Position numbers and translations under genes: made by a program. The notes below the pieces were generated by a model. That model saw only the letters and a program-made list of their open reading frames with translations. It searched no databases and had not been told where the DNA came from. From Asterochloris sp. CNOR1 (lineage: Eukaryota; Chlorophyta; Trebouxiophyceae; Trebouxiales; Trebouxiaceae), in the NCBI GenBank assembly GCA_963969365.1, contig OZ017751.1, positions 868,001 through 932,000 of the forward strand: 64,000 nucleotides of DNA. Reading direction: 5' to 3'. The first letter of the stretch is position 1. Each line of letters begins with the position of its first letter. This document shows positions 1 through 64,000 of the stretch, in pieces.

Positions 1-8
1 GGTTGAAG

Positions 9-300
9 GAGCCCACTGCAGATGAAGAGCAACAGCTCAACCATGATTGGGCCAGGTACAGGCAGGTGAAGATGGAGGGGATGCGCGTGACACCAGAGAG
101 CCCACTACAGACAGAGCACTGCAACTCTGGAGTACTGAATACATAGCAACACAGGTGCTGGTGGGGTGGAGGAGGTAGCGGCCACCCCACTGCGGAGCAC
201 AATGCAACTGCTCAAGCACAGGTGCTGATGAAGGCAGGGCGGGTGATGTGACCCCCACTGCAGGCAGAGTGCGCCAGCGTGAGTGTCAGCAACAGCTCCA
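9..300. repeat. Degenerate tandem repeat, about 85-bp period
   Basis: Four imperfect copies, near 9-45, 97-130, 180-222 and 250-300, share a core like CCCACTGCAG followed by an AGAGCA-like stretch and often CAACAGCTC. On the minus strand each core contains a CTGCAG that looks like a splice acceptor, so this is probably the intron after the last visible exon of the minus-strand gene at 715-2236. It resembles the exon-edge copies found elsewhere in the window, but the exon it would copy lies outside the window. Confidence 0.5.
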
Positions 301-714
301 GGGATGCATACATGAGCATGCAAGTGACATGCGTACCAGAACCTGTCTGCAGCAACGTTGCACGACCTCACTATCAGCAGGGGAGGCTGCCAGCGGGGGT
401 CGTGACTGAGACAGGGCGTGCTGCTGAGCATGCAGGGGTCTCAAGCTGTGCTAGCGGGGCAAGCGCGGCCCTCAGTAGGCCACACTGTGCCGACTCAGTC
501 CTAGCTCTAGGCACAGTGCATGCAGGGTTTGCATCAGGTCCTGCCTGCAGTGAACCCCTCAAAGCTGAGTCTCTATGTAATGCAGTGTGCTGAGGGGCAG
601 GTGGCAGCAAAGAATGGGCCGAATGTCTCATTCTGGAGGAAGGCAAAGCAGGGTCATTCATGCGGGGCAGGCCGCAGTGCTGTCCTGGTGTCCGTGGGCT
701 GCACCCTGACTCAC

Positions 715-2236
715 AGGTGGCATTGGTGGTGGCGTTGGTGATGGGGATGGTGAGCGGCTGCCCACTCGTGAGCTGGATGGTCACGGGGTTTGTCTGGGTG
801 ACGACATCACCATAGCCCTGGTTCTGAGCTGAGAAGACGAGCTTGGACACCCACTGCTCGGGGGTGTTGTAGATGGTTCTGGAGGTGTAGTACTGTGTGA
901 TGTTACTCGTCACAAGCTGCAGTGCCAGATGCAGGGCATTCAGTGGACTGCATGCTGACCTGGGTCACAGTTGGCTCCACCCAGGGTGTTTGTCTGTGGG
1001 GTGCAGCCTCATACAATGACACCTGAGTGCAGGTGCCACCGTCTGCTGGGGCCTGGGCATTTCTCCAATCAGGTGCATGCACAGGGCAGGCAGCGCCAGC
1101 AGGACTGCCACACCGCAGGAGTGGTGCCTGCAGGCTGCCTTGAACAGACTGACAGCAACACGCTGGCAGCCTGGCAAGGCTTGACTACGATGCCTGCCTG
1201 TATGGAGGCAACTGAATGTGCAGGGTCAGTATACCCCACTCAGCGGATATAAGCCTGATTGCTGTCGCACACAGATGCATTGCCCTGTCAAGTCTGCAGA
1301 GGCATTGGCCCCAGCCCCTTCCTGGACACTGCTGGCTGGCAGCAGCTGCAGCTGTACTTGCACCTGCTGATGACATCATGCCAGCGTGACACATGCTGCT
1401 GCTCTGCATGCAGCCTGCCTCACCCCGGAGTTGGGCTCGAAAATGATTGATGGCCAGAATGGGTTGTCCGCTGACTTGTACTCGAAGACCCCCGTGGTAG
1501 GCAGGGGCTGCTTCAGGCTGGTGGCATTCTGCACTGTGAGATTGGCCAGCTGCAGCTTGGAGCCGCTTTCAAGCGCGATGGCCCCAGGGACAAAGCCGAA
1601 GTCCAAGGTTGCAGTGCCCACTGCAGCCGAGGGGGACGAGAGGGCTGAGAGCCATACTGGTAATACCGCTAGGGTGTCATGGACCCAGGCATCAAAGGCA
1701 TGGTGACTGCGCAAACTGCAACACATGTGAGAACATGAGATCAAGCCAGCGTGGCATGATGCCAGGTTTCTAGGGGTGCAGGCAGCCACCCTGGGGTCCT
1801 GGTACGCATGAAGATTGATAGCACCTCCGATGATGGTGAGCGACCTGTTGTTGAGCACCACTCCGCCAGAGGGCCAGGTGGACTGTACCAAAGTCACGCT
1901 GCCTGCAGCATTCAGAAGCCCGGGTTGTAGAGCGTGCCTGGGCACAACGACAGAAGTTCTGGCAGCTGCCATGGAACCTGGGCAGCAATTTGGACAGCAA
2001 TGTGTGTGGTGTTAAGTGCAGCCTGCGTATGCTAGATCCTGCTCACCTCCAAGTGCGATGATGCCAGTCTGTGCATTCTGAAGAGCATTTAGGAGCCCTG
2101 GCGAGGTGTAGATGAGGCTAGCGCCGGACCCAAAGAACTGGGCGGCTGCCAATCTGAATGCTCCGCTGCACAGATACAGAAAGGCCGCCAGCGCACAGTG
2201 CAGCCATTGCTGCGGGCTAAGCCTGCGCCGCAGCAT
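715..2236 (-). CDS. Secreted beta-helix-like protein, 5' part
   Basis: The start ATG at 2236 opens a signal peptide: basic MLRRR, then a hydrophobic run ending LAAAQ. Exon 1 is 2047-2236. Later coding pieces are about 1806-1977, 1424-1622 and 715-916. They are rich in Asn, Thr, Ser and small hydrophobic residues, with rungs such as SLTIIGGAINL and KLQLANLTVQNA, typical of right-handed parallel beta-helix or adhesin-like extracellular proteins. Several Asn-X-Ser/Thr sites fit N-glycosylation. The piece at 715-916 ends in a good GTGAGT donor, so the gene continues leftwards, probably past the edge. The junction between the second and third exons is unresolved. I see no catalytic motif; a cell-wall or surface role is inferred only from the signal peptide and composition. 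Confidence 0.55.
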
Positions 2237-3238
2237 GCCGCTGCCGGCACGCAGCTGCTGATCAACCAAAGCTCATGTCTGTGCCCCACCCACGCCTGCG
2301 CAGCGCCGCATGCTGTCTGCCATCATGTAGCTGAGCTGCCTTTGTGACCTCTGCAACAGGTTCCCTCAGATGTCTGCCAGCAACTGAGCTCCTCTAGGAT
2401 TCAGCTTTGTCAGACAGACAAAGAGTGGGAGCAGAGCTGAGCAGAGGGCTTGTCGAAGAAGGAGTCAAGACGGAGGGCTGAATGGGACTGGCGCAAAGAC
2501 CAATGCGCAAGACCGAAGTGCGCGGCGGTCAGTGGTGGTCTTACCCATGCGACCCCAATCAGCAGCAAGAAAAATAGAGTTGTTGTAGAGCTTTTGATGG
2601 TGATGCCATTCGACAGGCCATGACAGCAAAATACATGGCTCTGTGTCAGATGAGCCTCAGATGTGGAGGGAAGCTTGCGGCATGTGCAAGGCTAGCCATC
2701 ACCTCAGCTGTGCTACAGGATCACCCGGCGACTCACAACATGCAGTGCTCCTTTGCGGCTTCTTTAGAATCAATGCTGATCAAGCTTTGGTTCTGCAGAT
2801 GTCTGCAAAGAGCCGTCTAGGAACCACAAGGTTAGCTCCAGACAGGGGTGCCATAAACCTCCAGGGAGCTGCAGCATTTTCTGAAAGCGCTCCAGCCAGG
2901 CCAGCAGCTGCTGCTGCGTCATGCAGGGTATCACGCGGTCGCAGATGCGGCCCTCCAAGCATCAAGACCGGGCACCTCGTGTGCGGCATTTCCAATTCTT
3001 CATGCGGAACTTCTCCGTCCTGAATGAGCTACATCACCCCACTGAATGAGGCTTAAAGCGCCAGGCAGGTCAATTCACCTTTTGCTGGGGACTCTGTGCA
3101 GAACTGCACTGCAGGACACAGTACACCATTTCTTTGTTCAGTGCTGCTCGTCTTTGGAAAGAGCCCTTGTCAGAATGAGCCTAGTTGGCAGGGGACCTGT
3201 AATGTGCTGTACAGGCTCTCGGCATGCGCTACAGCCTG
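2237..3238. other. Intergenic, no gene seen
   Basis: I find no open frame here with recognisable family features or consistent splice structure. It is upstream sequence of the minus-strand secreted-protein gene and flank of the retrotransposon remnant. Older, unrecognisable 5' retrotransposon sequence may lie in the right half. Confidence 0.4.
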
Positions 3239-4006
3239 AGAGCACTAGATCCAGCAAATTTCAACTCTTGGGCGTAGCTGCCAGATATTTGGCAGTGCAG
3301 ATCTGAGAGGAAATTTCTGGGAGTGAAACGCACCACGCACCACTTGATTGCCCTGGCTGAGTTTGGCAGATATCCGCTTGCTGTGCATTGGCAAAAACAA
3401 GTTGACAAGTTCAGGCTGCGCATTTGCAATGTCACTCGCACTGCATCTGACAACCCACTGTTCTGGGCGATGTTTGACGGCACACCCAATGTGGAAAACC
3501 TTAGGCTCCTGCGTACCCCTGCTGGATTTGCTGCCTTGCAGGCCCGCGGGAGGCCTGCCAACGCCCCCAGCACAGAGCCCCATGAGCAGCTCTTTGCGGA
3601 GAAGTCAGACAGCGCCGTGGCAGCGTACAAGCAGATGTGCGGCTTCACCGCAGCGTACACCATGCAACCTTACGTCCAGCAGATCAGAGGCTACAGACTG
3701 CGCAAATCAATGGCTCAGATCCGCTGCAGCAGCCACAGGCTGAGAGTTGAGACAGGCCGCTACACATCAGAAGCCAGACACGAGAGGACTTGCCGCCTCT
3801 GCACATCAGCAACTGCCATAGAAGACGAGCAGCACATCTTGCTGCACTGTCCCCAGCTTGATGACCTGCGCAACGCCCACAGCCACTTACTCCAGACGCC
3901 AGGACAGATTCTGACAGACCTCTTTGATGACCATCCCCCAATTTTGCTTGCTAAGTATGTGCGTGCAGCGCTGCTTATGCATCGATCAGTGCTGCTTTTG
4001 CCATGA
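3239..4006 (+). mobile_element. Non-LTR retrotransposon 3' remnant (RT C-terminus)
   Basis: The frame reads KFLGVKRTTHHLIALAEFGR and then a basic region, which is the usual segment after the reverse-transcriptase core in LINE-like elements. It ends with an RT-associated zinc-binding motif: CRLC near 3800, then EDEQHILLHC, i.e. C-x2-C ... H-x4-C. An in-frame TAG at 3275 interrupts the upstream continuation, and no palm domain or endonuclease can be seen to the left, so this is a 5'-truncated, dead copy. The frame from 3311 to the stop at 4006 is intact for about 230 codons, which is long for a decayed element. It ends about 220 bp before the transhydrogenase start codon and may contribute to that promoter. 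Confidence 0.75.
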
Positions 4007-4227
4007 TTATATGTATCTGTCAGTCCCATGCCCGTTCATTGTGGCCCCCGGACTTTACATCCATTCTATCTCTTTTTCTAGGAAGATTAGGTCACTATCC
4101 TTTGACCAGCTCTGGCAGCACTCATTGGCATACCATGCGTTTCCGAGAAGCGCTGGAATGACATGCGCATCTCTGCTCTGCAATATCAGCTTGTTGCATT
4201 CCCCCCCGCTTAGATCAGGCTGTCAGC

Positions 4228-7200
4228 ATGCTGAAGCTCCTGCTGCCAAGGCGCAGCAGGGACACAGCCTGGCGGCAGCTAGCCTCATGGCAGGCTGTAT
4301 CAGGGCTCAAGCCCAGCCTGCTGAGGCGCTTGACAACGAGCCCACAGCAGCCAATTCCCTATGGCGAGCTGGGCATTGGTGGGCCACCCTAGCCAGGATC
4401 TATATACGCATCTGCTGCTCGGAAACACCCATGGCAGATCCGTGACATTAGCTCTTTCCTTGCAGGTGTGCCAAAGGAAACATCTGATCTGGAGAAGCGT
4501 GTGGCACTAAGTCCTGCGTCAGTAGCTGTGCTCAGGAAAGCTGGGTTCAAAGCTGTGCTTGTGGAGGAAGGTGCTGGTCATGGAGCACAATTTACAGTGA
4601 GTGCGCCTCTCACTTGCAAGCTCAGCCCTCTGCTGTGGGCTTAAGCATACCTTGCATGGTGCATTGAAGTCCTGGGGTGAGGCAACATCTTGTTTGGAGG
4701 CCTCCGCCTGTCTGGGCTGCAAACACAACTTTCTGTTGTCCATGCTGCACGCTTGTCAGGATGATGGCTTTGCAGGATGCTGACTATGCAGCAGCAGGGG
4801 CCATCATTGCCAGCGCCCAGGCAGCTTTTGAGCAAGACGTCATTCTCAAAGTGCGCCCACCCACAGAGGGGCAGGAGAGCAACCTGTTCCAGAAGCACGC
4901 AAGGTGAAATAGCCTTTTCAACTGGGTTCTTTCCTGAGCCTCCAGTGCCATTGTGAGCAGCAACTGACTTTCCAGCAGCTGGGCATGTGGATCTCTCCAT
5001 GCAGCCTGGCACATAGCTGCATTGCTACCCTCTGACTCCAATGAATGCGTGCTGCAGGCTCATAAGCTACATCTACCCTGCACGCAACGAGGGCCTGCTG
5101 ACAGCCCTGCAGCACAAGCAGATGACTGTGGTTGGTGAGCTGCCTACACATCCCCAGATGTCCCGCTGCCAAACAAAATGCACATGCTTGCTGTGATGTG
5201 ACGATGGCGCACCTGCGTGCAGGCATGGATTGCATCCCCAGGACTCTGAGGTGCGTGACAGGCCCAGCATACTTGACTGTCTGCAAAGCAGACCTGTCTG
5301 ACCTGTGGCTGTTCACGTCTACAGCCGAGCACAGACCTTTGACTCCCTGAGCTCAATGGCAAACATTGCTGGCTACCGAGCAGTGGTGGAGGCTGCCAAT
5401 CAGTTTGGAAGGTTCTTTACGGGGCAGATCACTGCTGCTGGTGCGCCAAACACTTCTGCTCCCTACCCGCAAAAGCTGTGCTGGCAGGCCATGTGTTGGA
5501 GTGATCAAGCCCGATATGCCCAGTGATTCTTGTCACCCTCTGCCACAGTCTGCAACTTTGCCTCACCCCTATCTTAGCTTGCAGGGCGTGTGCCTCCAGC
5601 CAAGGTTCTGGTCATTGGTGGAGGAGTAGCCGGTCTGTCAGCCATCAGCACAGCCAAGAACATGGGAGCAGTGGTTCGAGTGTTTGATACAAGGCAGGCA
5701 GCCCATCACCAGCTGGAACCTGCCTTGCAGGGACTTGCAAGTTGCACATCATGCCAGCTTCAAACAGTGAAGTAGCTCAAGTGCTGTTGCTCAGTTGCCT
5801 GACAAGGCAGCAGACGAAACGGTGGGCTGCACCCCTGACTCAGGGAAACTTCACAAGCCCTCTCCCCTTGTGCAACTTGTGCAGGGCTGCGGTGGCGGAG
5901 CAGGCCAAGTCCCTGGGCGCAGAATTTTTGACTGTGCACCTGAAGGAGAGTGGAGAGGGTCAGGTTGGTCATGCTAGCAGACCAGATCAATCCTTATGTC
6001 TCCTAAAGTGAACATGTTCAAACCTTAACAAGAATGATGTTCTTTGCGTGCAACATGCAGGGAGGGTATGCCAAGGAGATGTCGCCAGAGTTCATTGCTG
6101 CAGAGGTGAGCTGCAGAATGCACAAAGCAGTCTGATCCATGTCCTACCACTGCTGCATATTGCGCTTACCAAAGTGGGCCGCTCGCACCAGACACCACCA
6201 ACAGGCCATGGCCTCCTTGAGCATACCCAAGTCAAGGATCCACCAGCTGCCTCCAACCCAATGGCTGCCTGCCCATAGATGGAGCTGCTCTGTCAGCAAG
6301 GCTGCAAGACAGTCATGCACACTCCTGCTGCCCACCGGCCTGTGCCTGTTGACAGAGCACCCCAGGCAGTCAGCCAGGTCAACAAGCTGAGCCGCGCACC
6401 TGAAATCTCGTCTGTGTGATCAGCAATGCAGGAAGATGGGCTCAGTGCAAGGCCCCTCCCTTCAGGCAAACCTTCATGCCCACAAGTTTGTCCTTTAAGT
6501 AGCGTCTCGAGCTTGGCTCACATGCCTGCTGGCTCCATTCCCCTCCCCTCCCCACTGCTGGCAGCAGGATGGAGCCAAAAACAGACCCACCCTGCATCCT
6601 GCCGGCAGGTGGACCTCTTCCAGCAGCATGCCGGGAACCTGGCTCTGGCCCAGGCCAGCTGAGGAACAGACTTGGCTCCAGCAGCAACCAAGCGGCAAAG
6701 GGCTTACTGCATCTTGCCCCGGCCCCTGCCTACAGATGGAGCTGTTCAGGCAGCAGGCCCGGGACGTTGACATTATCATCACGACCGCCCTCGTACCCGG
6801 CAAGAAGGCCCCTCTGCTCATTACGAAGGACATGGTGGAGCTCATGAAGCCAGGGTCTGTGCTGGTGGACCTGGCTGCTGAGACAGGGGGCAACGTGGAG
6901 GTCACACGGCCAAACGAGGTGGTTAATCACAAGGTGGGTCACGATGCAAGGCGCATTGTGTCTGCTTTGATGACAGTGGGCCAGGGCCAGAGGGCACTGC
7001 AGCATGTGTTTAGCTTGCGTATGGTCTGCTAAGTTTGAGAAGGAACGTGAGGTCACGCAGCCAACTGAGGTGGTCAAACACAAGACGGGGCGCGCCACAG
7101 GGCATGGGTGGCCTGCCTGAGGTGGCTGCTCGTGTCTCCAGAAGGCAGTAGACGTGCATCAAGTGGCTGTTGGTGGTTGACAGCTTGTGGGGGTCCAGGC

Positions 7201-10200
7201 TTGTGGGGTCCAGACAGCTGCAGCGGGAAGGGGCAGCAACATGTGCAGACCTTGTCAGTGAAGAACTGAGCGCTGATGTGTACATGCCTGGCTGCACAAT
7301 GGTTGATGCAACTCACAGCTGACATGACAGAGCGAAGAGTGGTAGCCGTCCCTTCTCCCTGGTGCTGGTCACCGGCGTGCAGCATTGGCATGCCGAGCAC
7401 CGCCTTGCTGCTGGGACCTCTCAGCACCCCCTGCAATGACAAAGAGCCAGCACACTACTTACCTGCTGCAGGGCTGCATCTGCATTGCCTGCCTGAATGT
7501 GTCTGGCTGCCAGTCCATAGGGCTGTGGTCCCGCTTTGTCAAGCCCCATGAGTGTGTGCCCAAGGCTGCATGTGGTGGGCCCCTTGGGGTCTAAGTGATG
7601 CAACAGAGAGCACTTGAATCCATGCTGACTGCCTGGGCAGGCTTGGTACTGCTGTAGGGCTGATGCTCCACACAGTTCGCACCCCTCCACAGCATTTGCG
7701 GTCTGGCTGCTGGCTCACGGTCAGCGCACACTGCAAAGCAGCTGCCAAGCCACTCGGCTTGTTGCATAGAGCATATCACTGCCAGAGGCCGCAGAAGCGC
7801 AACTGCATCAGCCACACAGAGCCCTTATCTGTGCTCCCTACCTGAGACCCATGTGTCTGCAGGCCCAGAGCTGCACAGAACCCAGAGCAAGCCACCTTGG
7901 TCTGCATGCTGCAGCCCGTTGCGTGACGTGTCTGGCTGCAGGGCTTACCTACTGCTCTGACGGGGTCAGTCACTGTCTCAGGCACTGGGGCATCAGTCGT
8001 TTGTTGATTGCCTGCAGGGGCGCATCTGCATCGGCTACACAGACCTGCCTTCCCGGCTGGCCACCCAGTCGAGCACCCTGTACAGCAACAACATCTCCAA
8101 GTTCCTGCTGTCCATGGGCCCCTTCACGGGGCACAAGGGCCACTTCTGCATTGACCCCAGGGACGATGCAGTCCAGGGGGCACTGATCCTGGAAGACGGC
8201 CAGATGAAGTGGCCTGCCCCGCAGCTCAAGGTGAGGCACCATTGTGTGCAAGAGTGCGTGAGTCGACTCCATGGGCTAGTTGTTGCTGTTTGCTGGTTGG
8301 CGTGTCACAGAGGCGAGGGGAACAAGGCAGGCCCCACCCAGCATGCAGTCAGCGGCCCCTGCATTGACCCCAAGGGAAGCTGTCGTTGGAGGGCCACTGG
8401 AGCTCAGGGACAGAGGGGTTCACCCTTTCATGGCTGAAGTGCAGCTGCCGGGCAGATCAAGAAAAGGCCAGCACTGCTGTACACCCTGGATCAGCATTCC
8501 TGCCTGTGAGGGACTTGGTCTCCCTGAGAGATGCATGGCCCTCACATTTGCTGGAAACTGAGCTTGCATGGAAGCTGTGTCCGCAGGCAGCGCTCCTTGC
8601 CTGTGGGCTTTGCATGCCTGGTAGACAGGGGCCTCGCTGTCTTTGCAGGCAGCTCGCCGCCATGTCTGAGATTATATCCTGTGGAGTGTTTCCGTCGGAC
8701 ACCCCAGAACGAAGGCAGCTTTTCGCTGGCTGGCGTCACCTCCAACCACCACGAGTCGTGCAGGATCCAGCTTCCAAGTCAGAAACTGCCAGCAAGCTGA
8801 CCCAGCCAGCGCTGTGTGCCCCATGTGCAGGCCCCCCCCCAGGCCCCTCAACCCCAGGCTCTCACAAAGGAGGAGGCAGGGCCAGTCGACTTGTATCGGC
8901 CCACCCTGCAGAACGCGCTGACCACCACTGCCGGCCTGGGTGGCATCATGGCCATGGGCATTGCCTCCCCTGGCGCAGCGTTCAGCTCCATGGTGGGCGC
9001 CCTGGCTGCCCTTGTCTGGTCTGGCTCTGCATGGGCAGTGCCTTGCTGTGCACAGCACTCAGCTCCACAGGGGTTGCAGGGGCTTGTGAGGAGGGCATAG
9101 TCAGCCTGTAGGCAGCAGCTCCCTGATGGACGCCCTGCCTTGTGTCAGCTGTGTTTGCTCTTCCTGACAAGGAATGCACTTGGCTAAGCTTTGAGCTCCA
9201 TGATGGTGCTCTGCGCTGGCATGGCTTGGCTTGCCTTGCCTGAGGGCAGCCAGACCTTGTTCATGTGCAGCCTGCCGAGCACGGGGTGTCAGCTCTTGTA
9301 TCCCCGCCTGAGGCTGACTGTGCAGATTTGGGCCTGCCCACCAGCATCAGAGCAGGCTGTCCAGCATCAGAGGGCGTCTGCTCCTCATGCTCAGCACTTG
9401 TCTCCATTGTTGCTGCTGCAGTCCAGGGTGGCAAGAGGGGCTTCTAGCCTGCTCAGCGTCCTGGTGAGGGCCGGACTGCTGCAGAGTCTGTTCCCAAAGC
9501 CCAGCAGGCCCAGGTGTCCTCATGCACCATCTGACTCTCTGCCACGCCTGGCTGCCACCTGTCCCCTGTGCTGCTGCCTGATCCCTTGACCAGACCCACA
9601 CTGCTGGTGCTCCTGCAGGTGACCAACTTTGGGCTGGCCAGCATCTGCGGGTACCAGACGGTCTGGGGCGTGACCCCGGCCCTGCACTCCCCCCTCATGA
9701 GCGTGACCAATGCCATCTCCGGCGTGACTGCTGTGGGAGGCATGCTGGTCATGGGCGGGGGCCTGCTCCCATCCACACCCTCCCAGGTGCGCTGCAGAAC
9801 GCTTGGCTGCACTGGCCCCAGCACCTGCAGGCAGCAGCTGCTCACCAGTGGCTCTGGGCCCAGGCTGACGAGGCTGCCTTGGGAGAGCAGGTGCGCGGGC
9901 GGCATGCCGCAGGCTGACAGTGCTGCTCAGATTGCTGGAGAGCTAGACGTTGTGGCTGATGCGCCGAATGGCCTGGCAGCAAGCAGAGATACATGCATAC
10001 AGGCCTGCCTCCCTGATGGCTGGGTTGCTGCACCCTCAGGCGCAGCGCTGTGAGAGTCTCACTGGCGGGCAGGCTGCCTTCTGCAGCCTTTCAGGGGCTC
10101 TGCACTGCACAGCAGATTGCCAGACCTGCAGCCAACAGACATATGGCAACTCCAGAGATGAGTTCAAGAGGCCGAGTAGCCAGCAAAGCAGTGCTTGGCC

Positions 10201-13200
10201 TGAGAGCACCAGCGAGAGTGAGCCTGTCTGGTCGGAGGCCCTGCTGTTGACAGCTACAAAGTCTCAAGAGGTGTCTTTGCCTGGCGACTGTGCAGGTCCT
10301 GGCAGCCACTGCCGTCCTTGCCTCAGCCGTGAACATTGGCGGCGGCTTCACCGTCACCCAGCGCATGCTCAACATGTTCAGGCGCCCGACAGATCCCAAA
10401 GAGTATAACTACCTGTACGCTGTGCCTGGGGCAGCCCTGGTGGGCGCCTATGCTGCTGGTTACATGGCAGGTGAGCTGCAGACTGTACTGCTGATCTGAG
10501 ACCCACAGGTCAACCCCTTGGACAAGCCAGCAGCAGCTTGACAGCGCGTTGCGAGCTGCAGCCCACACTGCTTGAGCACAGAGGCTTCATCTCATTGGGG
10601 CCTGGGTGCAGGCCCATGTCTGCCTTTACCAAACTCTTGGATGGAGCGACGCCTGCATCCCTGAGCTGCAGATTTTATAACACCAGGCGTTTTCAGCTTG
10701 AAGCTGCACATCAGAAGGGCATCCAGCCTCTGCTGCAGGCCTGCCTGAGATGACCAGCATGGCCTACCTGGCCTCCTCAGGCCTGTGCATTGGCGCCATT
10801 GGCTGCCTGGCCAACCAGAAGACGGCCCGGACAGGCAATGCCCTGGGGCTCATGGGCGTGGCTGGCGGCATTGCTGCCACGCTGGGGGCTGTCGGGGGAG
10901 ATGCACCCTTGTATGGACAGATCGTGGGTGAGCTCTTGTGCATGCAGCATCTTTGCAGGCAAGTTTGCAGGATGGAGTGCATGTCTGCGTCAGGCTGCTC
11001 GCGCACATGCGCTGTCAACTGCTGATGTCGGAAACCGGATCCACCAGAGCGTCACGCAGAGCGTCACGACACCGATGCGGCAGGGGCAGCAGCACCGGGC
11101 AGCGTGCTTTGTGCAGGTGCAGCAGTCACCATTCCTTTCTGGGGCTGCACATGGCCCTCAGGGTTTTCCTGCTCCTGATGGCTGCAGGCGCTCTGGCATC
11201 TGGCGGCGCTCTGGGGGCCTACCTGGCCAAGCGCATGGCCATCACAGACCTGCCCCAGATGGTGGCCGGCTTCCACTCCCTCGTAGGTCAGCGCTGCTCG
11301 TCCCTGCCAGGGAGACCTGTTCAGCACCCAGCAGGCAGCAGCGCATGCAGGCAGTGCACTTGTCCTGGCAAGCAGCAGCCCATGTCACGTCCTTCAGGAG
11401 TGCTGGGGGCTGGCTGGTGGGCCTGTAGCCACAACCTGCTGCATGCTTTGCTGTGCACTGTCTGCCGCCACATTGCTGCATGGGGGCCATGATGTACGTT
11501 CACCTCCGTCCCCGCTCACTGCATGCCCTGCTGTGTGTTTGGGGTCCCAGCCCCCTTTTCCTTCACTCAGCCAATTATATACAGTGCTGCACAGTGTTGA
11601 CATCTGGTGCAGGCCTGGCAGCTGTGGCCACCTCTGTGGCCAGCTACATGGCCCACCCTGCAGCCCTGGCAGACCCTGTGCACCTTACCTCCACCTTCCT
11701 CGGCACCTTTATCGGCGCAGTCACTCTCACAGGTAGCTTTGCTCACGTGGGCATCATCGTCACCCTGCAGCTATGCCGTGCAGTTTTCTGACGTCTGCCT
11801 GTAGAGGTGTTTGGTCATGGATCCCACTGGGAAGCAGCCTGCATGGCATGGAGTGCTGTGCTTCTGCTGTGCTGGAGCAGACCATGGTTCTGCTGCTAGG
11901 GCTGCCTGGTGTGCCAACCAGTCAGCAGCAGACTGTGGCACGCTGAAGGCCAACCACCTGCTGCTGCAGGTTCAGCTGTGGCCTTTGGCAAGCTGCACAG
12001 CGTGCTCGCCTCCAAGCCGCTGGCCCTGCCCGGCAGGAACTTGATCAACCTGGGACTGGCTGCGGGCAATGTGGCAGCTGCAGGGGTGTTCATGACAACA
12101 GGCAGCCCTGCTGCGGGGCTGGCAGCCCTGGGAGCCACCACCGGCCTGGGCGGGGCCCTGGGCGCACACATGACAGCCTCCATTGGAGGTGAGAACAGAC
12201 CATTGACCAGCTGCTCCCAGCTGAAGGCAGAGCAGAAAAGAGAATGCTCAGCTTATCTGCATACAGCGCTGCACACCGGTGCCATCTGGGCCGACGTGTG
12301 CCTGGCATGCAGCCCCGAAACAGCGCTGCCCCATGCAGCCCAGGGTAGGAAGCGCGCTTGGCCCTGCCCCACAGCTGTGCTGCCTGACCCTGCTGGCTCC
12401 CCTGCAGGCGCTGACATGCCGGTGGTGATCACTTTGCTCAACTCCTACTCGGGGTATGCGCTGTGCGCCGAGGGCTTCATGCTGGGCAACGACATGCTGA
12501 CCACAGTGGGGGCACTCATTGGGTCCTCGGGGGCCATCCTGTCCTACATCATGTGCAAGGTGGGGCACTGCACCGGCCAGCAGGCTTCTCCTGCGGCACA
12601 GCGGCCAGCATCTGCTGTGCTGCTTGCACATCAACTCGGAGATCCCCTGTTACCACCTTGCAGAGGACTGCTCATGTGGCTTCTGGATTTCAAACAGCAC
12701 AGGCCGAGCAGGCCTGCACATGGCTTGCATGAACCCCTCAAAGGGCCTTCTCAGCAACACCTTGTCACAGGGCCTGCCCAGTAGGGACAAGGGGTCTCTC
12801 AAAGCCGCCGCCTGCCAAGCGCTCACAGAAGTGCCTTGCTCCTGTCAGCTCCCCTGTGCAAATCTGCCCAGCGCTCACAGGAGCGCCTGGCGCCTGCCAG
12901 CTCCCCTGCTCAGCCCTGCCCCCTGGCAGACAGCCCACAACACGTGCTTGCTCCCTCCACCTGCTGCCCATGGAGGTCCTGTCCGGCCCTGTCCCAGCCC
13001 GCACCTGTCACTGCTGCAGGCAATGAATCGGTCCCTGGCCAACGTCATTCTCGGTGGCTACAGCACGACAGTGACTGCCCAGGTCAAGGGGGAGGCCCTA
13101 CAGCACCAGGAGGTGGATGTGGCGGGGGCAGTGGATGCTCTCACCAATGCGCGCAGCATCATCATCGTGAGCCACAGAATTAGTTAGGTGCTTCATCGTC

Positions 13201-14630
13201 TCTGAAGTATGGCGGCAACGGACGTGCTCACAGACGCACGCGGCGTCACTGTTGCAAGCCATGGGTGCAGGCTGGCATGGCCGCTGAAGCCGGTGGGGCT
13301 GCAGGCCCTGTGCTGGCTCATGCCAACTGTCTGCACATCAGTGCCGGTGGGCACTTGAGGCCTGGAGGGTGAGCTGCTGGGCTGCAGATGCGCCGATTGG
13401 AGTTCAAAAGTAATGACCTGCAGCGATCAGAACCATTGGGCAGTTGCCGGGCTGCCCCATTGCAAGGGCCGTGTGTGGCGTGCAGCAGCCAGCTGGTGCT
13501 TCAGAGGCCTGCACAAGCAGGCTGGCACCTGGGACTGGGTGTAGAGGTCCTCGTGCTTGTCACTGCTGCAGGTGCCAGGATATGGGCTGGCAGTGGCTGG
13601 AGCGCAGTACGCTATCGCAGACCTGGTCAAGACGCTGGCCAGCAAGGGGGTCCGAGTTCGGTGAGCCAGTCTGACAGCGCAGCACATTCAGCTCACCTGC
13701 AACACTCGCCACCCCTGCTGCTAGGAAGCGCCTTCATAATGTTACGTGCTCTCTGACGAGATACATTTGACAACACAGCTGCACTACACTGAGTGTAGCC
13801 CAGCACATTGCAGATACGCAATATTGAGTAACGCACTGTGCTCAGCACTGTCCCGTGCAGCTGACCTGCAGCGCTTGCACTGCCACAGGTTTGGTATCCA
13901 TCCTGTGGCCGGGCGCATGCCAGGGCAGCTGAATGTGCTGCTGGCAGAGGCAGGGGTGCCCTATGACATTGTGGAGGAGATGGATGAAATCAATGGCTCC
14001 TTCCCTGACACAGACGTTGTGATGGTCATCGGCGCAAATGACACTGTGAGCTGCCCCTGGCCCTGCCCAGCACCTCCGCTGCCACTGCTGCTGTCCTGCC
14101 GCCAGCAGCGTCCAGCTGACTGCTGGGAGCCCTGCAGATATGTAGACCTGGCCCCATGTCATTGCTGAGTGCCTGGCAGGGCTGACTGCTGCGTGTTGTG
14201 TGCAGGTGAACTCAGCTGCTGTGGAGGATCCTGCCTCTGTCATTGCCGGCATGCCAGTGCTAGAGGTGACCCAGCTGGTTCTGGCCTGCCTGTCAGTGCC
14301 TATATCTACCTGCAACATAGAGCTTTCTGCTGCCGCACTCTCGAGTTGCACCAGGAGGTGGTGTCCTGAGCGGTCCCTTATGCTTTGCAGGTGTGGAAGT
14401 CAAAGCAGGTCATCGTGATGAAGCGGACCATGGGTGCGGGTTATGCGGGTGCAGACAACCCTGTGTTCTACAAAGAAAACACCCAGGTGTGCTCCTCATT
14501 TGATACTGTGCTGGTTGGCTCTCCCATGCGTAAAGAGAATCCCCTTGTGCTCCTGCAGATGCTTCTGGGTGATGCCAAGACCACGTGTGACCAGCTCCGA
14601 GCCCGTGTGAACGAGCACTACTCAGTCTAG
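4228..14630 (+). CDS. NNT: Proton-translocating NAD(P) transhydrogenase, mitochondrial
   Basis: Inner-membrane enzyme moving hydride from NADH to NADP+ using the proton gradient. The 25 exons are 4228-4378, 4466-4596, 4776-4903, 5058-5134, 5223-5250, 5325-5440, 5585-5693, 5885-5963, 6061-6105, 6736-6933, 8018-8230, 8831-8992, 9619-9786, 10296-10470, 10739-10927, 11188-11286, 11613-11732, 11970-12188, 12408-12559, 13020-13166, 13572-13660, 13889-14045, 14206-14265, 14391-14486, 14559-14630. All phases agree; they total 3180 nt, 1059 residues, close to the animal single-chain enzyme. Exon 1 gives an Arg-rich, nearly acid-free mitochondrial presequence with RRLTTS, then PYGELGIG joins VPKET. Domain I carries the NAD motif GGGVAGL; domain II spans exons 12-20; domain III has [10 protein letters not shown] and ends [14 protein letters not shown]. 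Intron 7 begins with GC. Introns 9, 10, 11 and 20 hold decayed copies of neighbouring exon edges. Confidence 0.97.
6271..6650 (+). repeat. Two decayed copies of NNT exon 10 start
   Basis: Intron 9 holds two imitations of the acceptor and first codons of exon 10 (6728 onward). At 6271-6310 the copy reads CCCATAG then ATGGAGCTGCTC; at 6601-6641 it reads CCGGCAG then GTGGACCTCTTCCAG. The true edge is CCTACAG then ATGGAGCTGTTC. Translated, the copies begin MELLCQQG and [10 protein letters not shown] against the true [10 protein letters not shown]. Confidence 0.75.
7044..7092 (+). repeat. Copy of NNT exon 10 end inside intron 10
   Basis: About 47 bases match the last codons and donor of exon 10 (6893-6941) with few changes and a one-base gap. 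The copy translates [12 protein letters not shown] beside the true [12 protein letters not shown]. It lies 152 bp downstream, inside the next intron. Confidence 0.85.
8344..8460 (+). repeat. Copy of NNT exon 11 end inside intron 11
   Basis: Starting with GGCCCCTGCATTGACCCCAAG, this stretch follows exon 11 from about 8143 (GGCCACTTCTGCATTGACCC). Similarity fades to the right and the frame is lost. It is the same kind of structure as the better copies in introns 9 and 10. Confidence 0.6.
12817..12923. repeat. Tandem repeat, about 55-bp unit, two copies
   Basis: Two neighbouring copies in NNT intron 19 share AGCGCTCACAG and CAGCTCCCCTG blocks. They do not copy an exon that I can identify. Confidence 0.7.
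13213..13262 (+). repeat. Copy of NNT exon 20 end inside intron 20
   Basis: The stretch translates [16 protein letters not shown] beside the true end of exon 20 plus intron start, [17 protein letters not shown] count 28 of 45 identical bases. The donor position in the copy has GC instead of GT. Confidence 0.65.
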
Positions 14631-14780
14631 TGTCAGGTCCTCAGAAGAATGCCATATCTGCCAATTTTGCCTTTTGCTTCTCGAGGATCCAACCCAATTT
14701 TGAAAACATGCTGCATTGTCTTGCGCTGATGGCTTTGCTGCGTGTCCCCTTTTTGCCGCCTGCGCACCCCACTTGACCGT

Positions 14781-17700
14781 TTATCGACTTCCAATGAACA
14801 CATCTGCACTGCAAGCTTGAACAGTAGGTCTGAAAGACAGTTCATGTGGGGTCTGATCAAGCAGCTCAGCAGTCATGTATCGGCCAATTTCTCCACTATG
14901 GTCACTGATCTGCTGCTGCAAGCTCTGCTGAGGGAGGGCAGTGCCAGGCATGTTATGCTTTTGCTGAAACAGAACGCCGAAGGTGGGCAGGGCGGCTGCC
15001 GCTGGCCACTCCACAAGCCTGCAGTCATCCTGCAGGGCACAAGAGGGTGTGGTGGATTCTCAGGAAGTGGCAGTCTTGTAACATGCAGGCATGGTTGGAC
15101 ACCTCTGGCTGCAGCCCTGCGGCCTCCCTGGCCAGGCAGACTGCATCCTGGAGTCCTCCAAGTCTGTCCACAAGCCCCAGCTTCAGTGCCTGGGTCCCTG
15201 TCCAAACACGCCCTTTGGCTGCTGCATGAACCTGCACAGCACAGAACTCACTGGCATCTGGGGAGCAGACTTTACCTCTTGCTCCAGCAGAAGGATGTTG
15301 GAGCTGGGCAAGCAGCCCTCACATGTGCATCACTTGGGGCCACGGTGCAGGTGGTGCCTCACCTGTCTGAGGCTGAGCCGCCGATGGGTGGCCACTTCAG
15401 TCACAAACAAGTCATAGGCTACGTCCAGCATGCCCCTGATGTGCCGCTGCTGCTGTGCCGTGTATGGGTGCAGGCTGGAGCTGAACTGGGCATTGCTGCT
15501 GGAGGCGCAGGAGTCCACACTCACACCAAAGCCCTCCAGCACTCCCCTGCAAGGCGCAGCAGAGCAAGTTGCTACAGGCCACTAGCAAGGCTGGCCTGGA
15601 AGGGTGTGCCCTGTTTCTCACAGGCTTGAGGAGCAGCTCACCTCAGATCGATCTTGCCATAGGCAACGCCAATGCTGCCAGTGAGGGTGCCAGGCTGGGC
15701 CAGGATGGCTGTGGCAGGCGCTGCACAGCAAACAGCAATTTGGCTGCCCTGAGGAGTGCCTCAGGCGAGCTGCCTGCACCCTGTGGGCGCAGCAGAGCAA
15801 GGCTGGCACCAGCGCCACCCAGGCAGGGACACAAAGTTACAGGCTGATGGAGCAGCTGCTGACTGTCACGGAGCAGCAGCAGTAGACGTACCTGATATGA
15901 AGTAGGCTCCACTGGCTGCATTGTTGCCCATGCTGACAACCACAGGCTTGCCAGCTTGGCGGAGGGCCAGCACGGCCGCAAAGACAGAGTCAGCAGCAAC
16001 AGCAGAGCCACCTGCAGTGTAGCTGTGCTCCAGTGGACTACCACTTCAAGTAAAGGAAAAGCTAGCAGAGCTGGAAGCACAGCTATACAGCAGTCATAAC
16101 CCGCTCACAATGCAGGGACCACCCCATGCGTAGAGGTATAGGTCCCTCACAGACGGTTTGCCGCGAGTGAGCTTGCCAGCCTATGATCACCAGGGCTGTC
16201 CACTCGCAGCACAACTGCTCTGACTGCAGGGTCCCGCCGTGCCTGTTCCAGGCTGCGGCACAGAACGCTGCTGGGCACCTGCTGCTGCTGCATGCCCACG
16301 CGCACGGGGCTGCCCCCAGTCTCCACCAGAGCCCCCACCACAGACACCACAGCAACCTTGGGCGTTGGTGCACCCGCCGTGAGCTGCCCAGGCATCCGCC
16401 TGCGCAGGCCGGCAAGCCTGCCCGCCCTGCATGGGCCGGCCTCCAGCCAGGAGGGGCTAGCGATCTCAGTACTGGCAGCCTGTGTGCTCACGCTAAGCAA
16501 CAGAGCGAAAGCATCATAGGCCAGCTGCAGCAGCCCAGACCGGGCAGGCAGGATGCCTGAGGCCTCCAGGTACCTCTGCTTGCTCACAGCAGGGATCTGC
16601 TCTGAGGGAGGTGCAGCAGCAGCAGGGACTGCATGGGGCCCAGCTGCCTGCTCTGTGTGCGGCGTGTGGTCCGCAGCAGGCAAGCTGCTCTGCTGGCTGG
16701 AGCCAGCCAGCAGGAGGTCTGGCACCTGGTAGCGGTAGCACAGACCATCAATGAGGCCTGAGGCCACAGCATCCACAGCAGGCAGAGGCAAACCGTGCAT
16801 CAGCCTGTGCACCTGCACGCAGAAGTTCAAACCTCTAGATCACGTGACACATGCCACATGTGGATTGTTTGCTGGATATGAGCATGCAGACAGGCTGCAG
16901 CTAATGCTTGGTCATCAAGACGCCCTTGTCACATGTCACCTGCTGCAAGGGCATGCACCGGCAGGCAGCCACATCCTGCGCGGTCTGTTGCAGCCAGGAC
17001 TGCAGAATGGCCTCTGCAGCCTGGCGATGAGGCCGCGAGAGACGCCTCTCTGTGAAACAGGCCACCACGCTCTTGAACTCCCTGCAGGGTGGCACAAACC
17101 TTCAGCAGGGTACAGCTGCTGCTGGCAGTCATATCTGCCTTGCATGGTTGAGCAAACATCGGCAGCGCAACTGGGGCATGTGCTGGTGGGACAGACAACT
17201 GCCAGAGGTTGTCTGGTACCAGAGCCCACTTGTGGGCAAAGAAGTAGGGCTTCACATTCCAGCGGTCCAGCAGGCCCCTCAAGAAGATTTTGGTGTAGGC
17301 GAAGCCTGCAGGCATGCAGCTGGACGACTCACAAAAGCAGACGCTGCCTGCCAGCACTGATTTGGGCCACTGAACTGGTCTTTGTTGCCAGACCAGAGAC
17401 GCACCTGTGAAGTGCAGCGTTCCGCTGCGCTGCATCCAGACGCGCTCGAAGCTGCTAGCCAGGAGGTAGGCCTTAGTGCCGCCCTCAAAGGAGGCAGTCC
17501 AGGCGCCAGTGGGCGCCCTCTGGCCCGCTGCTCGCCTGCAGCGGGGCAGTGCAGGTCAAGCAGCCACGCACTGCCGAGCAGGCTGCATAGCTCTTGCTGC
17601 AAACAGCAGCTGTATACCCCCAACCAACCAGAGATGCCCCATTTTTGCAGCGAGCTGCTGTGGGAAAGCGCTGACATGTGGCCAAGCTCGGACCATGCAT

Positions 17701-18704
17701 CCCAGCATGTTACCCATTTGATCTGCACATTGCACCACGCCAATGGCTGTCCTGACGTGCAGCATGTGTTGTTGGCCCATGTGGGCAGCTGCAGCAGCAG
17801 CCTAGCACACGGGGCAGCCGTCAGGGCAACACTTGGCATGGACAGGTTGGCACAGCTGCAGAGGGCAGCCTTCAGGTACTCAAGCTGAAGAGCAGACTGG
17901 ACTGCAGACCACACCTGAAGTCCAGGATGGGTTTAGGTTTAGCATTCAGGGCTCACACTGCACCTGAACTCCAGGATGGCACTGCGCAGCTCCTGCACCT
18001 GAGCTAGCTTCCCCTCAAACCGATCGTGCGGGCCCAGGACCCCCACCAGGCCCCGTACCCTGCTGTCGCCAGAAGCCTGCTGCAGCGCAGCCGTCACATG
18101 CGACAGGCGCAGCCGCCTCTGGCCAATGTGCTGTGCCTGTGTGCAACATGCAGCAGGTGTTGCCATGCCGGGAATTGGGCCCAGCAGGCCGGAGACAGGC
18201 AATTTGGTGAATGTCAGCCCAGCGCTGGTCACCAACAGTGTGGCCGGCTGAGCCAATCCTCTGCCGGCGGTGCCTGCCTGCCTGTCCAGCAGCGTGATCT
18301 GCTGCAGCGCATACGGCTTCCTATGAAGTCACAATTGTAGGCCTGAGCTGTGGGGCCAATCGTGCAAGTTTCACCTGCTCCATACATCTATCTAAGATCT
18401 CGGCTAAAGGCTTGCAAGACTTCACCAGGCCCACCTCCACAACTGCCATGGGCTGAGCATTCTCCACCAGCATGGTGTCTTCCAAGTCCAGCTCCAAGAT
18501 GAGTTTGCTGGGCAGGCTTCGCTGGTGGCCCTGCCACAGAGCAGAGCATTGACCACCTGTACCTTGCTGCAGCACACGGGGAATGCAAGGAGTAGCCATG
18601 ACGCAGAAGACCTGCTGATTACTCACCTGAGACGTGGTGGTGAGCCATAGTGCAGAGGCTGCAGCACCCAAGCCAGCTGCAGCAAGGAACTGGCGCCGGC
18701 TCAT
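14781..18704 (-). CDS. SPPA: SppA-type signal peptide peptidase (protease IV), plastid type
   Basis: Membrane-bound Ser-Lys protease of family S49, in plants attached to thylakoids. Firm exons are 18627-18704, 17964-18136, 17405-17535, 17230-17305, 16959-17081, 16191-16804, 15892-16011, 15642-15720, 15363-15546, 15103-15231 and 14781-15029; two more lie between 18136 and 18560. Length is about 700 residues, as in land plants. The N-terminal repeat carries the likely lysine in EFKSVVACF; the C-terminal repeat carries the serine in NNAASGAYF, after VVLRVDSPGG and before GTLTGSIGVAYG. GRVWTGTQALKLGLVD follows. The protein starts with SRRQFL and a hydrophobic run, a twin-arginine-type signal, and an in-frame TGA lies directly before this ATG, so no upstream transit peptide can be joined simply. 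It converges on NNT, with 150 bp between the stops. Confidence 0.9.
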
Positions 18705-19140
18705 TCAAAGCCTGGGCAGCATCTAATGGAATCTTTTTGGGGAATCCAATGTCAGTCATACTTGAAACATGAATTGGCCAGACTCACTTAAGTCTGATAC
18801 TGGATTGGCTTACCATGGAATTATGCTCTCTGCAGATAAGCAATAGCTGTTTTTCAAGTGCCTACTGACCCCTGCTGATGTCGCTCTGCTGAAGTCCTGC
18901 TCTAACCCAATGCTGGAATCATGTGTTTGTGGCTTTCTCTGACCGACAGGTTTGCTGCAGGCGGTAAGGGCGCCTCAGCCTGCAGGAGTGTGGACTTGAT
19001 GCCAAAGATCATGAAACTGGTTCAGGAAGCTTAGTGCTGGCTTCCTGACTCCGATGCCAGCAGTCACTGTGGCAGACACAGGCGCATATAGTACATGGGC
19101 AGCTGCCTGCCCTTGCCAATTGCCTTTGATACGAAGCTCT

Positions 19141-19389
19141 GGTGTAGGTGGAGATCCTCCACTGAACGTCCTGCTGGCAGTGTGGTTGCGGCGTCGGCAG
19201 TTCATGCAGTGCACAGCAGTGTGCAAGGCCTGGTGGTCTGCTGTGCCAGCAGCATGCTCGCGCTCCCTGTGCCTGTGCTTTTACACCTCTGCTAGATGCA
19301 GACGGCTTTGCCAGCATCAGCATCACTTTACAGACCTTCTCAAGCTCACAATATCTTGCAGCTGTAAGCAGTGTTGTCCTGCGCCATGA
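19141..19389 (+). pseudogene. Possible F-box-like remnant
   Basis: The plus-strand frame reads PPLNVLLAVWLRRRQFMQCT then AVCKAWWSAV, resembling the end of an F-box (hydrophobic LLAV, then VCKxW), with a Leu-rich tail. There is no convincing start, downstream LRR array or splice continuation. It could be a dead gene fragment or chance. Confidence 0.25.
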
Positions 19390-19772
19390 GGTGCCTGTTG
19401 GTGCCCCACTTCTGCTGGCAAGTGCCACTCTGTACGGGGTGCTTCTGCGGGAAGAGCAGGCAAGTGGCCGGCCCTCTGGCGCTAACAGTGGCAGGCTCCA
19501 ACTCATGGCTTGGCAATCTGTGGTATATGTCTCCAGAGCCCCTCTTAAACCTGGCACACAGTCAGCCTGAATCAGCTCTACGCCTTCATCTGTGCAGCAA
19601 AGATCTGAATGCCAGGCTGGCAGATGTATATGGGTTGTTAGCTCCAGTCTACGTAAGCCTGCTGCAGAGCTGCACAAAGTTGCTGTGAGCACCGCCATCC
19701 GATCTGCACACAGCTGCATGGTCATTGTCAGGGCTGACGCAGCTTGTCTGCTGCTACCATATTGTGTGCAAT

Positions 19773-19872
19773 GTGGCAATCTTGTGTTTGCCCCATCTTG
19801 TGCCGAGCTTTGTGGCTCAGTGGTGGCAATCTTGTGTTTGCCCCATCTTGTGCCGAGCTTTGTGGCTCAGTG
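19773..19872. repeat. Perfect 50-bp tandem duplication
   Basis: The 50 bases from 19773 to 19822 are repeated without change at 19823-19872, starting GTGGCAATCTTGTG. Identity is complete, so the event is recent or the region is an assembly duplication. Confidence 0.97.
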
Positions 19873-20613
19873 GACTTGAAGACAGTTGAGTTGAGCTAGA
19901 TCTGAACACTGTCATATGGAACTTGCGGCCATGCTGACTTGCAAGCCTCCTGCAGGCCATGTCCCCCAGAAGCGATTTGAAAAAGGAGGTACAGCGCTGA
20001 GATCACCTGAATCCCTGCCGGCCTGCTCAAGCTGTGACAACAGCAGCAATGCAGCTAATTTTTAAGTGCTGGGGTTTCTGCCATTTGCAATGAAGGTACC
20101 TGACTTCCCTTGCCTTGTTGGCATCGTGAAATCCTGATCTTGACTTCAATCCAATCTTTGGAGGCAACATAAATTGACAGATGAAATCGAACAGAACCAG
20201 TATCAAATCAGGGAGTCTGGCATGTTGGGCTGGGCTGAACTTGTACTAGTTCTCATGTGGGAGCTTTGCGAGGGTTGGCCAGCAAAAGAGCCTGCGCGAC
20301 AGCAAGGCTAACTCAGGCAGCAGCACCAAGCCCTCGCAGGATTTCTTCTGAGTAGATCTGCATGCGTGCAACATCAAGCGCAAGGCCCCATGGCATCGCC
20401 AGTCCTGCTTGTCAATGTGCAACAGGGTAAGAGGTCTGTGCCTGAGTTCACCTCAATGGAGGCCATGATAAAGCACATACAAGGTGCATGTACCACAGGG
20501 AATCGCAAAGCCTTGTAGTTGTGCCTCACTCACAACCAGTGAGCTCTGCTCAGGTCACACCGTCATTGGCTGCTGTCTCTATGCTGCACAAAGCATAAGG
20601 CCACGGGTTGCCT

Positions 20614-20784
20614 GCCCATCCTACTCCTCATAGCAGGGAGCTATGCAAAGGGGCTGTTGCCGTGGCACATGGGATGCCCCCACCTCGGCTGCCTGTTGTC
20701 ACTTGCAGGCAGTCTGCACCAAGTACAGAAAGGGGAGGCACCCACCTGTCCTGCTCCTGGAAGCAGTGAGCTCCGCAAAGGGGT
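20614..20784 (-). repeat. Copy of SCYL2 last-exon end beyond its stop
   Basis: The stretch at 20614-20654 resembles 20740-20784, the coding end of SCYL2; both contain AGCAGnGAGCT...GCAAAGGGG. The copy lies downstream of the stop codon on the gene's strand. Confidence 0.5.
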
Positions 20785-23700
20785 CGCCCCCTGTGCGTGG
20801 CCCTGCCTTGGCAGGCGGCGGGGTCAGCGTCGGTATGCTGGCCTGTGGCAGGGGCGGATCCTGCCAGCCGGGCGACCTGAACATATCTTCCTCTGTGCTG
20901 GCTGAAGGGGGATTCAGGAATGGGTTTGAGGTGTCGCCTGCATGGCTGTCGGGGGAGGGACCTTCACTCAGGAAGGGGTTGCTACGATCTGGCGGGGCCA
21001 CCCAGTCTGCAGCCAGGCAGCGCCCGGGGTCAAGCAGGGTAGCTGCCACGTGCAGGCTGCAGCCAAGCAGTGTTGTACGAGCAGGATGCTGTTGCATGCC
21101 AAGGCGCTTCAGAAGCCAGGAGCTCATAGGTGTGCGCAGTGCAGAGGTCTTGCAGGGACCGCAGACGCGCTGCATGGCCACTGTGGCATTGTGCCGCCAA
21201 AAGCAGCCAAGACACAGGCTGAGTGGTGCAGGCCTCAGAGAGGTTTTAGCAGGCTTGCCTGCGCTGCTGCTGGGCGCAGCTTCAGGCACTAAAGCCTGGC
21301 TGCTGGAGTTCCCCATGAGGGGGTTGTCTGCCATCAGGTCGCTCAACAGGTCTGCCTCCTGCTGGGCTCTCCTGTTCTGGCTAACCTGGCCCAGCTTCAT
21401 GGCCCCGCCCTGGCGCCCACCTGCAGCCCAGACTAGTCCATCTTGCTCTGGAGATTGCCTGTTGCAGCTTCAGCCAGCACTGCAGGACCAGCCCAAGCTG
21501 CCCTGCTGGTTCTCAACAGCCAAGGCACCCTGCGACCAGCACACCCTCAGTCTCTGCTGGCTTGTCAGGCCCGGCCTATGCAGCCTCTGGCATTCAGAAC
21601 AGAGCAGCAATCATGCTGGACTCACTTTTGCGGCAGCCAGTATCATGCTTCCAGGTTAGCATGAAGCTTAACCAAATGCACCTTGGCAAAGCGGAAAGCA
21701 TGCAGCACGATGTAAACAGGGCAAATACCAGGGGTGCCTCCCATCCCCAGCCGCTTGGGCCCTAGCTTGGGCGGCTGCTGGTGATGTGGCTGCTGCCCTG
21801 CAGGCCGATGGGCTTTGAGGCCAGCTCCCGGCGGATGCTGCTGGGCACCATGTGTGGGGGGTGGGGTCCAGGCAAAGGGGTCGCCCTCCCCTTGCTGACG
21901 TGCCTTCGAGCCCAGGGGCACCATCCTGCCGGCTGATCCAGGCTGCTGCATGTAACAGGCACAGGCATGATGAGTGGCTTCAGGTGGTGAGCACCAGCCT
22001 GCCAGCCAAACAAGGCTCCTGCAAACATGTGGGGTGACTGGCTCTTGCAAGGCAGGACCTGATGCGCCTTTGACCCCAGAGGCAGCATCCCATCCACAGG
22101 GCCAGGTTGCTGCAGCTGGCAGACAGAAGCAGAATCCGAGACTCGAAGCAGGGCTGGTGTGGGCAGCAGCCACAGGAAAGCTATGTGGCTACGTGCAGTT
22201 TGGCAAGGGCTGCTGCAGTCCGCAGGTACAGGCAGGGCGCGAGTTGTCCTGGACGAGACGTGAAGTGCTCCAGCCAGAGGGCAAAGCCCAAGCATCCAGC
22301 TGTTTGTGTGGGCGACCAGAGGCTAGAGAAGCAGAGCATCAGCTCCAGGATCTGCAGAGCGCTGAGTCCTGGCATGTGGCACTCATGCCATGCTTGCTTC
22401 CTGACTAGGGAGCGCAGGCGCTCGCTCCGGCAGGGCACAGCAGGCAGGCCCATGCAGGTGGCTCACGCTGGCTGCAAATGGGTCTGCCGAGGCCGTGCTG
22501 CCGCTGCCAGGCCGCTGTGCCTGAGCAGCGGGTGCTGCAGCAGCATTAGTGGGGCTCTCTGTGTCCCACTGGGAGCTACTGGTGGCAGGGGCACTGTTCT
22601 GGTACATGGGGGACCCTGACTGGCCTGTAGGCAGGTGACCACAAACCCGCTGAGGCATGGGCAGTGAGAAGCAAATGCTGCAGATGAATTGCAGACATCC
22701 CTGCCTATCATCAGCTGCAGTGGACACAAGCTGCCACGCTGTGCAAGATGCAAAAGTTGTAGAAGCAGACAGCTGGCAAGCTTAGCACGGGGCAGACAGC
22801 CAAGCCTCAACATCGTAGTGCACAAGCATGTCTGGCAGCTAGCTCACTTGCTGGCCGGAGGTCCTGGATCTGCCGTCTCTCAATCTCATTCAGCAGCATC
22901 TTCACAATCCTGCAATGCAGGTTCATGCAGAGTTCGTGCTTGTATGCAGATGACAAGGGCTTGCATGAGGTAAAGCCTGCGGGCAAGGCTCTGAATACCA
23001 GCGGCACAGTGACTCAGACTCATGCAGGAACTGCTGCGCAGTCCCTAGGACAGACCACATGCTTCAGGGCTGCCTGGTGCAGCCCTTGTCCTGCCGATGC
23101 CTCACCGCATGGCCGTGCCAAACTGCTCTCTGGAGAAGGTGGGGGCCACCAGCAGGGGAGTCAGCAGGGGCAGGATCTTCTCCCCAATCATGTCCGGTCC
23201 ATACTCCTTCCCCAGCGCCTCACCCAGCCCCAGCACGCACATCAGCGTAGGCGCTGTCTTGTCTACAGAGGACACCTGCAGCAAGGGCATACAGCATGGC
23301 ACCTTTGCAGACTGCGAATGGACTTGCTCAGGGGGCTGGGTGTCACTCAGCATGCGTCCAGCAAGCAGCCCCAATCCGTGAGACGCCTGCCCATCAGGAT
23401 GAGACTGCCCTCCAATCAAAAGCTTGAACACCGGCCCACAGCTGTTGTCCTGCCTGCCTGGTGGCGAGCACATCATCTTCACCGCAATCTGCCATGCCAT
23501 GGCAGCTAGCAGACACCCACAGCGGCCCCACTCAGGTCCTCACCTGCTCAGTGGTACGTCCACAACCCCCTGCTGCAGCTGGCGGACAGACCTGTTCTGC
23601 AGTCCAACATTGCGGCCCAACCTGCCAGCCTCTTGTGTAGGTGCTCAGCCACCTTGCCCAGTGCAGCATGCCAGTTTGCTGAACATGAACGCGAGTCAGT

Positions 23701-26700
23701 GCGACAAACAAATGCCCCGCCTAGCAGGGTCTGCATTCTCAGCAGACCTGCAGAGGAGGTGACCCTGAAGCGCGTGGCCCCTGCAGCCTGGCAGTCCCTG
23801 CCCTCAACAAGTGCCCTCCCAGCAACCCCAGCAACCCCTGCAGCCTGACATGTCCGCCGGCCCTGCACTGCATTGCAACCTACACTCGGCCCCCCCCTGC
23901 CACTCCCACCTGCCCTGCAGTCGCCAGGAACTTCATGGCCTCCTCCTTGTCCAGGCGCCCAGCCACCTTGCCCATGCACACCAGCGCGTTCACGCGCACC
24001 GCTGCGCTGGTGGTGCGCAGGCACAGCGCGTGCATGCGGGGCACCAGCTCCCCCTTGACGGCTGCGTAGTCCGAGGACTCCAGGCACTCAGGGATGCGCT
24101 TCAGGCACTCCTCCTGGCACCGCACGTCCCCTGCAGGATCAGCGTGCATCAGCAGCAGCAGTTCATGATCTTGGCTTGGGTGCAGCCGTGCAGGTTGTGT
24201 CTTGCAGCAGCGCTGAAGCCACTTTGAGGAGGCATGGCAGACTGAAGGCACTCAGCGATGCGCTTGGCCACTTCCATTGGCACCAAACATCCCCTGCAGC
24301 AGCGGTGCACAGGTCGATTGCAGGGAGGACAGCATGGAGCTGCTGCTTCAGGCTCCATGCTGGCACTGCTGGCGCCCTTAAGCAGCGCACGTGTCCAGCC
24401 CTCAAGATACAGCCTGCAGGCTGGGCTGGCCTGGCCTGCAGTGGCATGTAGCGCAGCGCCCAAATTGTTGTCGGTGTGCTGACCTCAGACTTATGTGCAG
24501 AGCAGTCGCTGAGGCTTGGTCACAGCATGTGTTGCATAGGCACCTTGGCAGAGATGATGGTGGGGCAAGAGAGCTGACGGCCCTTACATCTCTAGACTGC
24601 TAGCAGGTACATGCTGGCACCTTCGAGCTGCAGTCCACCTCCATATGTTGCCATAATCAGCAGGCCAAATGACTGGCAATGCAGAGGCACTGGCTTGCCA
24701 ACACAAGCTCTGCAGCTGTCACTGGGACCTGCTGCAGCTTATCTTGCACATTGCACTGCCGCTACTGGCAGCAGCTGCGCTGAACAGCGCTTTGGAGGCA
24801 CCATCATGCAATCGCGCTGCAGCTGTGCCTGTAAACCCACAGCGGCACACCCACCTTCGTCGGCTGCCTTAGCCAGCAGAGGAACGAGCATGCTGGTGAC
24901 AAGGGCGCGCGGCATGACCTTGGACAGTGCAGGCGAGCTGGCTGTAAGCATGCGTAGCGACTCCCCGGTGGCTGATTGGAAGACTGGCAGCAGCGCGGGG
25001 GCAGAGTAATCTACAAAGTCCTGCAGGAGGTGCCCACAATGACTGAGGGAGTCTACGATAGTCATGCAGATGACCGTGAAGATCACACGGGACTGCAGAC
25101 TGCCCCAGATTGTAGATATGTGGTGGCAGCAGCTCTTGAGCAGCAGACTATCGCGGGGGCCATTGCGGACAGCACAATGCCTCAGAAGCAACAAGGAAAG
25201 GCGACATGAGGAGGCTTGCCGCATGAGGAGCAGGCACAAACCCTGGTCAAGGCAGCAAGCCTCTCAAGGCACTGAACCAGGCTCACCTGTGGGCGCTGCT
25301 TGGTGACAATCTGGAGCACCAACGGGAGCACCAGGGGCTGAATTGTGTCTATTCTCACCTCCCTCAGCAAGGGAGGCAGCACCTGCAGCAGGCCATTGAA
25401 CTGGAACATATGTGGCAGTCCCAAGGCTCAGGCCAACATACGGCTATTGAAAAGTGTTGCAGCTGCTCTGCACAGACAGCAGGCTCCTCACAGGCAGACA
25501 TGTTAGGCAGGCAGCTGATAATTGTGCAGAAGCCTGCAGCCGGCCTGCAGGTACCTGGTATCTCAGCACCCGCTCATCAAACTGGGTGCAGAAGCCGGCC
25601 AAGTCCTTGAGGAAAGCCGATTTTTGTACCGCATCCCGCTGCAGCATGTTGTCCATGAAGCGCAGAGCACGCAGCAGCACGTCCTCCTGCATGTGCAGCC
25701 GTAGTGGGATGAGGAGTGACTGTGTGAAGCAAAACTTTCCTTGCAGATACCAGCGCCATTCGTTCGAACTCGGTGGCAAGCAGATATGCTGACAAGCTTC
25801 CAGGACCTGAGGATGTAACTCAGGCTCAGCCTCAATCCACTCTGGGCGTCCTGGCCATTGCAAGAACTGGCAAGTACTGACGTGTACTTGAGAGTCTATC
25901 ACTGGGGCTGCATACCACCCCATGCTCACCATATGCACCAGTCAACAGGCAATGATGCTAGCTGCCCTGCCTTCTCCAGTTCGGCAATGGGCTCAGTGGA
26001 TGTCTGCTGCCTGCTTGGCATCTCCCAAAGATGGCAGCAGTACGATGTGCCAGGCTGCACACCCGAAAGTGCTGCACACTGAGGGCAGGGGCTGCGGAGG
26101 GTCTGTCGCTGGGATGGAGATGTTCTGGTACGCAGGGCGCAGGCGGCATTGCAAGGTAGCTAGCCACAGGGTGTCCTGTACTGGCTTGATGAGCAGCCAG
26201 ATAATCACACCTGTACCCTAACACCAGCTTCAGATGCTCCCCTGGCATGCACACCCTCGAGCCCTGTGCATTGGCAGAGACCGGCAGCCCACCTGGAAGT
26301 ACTGCGCACTGACGACGGCAGCAGCAGAGGGTCTGGCGCTGGGTGTGGGGGCCATCATCTGCTGCAGCAGCTGCTGTAGCTGCGGGGAGGTGCCAGGGAA
26401 GTTGAACTGATTGAGCAGGGCTACCCTGTTCTGGTAGTCATACAGGGACTGGCCCACGTCCAGCAGCTGCTTGCCTGTCACAAGCTCATACAGAAGGCAG
26501 CCTGCGCAGGGACAGCTGGTGCATGGCACAGATCAACAGTCGTGGAGATGCCCTAAGACGTAACAGGCAGCACGCAGCAGCAGGTGGGGTGAACAGGTGA
26601 CATCTAACCTAGTAAGGGTGGCAAAGAGGGTGTCCAGGGTGTGCCAAAGGCAGAGCCATGATGTGCTCTAAGCAGGAGCATGCTGTGTGGCGGCCACCTG

Positions 26701-29029
26701 CAGGACAGGATCTTGCAGACTGGATCTGAAAAGCAGGCCTCACCTAGGGAAAAGACATCTGCACTGGACGTCAAGGTGATGTCTGCTCGCTGCATCCCGT
26801 TTCCAGCCAGCTCCGGAGCTGTGTAGCTCAGAGGTGGCTGCAGCAGTGGCAGATGCTGACTTGTGCTGTTGTACATGACCCCCTAGCCTCCCTCTCAGCA
26901 CCGCAATGACTTGACAAGAGCAGTGGCAGCTCCTGTGCATGGCAGGATCATCAGGAGCTGCACCAAGAGGTACATCCACACACAGTGAGATGGGCTGGGG
27001 CCCAGTCTTCTGCCGGCCTACAGTTGTTGGCTGGTCCGCAAGCACATGTAGCAAATGCACAGGAGCAGTCCCATGTATCTGTGCCGCACCTTGCCTGCAA
27101 GGCCGACCTGAGACATGGAGCCAGAGGCATAGTCAAAGGCCACAGAGGCAGCACCGCTGCCAAAGTGTGCCATCATGGCAAAGCCCAGCCCTGACAGCTT
27201 CCAGCTCCCGCTCTCTGTCAACACCACAGTCTCTGGGCACACATTGCGGTGCACCAGATTGGCATCAGCGTGCAGGAACTGCAGGCCCTCTGCAATCTGC
27301 AGGCACACACTCCAAGCGGGTCACTGAGGCATAGTATGGTTGCTTTGCAATCCCAGAGGCTGCCCAGCTGACAGGCAGCAGTGTGACACCTGTGAAGGTT
27401 GTTGGTGCGACACAGATGCTTCATGACAGCAGGTGGGCATGCCATCAAGTGCACTAAGGCAACAAATGGCTGGCCTGCCGGCGGGCAAGTGGGGCCACTA
27501 GGGCTCTGCAATGAGGTGAGACCAAAATCGGAGCGCAAGGCCAGCGCTGTGGAACTGTGATGGAGCTGTGCATGCTGCCTGTGTGAGGCGCGACAGTGCT
27601 GCACCTGGGTGATGCCGTGTTTGACCTCCAGCTCGCTGAGGCGCACGCTCTGGATGCTGGGAATGCCGTCAAAGCCGCTCAGCACATTGGCCACAGAAGC
27701 AAAGACTGGCTCTGTCACCATCACCAGCTGGCTGCATGACAGGAGGGGGGAAGTGATGGCATGCACAGAGACATGGATGGGGATCATGCTGGGACAGCGG
27801 CATGGAAGGTCTATGGACAGGCACAAAGACAACCCAGGGATGCCTGTGACTGAGGGGCTGCACTTCAGGTATCACCAGCCACCGTCCCCCAATGGACATG
27901 CAGAGCACTGCTGGCCTTGCCTGCGCGTCTCCTCAAACGGTTCCAGCAGCCGCAGAATCTGTGGATGTCGCAGCTTTGACAGCCTGAGGCCGTCCTCCCG
28001 ACACATGCTCAACAGCTGCAGCAATGCAGGGCAGGAGGTGTGAAAAACGGCCCAGTGAGCAGCCCGTGGACAGATAGACATGCACACAGCGACCTACTGT
28101 TACCTGCGGGCTGCGTACCCCGGCAGACCTGGCAAAAGCCAGGCGGCAATGTGATTCCTGTAGTTCTGTGCCGATTTTGGTCCACCGGGCAGATCTGGCA
28201 TGAGCCAGGCAGCAGGGTGATTCCTGTAGTTCTGTGCCTTTTGTGGTCAGCAGCTGAGCTTCCAAATACGCTGTGGCTGCAAATAACAAGCGTGTTTGCA
28301 GCCACCAGCCCTCTGGCTACCTGCTCAGCTTCCTTGGCTGTGGTCCTGCCTCCCTCCAAGGCACGCTTGTCCAGCACCCAGACGCTGACCACTGGATTGG
28401 GGGCACCTGCAGGACAGCTGAGACCACACTCAGCACATGCAGCTGATTGCTGGAAGACGTGCTGGATGCTGGGCTGCCCCTTACACGGCAGCCTGAGCTG
28501 TCACTTGGGTCTGCTTGCCAGAGCATGAGCAGCTGTGCAAATGCATCAATTGAGAGCAGCCCTATGCAAGGAAACTATGGCAGCAGAAGCAGAAACCTCT
28601 GGCTGTGCATCAAGGCCAGGCAGGACACAGTGGCAGTGGTCTGGCGGTGCAGAGGTTGGCAAGATTGAGGGACTGCTTGCCTTCCTTCTTGTTGCGGCCG
28701 CTGTAGATGCGCCACAGCAGCCCTGGCCCAGCTGAGGCCACCTGATTGCCCAGAGTGTAGTTCGCCAGGCATTTTGCTCCAACCAGCACCTGCAACGTGC
28801 TCAATGCAGCCTTTAGTTCCAAAGTTGTTGGGACTCTGGAGACTGCAACGTTGGTCAATCATAGTGAGCAAGCATGCAGTGATGGTCTTATTCTCGGCCA
28901 TGTCACCTGAGCTGACAACTCCCTGGCACTTGCAGCGGCCTGTTGTGATAGATTAGCAGCCTGCTGGCCAAATTTGGACGCCTGCTGAACTCCCTGAGAC
29001 CAGGCAGATCTGATGTTTTTCAGATTCAT
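20699..29029 (-). CDS. SCYL2: SCYL2-like pseudokinase with HEAT repeats, clathrin traffic
   Basis: Relative of plant and animal SCYL2, which acts in clathrin-coated vesicle traffic. Exons: 28907-29029, 28681-28789, 28321-28406, 27921-28015, 27605-27731, 27108-27296, 26744-26882, 26293-26501, 25555-25686, 25287-25382, 24855-25020, 23910-24130, 23106-23275, 22848-22909, 22467-22624, then C-terminal exons to the stop at 20699. Phases agree. The start exon is Gln/Ala-rich; next come [26 protein letters not shown] and [10 protein letters not shown]. It is a pseudokinase: HRN replaces HRD, and GLGFA stands where DFG should be. HEAT-like repeats run from VLPPLLREV to the [10 protein letters not shown] helix. 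The tail has two NPF and three DPF motifs, the usual ligands of EH domains and AP2 appendages. Introns 2 and 4 start with GC. Exon edges are copied in introns near 22069 and 24241. Confidence 0.95.
21901..22133 (-). repeat. Duplicated SCYL2 exon edge, both copies in frame
   Basis: Two segments, about 21901-21964 and 22069-22133, each begin on the minus strand after a CAG acceptor and read [17 protein letters not shown] and [17 protein letters not shown]. The lower one leads on into the exon with GDPFAW. Both are open and in the same phase. Confidence 0.8.
24075..24300 (-). repeat. Copy of SCYL2 exon 12 start in the preceding intron
   Basis: 24241-24300 resembles 24075-24137, the acceptor and first codons of exon 12. 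Both end on the plus strand with TCCCCTGCAG and carry GGCACTCAGNGATGCGCTT. The true exon reads [16 protein letters not shown]; the copy has lost that frame. Confidence 0.85.
28120..28248. repeat. Tandem repeat, about 65-bp unit, two copies
   Basis: Inside SCYL2 intron 3. Both copies contain GATTCCTGTAGTTCTGTGCC and GAGCCAGGC-like blocks. They do not resemble an adjacent exon. Confidence 0.85.
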
Positions 29030-29265
29030 GGTGCTTCAATGAAGCGGCACCCAAGACAGGCTTTTTCGCCAGGCACTATCATGCCAGCGCAATGGGGTGA
29101 TTGCCAACTGCATGTAATGTAGTCAACCACCGTAGTGTGGTCAAAGGCTGAGATCCCCAGTGGCTTCTCAGGCAGCTTCCATGGCACGCCTGCAACTGAA
29201 AAATGAAGGGGATGTCTAGTCCCGAAAGGAGCTGGCTGTCTGCAGACCCCATAACGCTTTGCAGC
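29030..29265. promoter_or_regulatory. Divergent promoter region, SCYL2 and secreted binding protein
   Basis: The 236 bp between two start codons on opposite strands must hold both 5' leaders and promoters. I see no clear TATA box or known motif. Confidence 0.5.
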
Positions 29266-32200
29266 ATGAAATGCGTATACATCGTTGCGCTGCTGATGGC
29301 CTTGGCAGGGCACATTGCGCAGTCCTCCGAAGTCCCTGCCTCAGCAGCTGCCCACCCGCGCCTCAGGAGTGCATCTACTCAACCTCAACTCTCAACGCCT
29401 TCCCACCTGAGGCATGGGTTGCATTTCCATTGCCTCAGTTCAATTTGATGACGCAGGCGCCATTCCAGTTCCATCCTGCAGGATCAAGTCACAGACGGAA
29501 GCGGCTATGCCGCAGCTGCTGGGCAGCCAGTGAGACTGCAGCTGCAGAGTGGGCTGCGTTCATCATGTTTACTGCCATTGCATCCTTGCGGCATGACAAT
29601 CTCAACATGCTGCTGTCTGCCACATACAGATGCTTGCTGTAGCCATGTCAGCAGGGTCACGGGCTGCCGCAACAACATGCATTGCTGCATCGGGCAGCGA
29701 ACACAGGCCTTGATGCATGACCTCCTGCTGATTGCGGTGTGGTGCCACCTCTCATGGCTGGCACATGCAGATTCAGATCATTCCTGGCTACCCTGGTGTG
29801 ACAGTGATCTACTACCCACAGTACAAGGTGCGGCCTGCAGTACTACACGGTTTGGCCAGAGTCATGCCAGTTGGCATGTGCTGAGCAGCAATGCTATGGC
29901 TGCAGCTTGCACTAGTAGTATGTCACCCAGGCTACATGTGTTGCTAGGCCCCACAACCCTACAGTGTGACACATTCGACAGTCTGCCATGCTGGCACCTG
30001 CAGGTAGTCACAACCAACATCAATTATGCTGGCACCCCAGTCACCGAGGTCTATGTGCTGAACCAGTGCAGCACTGCACAGCCGGTCAGCAGCCAGGGCC
30101 CCCCTGGTGCCAAGCAGTTCCAGATCCCTCTGACTGCTGTGGACGTCGTTATCCCCTTTGTCCAAGCTTACCTGGTGCGAGTGCAGCGGTGTTGCCGCAC
30201 ACCTGTGCAATCCTTAAGGGCGTCAGCCAGACAGCCACTGGACTCTTGGGCTTGACCTTACGTTGCTATGTGGGGAAGTGGTAACAGGTTTTTGCTTGCA
30301 ATTTGCAGTACCCGGCAACATTCTTCCAGGTGAAGGGCTTTCGTGTGCGGCCACTCATATCTGTGGAATTTCCTGGGCCACGCCCTTGCACATGCCCGTC
30401 CCCCATCACACCGAATGAACTGTTGCGCTCAGCATGAACCAAGTGATGTTCCCGTCTGCAGGATGCCCTCGGGGTCACACTGCGGGTGGTCAACACCACA
30501 ACAAACACCTCAGGCGACATATCGCCCTGTGCCCTGCTCAAGCAAAGTTGCGGGCAGGTAAGATGCTGGTGCTACTTGACCTGCACAGCTGCCAAGACCT
30601 CTCGGCGCCATCGGCATGCTTGCCAGAGCTCTCAGAGTTGCAGCAGCCAGCAACCTGGTAGGTCTCCTGGTGTCTCAAAGGCTGTCAGAGCTACACTGGT
30701 CAGCGACTCTGGCATGGCACAGGGGCCACAGGGAGAGGTGCAGCTGCATCGGTGACCCTGCCTCGCCTCCAGTCGTGAGCCCCTTGCGCAGGCATGGCGC
30801 AGTGGTGCTGCACATGAGCCTGCTGTGGCCCTCCCATGCCAGGCTTCACCGGTACCCATCCCTGCAGGTGACCACATACACCCCACTGTCTGATGATGGC
30901 ATCAGCACCCCCATCCCCACCAGCATCGATGCCATGTTTACAAACTCCAACTCATCCGAGCAGACCGTGGCCTTTACCGTTGTGTCGATACCAGAATCCG
31001 CCACACTAGGTAGGCACGCATCAACTCACTTGCAGAAGCTAGCAGCTGCACGTGGACAGGCTGCAGCTTGGGCTGGTGGCATTTGGCTTACATGCACTAG
31101 CTGTCCATATGCTCGAGCTTCCAGACAGTTGGGGCTCCAGCACAATCTCGAGACATTGAAAGGGCCTGGTGCATGGCAGCGGAGTGACCGACTGCTGCTC
31201 CTGACCCGTGTGCCTCCTATGCTGCTGAAGGCCCACTGGACGGTCCTGCTGTCCTCAAATACTTTGGAGTCTTCTTCAATCTTGACAAGCAGGCTGAGGC
31301 ACTTTCCAACAACCTGACACAGACCTATGGTGCTGCGGCAGCCTCCTTCAGCAAGGGGCCTGCGGCTGGCAGGCCTGTCCTCGCCTGGATCCAGGACCTG
31401 GGCTTCGCCAGGGCCATGCAATCTTTTGGTGGCTATGGAGTGAGCTGCTCTGGCCACAGCGGCTCGATGTGCAGTCAGGCTCCAATGCAGCTGACTTGCG
31501 AGAGCACTGTTCTCTGGTAACTTTCATTTTGGTCCACCACTGTCTGCTGATACTGCTGTGCCATGGGTTGGTGCATTGATGTTCACTGATGGCACTGCAC
31601 CAACCACTTTCAGCATAGCTGATCTCTCTGGCCGGGGCTGCACCAGCAGGGCTGCCCCAAGCTCAGCACCAGCTGATGATGGCCAGAGCACTCCCTGACT
31701 CCTCCATGCACTTCATGAAAGCAGGTGCCACCCCAGCAGCAATTGTACGTCCACTCACCTGGCGTTGGTGCTGCAGATCTCTTTTGTCCCCTACCGAGCC
31801 ACATTGACCCGGGATGCTGGCGCAGTGTCCCCCAATGAGGCCGCCATTGCTGCCACTGCTAATGTCTCGCAGCCCCAGCCGCACCAGTACTACTTTGCGC
31901 ATGGGCAGGGCTTCAATTTCTCGAGCATGGCTGCAGCTGCCTCCTCCTTCAAGGAAGTGCTCAAGGGGGTGAGCAGCAGAAGCCTGGGGTCGGCCGTTTT
32001 GTGCGCTGCCTGCATCAGCAGCAGGAGCCTTTCATTCATCCAGGCACCGCTGTGCAGCCCAGGAACACGCCTGCTGCTTGGGGCAGGGCAGCGATGAATG
32101 TTGCGGGCATGCGGAAGGGCGCTGCTCTGTTGCTGAGGTTGCCTCCTGACCTGGCATTGATCACTGGGTATGCAGATGCCAAATTGTTTGGGAACAGGTT

Positions 32201-33515
32201 TGTGCATTTCTCTGCCAATTGTGGTCCTGGCCTTCATTGGCAAGGTGCACCATCACACAAGCCTGCTCCTGCAATTGGCAATGCAGGTGGACATAGTCAT
32301 TGATGAGACGGCTACAGTGGGCACATCCAGCTACACATTCTCCACCTTCCTCTCGAACTTCAACATCAGCACGGCCGACACTGCAGAGTACCCCTTCCTG
32401 GCCAAGCAGCAGGTTTACGGGTACCTTTGCCACCTCAGCGCCACTGCAGAGACCTCTTTGCCATACCTTTATGGCTGGCAGCTGCAGCTACGCTGATATG
32501 TGCCTGCTGGCAGTGACTTCTCATGGGCAGCTGAGTCTGCTCTTCTCATGTGTGTACAACCAGCCTGGGCATCAACACACCTGCTGCTTTCACAATCCTC
32601 ATCAGCCAGCATGTGCATTTAAGGGGTCAGCCACCTCTGGGCTTGCTGCACCTTCGCGCTTAACCAGAGTCCGTTTGAGCGAGCTGGGCTCTTCTCAGCA
32701 CTGTGCTATGCTGTGCAGAATAAGTTTTGGTAACAATGACATTGGCGATGTTGATGCTGGCTATGCAAGCATACATCCTGATGAGATACTTCAGGAGATT
32801 GTCAGCGCTGTGCAGCCAGCTGCCCTGCCGGTAAGCTTTAGTTGAGTATTGTTTTCACTTCAGCTTGGAGTGGAGTGCGACTTGTACTGCTTTCTCCTGC
32901 CTGTGCTGAATCAAGCTCACTCCCAGGATCATCATTATGAGGATGCCTATCGCAAGCATCGCTGCAAGGTGAAGCAGCGATGCCAAACCACAAAACCCTC
33001 CCTTGCCTATCCCATGCATGGGTTTCGCAACACCTGCAGAGTCTCTGAGCGTGGGCAACAAGCTCAAGCAGAGGCACAGGTTCCACCAAGACCACATTGC
33101 AGCTGCTGTGTGCTTCCATGCCTTGCAGGGCTTCAAGAGGCGTTTCCTGCGAAATATCGCCGCCAATGAGTCTTACAGCCCCTTGACCGCAGCAGACTGC
33201 CCAGTGTCAGGCTGCCCACCATCCCCTCTGGCCAACAGCCACCTGGCCCCCCTGTGTGCCTATGTCCAGGCCTGCCAGGGCGGCACGCAGGCCCTGGTCA
33301 GCTCTGAGGTGAGCTGCGCGTTGCTGAAGATGGCCCTCCAACATTCCTGCCTGTCGATCACACTGCATACTAGAGATTGTGGGTTGCCACCTGTGACTCG
33401 CTGGCATGCTCAACTGGACGCATCTGATGCACGATCATGCTGCCTGCAGGGCGGGTGCCAGTATGGGCCCTGCTCCTCTGGCTCATCCAGCCCAGGCACC
33501 AGCTCTTCAGGCTGA
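29266..33515 (+). CDS. Secreted periplasmic-binding-like protein (TroA/BtuF fold type)
   Basis: Algal relative of substrate-binding proteins for iron complexes or cobalamin. The ATG at 29266 opens a signal peptide (CVYIVALLMALAGHIAQ). Later exons: 29771-29827, 30004-30174, 30309-30329, 30462-30557, 30868-31009, 31231-31439, 31777-31968, 32287-32420, 32725-32830, 33129-33308, 33450-33515; all phases agree. Family marks are TEVYVLNQCST, the FQIPLTAVDVV segment, GVTLRVVNTT, VSIPESATL, VLKYFGVFFNLDKQAEAL, VLAWIQDLG and VDIVIDETAT, the alternation seen in two-lobe binding proteins of this kind. The third of these exons is only 21 nt. The join between the signal exon and 29771 is unresolved; a segment ECIYSTSTLNAFPPE near 29367 may belong. 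Ser/Gly-rich C-terminus, no membrane anchor. The ligand is unknown; family assignment rests on remembered sequence pattern. Confidence 0.7.
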
Positions 33516-33836
33516 TTTTAGCAAATGCCTGTCTGCCAAGCTTCCAAAATATCACTGGAGCTCCATTTGCTAGGTTGGTTGCAACTGCATGCATCCTCAA
33601 GCCCATGACACCTGAAGTTGGCACAATACAAAAATCATGGCAATGCACTGTTTGTCTTCATTTCAGCATCTGGATTGCGCATCAAAGCAGCAGAAGTCTC
33701 ATCTGTTCAGTACTTTCTGAGAACACTACAATCAGGGCTCACTGCTATTCTATTGTGAAGTCCTTTCACCCTTTCAAGTTCAGTATCACTGCTTTTGGGT
33801 CAATGCTGTATGGCTCCATTGCCTTCTCTGAACTTG
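33516..33836. other. Convergent intergenic spacer
   Basis: The 321 bp lie between two stop codons on opposite strands and hold both 3' ends. No gene or repeat seen. Confidence 0.6.
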
Positions 33837-36800
33837 TCAGTCCAGTCCGCTGCGCTCCAGGGCTTCCAGTGCATGGCTAGCAGATAGGCAAGTGCTCCGA
33901 AGAATGATAGTCTGAAGAATGTTGCAGACTTCTGGCGCTTCCTCACACAACCTTTCAAAGTCGCACCTGCAGGCAGCAGTGCATGGTTGTAAGAGTCCTG
34001 GGACACTTTTGCCAGACAGGCGCTATGCATCGTTGAGCAGGGCAGGGCTTCCTTTGCTCCACATTCATCGTCAGAGATAAAGACATGGCTGCTGAACAGG
34101 CAGCTTTTCACATGCAGTGCGCCGCCATGAAGACCATGTTCAATCTGGTCTGAACACCTCACATAAATCTTCATAACACAATGACCTGTGCAAGCATAGG
34201 AGCTGTGTTTCTCTGAGGCCTTCTCTCAAGGTCTCAGCACACACACTCTCGACGAGGCCATCTCGCAGGTCATCACTTGGACAGCTACAGCAGCACAGCC
34301 CCGTGTCTGCCGCGTGCCCTGCAAGCCTGCTGCATCAAGCAGGGCTACAGGCGCCGCTGCGTAGACCTGCTCAACGGCAGGTGACAATGCACAGGATGCC
34401 ATAAGAATCACCACCTTTGCAGGCACAGCAGCACTGTCTCCTCTTCGCTCGACGTCATGAAGCTGCGCTGCCTCTGCAGGAAGAAGTCCAGCTCTCCCAC
34501 AATGCCCCCAGCACCATAGTCAAACAGCCGCCTCTGGCTCACCCCCAGCACCTGCAAGCAACATTTGCGCAAGTGAGCAGCGCCAGGGACTCTCGACTCT
34601 GGATCAGGTGCTCATGCAGTGCAAGGTACCCAGAGGCAGACAGCCAGCCTCTGTGTAGCAACGTCACCTGGGGGCTCCCATTGAGCATGTGACCAAGCAT
34701 ATTGTACGCAGGCACACCAAGCACTCCCTGACAGGGGGCCCAGCCTGCACACCACAGCAGTGGCAACAGCCAGGCAGCAAAGTCTGCCGATCTGTGCTGG
34801 ACAAGACCTGTGCAGTCTGCTGTCACCTGCTTGGAGACTTGCTGCAGGTGCTGGCGAGTGCTGAGTGCCAGAAAGTCCATATCACATGTGATGACCCCTG
34901 ACTGCACCACGTACAGCGCATCTGCTTCGTCACCCTGCACAGCACATCCAAGACATGGCTCCCCTTGGCAGTGCGGGCAGCAGCTGTCGCCGCAACTGCT
35001 GACACATCAGCAGCATTCTAGCTGTGCGGGGCCCTCAACAACCCTGCATGGCAGTCTGAGCCACCCACAGGGCTCCCCTGCCTGTGGCAGGGAAGCGAGC
35101 AGCGACCTTTCCTCTTGCAGACAGCTGCAGGCACAGGTCGCATCACCACATGCCAGGCCCTTTACAGCGCTGCAGGCAGTGATCTGTCAAACCCAAGTGT
35201 GTGAGGGCAAGATGGTGCAGGTCACCTGGCTGAACAGGAGGTCGCCCTTCTGCAGCACCAACTCTGTCATGTACTGTTGCAGCTCGTCGGCAGCCTGCAT
35301 AACAGAGCTGAGCTCAGGAGGCAGCGGCCAGACACAGGCACGGCTGTCGCCGGCAGCAGCCAGACATTGGGACGGCTGCACGCAGCTGTGCACACAGCCC
35401 CTGTACAAGTCAAATTGGTGAAGCCCGCCATGCTTGCTGCTCATGGTGCCTTGCAATGCGATCTGCTCAGGTAGCCCCACAAGGGCCCCGCAGGCCACAC
35501 CAGGGTGCAGTCAAGCTTCTTGAGCAGCCAGCCGCACAAGCAGCCACAGGCCCTGGCTAGGCAGGTGAAAGCGCAATCTGCAAACACAGGAGCTGCCACA
35601 GTAAGCAGGTCCTGGTCTGGGAAGTCAGGCAGCTTTGCAACCTGCGGCACCAACCCGGCCCAGCAGAGCCTGTGATCAGGCAATGGGCAGCATCACACCC
35701 CCAGGGTCCTGCACATCTGCCTCTGCCTGCCTACGGGCATCCTTAGCCACCATCAGGTGCCCCAGTTCGTATGACACAGCAGCATCTACACACCACAGCC
35801 CCACCTTGGCATAGTCGATCTTGTGGGGCAGGATCATCTTGGGCAGCTCCAGGTGGGCCCGCAGGACCTCGGCCAGGTCCATGTGCTGCTGCCGCGCCTT
35901 GCACAGCCCATACCTGATGGCCACCTGCAGGCAGCACCAATGTTGCAGTCAGGGCACCTCAGAACACGGGCCAGTCATGCGCAAACCCAAAGGCTACCTG
36001 CAGGCATGTAGGAAGGTGGAAACAAAGTGTCCACCAAACTGCAGAGAACAAACCAAGGCACTGCGCCTAAGTAAGGTATTCTAGTGCCTTCCTGCTCAAG
36101 CTGAAGAGGTTGGCAAGGCAAGCAAACAGGATGGCAGTGTCCTCTGCAAAATTCGTTGTGCAACAGGGCTTGCTTTGCAACAGCATGTAGCATGAAGTCA
36201 CATTGCTGCACCTGCATCAGTTCAGCTTCAATTCTGCCCAAGGAGGGTGCCTCCAACCTTGACAAGCCATGCAATCTCCCAGCAACTGCATGCCCTTGTG
36301 CAGGCTGAACCTGAACGCTTCTCTCGCTTCAATTGCAGCACTACCAGGCGGCCCAGTAAGCTCAGCAGCAGGGTTTGCGCCCATAGCATGCCACATTGAC
36401 TGACCTCTAGGAACTGCTCCTCACAGAACTGCAGCCCTGCTTCCATGTGCTCAAAGCTGCGACAGCGTGCAGGATTGTTCTTCCCTGGGCCATCGATGAC
36501 ACCATGAGCCAGCAGCAGCGTCTCAACATCTGGCCTGCAGTGCCATGGACTCCACAGGGCTCAGTGCAGGGCGCATGCACCTGTCTGCATCGACGCAGTG
36601 GGGAGTCATGCCTCTGATGCCTCAAATGAATTCATGATGAACTGTGAAGCAGGCTGTAAAGGCTCAGCTCGTCCTTGCAAGGACAGCTGCTGTGTTGAGC
36701 TTGGACATCAAGGCTGGGCCGAGACCCTGAGCCACTTCACCGATGCTGACCTGGCGGCGGGCATGTGGGTCAAAATCAGCTCCACGCCAGTACGTTTCAG

Positions 36801-39800
36801 CGCATTGTGCAGCGTGGCAAATGTCCGCGCCGCTGTTGCATCCAGCCCTTGCACCCGTCTGCAGGGCAGCAGTGCTCTTGCCCTGAGACTTGGAACAGCA
36901 AGCAAGAGCAGGTGACACATCACTTCTGCAGACATGAGATGGGAGTGCGAGGTCTGTGGGCTGCAGTCACTTCACCAGCGCTGACGCTTGATATCAGCTG
37001 GCAGTGCACAGCACTGACCAGCAGACCCCACCAGGCTGCATATAGGGGCAGCGCTTGCTTGCCCATTTATGGCTCGCAATGCTGACATGCAGCGGGCTCG
37101 TATCAGCACAATTTGCACCCCCTGAAGCTCAGGAAAAGCAGGCAAAAGACAGCTGCCACAACATGCTAGGACATGGCACCTCCAAACTAGCCTCTAGACA
37201 CTGCACCCGCAGATGGAGTGCTGTCTCCTCGAACATCTCAGCCTCACCTGAAATCCAGGAGCAGAAACCGCGGCGCAGCTGCCAGGGCAGCCACGCTGCG
37301 ATTCTTCACGCTGCCCTCAAACATATCTGCCAGCTGGGCATCATGGCGCCGCCGCCCATCATGTAGGTGCACTGCTGCCTCAAGCTCCCCAGCAGTGTCA
37401 CGCCCCTTTGCAGAGTCATGCTCGCGCAGGGTGGCTTCCGCCACCTGCAGCAGGGCAGCCCCTCAGGCATGGTCGAACATGCAACACTGAGACACGCTAT
37501 TGCATGGCAATGACTACTTAGCAGCGCTGATGCAGACCACAAACAACAAACAGAAACCTTCAGGGAAGTTCAGCACAGGGCCATGCCCAACCCACCGACA
37601 TGCCTTGAAGCAACTTGAAACTTGCTGGACCTCCAGGCCAAACCTTGCGTATCATGAAGTTGCAGCCTTCACACACATTGAAAATGACTGAACAGCTATC
37701 CGCCGTAACCCGCTGCTGGATCCTGATCTGAATGCACAGACAAAAGGTGTTTCACCAGCAACAGGGGTCACTGCTTACTCTGGGCGCTCCCATCCAGACC
37801 TGCTGCTACACCCTGACACTGACTTCAGATCCCCAGACAGGCATTGACCAACATCCTCCAGTCAGGAGCAGAGCCATTTGACCACCTGCATGCCCACAAG
37901 CAGCCCCCCCAGCAGTACCCAGTCAGGAGCAGACAGGATGGAAAAGGTGTCCACAAGCAGCCCAGCCAGTAAAGCCCAGTCAGGAGCAAAGATGTTGACC
38001 AGAGTCCCCACAAGCAACCCAACCAGCAGGACCCAATTTAGAGCAGAGGCCTGTTGCATTCCATGCTTCTGACTGGGTTCGCTGCCTACAAAGCATCCCC
38101 AGCGAGGCCCTGATCCCTGTGGCACCCTGCAAACCCCATCAAATTGTCACTGCACAGCCTGGCAGCTCACCTCCAGGACCTGCTGCTGGATCTTGACGCT
38201 GGACGCAAAGAAGATGTACCCCGACAGGCTCACTGCCACCATGCGGGATGCAAACTGCTGCAGCACTGCCCGCTGCTCAAAGGTGCGGACCGCCCCGCTG
38301 CGGCTGGGCACCACTGTGAAGGCACTGACCACCACCTGCGGCCAGCAGCAGGCAACCTTAGCAAACAGAGGTAGCATCAGGTCACGATCGACAAACTTCT
38401 GGCAGCTAGGAGCCATGGGTGGGTGCTGCCCTGACAGCACTTGACCACACGCACTCAGCACAAGAAAGTCTTGCCAGTAAATAGTCTTCGCCAAAAAGAA
38501 TGTGGCACGTCTTGGCAGCAACAAGAGGTTAACTGGGCAAGATGGTAAAAGGACTGACCTGCACCTCAGTCGCCACATGACAGCAGGGAAAGCCCATGGA
38601 CAAGCCAGTGCAGCACTTGCAGCAGGGCAACAAAAGCGGCTGGGGCGATGCAGCATTTGCAGATGATCTTTTGAGGCGTGCTAAGGCGCATCACTCAAGC
38701 TGGCGGCCCCTCACCGGCCATCGGCACGATCCAGATGAGCTGCACTTCTCACAGCAGCCAAGAAGCCAAACTTGCAAACGCAAAGCGCCAGAGTAGTGCA
38801 CGGCCCACCTTGCTATACTGGTAGGAGAACAGAAGGGCTGCCAGCATGATGCCTGCTGCAATGCCAACCTCGAGACCGAACACCATGATAGCTCCAAAGG
38901 TAAGCAGCAGAAGGCCATACTCCACAAGAGTGACGCGGAAAAACGCGTTCACGAGCCAGTCCTGTATGCACAGCAAAACTCTTTGGAGGGCTACCCTTCA
39001 CAAGTGAAGAAGGGTGTAGCAGCCCAGTCCTGCAGGCACAGCAGTCCTCAAGACCCATTATCGGGACAGCCTGAGATTGGCGTGTGGCAGGCGTCAGGCA
39101 TAGTAGTGCTGAAGACACATTGTGTGGACAGCATAAGATGGGTGCGTGACAGGCAATTAAAATCATCAGCAACCACATGTACAATCAGACCCCTTTGGGT
39201 GGTGAAGTGTATGTTTGAGGGGCAAGGCAGCACACTGCACCTGCACAGAAACTGATGGCACACTTCCATAAGACAGGCGCTGGGTGAGTTGCAGCCTTTT
39301 AATAGTCAAGCAGCATGTGCTGCATGCAATAAAACCAAAGCAAAGGCAGACAGCTGGAATACGCAGGTGATCTAGAGAGCTGACACTGCCAAAGCAGGCA
39401 TGCATGTCTAGCCGTGGGGCCTCTAGTCTGAGACGACAGGCAGGCATACAGCTTTGGCTGCAGCTGGAAGGCTGCACAGGAAGTCAAGCACCCAAAAACA
39501 GGCTTGGTGCAGCTTTGCGAGCGATGATACAAGGCACCCACCATCATGATCTCCAGCCCTATGAAGAGCATCAATGACCCAAAAAAGAAGTTGGGAACAT
39601 ACTCCAGCACTGAGATGGGCGCCGCAAACAGGATGAACATGGCCCCTGTGATGATGAGGCCGTTGATGCGGGACCTGCAGGGCAGGCAGGGCTGCTCTAT
39701 GGCCCCATAGCTGCGGCAGGAAATACATTGCCACCATGCCTGCAGTTTGTGGGGTCATCTGCTGGCAGGCCTGGCACAGCAGCTGCAAAAGCGCTGCGTG

Positions 39801-42800
39801 TCAGCTGCAGCGCCATCAGACTTGCTGCACACAAACAAAAAGGCCATGCAAGCATGCTGTGTGAACATGGCATGAATATGAGTGACGCACGTGACACCAG
39901 CTCGCATTGTGAATATGGTCTGTGAAAAGATGTATGACCCAGTGAAGCCTGCAAGACATGCACTCAGCTGGGATTCAACTATCAAGAGGAAGTGTGGCAG
40001 GCGGGAGCAAGCACATTGTTTGAGCATCCCAAGGGGGGCAAACAAAACTCACCTGCTCCTACCAGTGCAGTTGCAACGTTGGACCACCCTACACAGTGTA
40101 CTGGATACTCAGCCTGGGTGGCATTGGTGGCAGCTGCCGTGCTAAAGCTGTCAAGCACCCAGATAGATGACCAAGCTCATGACAGAGGTCCATGAAGACT
40201 CACCCACGGTGACCAGTTCTCGATTATAGTCAAGCTGGTCTGGCGTATCCTGCACATTCCATGACACGAGTCGACACTCTTGCCTCCCAACACATGCAGC
40301 AGACCTGGCTGACGCATCTGTGTCAGCCTGCATACAACATGATATGATGCTGCAGCTTTGTGACAGGCCAAAGATGGCGTTTCAGACTGGATGGCCTCTG
40401 GGTCTGATGGTACATGTGGCAGGCAAGCTTCAATCCAAGGGAGTGCATCTTGAAGCACTGCATGCGACCAAAAGCTCAACTGCCACTGCAGCTGGTAGCA
40501 CCTGCACATTCATGCCCACCTGCTCGTTTGCTACCGCGCAAGGGACCAGCTGCAAGAGAATGGCCCTGGCAGCTGGCAGCACCTGCCGCTGCAGCTGCAG
40601 CTTCTAAAGCCATTGGTCTCACCTGCTGGATGGCTGCCACGTCCAGGGAGGACCCAAAGGCAACCACAAAGAAGAGGGCCAGCGCTGTTGGGATCTGGTG
40701 GGGCAGGGCCTTCCAGTAGATGCCGCTGACGTCAAAGCCATGGATGTTGTAGAGCTCATAGATGCGCCAGATAGACTTGGGAGGCTCATGCTCCTGAAAG
40801 GGGGGCAGCTCAGCTCATGCGAGAAATTGCGACACCGGGCAATCTGCAACCAACAATCTTTGTATGCTGGTTGTGCAGGGTAGGAATTCTGCAGGCTCAT
40901 ATATGTGCCTCTGCAGTGAGCAAGTCCAGAATGAAAGCCAGCTGGGTCAAAGCCAGACTAGATACGTCTTGTTCATAGTGTGAAGCAGTGAACCTCAGAC
41001 AAAGGCCTGGACAAACAGTGTGCGTCCAGGCAATCAACTCCGAACTGGCAGGCTTCATAAAGTGCAGTGCACTCACAGCTGGCTTAGTGACCCAGCCATG
41101 ATCGCGGGCGGACTCCAGGCTCGACCCCATGCACAGAAGAACCAGGTAGAAGCCAGCAGGCACCAGCAGCAGCACCCCTGGCAGAGCAAAGGGGTTCCTC
41201 ACGTGCTTGACAACAGTCCTGCAGAGGGGCAGTGGCCAGGCCTGAGTAGGGTGGCCGGCATTTGGCTGGAACACCATGGGCAGAGCAAAACGGTTCCTCA
41301 TATGCTAGACACCCCTGCATCGTGCTCAGGGGACATGTCTAAGTTGCGTCACAGTTGCAAGACATCTCATGTTGGCAGATGTGATGCGGCCCTGGTGGCA
41401 GACGAAGGGACTGACAGCACTTGGCTGGGTGAGCATGGAGCAAGGCCTGGCACAGCCTGGCTACAATACATGTGACTGGCACAGCATGACGTCACTGATG
41501 GTGACAAAGCCCTGTCATTCAGTAACTGGAGCGATGGGCAACCCCCTCCTGAATGTAGCATGATTGCAAGGCTGGTGGTGGAGAAGCAGCATGAGCATAC
41601 AGTGTGCACAGCTCACATGAGCACGACCATGCACACCAGGGCAGGCAGGAGCTTCAGGATGGGGTCAGCATGCCCAATCTCCAGCCAGCTCTGCGGGGAG
41701 CCAATCGTCAGGCCTGCAAAGCAGAGAGCCTCAGTCATGAGCTAGATGCTGGTCAGCTTGAGCAGACGGATCACCCCAGTCAGGCACCATGCTTACAATG
41801 CACGGTGCTGTGTCTATGTAAATGGCCCTCACTATTGCTGTGATGTGCATTTCCACAGTTTGTGTCTACCCTCACTCCAGCGCATCACACCCACTCTGTC
41901 GCATCAATGTCCACAAAAAAGCCACCCTCCCACATCAGCCCTCATCACAATCCTTTCAGCAGGTCTCAAGAATAACATACTATATATAAACGATGCTGCG
42001 AGCCCCAAGAGGCAAGCCTCTAGCGCTTCCTCAGCACCTTGCACCAAGAGACAAGCAGAGCACAGGCGACCCCAATCGCTGTCCTGGGGAAAGCATGCAG
42101 CAGCAGACTCAAGGACTCATGTGAGCTGATGCTCCTCTCACCTGTTGCCACGCTAGCCCCGCTGGCAAAGCAAAAGTAGCCCACATAGCCCAGGTAGCCC
42201 CCGACCACAGGCAGAGGTACGTATTGGACGAGGGATGCCAGCTTGAGCGTGCCTGCAGCCCAGGCGTATGGAAGGAGAAGTTGCTGCCAGTGCATCAGCG
42301 AGGCATGCAGCACAGGAGACAGTCGCGGTGGCAGAGTCAGCAGCGACAGAGACTAGGCAACTGGGCTGTGCAGAAGCTGTACACTGCAGGCCAGTGCAAC
42401 AGGGTGCCTGGCAACCAAGTGACACCTGGCGCTGTGCAGCACCACCCTATCCTGGAGGACATTTGCAGGCTGGCTTCTGGCAAACATATGCCCACTGGGA
42501 CCGCATGAGCTTGAGCTAGCAGGCATCACACATGATGAATCAGATGCACACACTGCCCGGACTGTTCCCAGAGACGCTGCAGCCGTGGGGTTTCTCACCT
42601 GTGAGGATGATCAGGATGCCGACTGCAAATGTGATGATGAGCAGAGTGACCAGTGTGGTCCCCAGGATCTCCTCGTCCTTGATCCCAGCCTCCTTGCCGA
42701 TGTGGACCACCGAGGTGGCTACGGCAGACAGGAAGATGAGGCCCACATCTTGCACCTGCACATGGAACCAGGGACTTGGAGCCTGGTGTGTCAAGGAGGG

Positions 42801-45800
42801 GACTGTGCAGCTCTCCATGTGCACTTGTGCTTGTGCGCAGCTATAGGCACCATTTCCTGGGCTGGGCTGAGAGATTCAAAGAGCTTTGCTGTGTATTGGT
42901 GGCCACAAAGTGTTGCTTGTTCTCGGGCTGTACACTACCGCCATCCACAGCAGGCAGGCTGCAATACCTGCGGCTGCTTGCGGTGGTCTGACAGCTGCGG
43001 ACTTCAGGGCACAGGCTTCAGGGTGGCCCCCCTGCAGCCCGCACCTCATGCTGCAAGAAACCAGGGACCCAGTGCAACATTTCCAGGTCAACTTGGAGGG
43101 CGTGTGGCACTCACCTGGCCCACAGCAAAGGGCAGGGTGCTCCTAAAGGAGAACACCAGCTGGTGGACACCACTGCTGAGGAAGACCAGCTTCACCAACT
43201 GGCCCAGGTGGTTGTCAAAGAAGGAGTCCTGCACAGGCACGATTGGCAAGGCAGGTCTGAGCTGGTCAAGACTGGACAATCTTGGACTGAGAGGCTTCCT
43301 GGCGGACTGCCGTCAACTGCTGCGTCAAAGAGCAGGTCCTGCAGCAGGGACAGCGGCAGGCTTGACACCCCGCCTCACAACTACCCATGCACCCGAACAA
43401 TGCAGCTGACATGAGCAGCCTGGACAATTACCCACAGCAAGCAGCTGCTCAACAGATGGACGACACACCGCACAAGACCTGTCATAGGCAGTGCACAACA
43501 CAGGCAGACATGCTGCAGCAGAAGCTCCTATGCAGCAGGCATTGTAAGCCAGATCGCTTCTCAAGTGCAGACTGATTTCCATTTGCATGCAGCCACCTGG
43601 ATGGCTACAGCTGCGGGAGACTTCATGACTAGCACATCAGTGATGCATGCCCACCACCAACTGAGCTGGAGCTGAAGCCCTGGACAAGAAGCAGCGGAGA
43701 TGTCGTACAGTTTGCAATCCAAAGAAGAGCAAGCCTTGCTCAAAATGGGAATGCTGTACAGCCCCACGCATTCACCTGGAAGATGATGGCTGCGAAGGAG
43801 GTCATGACTGGCACAGTGATGACAGCATTGATTATGCCGACCATGATTGCGGCAGCCAGCTTGTTTTTCTGGGCTGATCCTGTCTGCTGCTGCAGCTCAG
43901 GCTCCTGCTCTGGCTGCACATCCTGCTGCACCTGCAGAGGCAGAAGGCTGGTTGGGTGCATGCCTCCTGCGGGGGATTGCAGGAGCCTTCTGCTCCGACT
44001 GCACATCTGGCTGACCCTGACAAGTAGTGGCTGGGTGAGTGCACCAGGCAAAGATTGCTCATGTCATAGATAGACTGTTTGCCTCCTGCTCTACTGCAAA
44101 CACTGCTGGAGCTGCAGGCACAGAGAGGTCAGCATGAGGTGGCTGCTTGTTGGCGACATCCAATGTTGAGCCGCACTTGGCCACGGGTTGGGCGCGATGT
44201 ACAATTTTGAAGGCAGTGTAGAATTTGCATCCTTACTATTGACTGCGGAACTCTCTGCAGACGCCTGCCAATGCTGACCTGGCGCAAATTGTGATACAAC
44301 GCTCTCAGATAGATTGGCTGTGCATTGCAGACACGCCATGGTGGTGCAGATGGGTGAGCCCGTGAGATGCGGGACTGCAGGCAATGCATACACTGGACCC
44401 CTGGGGTCATCCTTGGCAACAGGCCAAGCTCCTGCGCTACGGCGCAGCACTGCTTGCCTGCCAACGGCAGGAGAGGGGCAACAGGCAGCAATGGCAGCGG
44501 CCAAAATGGACGCATGTGCCTGGCAGCCATGACACACACACACACACACACATGGCAGGGCAGCCTCGCCCTGGGGCTGCAACTTGTGCAGCTCAACAGG
44601 CGTGACAGCTATGGCAGACGGGCGGGGCCTTGCTGCCCCACGGCGGGGTGCAGCTCACCTGCTGCAAGACAGGTAGGGAACCCCTGCAGGCCTGGCAGGG
44701 AGCAGGGCCGGCATGCTCACTCCCCTGACAGCAGAGACTTGACCCGCCAGGTAGTGTGCATGCCCCAAACAGGTCGCAGGGTGTTTCACGGGCAGATCTG
44801 CGGCCCAGTCCCCACCTGCTGCGCCACGGACTCACAAGCCCACCTGCTTCGCCACAAACTCACGAGCCCACCTGTTCGAACGCATTCACTTGCTCACCTG
44901 TTGGAACACAGGGGTCAGCCCCCGGGCAGGCGCGGCAGGCACTGCAGCCCGGTGCCCATCCCCATCAGAATGCTTGGACCCCGGGGCGCGGGGCAGCTGC
45001 TGCTCGATCTCGTCTGCCACCCCATTCTGGGCTGCCTCACCCTTGACGGGGATGCCTGCAAGCCCACTCTCAGGGTCAGGCTCAGGGCCCTCAGCTGGCG
45101 GCCTGAAGGCTGATGGCTGCGCGCTAGCGCTGCTCTCCTTGCCAGCTCGCCCTGCACAGGGCAGCAGAGACCACCTCGCAGACCATCGCTCGCCACCTTC
45201 ATGGCACTTGTGACGGCATGGGAGGCCAGGGCAGCTGCAGGTGGCAGACTTGCAGTCAACAACAAAAGTTGAATGCAAGCCTAGAGGAAGCTAGGAGTGT
45301 GCCCAGAGTGGACCAAGTGCTTCACCTGCAATTGCTTCGCTGAGGCGGCTCCTGAACCGCGACCTAGGCAGGCTGCCGCTGCTGCTGCCAGGCGTGCCGC
45401 TCAGAGGTGTGCCGTACTCACTTGCCAGATCGCTGGCCCCTGCGCCCCCCCAGGTCTGCAGCACAGTGCACGCTGTCAATTTGCCACCATACAAAAGCTG
45501 GCTTGCATCTTCGCCAGAGTGCTGCATATGTGTAATCTGCTGTGCTGGCTGACTGTTTTCAACCCAGGGGTGACTTCCATGGTTGCATCAGCACAGCCTG
45601 TGCTCACTCAGGTCTGCAGTGCCAGCTGGCTCCTTCATCCGCAGCGGTGGCATGCACAATCGCCTGAGTGCACAATTGCCGACACAAAGACATGCAGGAC
45701 ATGTGTGCAATACGGAAGCTGTAGGGGCCCCTTGCCATCCTGTGTCAATCAAAGGCATCTGCATATCTCTTCAGATGCAAGTCCCCACAGAGCCTTGGCT

Positions 45801-46653
45801 GGTCGCTGCCAACACAGCATCTCCAGGTGCCATGCGCTGGGCCGAGACTATGCTGCCTGCAGTCCGCTTGGAGGAGCCTTGTGGCGTGGCAAACGGCGCC
45901 ACAGTACCAGAACCGCATCCACATCTACGTTTGTCACCTCCACAGCAGCCCACCTGCCTGCAGAGGCTGCCTGCCCAGCCAAGTGGCTGCTCGACCCCGC
46001 CGCAGCCTCACCAAATTGTGCCGCCTGCCAGCTGCACAGGTCACATTGCTGCAGCGTGACTGCAACTCCTGCTGCTCACCTGCCACGTGCCAGCTTCATG
46101 CAGAGGCGGTCCAGCCAGAGAGCTGCTCAAGCACAACCCCCATGCCAGACAGTCCAAAAGCGGCTGCGCAGCCCTTTTGCCAACCGCGGAAAGTCTGAGT
46201 CCCAATGGTGATGGCTGAGCTGCACCAGACCAGGGCTTCAAGCAAATGCTGCTCAGCCCAGTTGCTCACCTGCCGGGCCGGCCAGCTCCCTGTAGAGGCC
46301 GGGCTGCCTGCCTGTCCCGCCAAAGAGCTGCTCGTCTGTGGCCCAGGCGTTGTCCACCTCTGGGACACAGGCTCAGACCTAGCACTGCCCAGGAGCGGCT
46401 CTCCCAGATTGTGATGCACTGGCAGGGTTCCATGGTCGGACCCCGGCGGCTGCGTGTTGACGTCTGAGTGCCTTGCAGAACTGACGCTGACAGCGCGAGG
46501 GCGCGCGGCGGACTGGGCAAAATTGCCCAAAGTAGCCCCAAAATGGGGAGCGGATGATATGTCAGCCAAGTATATGGCTCCCAGCCAAGAGCCAGGCAGC
46601 GATGCTGGTGGGCCTGGGGGTTGCTGCTGCCCGCTGCTGTCGTGGCGATCCAT
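33837..46653 (-). CDS. SulP-family transporter with STAS and cyclic-nucleotide-binding domains
   Basis: About 1,100 residues. Exons: 46270-46653, 45326-45455, 44898-45151, 43776-43931, 43115-43228, 42599-42755, 42142-42252, 41617-41713, 41077-41218, 40623-40793, 40204-40249, 40053-40088, 39891-39948, 39542-39674, 38809-38961, 38171-38335, 37248-37444, 36751-36858, 36405-36534, 35805-35924, one near 35641, 35226-35294, 34896-34934, 34415-34551, 33837-33966; phases agree. The disordered N-terminus has GEPLLG, a possible vacuolar di-leucine signal. The membrane core starts LAAAIMVGIINAVITVPV; SLVQYVPLPVVGGYLGYVG and GFTGSYIFSQTIFT follow. The STAS domain has FLLLDFR and GLDATAARTF. C-terminal CNB fold: LVLQKGDLLFSQGDEADALY, GIVGELDFFLQRQRSF, then the closing helix. 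This matches the fungal/algal branch near yeast YGR125W (Vsb1), not plasma-membrane sulfate permeases. Substrate and ligand are unknown. Confidence 0.93.
37858..38060 (-). repeat. 57-bp minisatellite, three full units plus a partial
   Basis: Units start near 37858, 37920 and 37977 with CAGTCAGGAGCA and contain CCCACAAGCA; a partial fourth follows 38034. Unit length is 19 codons and the minus strand is open, reading repeats like APDWALLAGLLV. It lies in the SulP intron between 37444 and 38171. It is probably not coding, because the flanking exons join well without it. Confidence 0.9.
38955..39154 (-). repeat. Copy of a SulP exon start plus a 60-bp tandem pair
   Basis: 39020-39042 copies the acceptor and first bases of the exon at 38809-38961: plus-strand CCCAGTCCTGCAGGCACAGC against CCAGTCCTGTATGCACAGC. 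Next to it, 39040-39092 and 39099-39154 are diverged tandem copies of each other. Confidence 0.65.
41178..41322 (-). repeat. Copy of a SulP exon start in the preceding intron
   Basis: 41273-41322 imitates 41178-41225, the acceptor and first codons of the exon at 41077-41218. On the minus strand the copy reads MRNRFALPM beside the true VRNPFALPG. Spacing is about 100 bp. Confidence 0.8.
44532..44552. repeat. AC dinucleotide microsatellite
   Basis: About ten AC units in a SulP intron. Confidence 0.95.
44811..44912 (-). repeat. Four tandem donor-site copies after SulP exon 3
   Basis: The true donor of exon 3 is at 44897-44892 (exon end VFQQ, then GTGAGC). Three further copies of about 28 bp follow on the minus strand near 44867-44892, 44839-44866 and 44811-44838. 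Each has a CAG-like end followed by GTGGG. Confidence 0.8.
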
Positions 46654-47065
46654 GGCAGCTGTGGGAGCATGCGACACTGTCAGGTGCCTAACCAGATGTG
46701 AACAGATCTGGGCTTGGCTCCAGCTGAAACCTTTTGCACTCAGCTCATGGGTTTGTGAGGGGCCAAGGTGCCCTGGAAACATCACTGACCTTCAGTTGTC
46801 CTCAGGAGCCTCCTGGATGTTGCAGTTTGGGTCCCAAGATGCCCTGTTGCCTCCTGAGACAGGTTTTCAAGATTTGACAAGCCATTGACTTCGGCCGCTC
46901 CTCATGATGGCACTGGCCTCCTTTGCAGATCAAACGAAGTGTTGGGCACCCCTGCCATAGGCGGACGCATGGAAAAGAAAGCAGCAGCAGCAGCCCTAAT
47001 TGCTTGGCTGAGAGGCTGAGCGATCCAGCCAAGATTGCCGCTTGCTCTGAGCATCCCAGGGGCCC
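46654..47065. promoter_or_regulatory. Divergent promoter region, SulP and YchJ-like genes
   Basis: About 412 bp (463 bp if the second Met of the YchJ-like gene is used). It must hold both promoters and leaders. Short open stretches occur on both strands, but none splices sensibly to either gene. Confidence 0.45.
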
Positions 47066-48495
47066 TTGAGGTCAAAATCACACTCCCAGTGGTTGTTTGC
47101 TCGGGGGATTGCTGCCATGCTGGTATGCAGTGTTGGTGACAGGCCTCTGACAGGCAGCCCGCTCTGCCCCTGCAAGGAGCGGTTGAGAGGCAGCTCAGCC
47201 TTATACCGGCACGTTGGACACATTTCAACACCTTGGCCAGCCCGACGCAGGGTCAACCCTGTGCAGGCAAAAGGTGACATGCTGATGGCCGGCATCGCAT
47301 GCTGATGAGCCAATCTCTTAGGCCGGTTTCCACCAGATTGATGGTGCGCAGGCTTTGGGATGGCTATGCGCAAGAGTATTGCCAAGGGCCTTGGCAAGCA
47401 GCAGAAGCCTGAATATGCACCTCCAGTGTGGGAGAAAGACAAAGGGGCATGCCCCTGCAGCAGCGGAAGACGATACACAGTGGGTGGCCATTGCATATGC
47501 TGCTAGGCATCGATGGATCAGACCTGTTGCTCATAGAAGTGCCTAGCATCTATGACAAGAGCACTGGCAGAGCTGAGTGCAGCCTTGCTGCGAGCACAGC
47601 GATACGACGCTCGCATGCATGAAGTGCATCACGAAGCTTGCGTTGCTGCCGGCCTCGGTGACCAAGTAGACAGCTGTATACTGTGCTGGCCTGCTGCAAG
47701 CCTCTACGTGGTGGCAAGCTGCACCCATGTAAGTGCTTTCCATCATGGCCCGCCTCGACCTGGACCCAAAGGCTACCTGCAACTTAATTTTGAATTTTGC
47801 TATGAAAAGCTGCTGCCAGCCTACATGGTATGTGCACTCTTGCTGCCAGCCGCTGCACAATGCAAGGTCATTGCAGACTGCATTCTGGCAGCTGTGCTGC
47901 TGCTTGCCTAAATGGACCTCATGCTGAGTTCGGTGCAAGTCTGCTGCCAACCTGCATCAGGACTGCCAGTCTTGCTACAAGCAGGATGGCACTCATCTGA
48001 ATTTGTGCTGTACTTCATGGCAGACGTGCTAATGCTAACGTAAATGATGAAGTGACCTTTTTGTCTGTGCAGGCCTGCTGCAAGCTGCTGCATGATGGCG
48101 AGGCGGTTGGGGCCACCCCTGAGGCTGTCATGAGAGCACGCTTCTCAGCCTATGTGAAGAAAGCAGTGAATTATGTCGTCGACACAACGCATTCAGACAA
48201 TCCAGCATATGAGGGAAGCCGCAGCCCAGATGGAGAGCTGCAGTCCACCCTCAGAGAGGATGTGATTGCCACTGCAGACAAGGTCGCATTCCAGAGGCTC
48301 TCCGTAAAGGGCAGCGAGGAGGGCAGCAATGAGGATGAGGGCTTTGTGACATTCTCTGTCTTATTCAGAGTGGTTGGACAAGTTGCCCTCATGAAAGGGC
48401 CCATGCAGCGGCAGCAGGAAACAAGCAGATTTGTAAAGTGTGATGGCCAGTGGCTATATAGGGACGCTGCAAGCCTAAAGATCACTATGGCCTAG
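47066..48495 (+). CDS. SEC-C / YchJ-like (UPF0225) protein, probably plastid-targeted
   Basis: Three exons: 47066-47273, 47352-47479, 48073-48495. Phases are 1 and 0, and the joins give AKGFGMAMRKS and CPCSSGRRYTACCKLLHDG. The latter is the metal-binding SEC-C motif C-P-C-x5-Y-x2-C-C, usual just before a YchJ-type NTF2-like domain. That domain follows: PEAVMRARFSAYV, FQRLSVKG, TFSVLFR, then SRFVKCDGQWLYRDA. The first exon is basic and rich in Ser, Arg and Pro, as in chloroplast transit peptides; Met codons at 47066 and 47117 are both possible starts, and the first may be an internal codon of a longer leader. Known YchJ relatives have no proven biochemical role. The gene converges with the SAC gene, with 384 bp between stops. 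Confidence 0.88.
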
Positions 48496-48879
48496 CCTTC
48501 TTGACTGTGAAAGTGTTTACAGCAAGCTGCAATGGTTCTCCACCAAACTTGAAATGACTGAAAGCAACCAATTGTTGCCTGGTCAAAATAATGACATCTC
48601 CTGAGGTGAGAAACAAAATGTTGCATAGCTTAGAGACCAAAAAATGCCAGAAGTGCTCAGGGTTCGAATGAAAGCTCTACAATGGACTTGGCACTGCTGG
48701 CGCTCATTGTCTGTGACTGCAGGGATTTTGTCAAGTGACAAAAGCAACTGGGTGCCTTCTGAAGAGAGTGCTCTCGCCAATGGGGCCTTCATCATCAGGA
48801 TCTGACTTGAGGTTGCACTGTGACTTTCTTGCCAAATGGGCCCCAAGTGCTGGTGAAAGAGTTCATGTCAAGCGGTGTG
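48496..48879. other. Convergent intergenic spacer
   Basis: Holds both 3' ends. A TGTAA on the minus strand at 48519-48523, the usual chlorophyte polyadenylation signal, could serve the SAC gene. No gene seen. Confidence 0.45.
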
Positions 48880-51800
48880 CTATAGACACTCCTGAGCAAG
48901 AGCCTGTATCTGCTTCTCGGCCAGGGCTGCCACATCGACGTACTCTGCTGCAGGCTTGCGCCAAGTGGTCTGAGTTCTGTCAGGCATCAGAGGATTGCCT
49001 GTGGCAGGTCCGCACAGGCGAATGTAGTCTTCCAGCACGTCCCACAGCTGGATGCTGGTGAGCTGAGACCGATTGGAGGACAGGAACCTGCAGGCACACA
49101 CATGCTGCTGGTGTCGCTGCAGTGATCAAGCAGTGCGTCTCACAGCTTGTGAAGCATGAAGAGTTGCAGACATGCACAGGCAAAGCTGGTGAGATTGCTG
49201 CCCACAAACAGCAGCAGCGAGTGCAAGGCTGATCGCTTACACAGGCCTGCAAGCAGCTGCCGCCTGCACACTGGGGAAAAGTTTTGGACTGAAGCGTGAC
49301 CTGTCCCCAGATGCATAGCCATGTGCCCCTGATCAGGCAACAGCAAGGGGGACCCTTGTCCTGGAGTCTGCACAACAAAAGGATGGCAGACCGCATGGCA
49401 TTCTGCTCTGCGTGCAGGTTGGCAGCTCTGTGAACACCGTCCAAGTCACTTCTGGTGCTGGGCCAACACCCCCCTGCCCATGATGTGACGGCAGCAGCCC
49501 AAAAGGCCTTTCTTGGCGGTTGTGCAGATCACCTCTGGTAGACAGCCCGTGCCTCCTGCTGCATGAGCGCCAGATCACAACTGACCTCACAGTATGTTGA
49601 TCACAACTCTGCAAGGCAATTGGCGCGACACAGCTCACCTCTGGTAGCCGGTCTGTTCATGCTCCCCCCAGGACTAGATCAGGGTCAAAACCGTCACAGC
49701 CTGCAACTTTCCTTTCTGGCGGTCATGCAGCCTGCCCTCTACCCCCCATCACCAGATCAAAGCTTGAGAGTCGATGCCTGCATGGCAGCCACCAGGCGCC
49801 ACGCAGCTCGTACCTGGTAATCAGCCCACGTTTCCTGCTGCACAAGGACTGGACCAGAGCTGCAGTTTCTGCATTCAGGTCACACTCTGACAGGGCACTC
49901 GACGCCAGGCGTTTCACCTCTGGTAGACATTGCGCGCCTCCTGCTCCCCGCAGAGCCACTCCTGCAGCAGGTCCACGTCCATGCTGGCCAGCTGGCTTCG
50001 CAGCTCTGCATCCCCTACCGTGCTCAACGGCACGACGGAGCTGCCCCTTGAAGGCAGTGCAATATATTCCGCGGCTGTAGACCGGAGCAGACTGTCCCCA
50101 TCGTCACCTGCATGCAGCACAAGCACATCGCACTTGCCTCCTGCAAATGGTTTGTTGCAGCCCAGGACACTTGACCACTGACATTTGCACGTGCCTGGTC
50201 AGACGCATTTCAGCATTGCCTCAGCCTCAGTGCAGCTGATTCCGGCCACTCAGCAGCCCCTGACGCTGACCTGCTACAACAGCCTCAGCTGCAGGAGAGA
50301 GGTTGCAATGTGTACCTGAAGAGCTGGATTGGGACATCTTGCTGTGCTGCATCAGCAGCTGCTGCTGCGCACCCCCAGAGGGGCTGCCTCCCTCTGCAAG
50401 CTCTGTGCTCCCCTCATTGGCTGCTGACAGGAGTTCAGCAGGAGAGGGTGGGCTGGAAGGGCCAGAGAAGGAACGCTGCGGTGGACCCCACCAGGTCTGC
50501 AGACTGGAAGGGATGCCAAGCGACGCCTGCATCAGACACAAGTCAACCGTCTTCAGTGCAAGGCTTTCCTTAGTGGGTATCAGGGGCACTGCTCTTGTAG
50601 TGCGGCCTCTATGACAATATGACCGGCCCCAGTACGAGCTCTGCCACCTGAGCTGGAGCCTGAGCGGTGCTCCACGCACGCAGCTTTGGTACATTGCCTG
50701 ATGTGTGAGTGGTGATGCACCTGCTGCTGCATGCGCTGATGGTCTGCAGCAGGGAAACCCGCAAAACCTCACAGCATCAGGCGCCCTGCCCAAAGAGGCT
50801 GTGCAACCAATTGCCATGTAAAGTGCAGGGCTGAAGGACTCGTGACTCTCAAGGCCCCTCTCCGACCAAGTATGGAGAAACCCTGAACTCCAGGCCAAAG
50901 GAGCGCTTGCCTGCACTGCAGAGTTGCTGCCTCCCCGCTGAAGGAACGCTGCCAGGTCCGGCACCTGCCCCACGGGCCGGCGCCCGTGAGCGAAGCTGCC
51001 ACCTGACTCTGTGGGCAGCACCACCTCACTCCTGGACCCTGCAGACAGTGATTCACCCCTGGCAGAGGGGCCATACAACAGCTGTGGGTAATCACTTCCC
51101 TGCCCGATGTCGCTCAGCCAGTATGCATGCAGGGCTGCACACACGTCATGGGTTGATGATCACAAGACAGGATCTCAAGAGCATGCCCAAAATGGAATGC
51201 CTATCCTCAGGGTGGTTCACATGCTGAGGGACCAGCACTTGCTCTCCAGCCTGATGGTCGGCATGCCCCCAAGAAGCCAGCAGGTAAGGCCCTACGAAGA
51301 CACCAGAATGACATGCACTGATCAAACTGGAACAGGGACAAACCTCAAACACAGCTTGTGGGCGCCCTGCCCTCTCCTGCGGCTGCAGTGGACCTGAGCG
51401 CATCAAGGACACCCAAACAGAGGAGACTCACTTGTCAGCCTGGTTGACGGGGAGGCGTTAAGTGGACCAGGCTTGGCTCCTGCGTGCCCCTCTCGCGAGT
51501 GTGCTGCTGCAGAGGAACTCCAGCGCATCAAGGGCAGCCTGGGCAGCGCCATGCGCCTCTGCAGCGGCCGCGCCGCGCCGCTCAAGCGCACGCTGAAGCT
51601 CTGCCGCCAACGCCGCAGCGGGTGCTCCTGCGCTGCAGGCAGGAGGGACAACCTGTCAGACTTCCTCAAGGTGCTGCTGTTCAGCAGGCAATGTTTTGAA
51701 GGTGCCGTAAATATGTGGGGGCAGGACCAGTGTTCTGAGGGTACATGTGATCTTGGGCGCAGCATGGACACTACGGTGTGCTGCTGATGAATTCCATCCA

Positions 51801-54800
51801 GAAGCAACTGTGCAAGCTGAGAGCCCCAGCACGCTGCAGCATCAGCAGCATTGTGCCTCAGCCTGAGAGCTACAGCTCCAGACAGCGACACAGTGTTGCT
51901 GTATGCAGCTGTAGCCTGGTGTTTGAGCGCTGTTGGGCAGGTGCAACAGTGTTGGCAGCCCCAGCGAAAGCACAAGCAATTTCCCAGCTCAAGGGCCAAA
52001 TGGCCACATGAGCTTTGGAGCCGTCTCAGCCAGCTGTGGAGACAAGTCAGCCCTGGCAGCCTCATCGACACCCACTGAGCCCAAGAGCCTGCATAAGCTG
52101 TTAAGATCCCTTAGCTGGCTGTGGGCAGCCCCCCTCAAGTCAACACACAGTAAGCCCGAGAGCCTGCAGAAGCTTTCAACATGCCTGATTGCGCTGCACG
52201 GGGCGGTGGCCGGCGCATGGGCCTCAGACCCTGCACCAGCTTTGAGCACATCTCACCTGGCTGTGCAGGGGCCCCTGTACTGGTGGCCCTAGCAAATGCA
52301 GGGTAGCTCAGCGGCGGTGATGCCATGCCAGCGGGCTCTGCACCGTCCGCATGCTGCTGCGCCACCTCCGCCATCTGAGCATCCAGGGACAGGCCGCGCG
52401 GCAGCATGCCAGCTGCCATTCTCTGCAGCCAGGGCCATGTAGCAGGCTCAGAGACAGGCAGCAGCAGTACAAACACATGGCTGAGCAGATGCAGTCCTGT
52501 GCAGGAGTGGATAGCAGGGCATCACGATACACCACAAACAGTGCTGGCATTCCCAGACGCTTGCAGAGATTGGAGAACATGCTGCAGACACAGCAGCGTG
52601 CAGATCCCTGATGCAACTGATATTGTTGCCTCTCAGCTGGGCGTTCAAGCGCCATCTCAAGGCGCACGCAAGCAGCTGTCTGCACCAGAGGCACAAAGGC
52701 AGCACACCTGCAGCTGCGGTGCGGTGGCTGCCCCATTGGGTGGCGTTGTCGCCCCCACAGTCAAGCTGGAAGGCCAAGGGGATGCTGGCAAACCAGGCGT
52801 GTCTGCCCTCAGACGGGGAGCAGAGAAAGTGCGCGACAGCATGCTGGAGGGGGGCCCCAGCGGCGACCTGCCGTTCCCGCCAAGCAGGCTGCTGGTCCTG
52901 TGCAGCAGGCACAGGAGAAGCATATTGTGCATGGCGGAGTGCACAGCTCAATGGCATGCTGGAGGGAGGCAATACCGGGACTCCAGCAGGCAGGCTGCCA
53001 GTCCCTGGACAGCAGGGCAAGCCGGCAAGCTAACAGACAGCATGCCAGACCATTTATGCGGCAGCATGGTCGAGGCTGCCAGCCCCACTCAACTACCTAC
53101 CCGCAGGATGCTGGGTGCTGGACAGCAGCACGAGGCTGAGGCACGCTGGTTCTCTGCATGGGTACATGACCCGCGTGTTTGAAGCAGGTGCTAGCTTCAG
53201 AGCTGCTGACATTTGCACACCAGCACAGGCATTCAATCCTGCACATTGGTCACAGTCGACAGCTTCACACGATGCAGCATCGCCGCCGCAAGGGCACATA
53301 ATCTGGCAAGTAGTAAGCGGCCCGCGCTGTACCTGGCAAGGTCTGAGCTGCCTGCAAAGGGCGTGGTGGCGGCCTCAGTGAAAGGGTGCCAGTCTGAACC
53401 CGAGGAGCGCTGCAGGCTGGCCACATCTGAGTCTGTCTCAGCCAGGCTACTCAGCTGTCCCCCTGAGGGCACATGCAGCAGGCCTGACTGATCGGGAGCT
53501 GCAGCCAGGCACACTGAGAGTCAGGTTGGCCCTGTGTGCAGAAGCGTCAGATGCTGCCCCACATGGGCAGCAGGCACCCTCAAAGGCAGCACCAAGCAGA
53601 ATGGCCCCCCAGCACAATGCTGCTGTCTGCCAGCAAGCTGCTGGTCTGGCTAGTTTGAAGGACAGTTAGAACGGTCAAGCTGCTATCAACAGATCCCTGA
53701 ACCTGAAGAAGGCATGCTCAGCTGCTGCCCATCTGTAACAGCAGGGCCAACGTCACAACATCCCAGTGCAACCTCTCAACAAAACCTGAGCAAGGCAGCT
53801 CCCTAGCTCCCCCAACCACCCAGCAGAGCCAGGCGACAGGTCAGCTCAAAGGGCTGGTGTGCAGTGACTCGTTGTCATCCCGTTGTCAGTGTTTGTGCCG
53901 AAGCGCTTTGTTTCTTTCAAGCCCGCCCAGCCATGCAGCAGCAGCTGACGTCACCCAGGGAAGGGAGGGGCAGAAGTCCTTCGAAAGTACTCACTTGCTG
54001 CCCCACTGTCGGTGTCAGTGCTCATGCGCCTCACGCGCACATTGCCGCCCTGCGGTTCCACAGCTGCCACAGTCTCTGCCTGCAGCCGCATGCCCAGAGG
54101 GAAGGCCAGCCACTGGGGCAGTGAGTGCTTGTGGGCGTGCTGCCCCGGGTGCAGGCTGACATGGTGAGGCTTCTTAGACTGCCTCCCAATCATCTTGTCA
54201 AAGGACTCTAGCTTGGGCGGCCTCACAGGAGTGCTCCGGGAGCACAGCAGGCCCTTGTTCAGCACAGTGCCTGGCTGGGAGCTGGAACTGCTGGCAGCTG
54301 GCGCAGCACCACCTTGAGGGGCAGCACTGTAGGCTGCTGTTGCAGCGTCGGCCTGCGGCGCAGCACTGTGACCGTCGGCAGCCGGTGCAGAGTCAGGCAT
54401 GGTGGCTGTGTCCTGGTGTGGGCTGTCTGGCTCGCTGCTGCCTCCTGCCTGCTCCACGCCCAGCAGCAGAGCCCCTTGCTGCTCCAGCAGGCCACCCTCT
54501 GAGCCCAGGGCCTCCCCCACCTCCCCTTTGCAGCTGGGTGTGCCTAGCTGCTGCACCCGCTCAGCAGCTGTGTGCTTGGGCGGCGACACAGCCACTGGGC
54601 CAGTGGCCGGAGCAGCACTGTGGCCCTGAGTGGGCAGAGCAGTAGTGTCTGGGCCCCCTTGAGCTGCAGGCACAGCCCTGCCACCTTGTGCATCATCATC
54701 AGCAGCAGCAGCAGCAGGCGTGCTGCCCTGTTGTGAGTCAGCAGCAGCCTGGGGTGTCATCTGCTGCTGCTGCTGCGGCTGCTCCGCAGGTTGCAGCTGC

Positions 54801-57800
54801 TCAGCAGCCGGGCTGCCCGCATCTCCCTGAGGTTGCTGGGGCTTCTCAGCAGGGCAGGAAGGTGCCTGCTGGACGCCAGCAGATGAGTCTGCTGCCGTCT
54901 GCTGCTGCCGCTGCGCCTCAGCTTTGCCAGACTGAGGCGGCAGGCATTGCGTTGGGGGCGTACTCTGCTCCGCTGACTTGCCCTGCAGCGCCTGCTGCCC
55001 ATCTGCCGCGTCGCGCTGTGCCTGCTGGACCTGACAGTCCACAGCTGCAGCCTGAGCAGTGGCCCTAAACCCATCAGAACTCTTGCTGTCTGGCTCCATA
55101 AACTCTTCTGCCTCCAGCTGTGGCAGCAGCACTGTTGTCTGCTGGCTATCACCTGGTGCAGATCCTTGCGCTGCGGGGCTCTGCTTCTCAGCAGGCTGCT
55201 CGTTGGCTGTACCAGAGGGGGCAGGGTGGTAGAGGTGGTGGCCTGCAAACCAGCCAGAAGGTATATTAGGCCAGTGCTGCTTCTGTGCACCCTGAGCACG
55301 GGCGCAGGCTGCGAGACTTAATGCCACATATCTTGTCCTGGGCTGGCTACAGATCCATGAAGATGCACTGCCTGAATGCAATTTTGGCAGCCATTTAAAG
55401 GTTGTAAGAATCTGGACACTGGTGACTATGTCAGACATGGTATGGGGTAGGGGAACCACCCCAGAGCAGCATGGACACTGTCAGCTGTGCCTGCACCTGG
55501 CACGCAGATGCAGGCAGTGCAGTCGCGCAGGTGCAGGAGCATCTACTGTACAGCTCCCAAAGGGCTGGTTGTCTAGGGGTGGGCCCACATTGCATGCATC
55601 TGTACCATCTCATCTCGGCACACAAAAAACGCTGCTGAACTGGTGCTCCCCAGGGCGGTGCAGTCATCTGTGTGCAGGTGGCAGTCATCGTCCAGCCCAT
55701 AGAGGGACCTACACTAGAGTTGGCTGCCCAGAGGTGGGCACAGGGTTGCATGCCAGCATCATCTGAGGCCAAGTACACTTGCAGATGCAGTGCTCCATGA
55801 GGCTAAGGGGGCAGTGGGTGTCACCTGTGTGCAAATAGTAGTCACTATCTAGCTCCCATAGGGCAGGCTGCCCAGGGGTGGGCACAAAATTGCCCAGGAA
55901 GAGGTTGATGGCGTCCTGCTTGTCAGCATCAGTGTAGGCGTTGGAGTCTGCAGGGGGCAGTGATCAGCTGGTCACTGCACCACAGCGCAGGTCTGCCTCT
56001 TACCGTCCTATGCAGGCAAGCACGTCTGTATGAAAGGGAGAAGGGGCTATCAGCCACAGCTGAACAGGGCCGCATTGCACCCATCAATGTCCAGCAAGGC
56101 ATGTCTGCAGCTGGCTACAGAGCGGGGTCAGCTAGATCTCACTGCCATGCGGCCTGCAGGGAGTGGGATGGGCACGCTGACCGGGACACAGGCTAAGGGC
56201 TGGGGACATGCAACCTGCCGAAAAGAAACTAAGCGTACGATTCAGGGTTTAGTACCGGACAGTTTGAGTGCAGGAGTAGAGCCTGGAGCTGCCCAACATG
56301 GGCAATGCCAGCGCACGACTGTCAAGCAAGGTCACTCACAAAAGCGCCTAATTGACGTCAGGAGCTCCCGAGACTGTGTGGCTGGCTCCCAGTCCCCACG
56401 TTGGCGCTGGAAGAAGGTGCTGTGCGCCTCAGAGCCACCATACTGCAGCGCAGGCAGGCACTTGGTCACGCTGGAGAAGATGCAGTAACACATCATTGAG
56501 GTCTCCTTAGCGCATCTGTGCGCAGGGGAGCAGTGTGTTGCAGTACATGGTGTTACCTCCACTGGGGACTTGACCTCCTCAGTTGTGGGCATGGCTTCAC
56601 AAACTGCAGCTCTAGGATGCAGGCTGACATGCACAAATTTCACAGTCCAGCTAAAGCCTGTGGGGTCGTCACTCTAGCATATGGGTCCTTCTGCTGTTAG
56701 ACCATCATGGTCCAACGGCTGGTGCTTAGCCCCCTGCTGCGCCAATGCCTTCCTCAAATCAGCTGAGAATCCACATGCCCCTTGCAAGCTGTTGCCACAT
56801 ACTTGAAGAAGCATCCAAGGTCCATTGCGCCAGATACTTTAACAGCTGTGGGCTACTGCCAGCTCTTCTGAGCCCACCTGCCGCGCCAGAACATTCCCCA
56901 TGACCTCGTACAGGTCCATCAGCTGCCTCGCCAAGCTGCTGCGCGCATCGAGCTCTGGCCCCTCAGCCAGCCCCAAAGCGTGCAGCTGCCGCCCCAGGGC
57001 CGCCAGGCCAAAGGCAAACTGGGCCACATTGGTGCGGTCCAGGCAGTCGATGCAGTTGGTGCGCAGCACACCATGCTGCAGCTGGACTGCGTGATCCTGC
57101 AAAAATGTGGGCAGGCTCATATGTGGGCCAGGCACAGTGTGGTGGAGGCCACAGAGACGTCGCCAGGCGCTTGGTGCAGCTGAACTGCAAGCTCTTGTCA
57201 AGAAGCCAAGGGGCAGATGCAGCAGTGGTAGGCACTGCCTACCTCTCAGAGTGCAGTGGGCGCTCAATTGTCCTGATACTGTCACAGTGTCTTGTGTTGT
57301 GTTTTATTTTGTTTTGTTTTTCGAACAAGCCCAGGCATCTTGGCTGAACAGCAGAATTTGTGTGCCCTGCTAGCCCAGCATGCATGTGTGGAAAGCCAAC
57401 AATTGCTGTCTGCTCCAGCTGCAGCTCTGCAGAGGCCCAAGCTCTGCTGACCATGATCAGTACTTGCGGGAACCGACCTTTGCACGTCCTTCATGGCAGG
57501 GCCATTCTGCTAATGCACTCATCCAGATCAGTCTCGCCCTGCTCATGCCTAACACCTGTTCTCACCTCCCCCAGCTGGGACCCTCCTGGCACCACAAAAA
57601 TGCCAATGCCCTTGAGGGCCACCTGAATTACTGGCGCTATGTCAGCTAGTATGTGGTTGCCCTGCTGCTTGGCGTGGTAGTTGAAGTCCCAAGGGATGTA
57701 TGAGATGTGCTCCTTGGGACGCCTCTGCAGGCAGCCGTGCAGGCATGTACAGGCAGGCAACAGCAGCTGCCTAGACATGTTGGGAAGCATTACTCTTCAG

Positions 57801-60800
57801 AACACCCCTGCAGGCAGCCCTGCAGGCATCTGCAGAGAAGGGCAGCTGCTGACTGGGTGGCAGACGTTCTGTTGTGCATCCCCACCACAGCAGGACTTGA
57901 CAGCCCAGACAGGTGCATTTAATCCCCCCCAACCCGCACTTAGAAGCTTGTGGAGCCGCTGGAAGCATGTCAGGCTGTGGTGCCTTGAGATTTAGCTGCA
58001 GCGAGCCCTGCAGCTTGGGCAGATGCACTAGAGCCCCCTGAACCCTGATCAGAACGCTTGTGCAGTGCAGCGCACATTTGGCTTTGGATGGGAAACGCCC
58101 TGCTTGGTGCAGAAAGCCTGCCAGGTAACAAACCAATCTGCAGCTCAAGACTGTCACCACCAGGCAGTCCTCACCTGCTGGTTTATGTAGCTGATGGCAG
58201 TGTTAAATTCCTTGCGCAGAATGGTCTCCCTTGGCCGCTTCTCGGCTGACTTCACCAAGCTCAGAACCACAGTTGGGTGTCCATACCTGTCGCCCAGGTC
58301 CTGCAAAACAAATGGCATCGGAAGATGAGCATTGGCCAGGGTTTGCACGAGGCTGCCTAACCTGAGACAACATGCCTGCTCTCCCTCACTTTGCACCCAA
58401 AAGCAAAGCGCAGACAGGGTACAAGGCAGGTATAACTGTCTGCTCAGAACGTTCAAGCAGCACTCTATGGTCAACAGGTGATGCCCATTCTCTGCATCTC
58501 AGGAATTGCTGTCCAGTGCGTTCATTAGGGCATCCACCTGCCAGGGGCTGCGCATCACCCCTCTGCTGTGAAAGCTTAAGCGACACTACCTGCTAGCTGC
58601 ACCTCCTCATCAACTGCGAAGAACCAGTGCTTGTGTTCAGCAGGCCTCACCTCAAAGTGCAGCTGCGTGGCTCGGTACAGAGGGTCAAAGCGCTGCAGCA
58701 GGATGTCAGGCTTCAGCTTGGTTGTCCCCTGCTGCAGCCAGTACAAGGGGATGCTGCCCCGCACCTGCACCAGGGGCAGCCAAGTCAGCCACAACTTGAT
58801 GCTCTGAGCTTAGCTGTCGCAGTAGAGTAAGAGGTGCTGCTGCCCCAGGCAGGTACTACACCTGCATGTCGGAGCCAGTGTGACACCAGCCTGGACATCA
58901 GGGAACAACAGGGGTGTGACCCCAGCAGTGAAGCACAGCTGCATTTCGAGAAGCATGAAGTTTCCTGCCTGCACAGTGGACCACAGTTTGAACACGCCAG
59001 CCTCCCAGAGGGGCAGTGTGCACAGTGCCAAAGCCACATCGAAGCTTGCATATATGGCACACAACAATAGCAGAGGCAGTTTTTGCCCCGGTACATCACT
59101 GCGCGCACAGCGTGGATCCCAGCCCTGGAGCTTGCCTGCACAGCTGAGGACAGCAGCGGCATGCCGGTGCGCCTGTCCTGCCCCGCATGCAGGATCTGCT
59201 CCGTCTCCACGTCATTGGCAACTTGGCCCTTGTCATTCACACCTCGCTTGCGATACCTGCATTGCGCAGGGGAATGTCCTACGCTGAGGCCCTGCTGCAG
59301 CTTCCTGCAAGCACACTTTGCAGGTACCCTGCCATGCGTGAGGTCTCAGAGGCACCGATGCATGCATCTGGCTCGAGAGGCTGCTGCTCTGCTCATGGAA
59401 AGCTGCCTGCTGTAGTGGCACTCTGTGCTCTGTTGCCTTTGCAGACTGAGTATGATCAGCAAGCTGCTGCAGAGCAAGGTGCACCAGTGCTTCAAGGCTG
59501 TTTCTAACAAGCTGCAGTTCACAGTAGGCATGGTGCCAGCAGAGAGCTTACAAATGCACGCAGAGGTGGCCACACAGCACCTGTGTGCCCATAAGCGAGC
59601 AGCTAGCTGACCTAGTGCCAGCAAAGTGCTTGGAGCGCCGACTGACGACAGTCAGCGTGAGCGTCTGTCCCAGCAGCGACAGCGTGCGTTGTTGCCAGAA
59701 GCCGTGAATCAGCGGGATGGCCCAGCGACCATTGCTCAGGGCTTTGCGCAGCGGCCTGCATGAGATGTTATATGCTGCAAGTGTGGTGCTGCAGCTGGCA
59801 AGTTGAGAGGGGCCCCACAGTGATGCAGGGCTGCTGATGTTATGTGCAGCACCGCGTCAGACTGAGTCCCCATTGATCGTAGTGCCACAGAATTGACGCC
59901 GCTCCCCAGCTTGAGGCCATGCATCAGCACCTTGTCAGACTGAGTCTTGCCAAGTAGACAGTGCCACCACTAGGGCCATGCTGCATGCATAAAGCCATGG
60001 GTTGTCCATTGTTGGCCAGGCAGGGCGTGCCAGACATTGCTGCAGCAGCAGGCCGGGCAGCTAGGTAGGTCACAGCACCCATGCCCGACCTGCTCAGGTA
60101 CTCGTTCCAGACAAATCTGCTCTCAAAGCAGTCGTGGGGCTGCTCAGCAGTCAGGCTGGCCTGCAGCGTCTGCCCCAGATTGTAGGTGTAGCTGAAGTAA
60201 AAGTCCTTGTTCAGTTCCACTCCGCTCAGCAGGATCCTGCGATATCGCTTCTCAGCAGCGCAGTCCAGCATCTGCAGGGCAGGCAGGATGGCTTAGCACT
60301 CTGTGCACGCAAGATGCAAGAGAAAGAGATTGCTGCGATACCGCTCCTCTGTAGCGCAGTGTAGCATCTTAGGGCAAGCGGAAATCAGCACATTGTGCAT
60401 GCAAGGCGCCAGGGGTAGAGGTGGCTGCGGAGCTGTTTCTCAGCAGCACAGTACAGGCCCTATAGAAGCAATCACTGAGCTCCACTGTGTCGCTTCTCAG
60501 CCGCGCAGTAAAGGCATTACAGGGCAGCAGCGAGGGGTTTCCAGGTACTGTCTCATTGTGCAAGCACGCAGTCCAGCATCTGGGTACAGGCTGTACTGTT
60601 CAGGCATCGTGCAGTGTCTTGTCGCTTGCAGCAGCAGTGTTGAGCAAGAAAGGCAGCGTAAAGCACAATGCTTTGGGCTCAAGAAAGCAACTGGCCTGCA
60701 ACCGGTAAGCTGCCGCCCACCTTGCCGTTTGACAGCAAAGGCACCAGGGCCGTCTCTGAGATGCCATACACCTTTTGCCCTGCATCACGCAGGAGCGCGC

Positions 60801-61653
60801 TCAGCAGGCATTGACTGTCAAGGGCTCCTTGCAGTGCTGACAGTGTCAGGCTGTGCAGCCCTGGCAGCCGGGAGCAGGGGCAGAGCGCCAGTGCTTCCAG
60901 GCAGTCCAGGTGTGTGCAGGCAACAAGGCGATGCACTGTGCGCATTGCTGCCGCACGCCCAGCCGAGTAAGCGCTGTAGCCGGAGGCCACTGCAGCAAGG
61001 CGTCGCTGCTGGGGGCTCACCACAGACGGTGCCCACGGAGCGGGACTTGGTGACCAGCAGCAGGTAGTAGCGCTCCAGGAACCTGACGCAGCCAATGATC
61101 CCGACAGCCTGCAGCGTGGTAGGATAATGATGAGGCAGCAGCTGACAGCCTGGAATTGATTGTGGAGTCATTCATGCAATATTCTGGGTGTGCCAGCTGC
61201 AGGATGAGCTGGCATGAAGCAGCAACGGTTTGCTGGGCCACTTCTTGAGCTGCTGTGATGGCACCTACACTGCCGCATGTCAGGCAGCACCGCACCATAC
61301 GGTGCATTGTCGGTGACTTGTGTGGGACCGGCCTTGCATGCAGCTGACAGAATGCGTGACAGAATGGCGCTCACCTCGCAGACCAGCTGCAGCCCTTTGT
61401 GCAGCAGGTTGCCGGCATGGATTTGGCTGAGCAGGGCACTGCACTGCGACTTTGAGTAGATGGTGGCATCCTCGAATGCCTCCAGCTCTGGGCCGCCATG
61501 CCTGCTGAGCTTCAGCACCCTGAAGGCACTCTCTGCTTTGTCGCTGCCAACAATGTAGTGGAACCCGCGGGTGCAGTAGACCTGGAACTTCTCTAAGGGG
61601 GCTGGGCTGCTGCTTCCAGCCTCACTCTGCTGCAGTGCAGCTTGACCTGCCAT
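48880..61653 (-). CDS. SAC-domain phosphoinositide phosphatase (plant SAC1-5 / FIG4 type)
   Basis: Removes phosphates from endosomal/vacuolar phosphoinositides; the closest group includes FIG4 and Arabidopsis SAC1-5, linked to PI(3,5)P2. Firm exons: 61375-61653, 61021-61108, 60721-60779, 60090-60271, 59612-59755, 59136-59256, 58651-58764, 58175-58300, 57566-57724, 56878-57096, 56340-56442, 55825-55947, 53995-55242, 53333-53498, 49918-50107, 48880-49087; several between 53300 and 50110 are unresolved. The first ATG at 61653 leads into [19 protein letters not shown]. Catalytic C-x5-R-T is CIDCLDRT near 57060, flanked by VRGSIPLYW and [32 protein letters not shown] precedes a 415-codon Gln/Ala/Pro-rich exon, as in plant SAC proteins but longer. 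Introns contain many copies of exon edges. The C-terminal third may include wrong or missing exons. Confidence 0.9.
49490..49960 (-). repeat. Four copies of a SAC exon end with donor
   Basis: The true exon 49918-50107 ends QEARNVYQR, then GTGAAA. Similar ends with good donors recur at 49534 ([14 protein letters not shown]), 49639 ([14 protein letters not shown]) and near 49813 ([15 protein letters not shown]). The true exon and the copies ending at 49534 and 49639 stop in the same phase and could join the last exon. Confidence 0.8.
52074..52190. repeat. Degenerate tandem pair
   Basis: 52074-52110 and 52147-52185 share AAGCCCNAGAGCCTGCANAAGCT-like sequence. They lie in the unresolved part of the SAC gene. 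Confidence 0.6.
52838..53020. repeat. Degenerate tandem pair
   Basis: 52838-52910 and 52952-53020 share GCATGCTGGAGG and GCAGGCTGC...TCC blocks. The lower copy overlaps a probable coding stretch on the minus strand ([18 protein letters not shown]). Confidence 0.55.
55535..55947 (-). repeat. Two decayed copies of a SAC exon in the next intron
   Basis: The true exon 55825-55947 ends [17 protein letters not shown]. About 55672-55776 imitates it as [12 protein letters not shown], and about 55535-55620 as [12 protein letters not shown]. Shared DNA blocks include GGGGTGGGC and AGCTCCCANAGGGC. Confidence 0.85.
57719..57850 (-). repeat. Copy of a SAC exon acceptor region
   Basis: 57799-57850 resembles 57719-57771, the acceptor of the exon 57566-57724. 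Both have CCTGCAGGCAGCC or CTCTGCAGGCAGCC followed by GTGCAGGCAT-like sequence. Confidence 0.65.
60234..60592 (-). repeat. Five-copy array of a SAC exon start
   Basis: The start of exon 4 (true edge 60234-60280; [15 protein letters not shown]) recurs at about 60331-60378, 60424-60465, 60487-60527 and, partly, 60563-60592. Plus-strand blocks TTCTCAGC and GCGCAGT are shared. The first copy is about 80 percent identical by eye. Confidence 0.9.
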
Positions 61654-61827
61654 CAAGTTGGGGACCCTTTCCCTGGATCGCTGCGATCCTGGCGATGCCG
61701 CCAAGGCTGGTGTCGATGCTGCCGCATTGTGTGAGACCACTGGCTGCACCTGGCGATCCCACGAGAAAAAGCCCTCTCCCGACACTCGGTCAACTCCTGG
61801 TCAAGGCAGCTTTGTTGTTCATGCGGA

Positions 61828-63541
61828 TCAGCCCATCAGCTTCACCAAGCTGTCTTTGGCAGCTTGAATGTTGCTAAGCATCTCCTTGTGCTGCTTGACC
61901 TGATTCTGCTGCCGTTGGCGCCAGGACTGCAGCCTGCAAGCAATGGTAGACATTGCATGGTGATCTGGTATGGCAGGGCCATGACAGTGAGTGATGCTTC
62001 TGACCATATGGGCACAGCAACTCCCAGCAGCTGCTCACCTGACTTCTGCAGACTGCTGCCTTCCAGTGGCTTCCTCCAGCGCATGTCTAGCTGTCTGTGT
62101 GTCAGCCTGCATCGGCGGGTGCAGACCTTCAGCGTGCTGCAGCCACCAGATGGTGAGCCTTCTGCCTGTGTTGCACGTTGGAAACCCAGACACCTGCAGT
62201 CTAGAAGCCTCTTTCGCTGCTGCCTGCTGCTTGGCCTGCTGGTGCTCCTTCTGTGCCAAAATCTGCTTTGCCAGGGTCTGCTGCTGTTGCTGGGCACGGG
62301 CCAGCTGGTATTGTAGGTCTGCCTTGTGGCTAAGAAGCGCATCGTAGGACCTGCGGGATTTTGTCAGGTTGTGGTGGCTGCAGTGTTGAGCTAGCTCACC
62401 CCGCCTCTGCAGCACTGTAGGAGCAGCTTGTATAGATACTGTCCTGTGCAGCAGGCTCTGGAACAGCCCTCTCCAGCACAAGCAACATGCATCTTCACAT
62501 GCATGCTGCACTCTGGCGTTGGGCTCACTGCAGCAGCTTGTCATGCAGGCAGCTCTGACTGGGTAAGATTGCCAGAGGGAATGCCAGGGGCATTTGGCTG
62601 CACCTCAACAAGCACAAGTGTGCAGGAAGCCCTGGACACAGGATATCAGCAGGAAGCTAACCAGTACCTCAGCCAGCTCAATTACATTACCTTTGAGCAG
62701 CCAGCCCTGGGATACTGGGTGCCAACTCAGAGCCTTTTGTTGGAGGCTGGCCGCACCTCAGCAAGCTCAGTCTCAAGTGCTGTGCAGGCAGCTTGCTCCT
62801 CTGCAGAGGTGCAGTCCACGATGCTGTTGAACTTGCGCATGCGGCTCTGCTCTGCCTGCAATGCCTGTGACAAGCGCTGCTTGGTGGCTGCCAGCTGGTC
62901 CACCTGCTGCAGCAACCTGCAGCACAGCCAAGGCCAGGCTCAGCCCTTCACCTGGTGACCCTTGAGCTACGCAACGGAGGCACTGCATGGTGGCACCTAG
63001 CTGCCTAATCTGCTGCAGCAACCCTGCAGCTCGGCCAAGAACAGGCTGCGCTTCTTACAGCTGCACCTCACTGCACACTACAGTGGCAGACGTGCGATTT
63101 CTGGTGTCCGCCCAGTCAGGCTCTCTCTACATGTGGCTGGTTGGCCTCATTTCACCCGCAGCTGCGCATCAAACAAGCAAGAGCAGCAAATTCACGTCAG
63201 CTGCTCCTGCTGAGCCTTCACAGCCTCATCTGTGCCCGTGTCCAGCTCTGTCTGCAGCCTGCAATTGCTGGACTGCAGTTCCAGAGCCCGAAGAGACAGT
63301 TGTATGTGCTGCTGGGACAGACTCTCCTGCAGAGGGCAGCAGGGTGCGAAGCATGGACACGTTGACTTTCGGGCTGCAGAAAAGTGCCTGATGGGGTTGC
63401 CTGGTGCTTTTGTTGCCCATGGAGTCTGATCTGTGCAGCATCCCTCTGCTCCTGCTCATGCTGCAGCTCCTCGGTCCTTCTGCCCAGCAAACTCTCCAGC
63501 TCTTCAATGCGGAGCAGCCAGCTGAGAGCGATCCCATCCAT
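61828..63541 (-). CDS. Small coiled-coil protein, unknown function
   Basis: The ATG at 63541 sits in an ideal context (ACCATGG). The readable pieces are RIEELESLLGRRTEELQHEQ near 63500, a Gln-rich helix LLQQVDQLAATKQRL near 62900, LLSHKADLQYQLARAQQQQQ near 62310, RHALEEATGRQQSAEV near 62060, and a last exon ending NIQAAKDSLVKLMG before the stop at 61830. Heptads of Leu and charged residues through the whole chain indicate one long coiled coil of roughly 250-300 residues. I recognise no family; a structural or kinetochore/centrosome-type role would be a guess. The SAC start lies 174 bp away on the same strand; the divergent neighbour is isopentenyl phosphate kinase. Exon borders between 62100 and 63400 are only partly settled. 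Confidence 0.65.
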
Positions 63542-63660
63542 GGTCTTGCGACACAGCCTCTTACATGCCCGCTTAGTAGCAACTTTAGGCGGTAACTTAC
63601 CCTAGGCCAGAGTTCCGGACCCAAATCCCACTTGTGGAGAGATCTGTGAGTGGCGGGGAC
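63542..63660. promoter_or_regulatory. Compact divergent promoter
   Basis: Only 119 bp separate the start codons of the coiled-coil gene (-) and isopentenyl phosphate kinase (+). No TATA box is visible. Confidence 0.5.
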
Positions 63661-64000
63661 ATGTCCAGAGTCAGGGTTATCATCAAGCTAGGAGGTGCTG
63701 CCATCACAGATAAAGAGCAGTTCGAGACTGCCAAGCAGGATGTGATTCAGCAGCTTGCTCAACAGATCGCCAATATGCTTACATGCCAGGGAGGAGCTGC
63801 CATCATAGTTCATGGAGCCGGCAGGTGCTGCTGCAGATCTGATATTGGTGGGCTGCAATTCATCAGTGTGCAGCAATCCAGTGAATGTTACATGTGCGCC
63901 TGCAGTTTTGGGCATCATCAAGCCAGCCAGTATGGGGTGGCTGCTGGCGGCATCAGTCGCCCCGATGTCCGGCATGGCTTTGCTCTGACAAGGCAGTCTG
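63661..64000 (+). CDS. IPK: Isopentenyl phosphate kinase, 5' part (runs off window)
   Basis: Phosphorylates isopentenyl (or dimethylallyl) phosphate to the diphosphate; amino-acid-kinase fold. Exon 1 is 63661-63824 and exon 2 starts at 63906; the phase-2 join gives HGAGSFGHHQASQYGV. Exon 1 has the N-terminal IIKLGGAAITDKE loop (nucleotide binding) and VHGAG; the histidine after SFG is the family's substrate-binding residue. Exon 2 continues VRHGFALTRQS at the window edge, where Arabidopsis IPK has GFVATRISV. No transit peptide is visible, so the protein is probably cytosolic. Chlorophytes are known to keep IPK although they lost the cytosolic mevalonate pathway. Confidence 0.92.
   Translation, partial: MSRVRVIIKLGGAAITDKEQFETAKQDVIQQLAQQIANMLTCQGGAAIIVHGAGRCCCRSDIGGLQFISVQQSSECYMCACSFGHHQASQYGVAAGGISRPDVRHGFALTRQS

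Follow-up and report, generated by a model that had tools for sequence, protein, structure and literature searches.

Decayed local direct repeats, many at exon edges, probably record short tandem duplications across an Asterochloris genome sample

Local direct repeats are abundant in the window (the whole 64,000-nucleotide stretch of DNA analyzed) and in loci sampled elsewhere in the same genome, and we consider it probable that numerous short duplications, placed head to tail in tandem, produced them and have since decayed. Overall, a lag scan detected 31 local direct-repeat pairs at lags of 40–700 bp in the window (17 edge, 10 non-coding, 3 exon-interior, and 1 exon–exon), corresponding to 26 independent pairs once overlaps were merged (14 edge, 10 non-coding, and 2 interior). 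The 17 edge pairs are located at 14 exon edges, with one copy at the edge and its partner outside the predicted exons, in agreement with the original prediction that local repeats in this window include exon-edge copies with their splice sites. Specifically, we propose that short head-to-tail duplications, spaced mostly 50–160 bp with a tail to about 600 bp, would have affected introns, intergenic sequence, and exon edges without distinction. One that crossed an exon edge would yield a second exon edge with its own splice site; splicing would presumably stay with the site preserving the protein, while the unused copy would become intron sequence, free to mutate, in an intron longer by one unit. 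Edge pairs would then remain recognizable longer than intron–intron pairs since selection protects the original on the exon side, and this protection would account for the exon-edge share of pairs.

The genome surveyed comprises 56.4 Mb in 21 contigs, 18 of which are about 2–4.5 Mb long; a RuBisCO large-subunit match was observed on contig C21, which suggests a photosynthetic eukaryote. A first sample of 244 kb included the window and 18 loci of 10 kb, taken at 0.4 Mb on 18 contigs, and a second sample included 8 mid-chromosome loci of 10 kb (80 kb) at 1.5–2.0 Mb, i.e., 324 kb overall for the window and 26 loci of 10 kb. Exons were modeled with a purpose-written unsupervised gene finder, for which the first sample (window and 18 loci) was the training set. 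It learned CAG|GTGAG as the donor and CTGCAG|G as the acceptor signal, and recovered recognizable proteins, i.e., an NAD(P) transhydrogenase (NNT), a kinase-like gene, an S49 peptidase, a SAC/FIG4-type phosphatase, and a SulP-type transporter; its calls also included many short exons (median length, 51 bp), and neighboring genes were merged. Exons ≥30 bp with a coding score ≥6 were used (n = 307 in 244 kb). When each half of the loci was given gene models retrained on the opposite half, 473 of 770 edges were kept and 602 edges were called, and since retraining started from the already trained model, the folds are not fully independent of that model. Pairs were detected with a lag scan (spacing 40–700 bp), which was written because a BLAST self-comparison missed a perfect 50-bp tandem at 19773. 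Overlapping pairs were merged into independent events, and low-complexity pairs, in which the three commonest dinucleotides made up ≥0.6 of the sequence, were dropped. The smaller number of pairs below 40–50 bp spacing is taken, by reasoning, as a detection limit at ~80% identity.

Across the 324 kb, 194 merged direct pairs were found within 700 bp versus 8 inverted hits under the same scoring, the latter counted unmerged and with hairpins included. BLAST (≥35 bits, ≤600 bp apart) returned 102 direct versus 0 inverted pairs in 244 kb, hairpins and palindromes having been filtered out. One Markov shuffle of the 244 kb gave 0 BLAST pairs at ≥35 bits, and one shuffle analyzed with the lag scan gave 0 pairs at lags <800. 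The spacing excess peaked at lags of 50–160 bp and faded by about 600 bp. At least one pair was present in 24 of the 26 sampled loci, which supports the suggestion that local duplication across junctions is a genome-wide mode. After merging, the 324 kb contained 139 independent events, including 57 edge and 64 wholly non-coding events; exon–exon clusters numbered 8 in the same 324 kb. Among the 194 pairs, only 2 with ≥35 aligned bases reached 93% identity. In the window, Tandem Repeats Finder reported only 7 arrays (periods of 15–66 bp, 1.9–2.5 copies), indicating that this tool misses most pairs, owing to their decay or wide spacing. Minisatellite arrays (≥3 tandem copies) were rejected given these copy numbers and the low share of edges with multiple pairs (≥2 pairs at 11 of the 66 edges having copies).

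Edge copies in the window lie 73–457 bp from their originals. Eight of the 14 edges (6736, 6933, 8018, 8992, 26293, 41218, 57724, and 60271) belong to homology-backed exons in four genes (NNT, kinase, SulP-type transporter, and FIG4/SAC-type phosphatase), and six are defined by the gene model alone. On the plus strand, three NNT exons aligned to 6qti_A are involved: exon 6736–6933 has copies of both its acceptor edge (6725–6755; copy 6268–6298, spacing 457 bp, 84% identity) and its donor edge (6892–6952; copy 7044–7103, 151 bp, 77%, with the GT of the copy lost), while the acceptor edge of exon 8018–8230 (8014–8043) recurs at 7791–7820 (223 bp, 83%, AG kept) and the donor edge of exon 8831–8992 (8953–8990) at 9030–9067 (77 bp, 76%). 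The remaining edges are on the minus strand. For the FIG4/SAC-type phosphatase, aligned to 7k1w_F, the acceptor edge of exon 57566–57724 (57710–57770) has a copy at 57793–57849 (83 bp, 79%, AG kept) and that of exon 60090–60271 (60237–60360) has three, at 60333–60452, 60490–60527, and 60563–60582 (spacings of 96, 245, and 308 bp). In the SulP-type transporter, the acceptor edges of exon 41077–41218 (41166–41252; supported by Pfam) and exon 43776–43931 (43899–43960; upstream of the Pfam match) are copied at 41265–41349 (99 bp, 73%) and 43984–44043 (85 bp, 77%), respectively, both with AG kept. A kinase-domain exon identified by domain match (26293–26501) has its donor edge (26283–26343) copied at 26053–26113 (230 bp, 77%, GT kept), and exon 23910–24130 of the kinase-like gene, called by gene model only, its acceptor edge (24076–24148) at 24240–24309 (164 bp, 83%, AG kept). 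Gene models alone also define predicted exons 20746–20937 (donor edge 20749–20783; copy 20619–20653, 130 bp, 80%), 21849–21925 (acceptor edge 21895–21967; copies 22059–22131, 164 bp, 70%, and 21991–22023, 73 bp, 79%), 49918–50005 (donor edge 49914–49945; copy 49529–49560, 385 bp, 88%, GT kept), and 62872–62906 (acceptor edge 62874–62949; copy 62980–63054, 106 bp, 80%, AG kept). This last pair places the end of the feature beyond position 60592, where it had been set. A 28-bp array at 44811–44878 is at most a candidate exon-edge copy.

Next, we evaluated edge matches across the first sample by aligning exon bases only, 60 per edge, to the outer 600-bp flank of the same edge. Exons <60 bp or with a score <10 were dropped, as were edges without a splice dinucleotide or with a flank that was too short or mostly exonic. 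The excess of edge matches over the flanks of other exons was pronounced: 28 of 447 edge 60-mers scored ≥36 in their own flank versus 0.03 expected from other exons' flanks, and 58 of 447 ranked in the top 1% versus 4.5 expected, so that 6–13% of edges have a copy. None scored ≥36 on the reverse strand of their own flank, and 3 of 214 mid-exon 60-mers reached this score. With retrained models, 18 of 332 edges scored ≥36 (0.033 expected) and 44 ranked in the top 1% (2.7 expected). Both exon sides are involved, as had been claimed: the first 244 kb yielded 41 pairs at acceptors and 34 at donors. In the same sequence, the splice dinucleotide was inside the alignment for 45 of 53 independent edge events and intact in 36 of these 45, and aligned examples show the junction itself copied.

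The prominence of edges could mean that they are preferred targets, i.e., that duplications are initiated there at a higher rate owing to some feature of the junction linked to splicing, transcription, or chromatin, a reading we regard as unlikely. Edge pairs did account for 75 of 164 pairs in the first 244 kb versus 33.6 expected under random placement, and the 28 of 447 edges scoring ≥36 (600-bp flank) compare with only 4 of 424 intronic 60-mers taken 100–160 bp further out (440-bp flank). However, duplicates covered 8.4% of bases within the outermost 25 exon bp (1.8% at 75–150 bp inside), i.e., only slightly more than the 3–7% of non-coding bins (244 kb). The second sample likewise argues against targeting: 1 of 86 edges versus 0 of 85 intronic 60-mers scored ≥36, and 4 independent edge events were found versus 17 non-coding ones. 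These 4 events occurred on 156 edges, versus 53 on 614 in the first sample, while non-coding events were similar in density (17 in 80 kb versus 47 in 244 kb). The contrast persisted with retrained models, which gave 4 edge events on 172 edges in the 8 later loci versus 31 on 310 in the first 18 loci; in the window, 12 edge pairs reduced to 9 independent events on 120 edges. Overall, these models gave 44 edge versus 81 non-coding independent events.

The relationship between edge share and duplication age was examined with a neutral simulation of uniformly placed duplications, run on the original rather than the retrained exon models and with age windows chosen by hand. The observed targets were an edge/non-coding ratio of 0.89 (57 to 64) and ≥90% identity in 14–17% of pairs. 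Ages of 0–0.6 gave ratios of 0.41–0.43 with 43–46% of pairs at ≥90% identity, and against simulations with ages starting from zero edges were two- to threefold over-represented in the data (1.17 versus 0.41–0.53; for long alignments, 0.64 versus 0.34–0.44), as targeting would also predict. The uniform-age neutral model was thus rejected, failing on both the edge ratio and the identity spectrum. Restricting the simulation to older duplications gave ratios of 0.48 (13–18% at ≥90% identity) for ages 0.10–0.25, 0.76–0.81 (10–12%) for ages 0.15–0.30, 1.42–1.45 (7–13%) for ages 0.20–0.40, and 3.8–5.9 (0–18%) for ages 0.30–0.50. The observed edge share and spectrum of identities thus fall between the values that old duplications alone produce, and exon-edge targeting is not needed. 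The simulation supports a scenario in which most detectable duplications would be old and the recent rate lower. The retrained edge share (44 versus 81) weakens the need for old ages, leaving the case mainly to the identity spectrum. Wholly non-coding pairs are at least as many, and exon edges may stand out mainly through the better visibility of their copies. The low edge-copy count in mid-chromosome loci lies outside what the neutral simulation explains.

For ages of 0.15–0.30, simulated detection was about 40–42% at edges and 17% in non-coding DNA. If this simulation holds, the 57 and 64 events would correspond to roughly 140 and 380 duplications, a model estimate rather than a count, and, assuming 100–125 bp each, some 50–65 kb of the 324 kb would derive from duplications. 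We tentatively suggest, as a possibility that we would rate below even, that this lineage went through a strong and now mostly ended wave of 50–600-bp tandem duplications, which would have supplied a large part of its non-coding DNA (on the order of a fifth under the age-0.15–0.30 simulation) and lengthened its introns, with acceptor copies perhaps kept as decoys, and that exon edges could serve as fossil recorders for counting and dating such waves in one genome.

Direct orientation, short range, and a unit length near the spacing in ~40% of events favor head-to-tail tandem duplication. The alignment length was ≥0.7 of the spacing for 33% of the 57 edge and 48% of the 64 non-coding independent events. 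Many pairs are nonetheless short relative to their spacing, as would be expected if a short piece had been copied across a gap, i.e., through insertion of a templated piece or capture, by strand annealing, of DNA neighboring a break. This origin appears quite unlikely, given that capture can also give the opposite orientation (for an example, see PMC2671141) while nearly all pairs here are direct (194 versus 8); the near absence of inverted copies makes strand-annealing capture in particular less likely. In addition to the share of units near the spacing, the first 244 kb contained 67 shorter pairs, 16 of which had extra flank homology (p ≤ 0.05) versus 3.4 expected, again at odds with capture. 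For the 30 of 36 short edge events without significant flank homology in these 244 kb, “tandem” is deduced from orientation and distance.

Small tandem duplications from staggered breaks were reportedly described in rice by Vaughn and Bennetzen in 2014. In mammalian cells, they arise from staggered double-strand breaks through fill-in and end joining, and among short insertions (<100 bp) in the human genome no other kind is as common (PMC8355091). By analogy with that literature, fill-in and end joining at staggered breaks would be the most likely molecular origin of the tandem duplications proposed here. The likeness lies in direct, head-to-tail, local, and short units (PMC8355091). The repeats studied here differ in being mostly decayed fossils, spaced mostly 50–160 bp and up to ~600 bp, with many at exon edges. 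Repair-mediated proximal duplications of vertebrates, as described in PMC2671141, are also local (up to 619 bp) and include duplicated splice sites and partial exons, and their intensity fell in primate evolution. Unlike the present repeats, they were recognized by their insertion into transposons after exclusion, as tandem, of pairs ≤50 bp apart; they lay ~1.2 kb apart on average, and one was reported in the opposite orientation. Of 824 human donors, 4 were classed as partial exon/intron (PMC2671141), versus 57 of 139 independent edge events here, the two figures coming from different search methods.

The copies themselves appear dead. Across 65 edge or interior copies, exon–copy mismatches were nearly flat by codon position (0.205/0.174/0.234), indels occurred in 25, and in-frame stops in 8, indicating an absence of coding constraint. 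Tandem coding exon duplication was rejected on this basis for edge and interior copies. Among 309 single-change codons, 114 were synonymous, a slight excess over the expected proportion of 0.248 that fits changes on the exon side. Some copies, mainly at acceptors, could still be retained because they function as decoys or alternative splice sites: AG was kept in 26 of 31 acceptor copies versus 99 of 157 other AGs in the same alignments (p = 0.018), an excess that a dead copy does not explain, and identity was 0.89–0.93 at acceptor positions −5 to −1 versus 0.65 to 0.88 in farther three-base bins. This retention is suggestive only. Donor sites showed no significant excess (GT kept in 12 of 18 versus 43 of 82 in the control, p = 0.20), only 3 further acceptor sites, 2 of them kept, come from the second sample, local alignments tend to finish on matches, and several tests were run. 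With codon positions unconstrained in the copies as well, we consider a decoy function distinctly improbable.

For tandem duplications across exon edges, the original prediction was that introns lengthen or that splice sites shift, and only the first part was upheld. Median intron length was 453 bp with an edge copy (n = 19) versus 316 bp without (n = 153), which fits intron lengthening by edge duplication and is partly circular as evidence, because a copy needs room. At junctions 6933/8018, 57724, and 60271, no insertion was found relative to solved homologues (6qti and 7k1w) and the proteins are collinear, with no sign of a splice-site shift at these junctions. Duplicated splice sites could in principle move a junction, as in intron sliding (PMC2891723), whereas the few testable junctions here lack a shift.

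Intron gain by tandem duplication had also been raised. Gao and Lynch in 2009 and Hellsten in 2011 are said to have reported intron gain by tandem genomic duplication. Introns are documented to arise in this way (PMC3443670), yet the signature of this route, i.e., copies spaced by the intron length, was found in 0 of 172 introns between confident exons, and two copy-bearing introns searched in the 56.4-Mb genome each matched only themselves; intron gain is thus very improbable as an explanation. The lack of dispersed genome-wide copies of these two introns also argues against introners or transposon-derived introns. Tandem duplication with splice signals inside genes is shared with the intron-gain systems, but in the tandem duplications proposed here existing introns grow and no new intron arises (PMC3443670 and PMC2891723).

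Published work already covers tandem duplication, its role in intron gain, and the duplication of splice sites near genes (PMC3443670, PMC2891723, and PMC2671141). The density of copies, gauged in one genome only, and the use of exon edges as fossil recorders look new. Among the open-licence papers retrieved, no title or opening of an abstract pointed to an earlier description of exon-edge copies as a genome-wide intron feature. According to PMC8226300, what benefit Chlamydomonas relatives draw from introns far longer than the minimum is not known, and the driver of intron length in them is probably ancient. Edge copies may bear on the source of intron length in compact genomes with unusually long introns. 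Dead exon-edge copies also offer a tool, as the conserved exon reveals old local duplications after intron–intron copies have faded; with the exon as a conserved reference, a single genome could suffice to estimate how fast and when introns grew, for comparison across species.

Chance similarity, splice-consensus similarity, or assembly artefact can be set aside almost entirely, as matches were near zero in shuffles, on the reverse strand, and in other exons' flanks, as the edge 60-mers contained exon bases only, and as edge copies ~70–92% identical are not simple assembly duplicates.

Beyond exon edges, the window contains copies from exon interiors: 23946–23978, within exon 23910–24130, matches 23632–23665 (spacing 314 bp, 88%; 23632–23978 overall), and two copies derive from inside exon 55825–55947, at 55545–55593 (spacing 299 bp) and 55715–55749 (spacing 144 bp), within 55545–55893. 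Outside predicted exons, a perfect 50-bp tandem duplication at 19773–19873, detected by both Tandem Repeats Finder and the lag scan, represents the same process as the decayed pairs at a young stage. Further tandem duplications outside predicted exons are located at 12812–12921 (52-bp spacing, 81%), 28119–28248 (66-bp spacing, 84%), and 39033–39154 (62-bp spacing, 77%), along with a tandem series at 37858–38048 (57-bp spacing, 70%).

Across the window and the 26 comparison loci of 10 kb from the same genome (324 kb), the copied acceptors among the exon-edge copies, i.e., decayed local direct repeats of exon ends lying outside predicted exons, retained their AG at 26 of 31 sites, a higher proportion than for AGs elsewhere in these alignments (99 of 157, p = 0.018). 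Exon-edge copies were fewer in the eight loci at 1.5–2.0 Mb than in the 18 loci at 0.4 Mb of their contigs, and the density of pairs with both copies outside exons was about equal between these two sets. This deficit in edge copies is possibly an effect of chromosome position, or chance.

Some tandem arrays lay close to predicted exons or overlapped them. In the window, a 28-bp array of 2.5 copies (44811–44878) is located 20 bp from the predicted exon 44898–45055, and could represent a candidate donor-edge array. Two larger arrays overlapped predicted exons in the 0.4-Mb loci: one at L006 6674–7350 (265-bp spacing, 94%), the other at L017 3–1236, with a spacing of 96 bp, a multiple of three, and possibly corresponding to a repeated protein segment.

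The window also encodes a SulP-type transporter with a STAS domain (34285–44085, reverse strand), for which a cyclic-nucleotide-binding match was weak (23.3 bits, below the cut-off of 27.5). On the forward strand, a 242-aa open frame (3278–4006) resembles the zinc-binding C-terminus of a reverse transcriptase of the non-LTR retrotransposon type, with Pfam zf-RVT scoring just 13.8 bits, under the 27.5 cut-off. Finally, an imperfect 47-bp palindrome (85%) was found at 51869–51915; weaker palindromes occur at three further sites (16690, 36665, and 55954).
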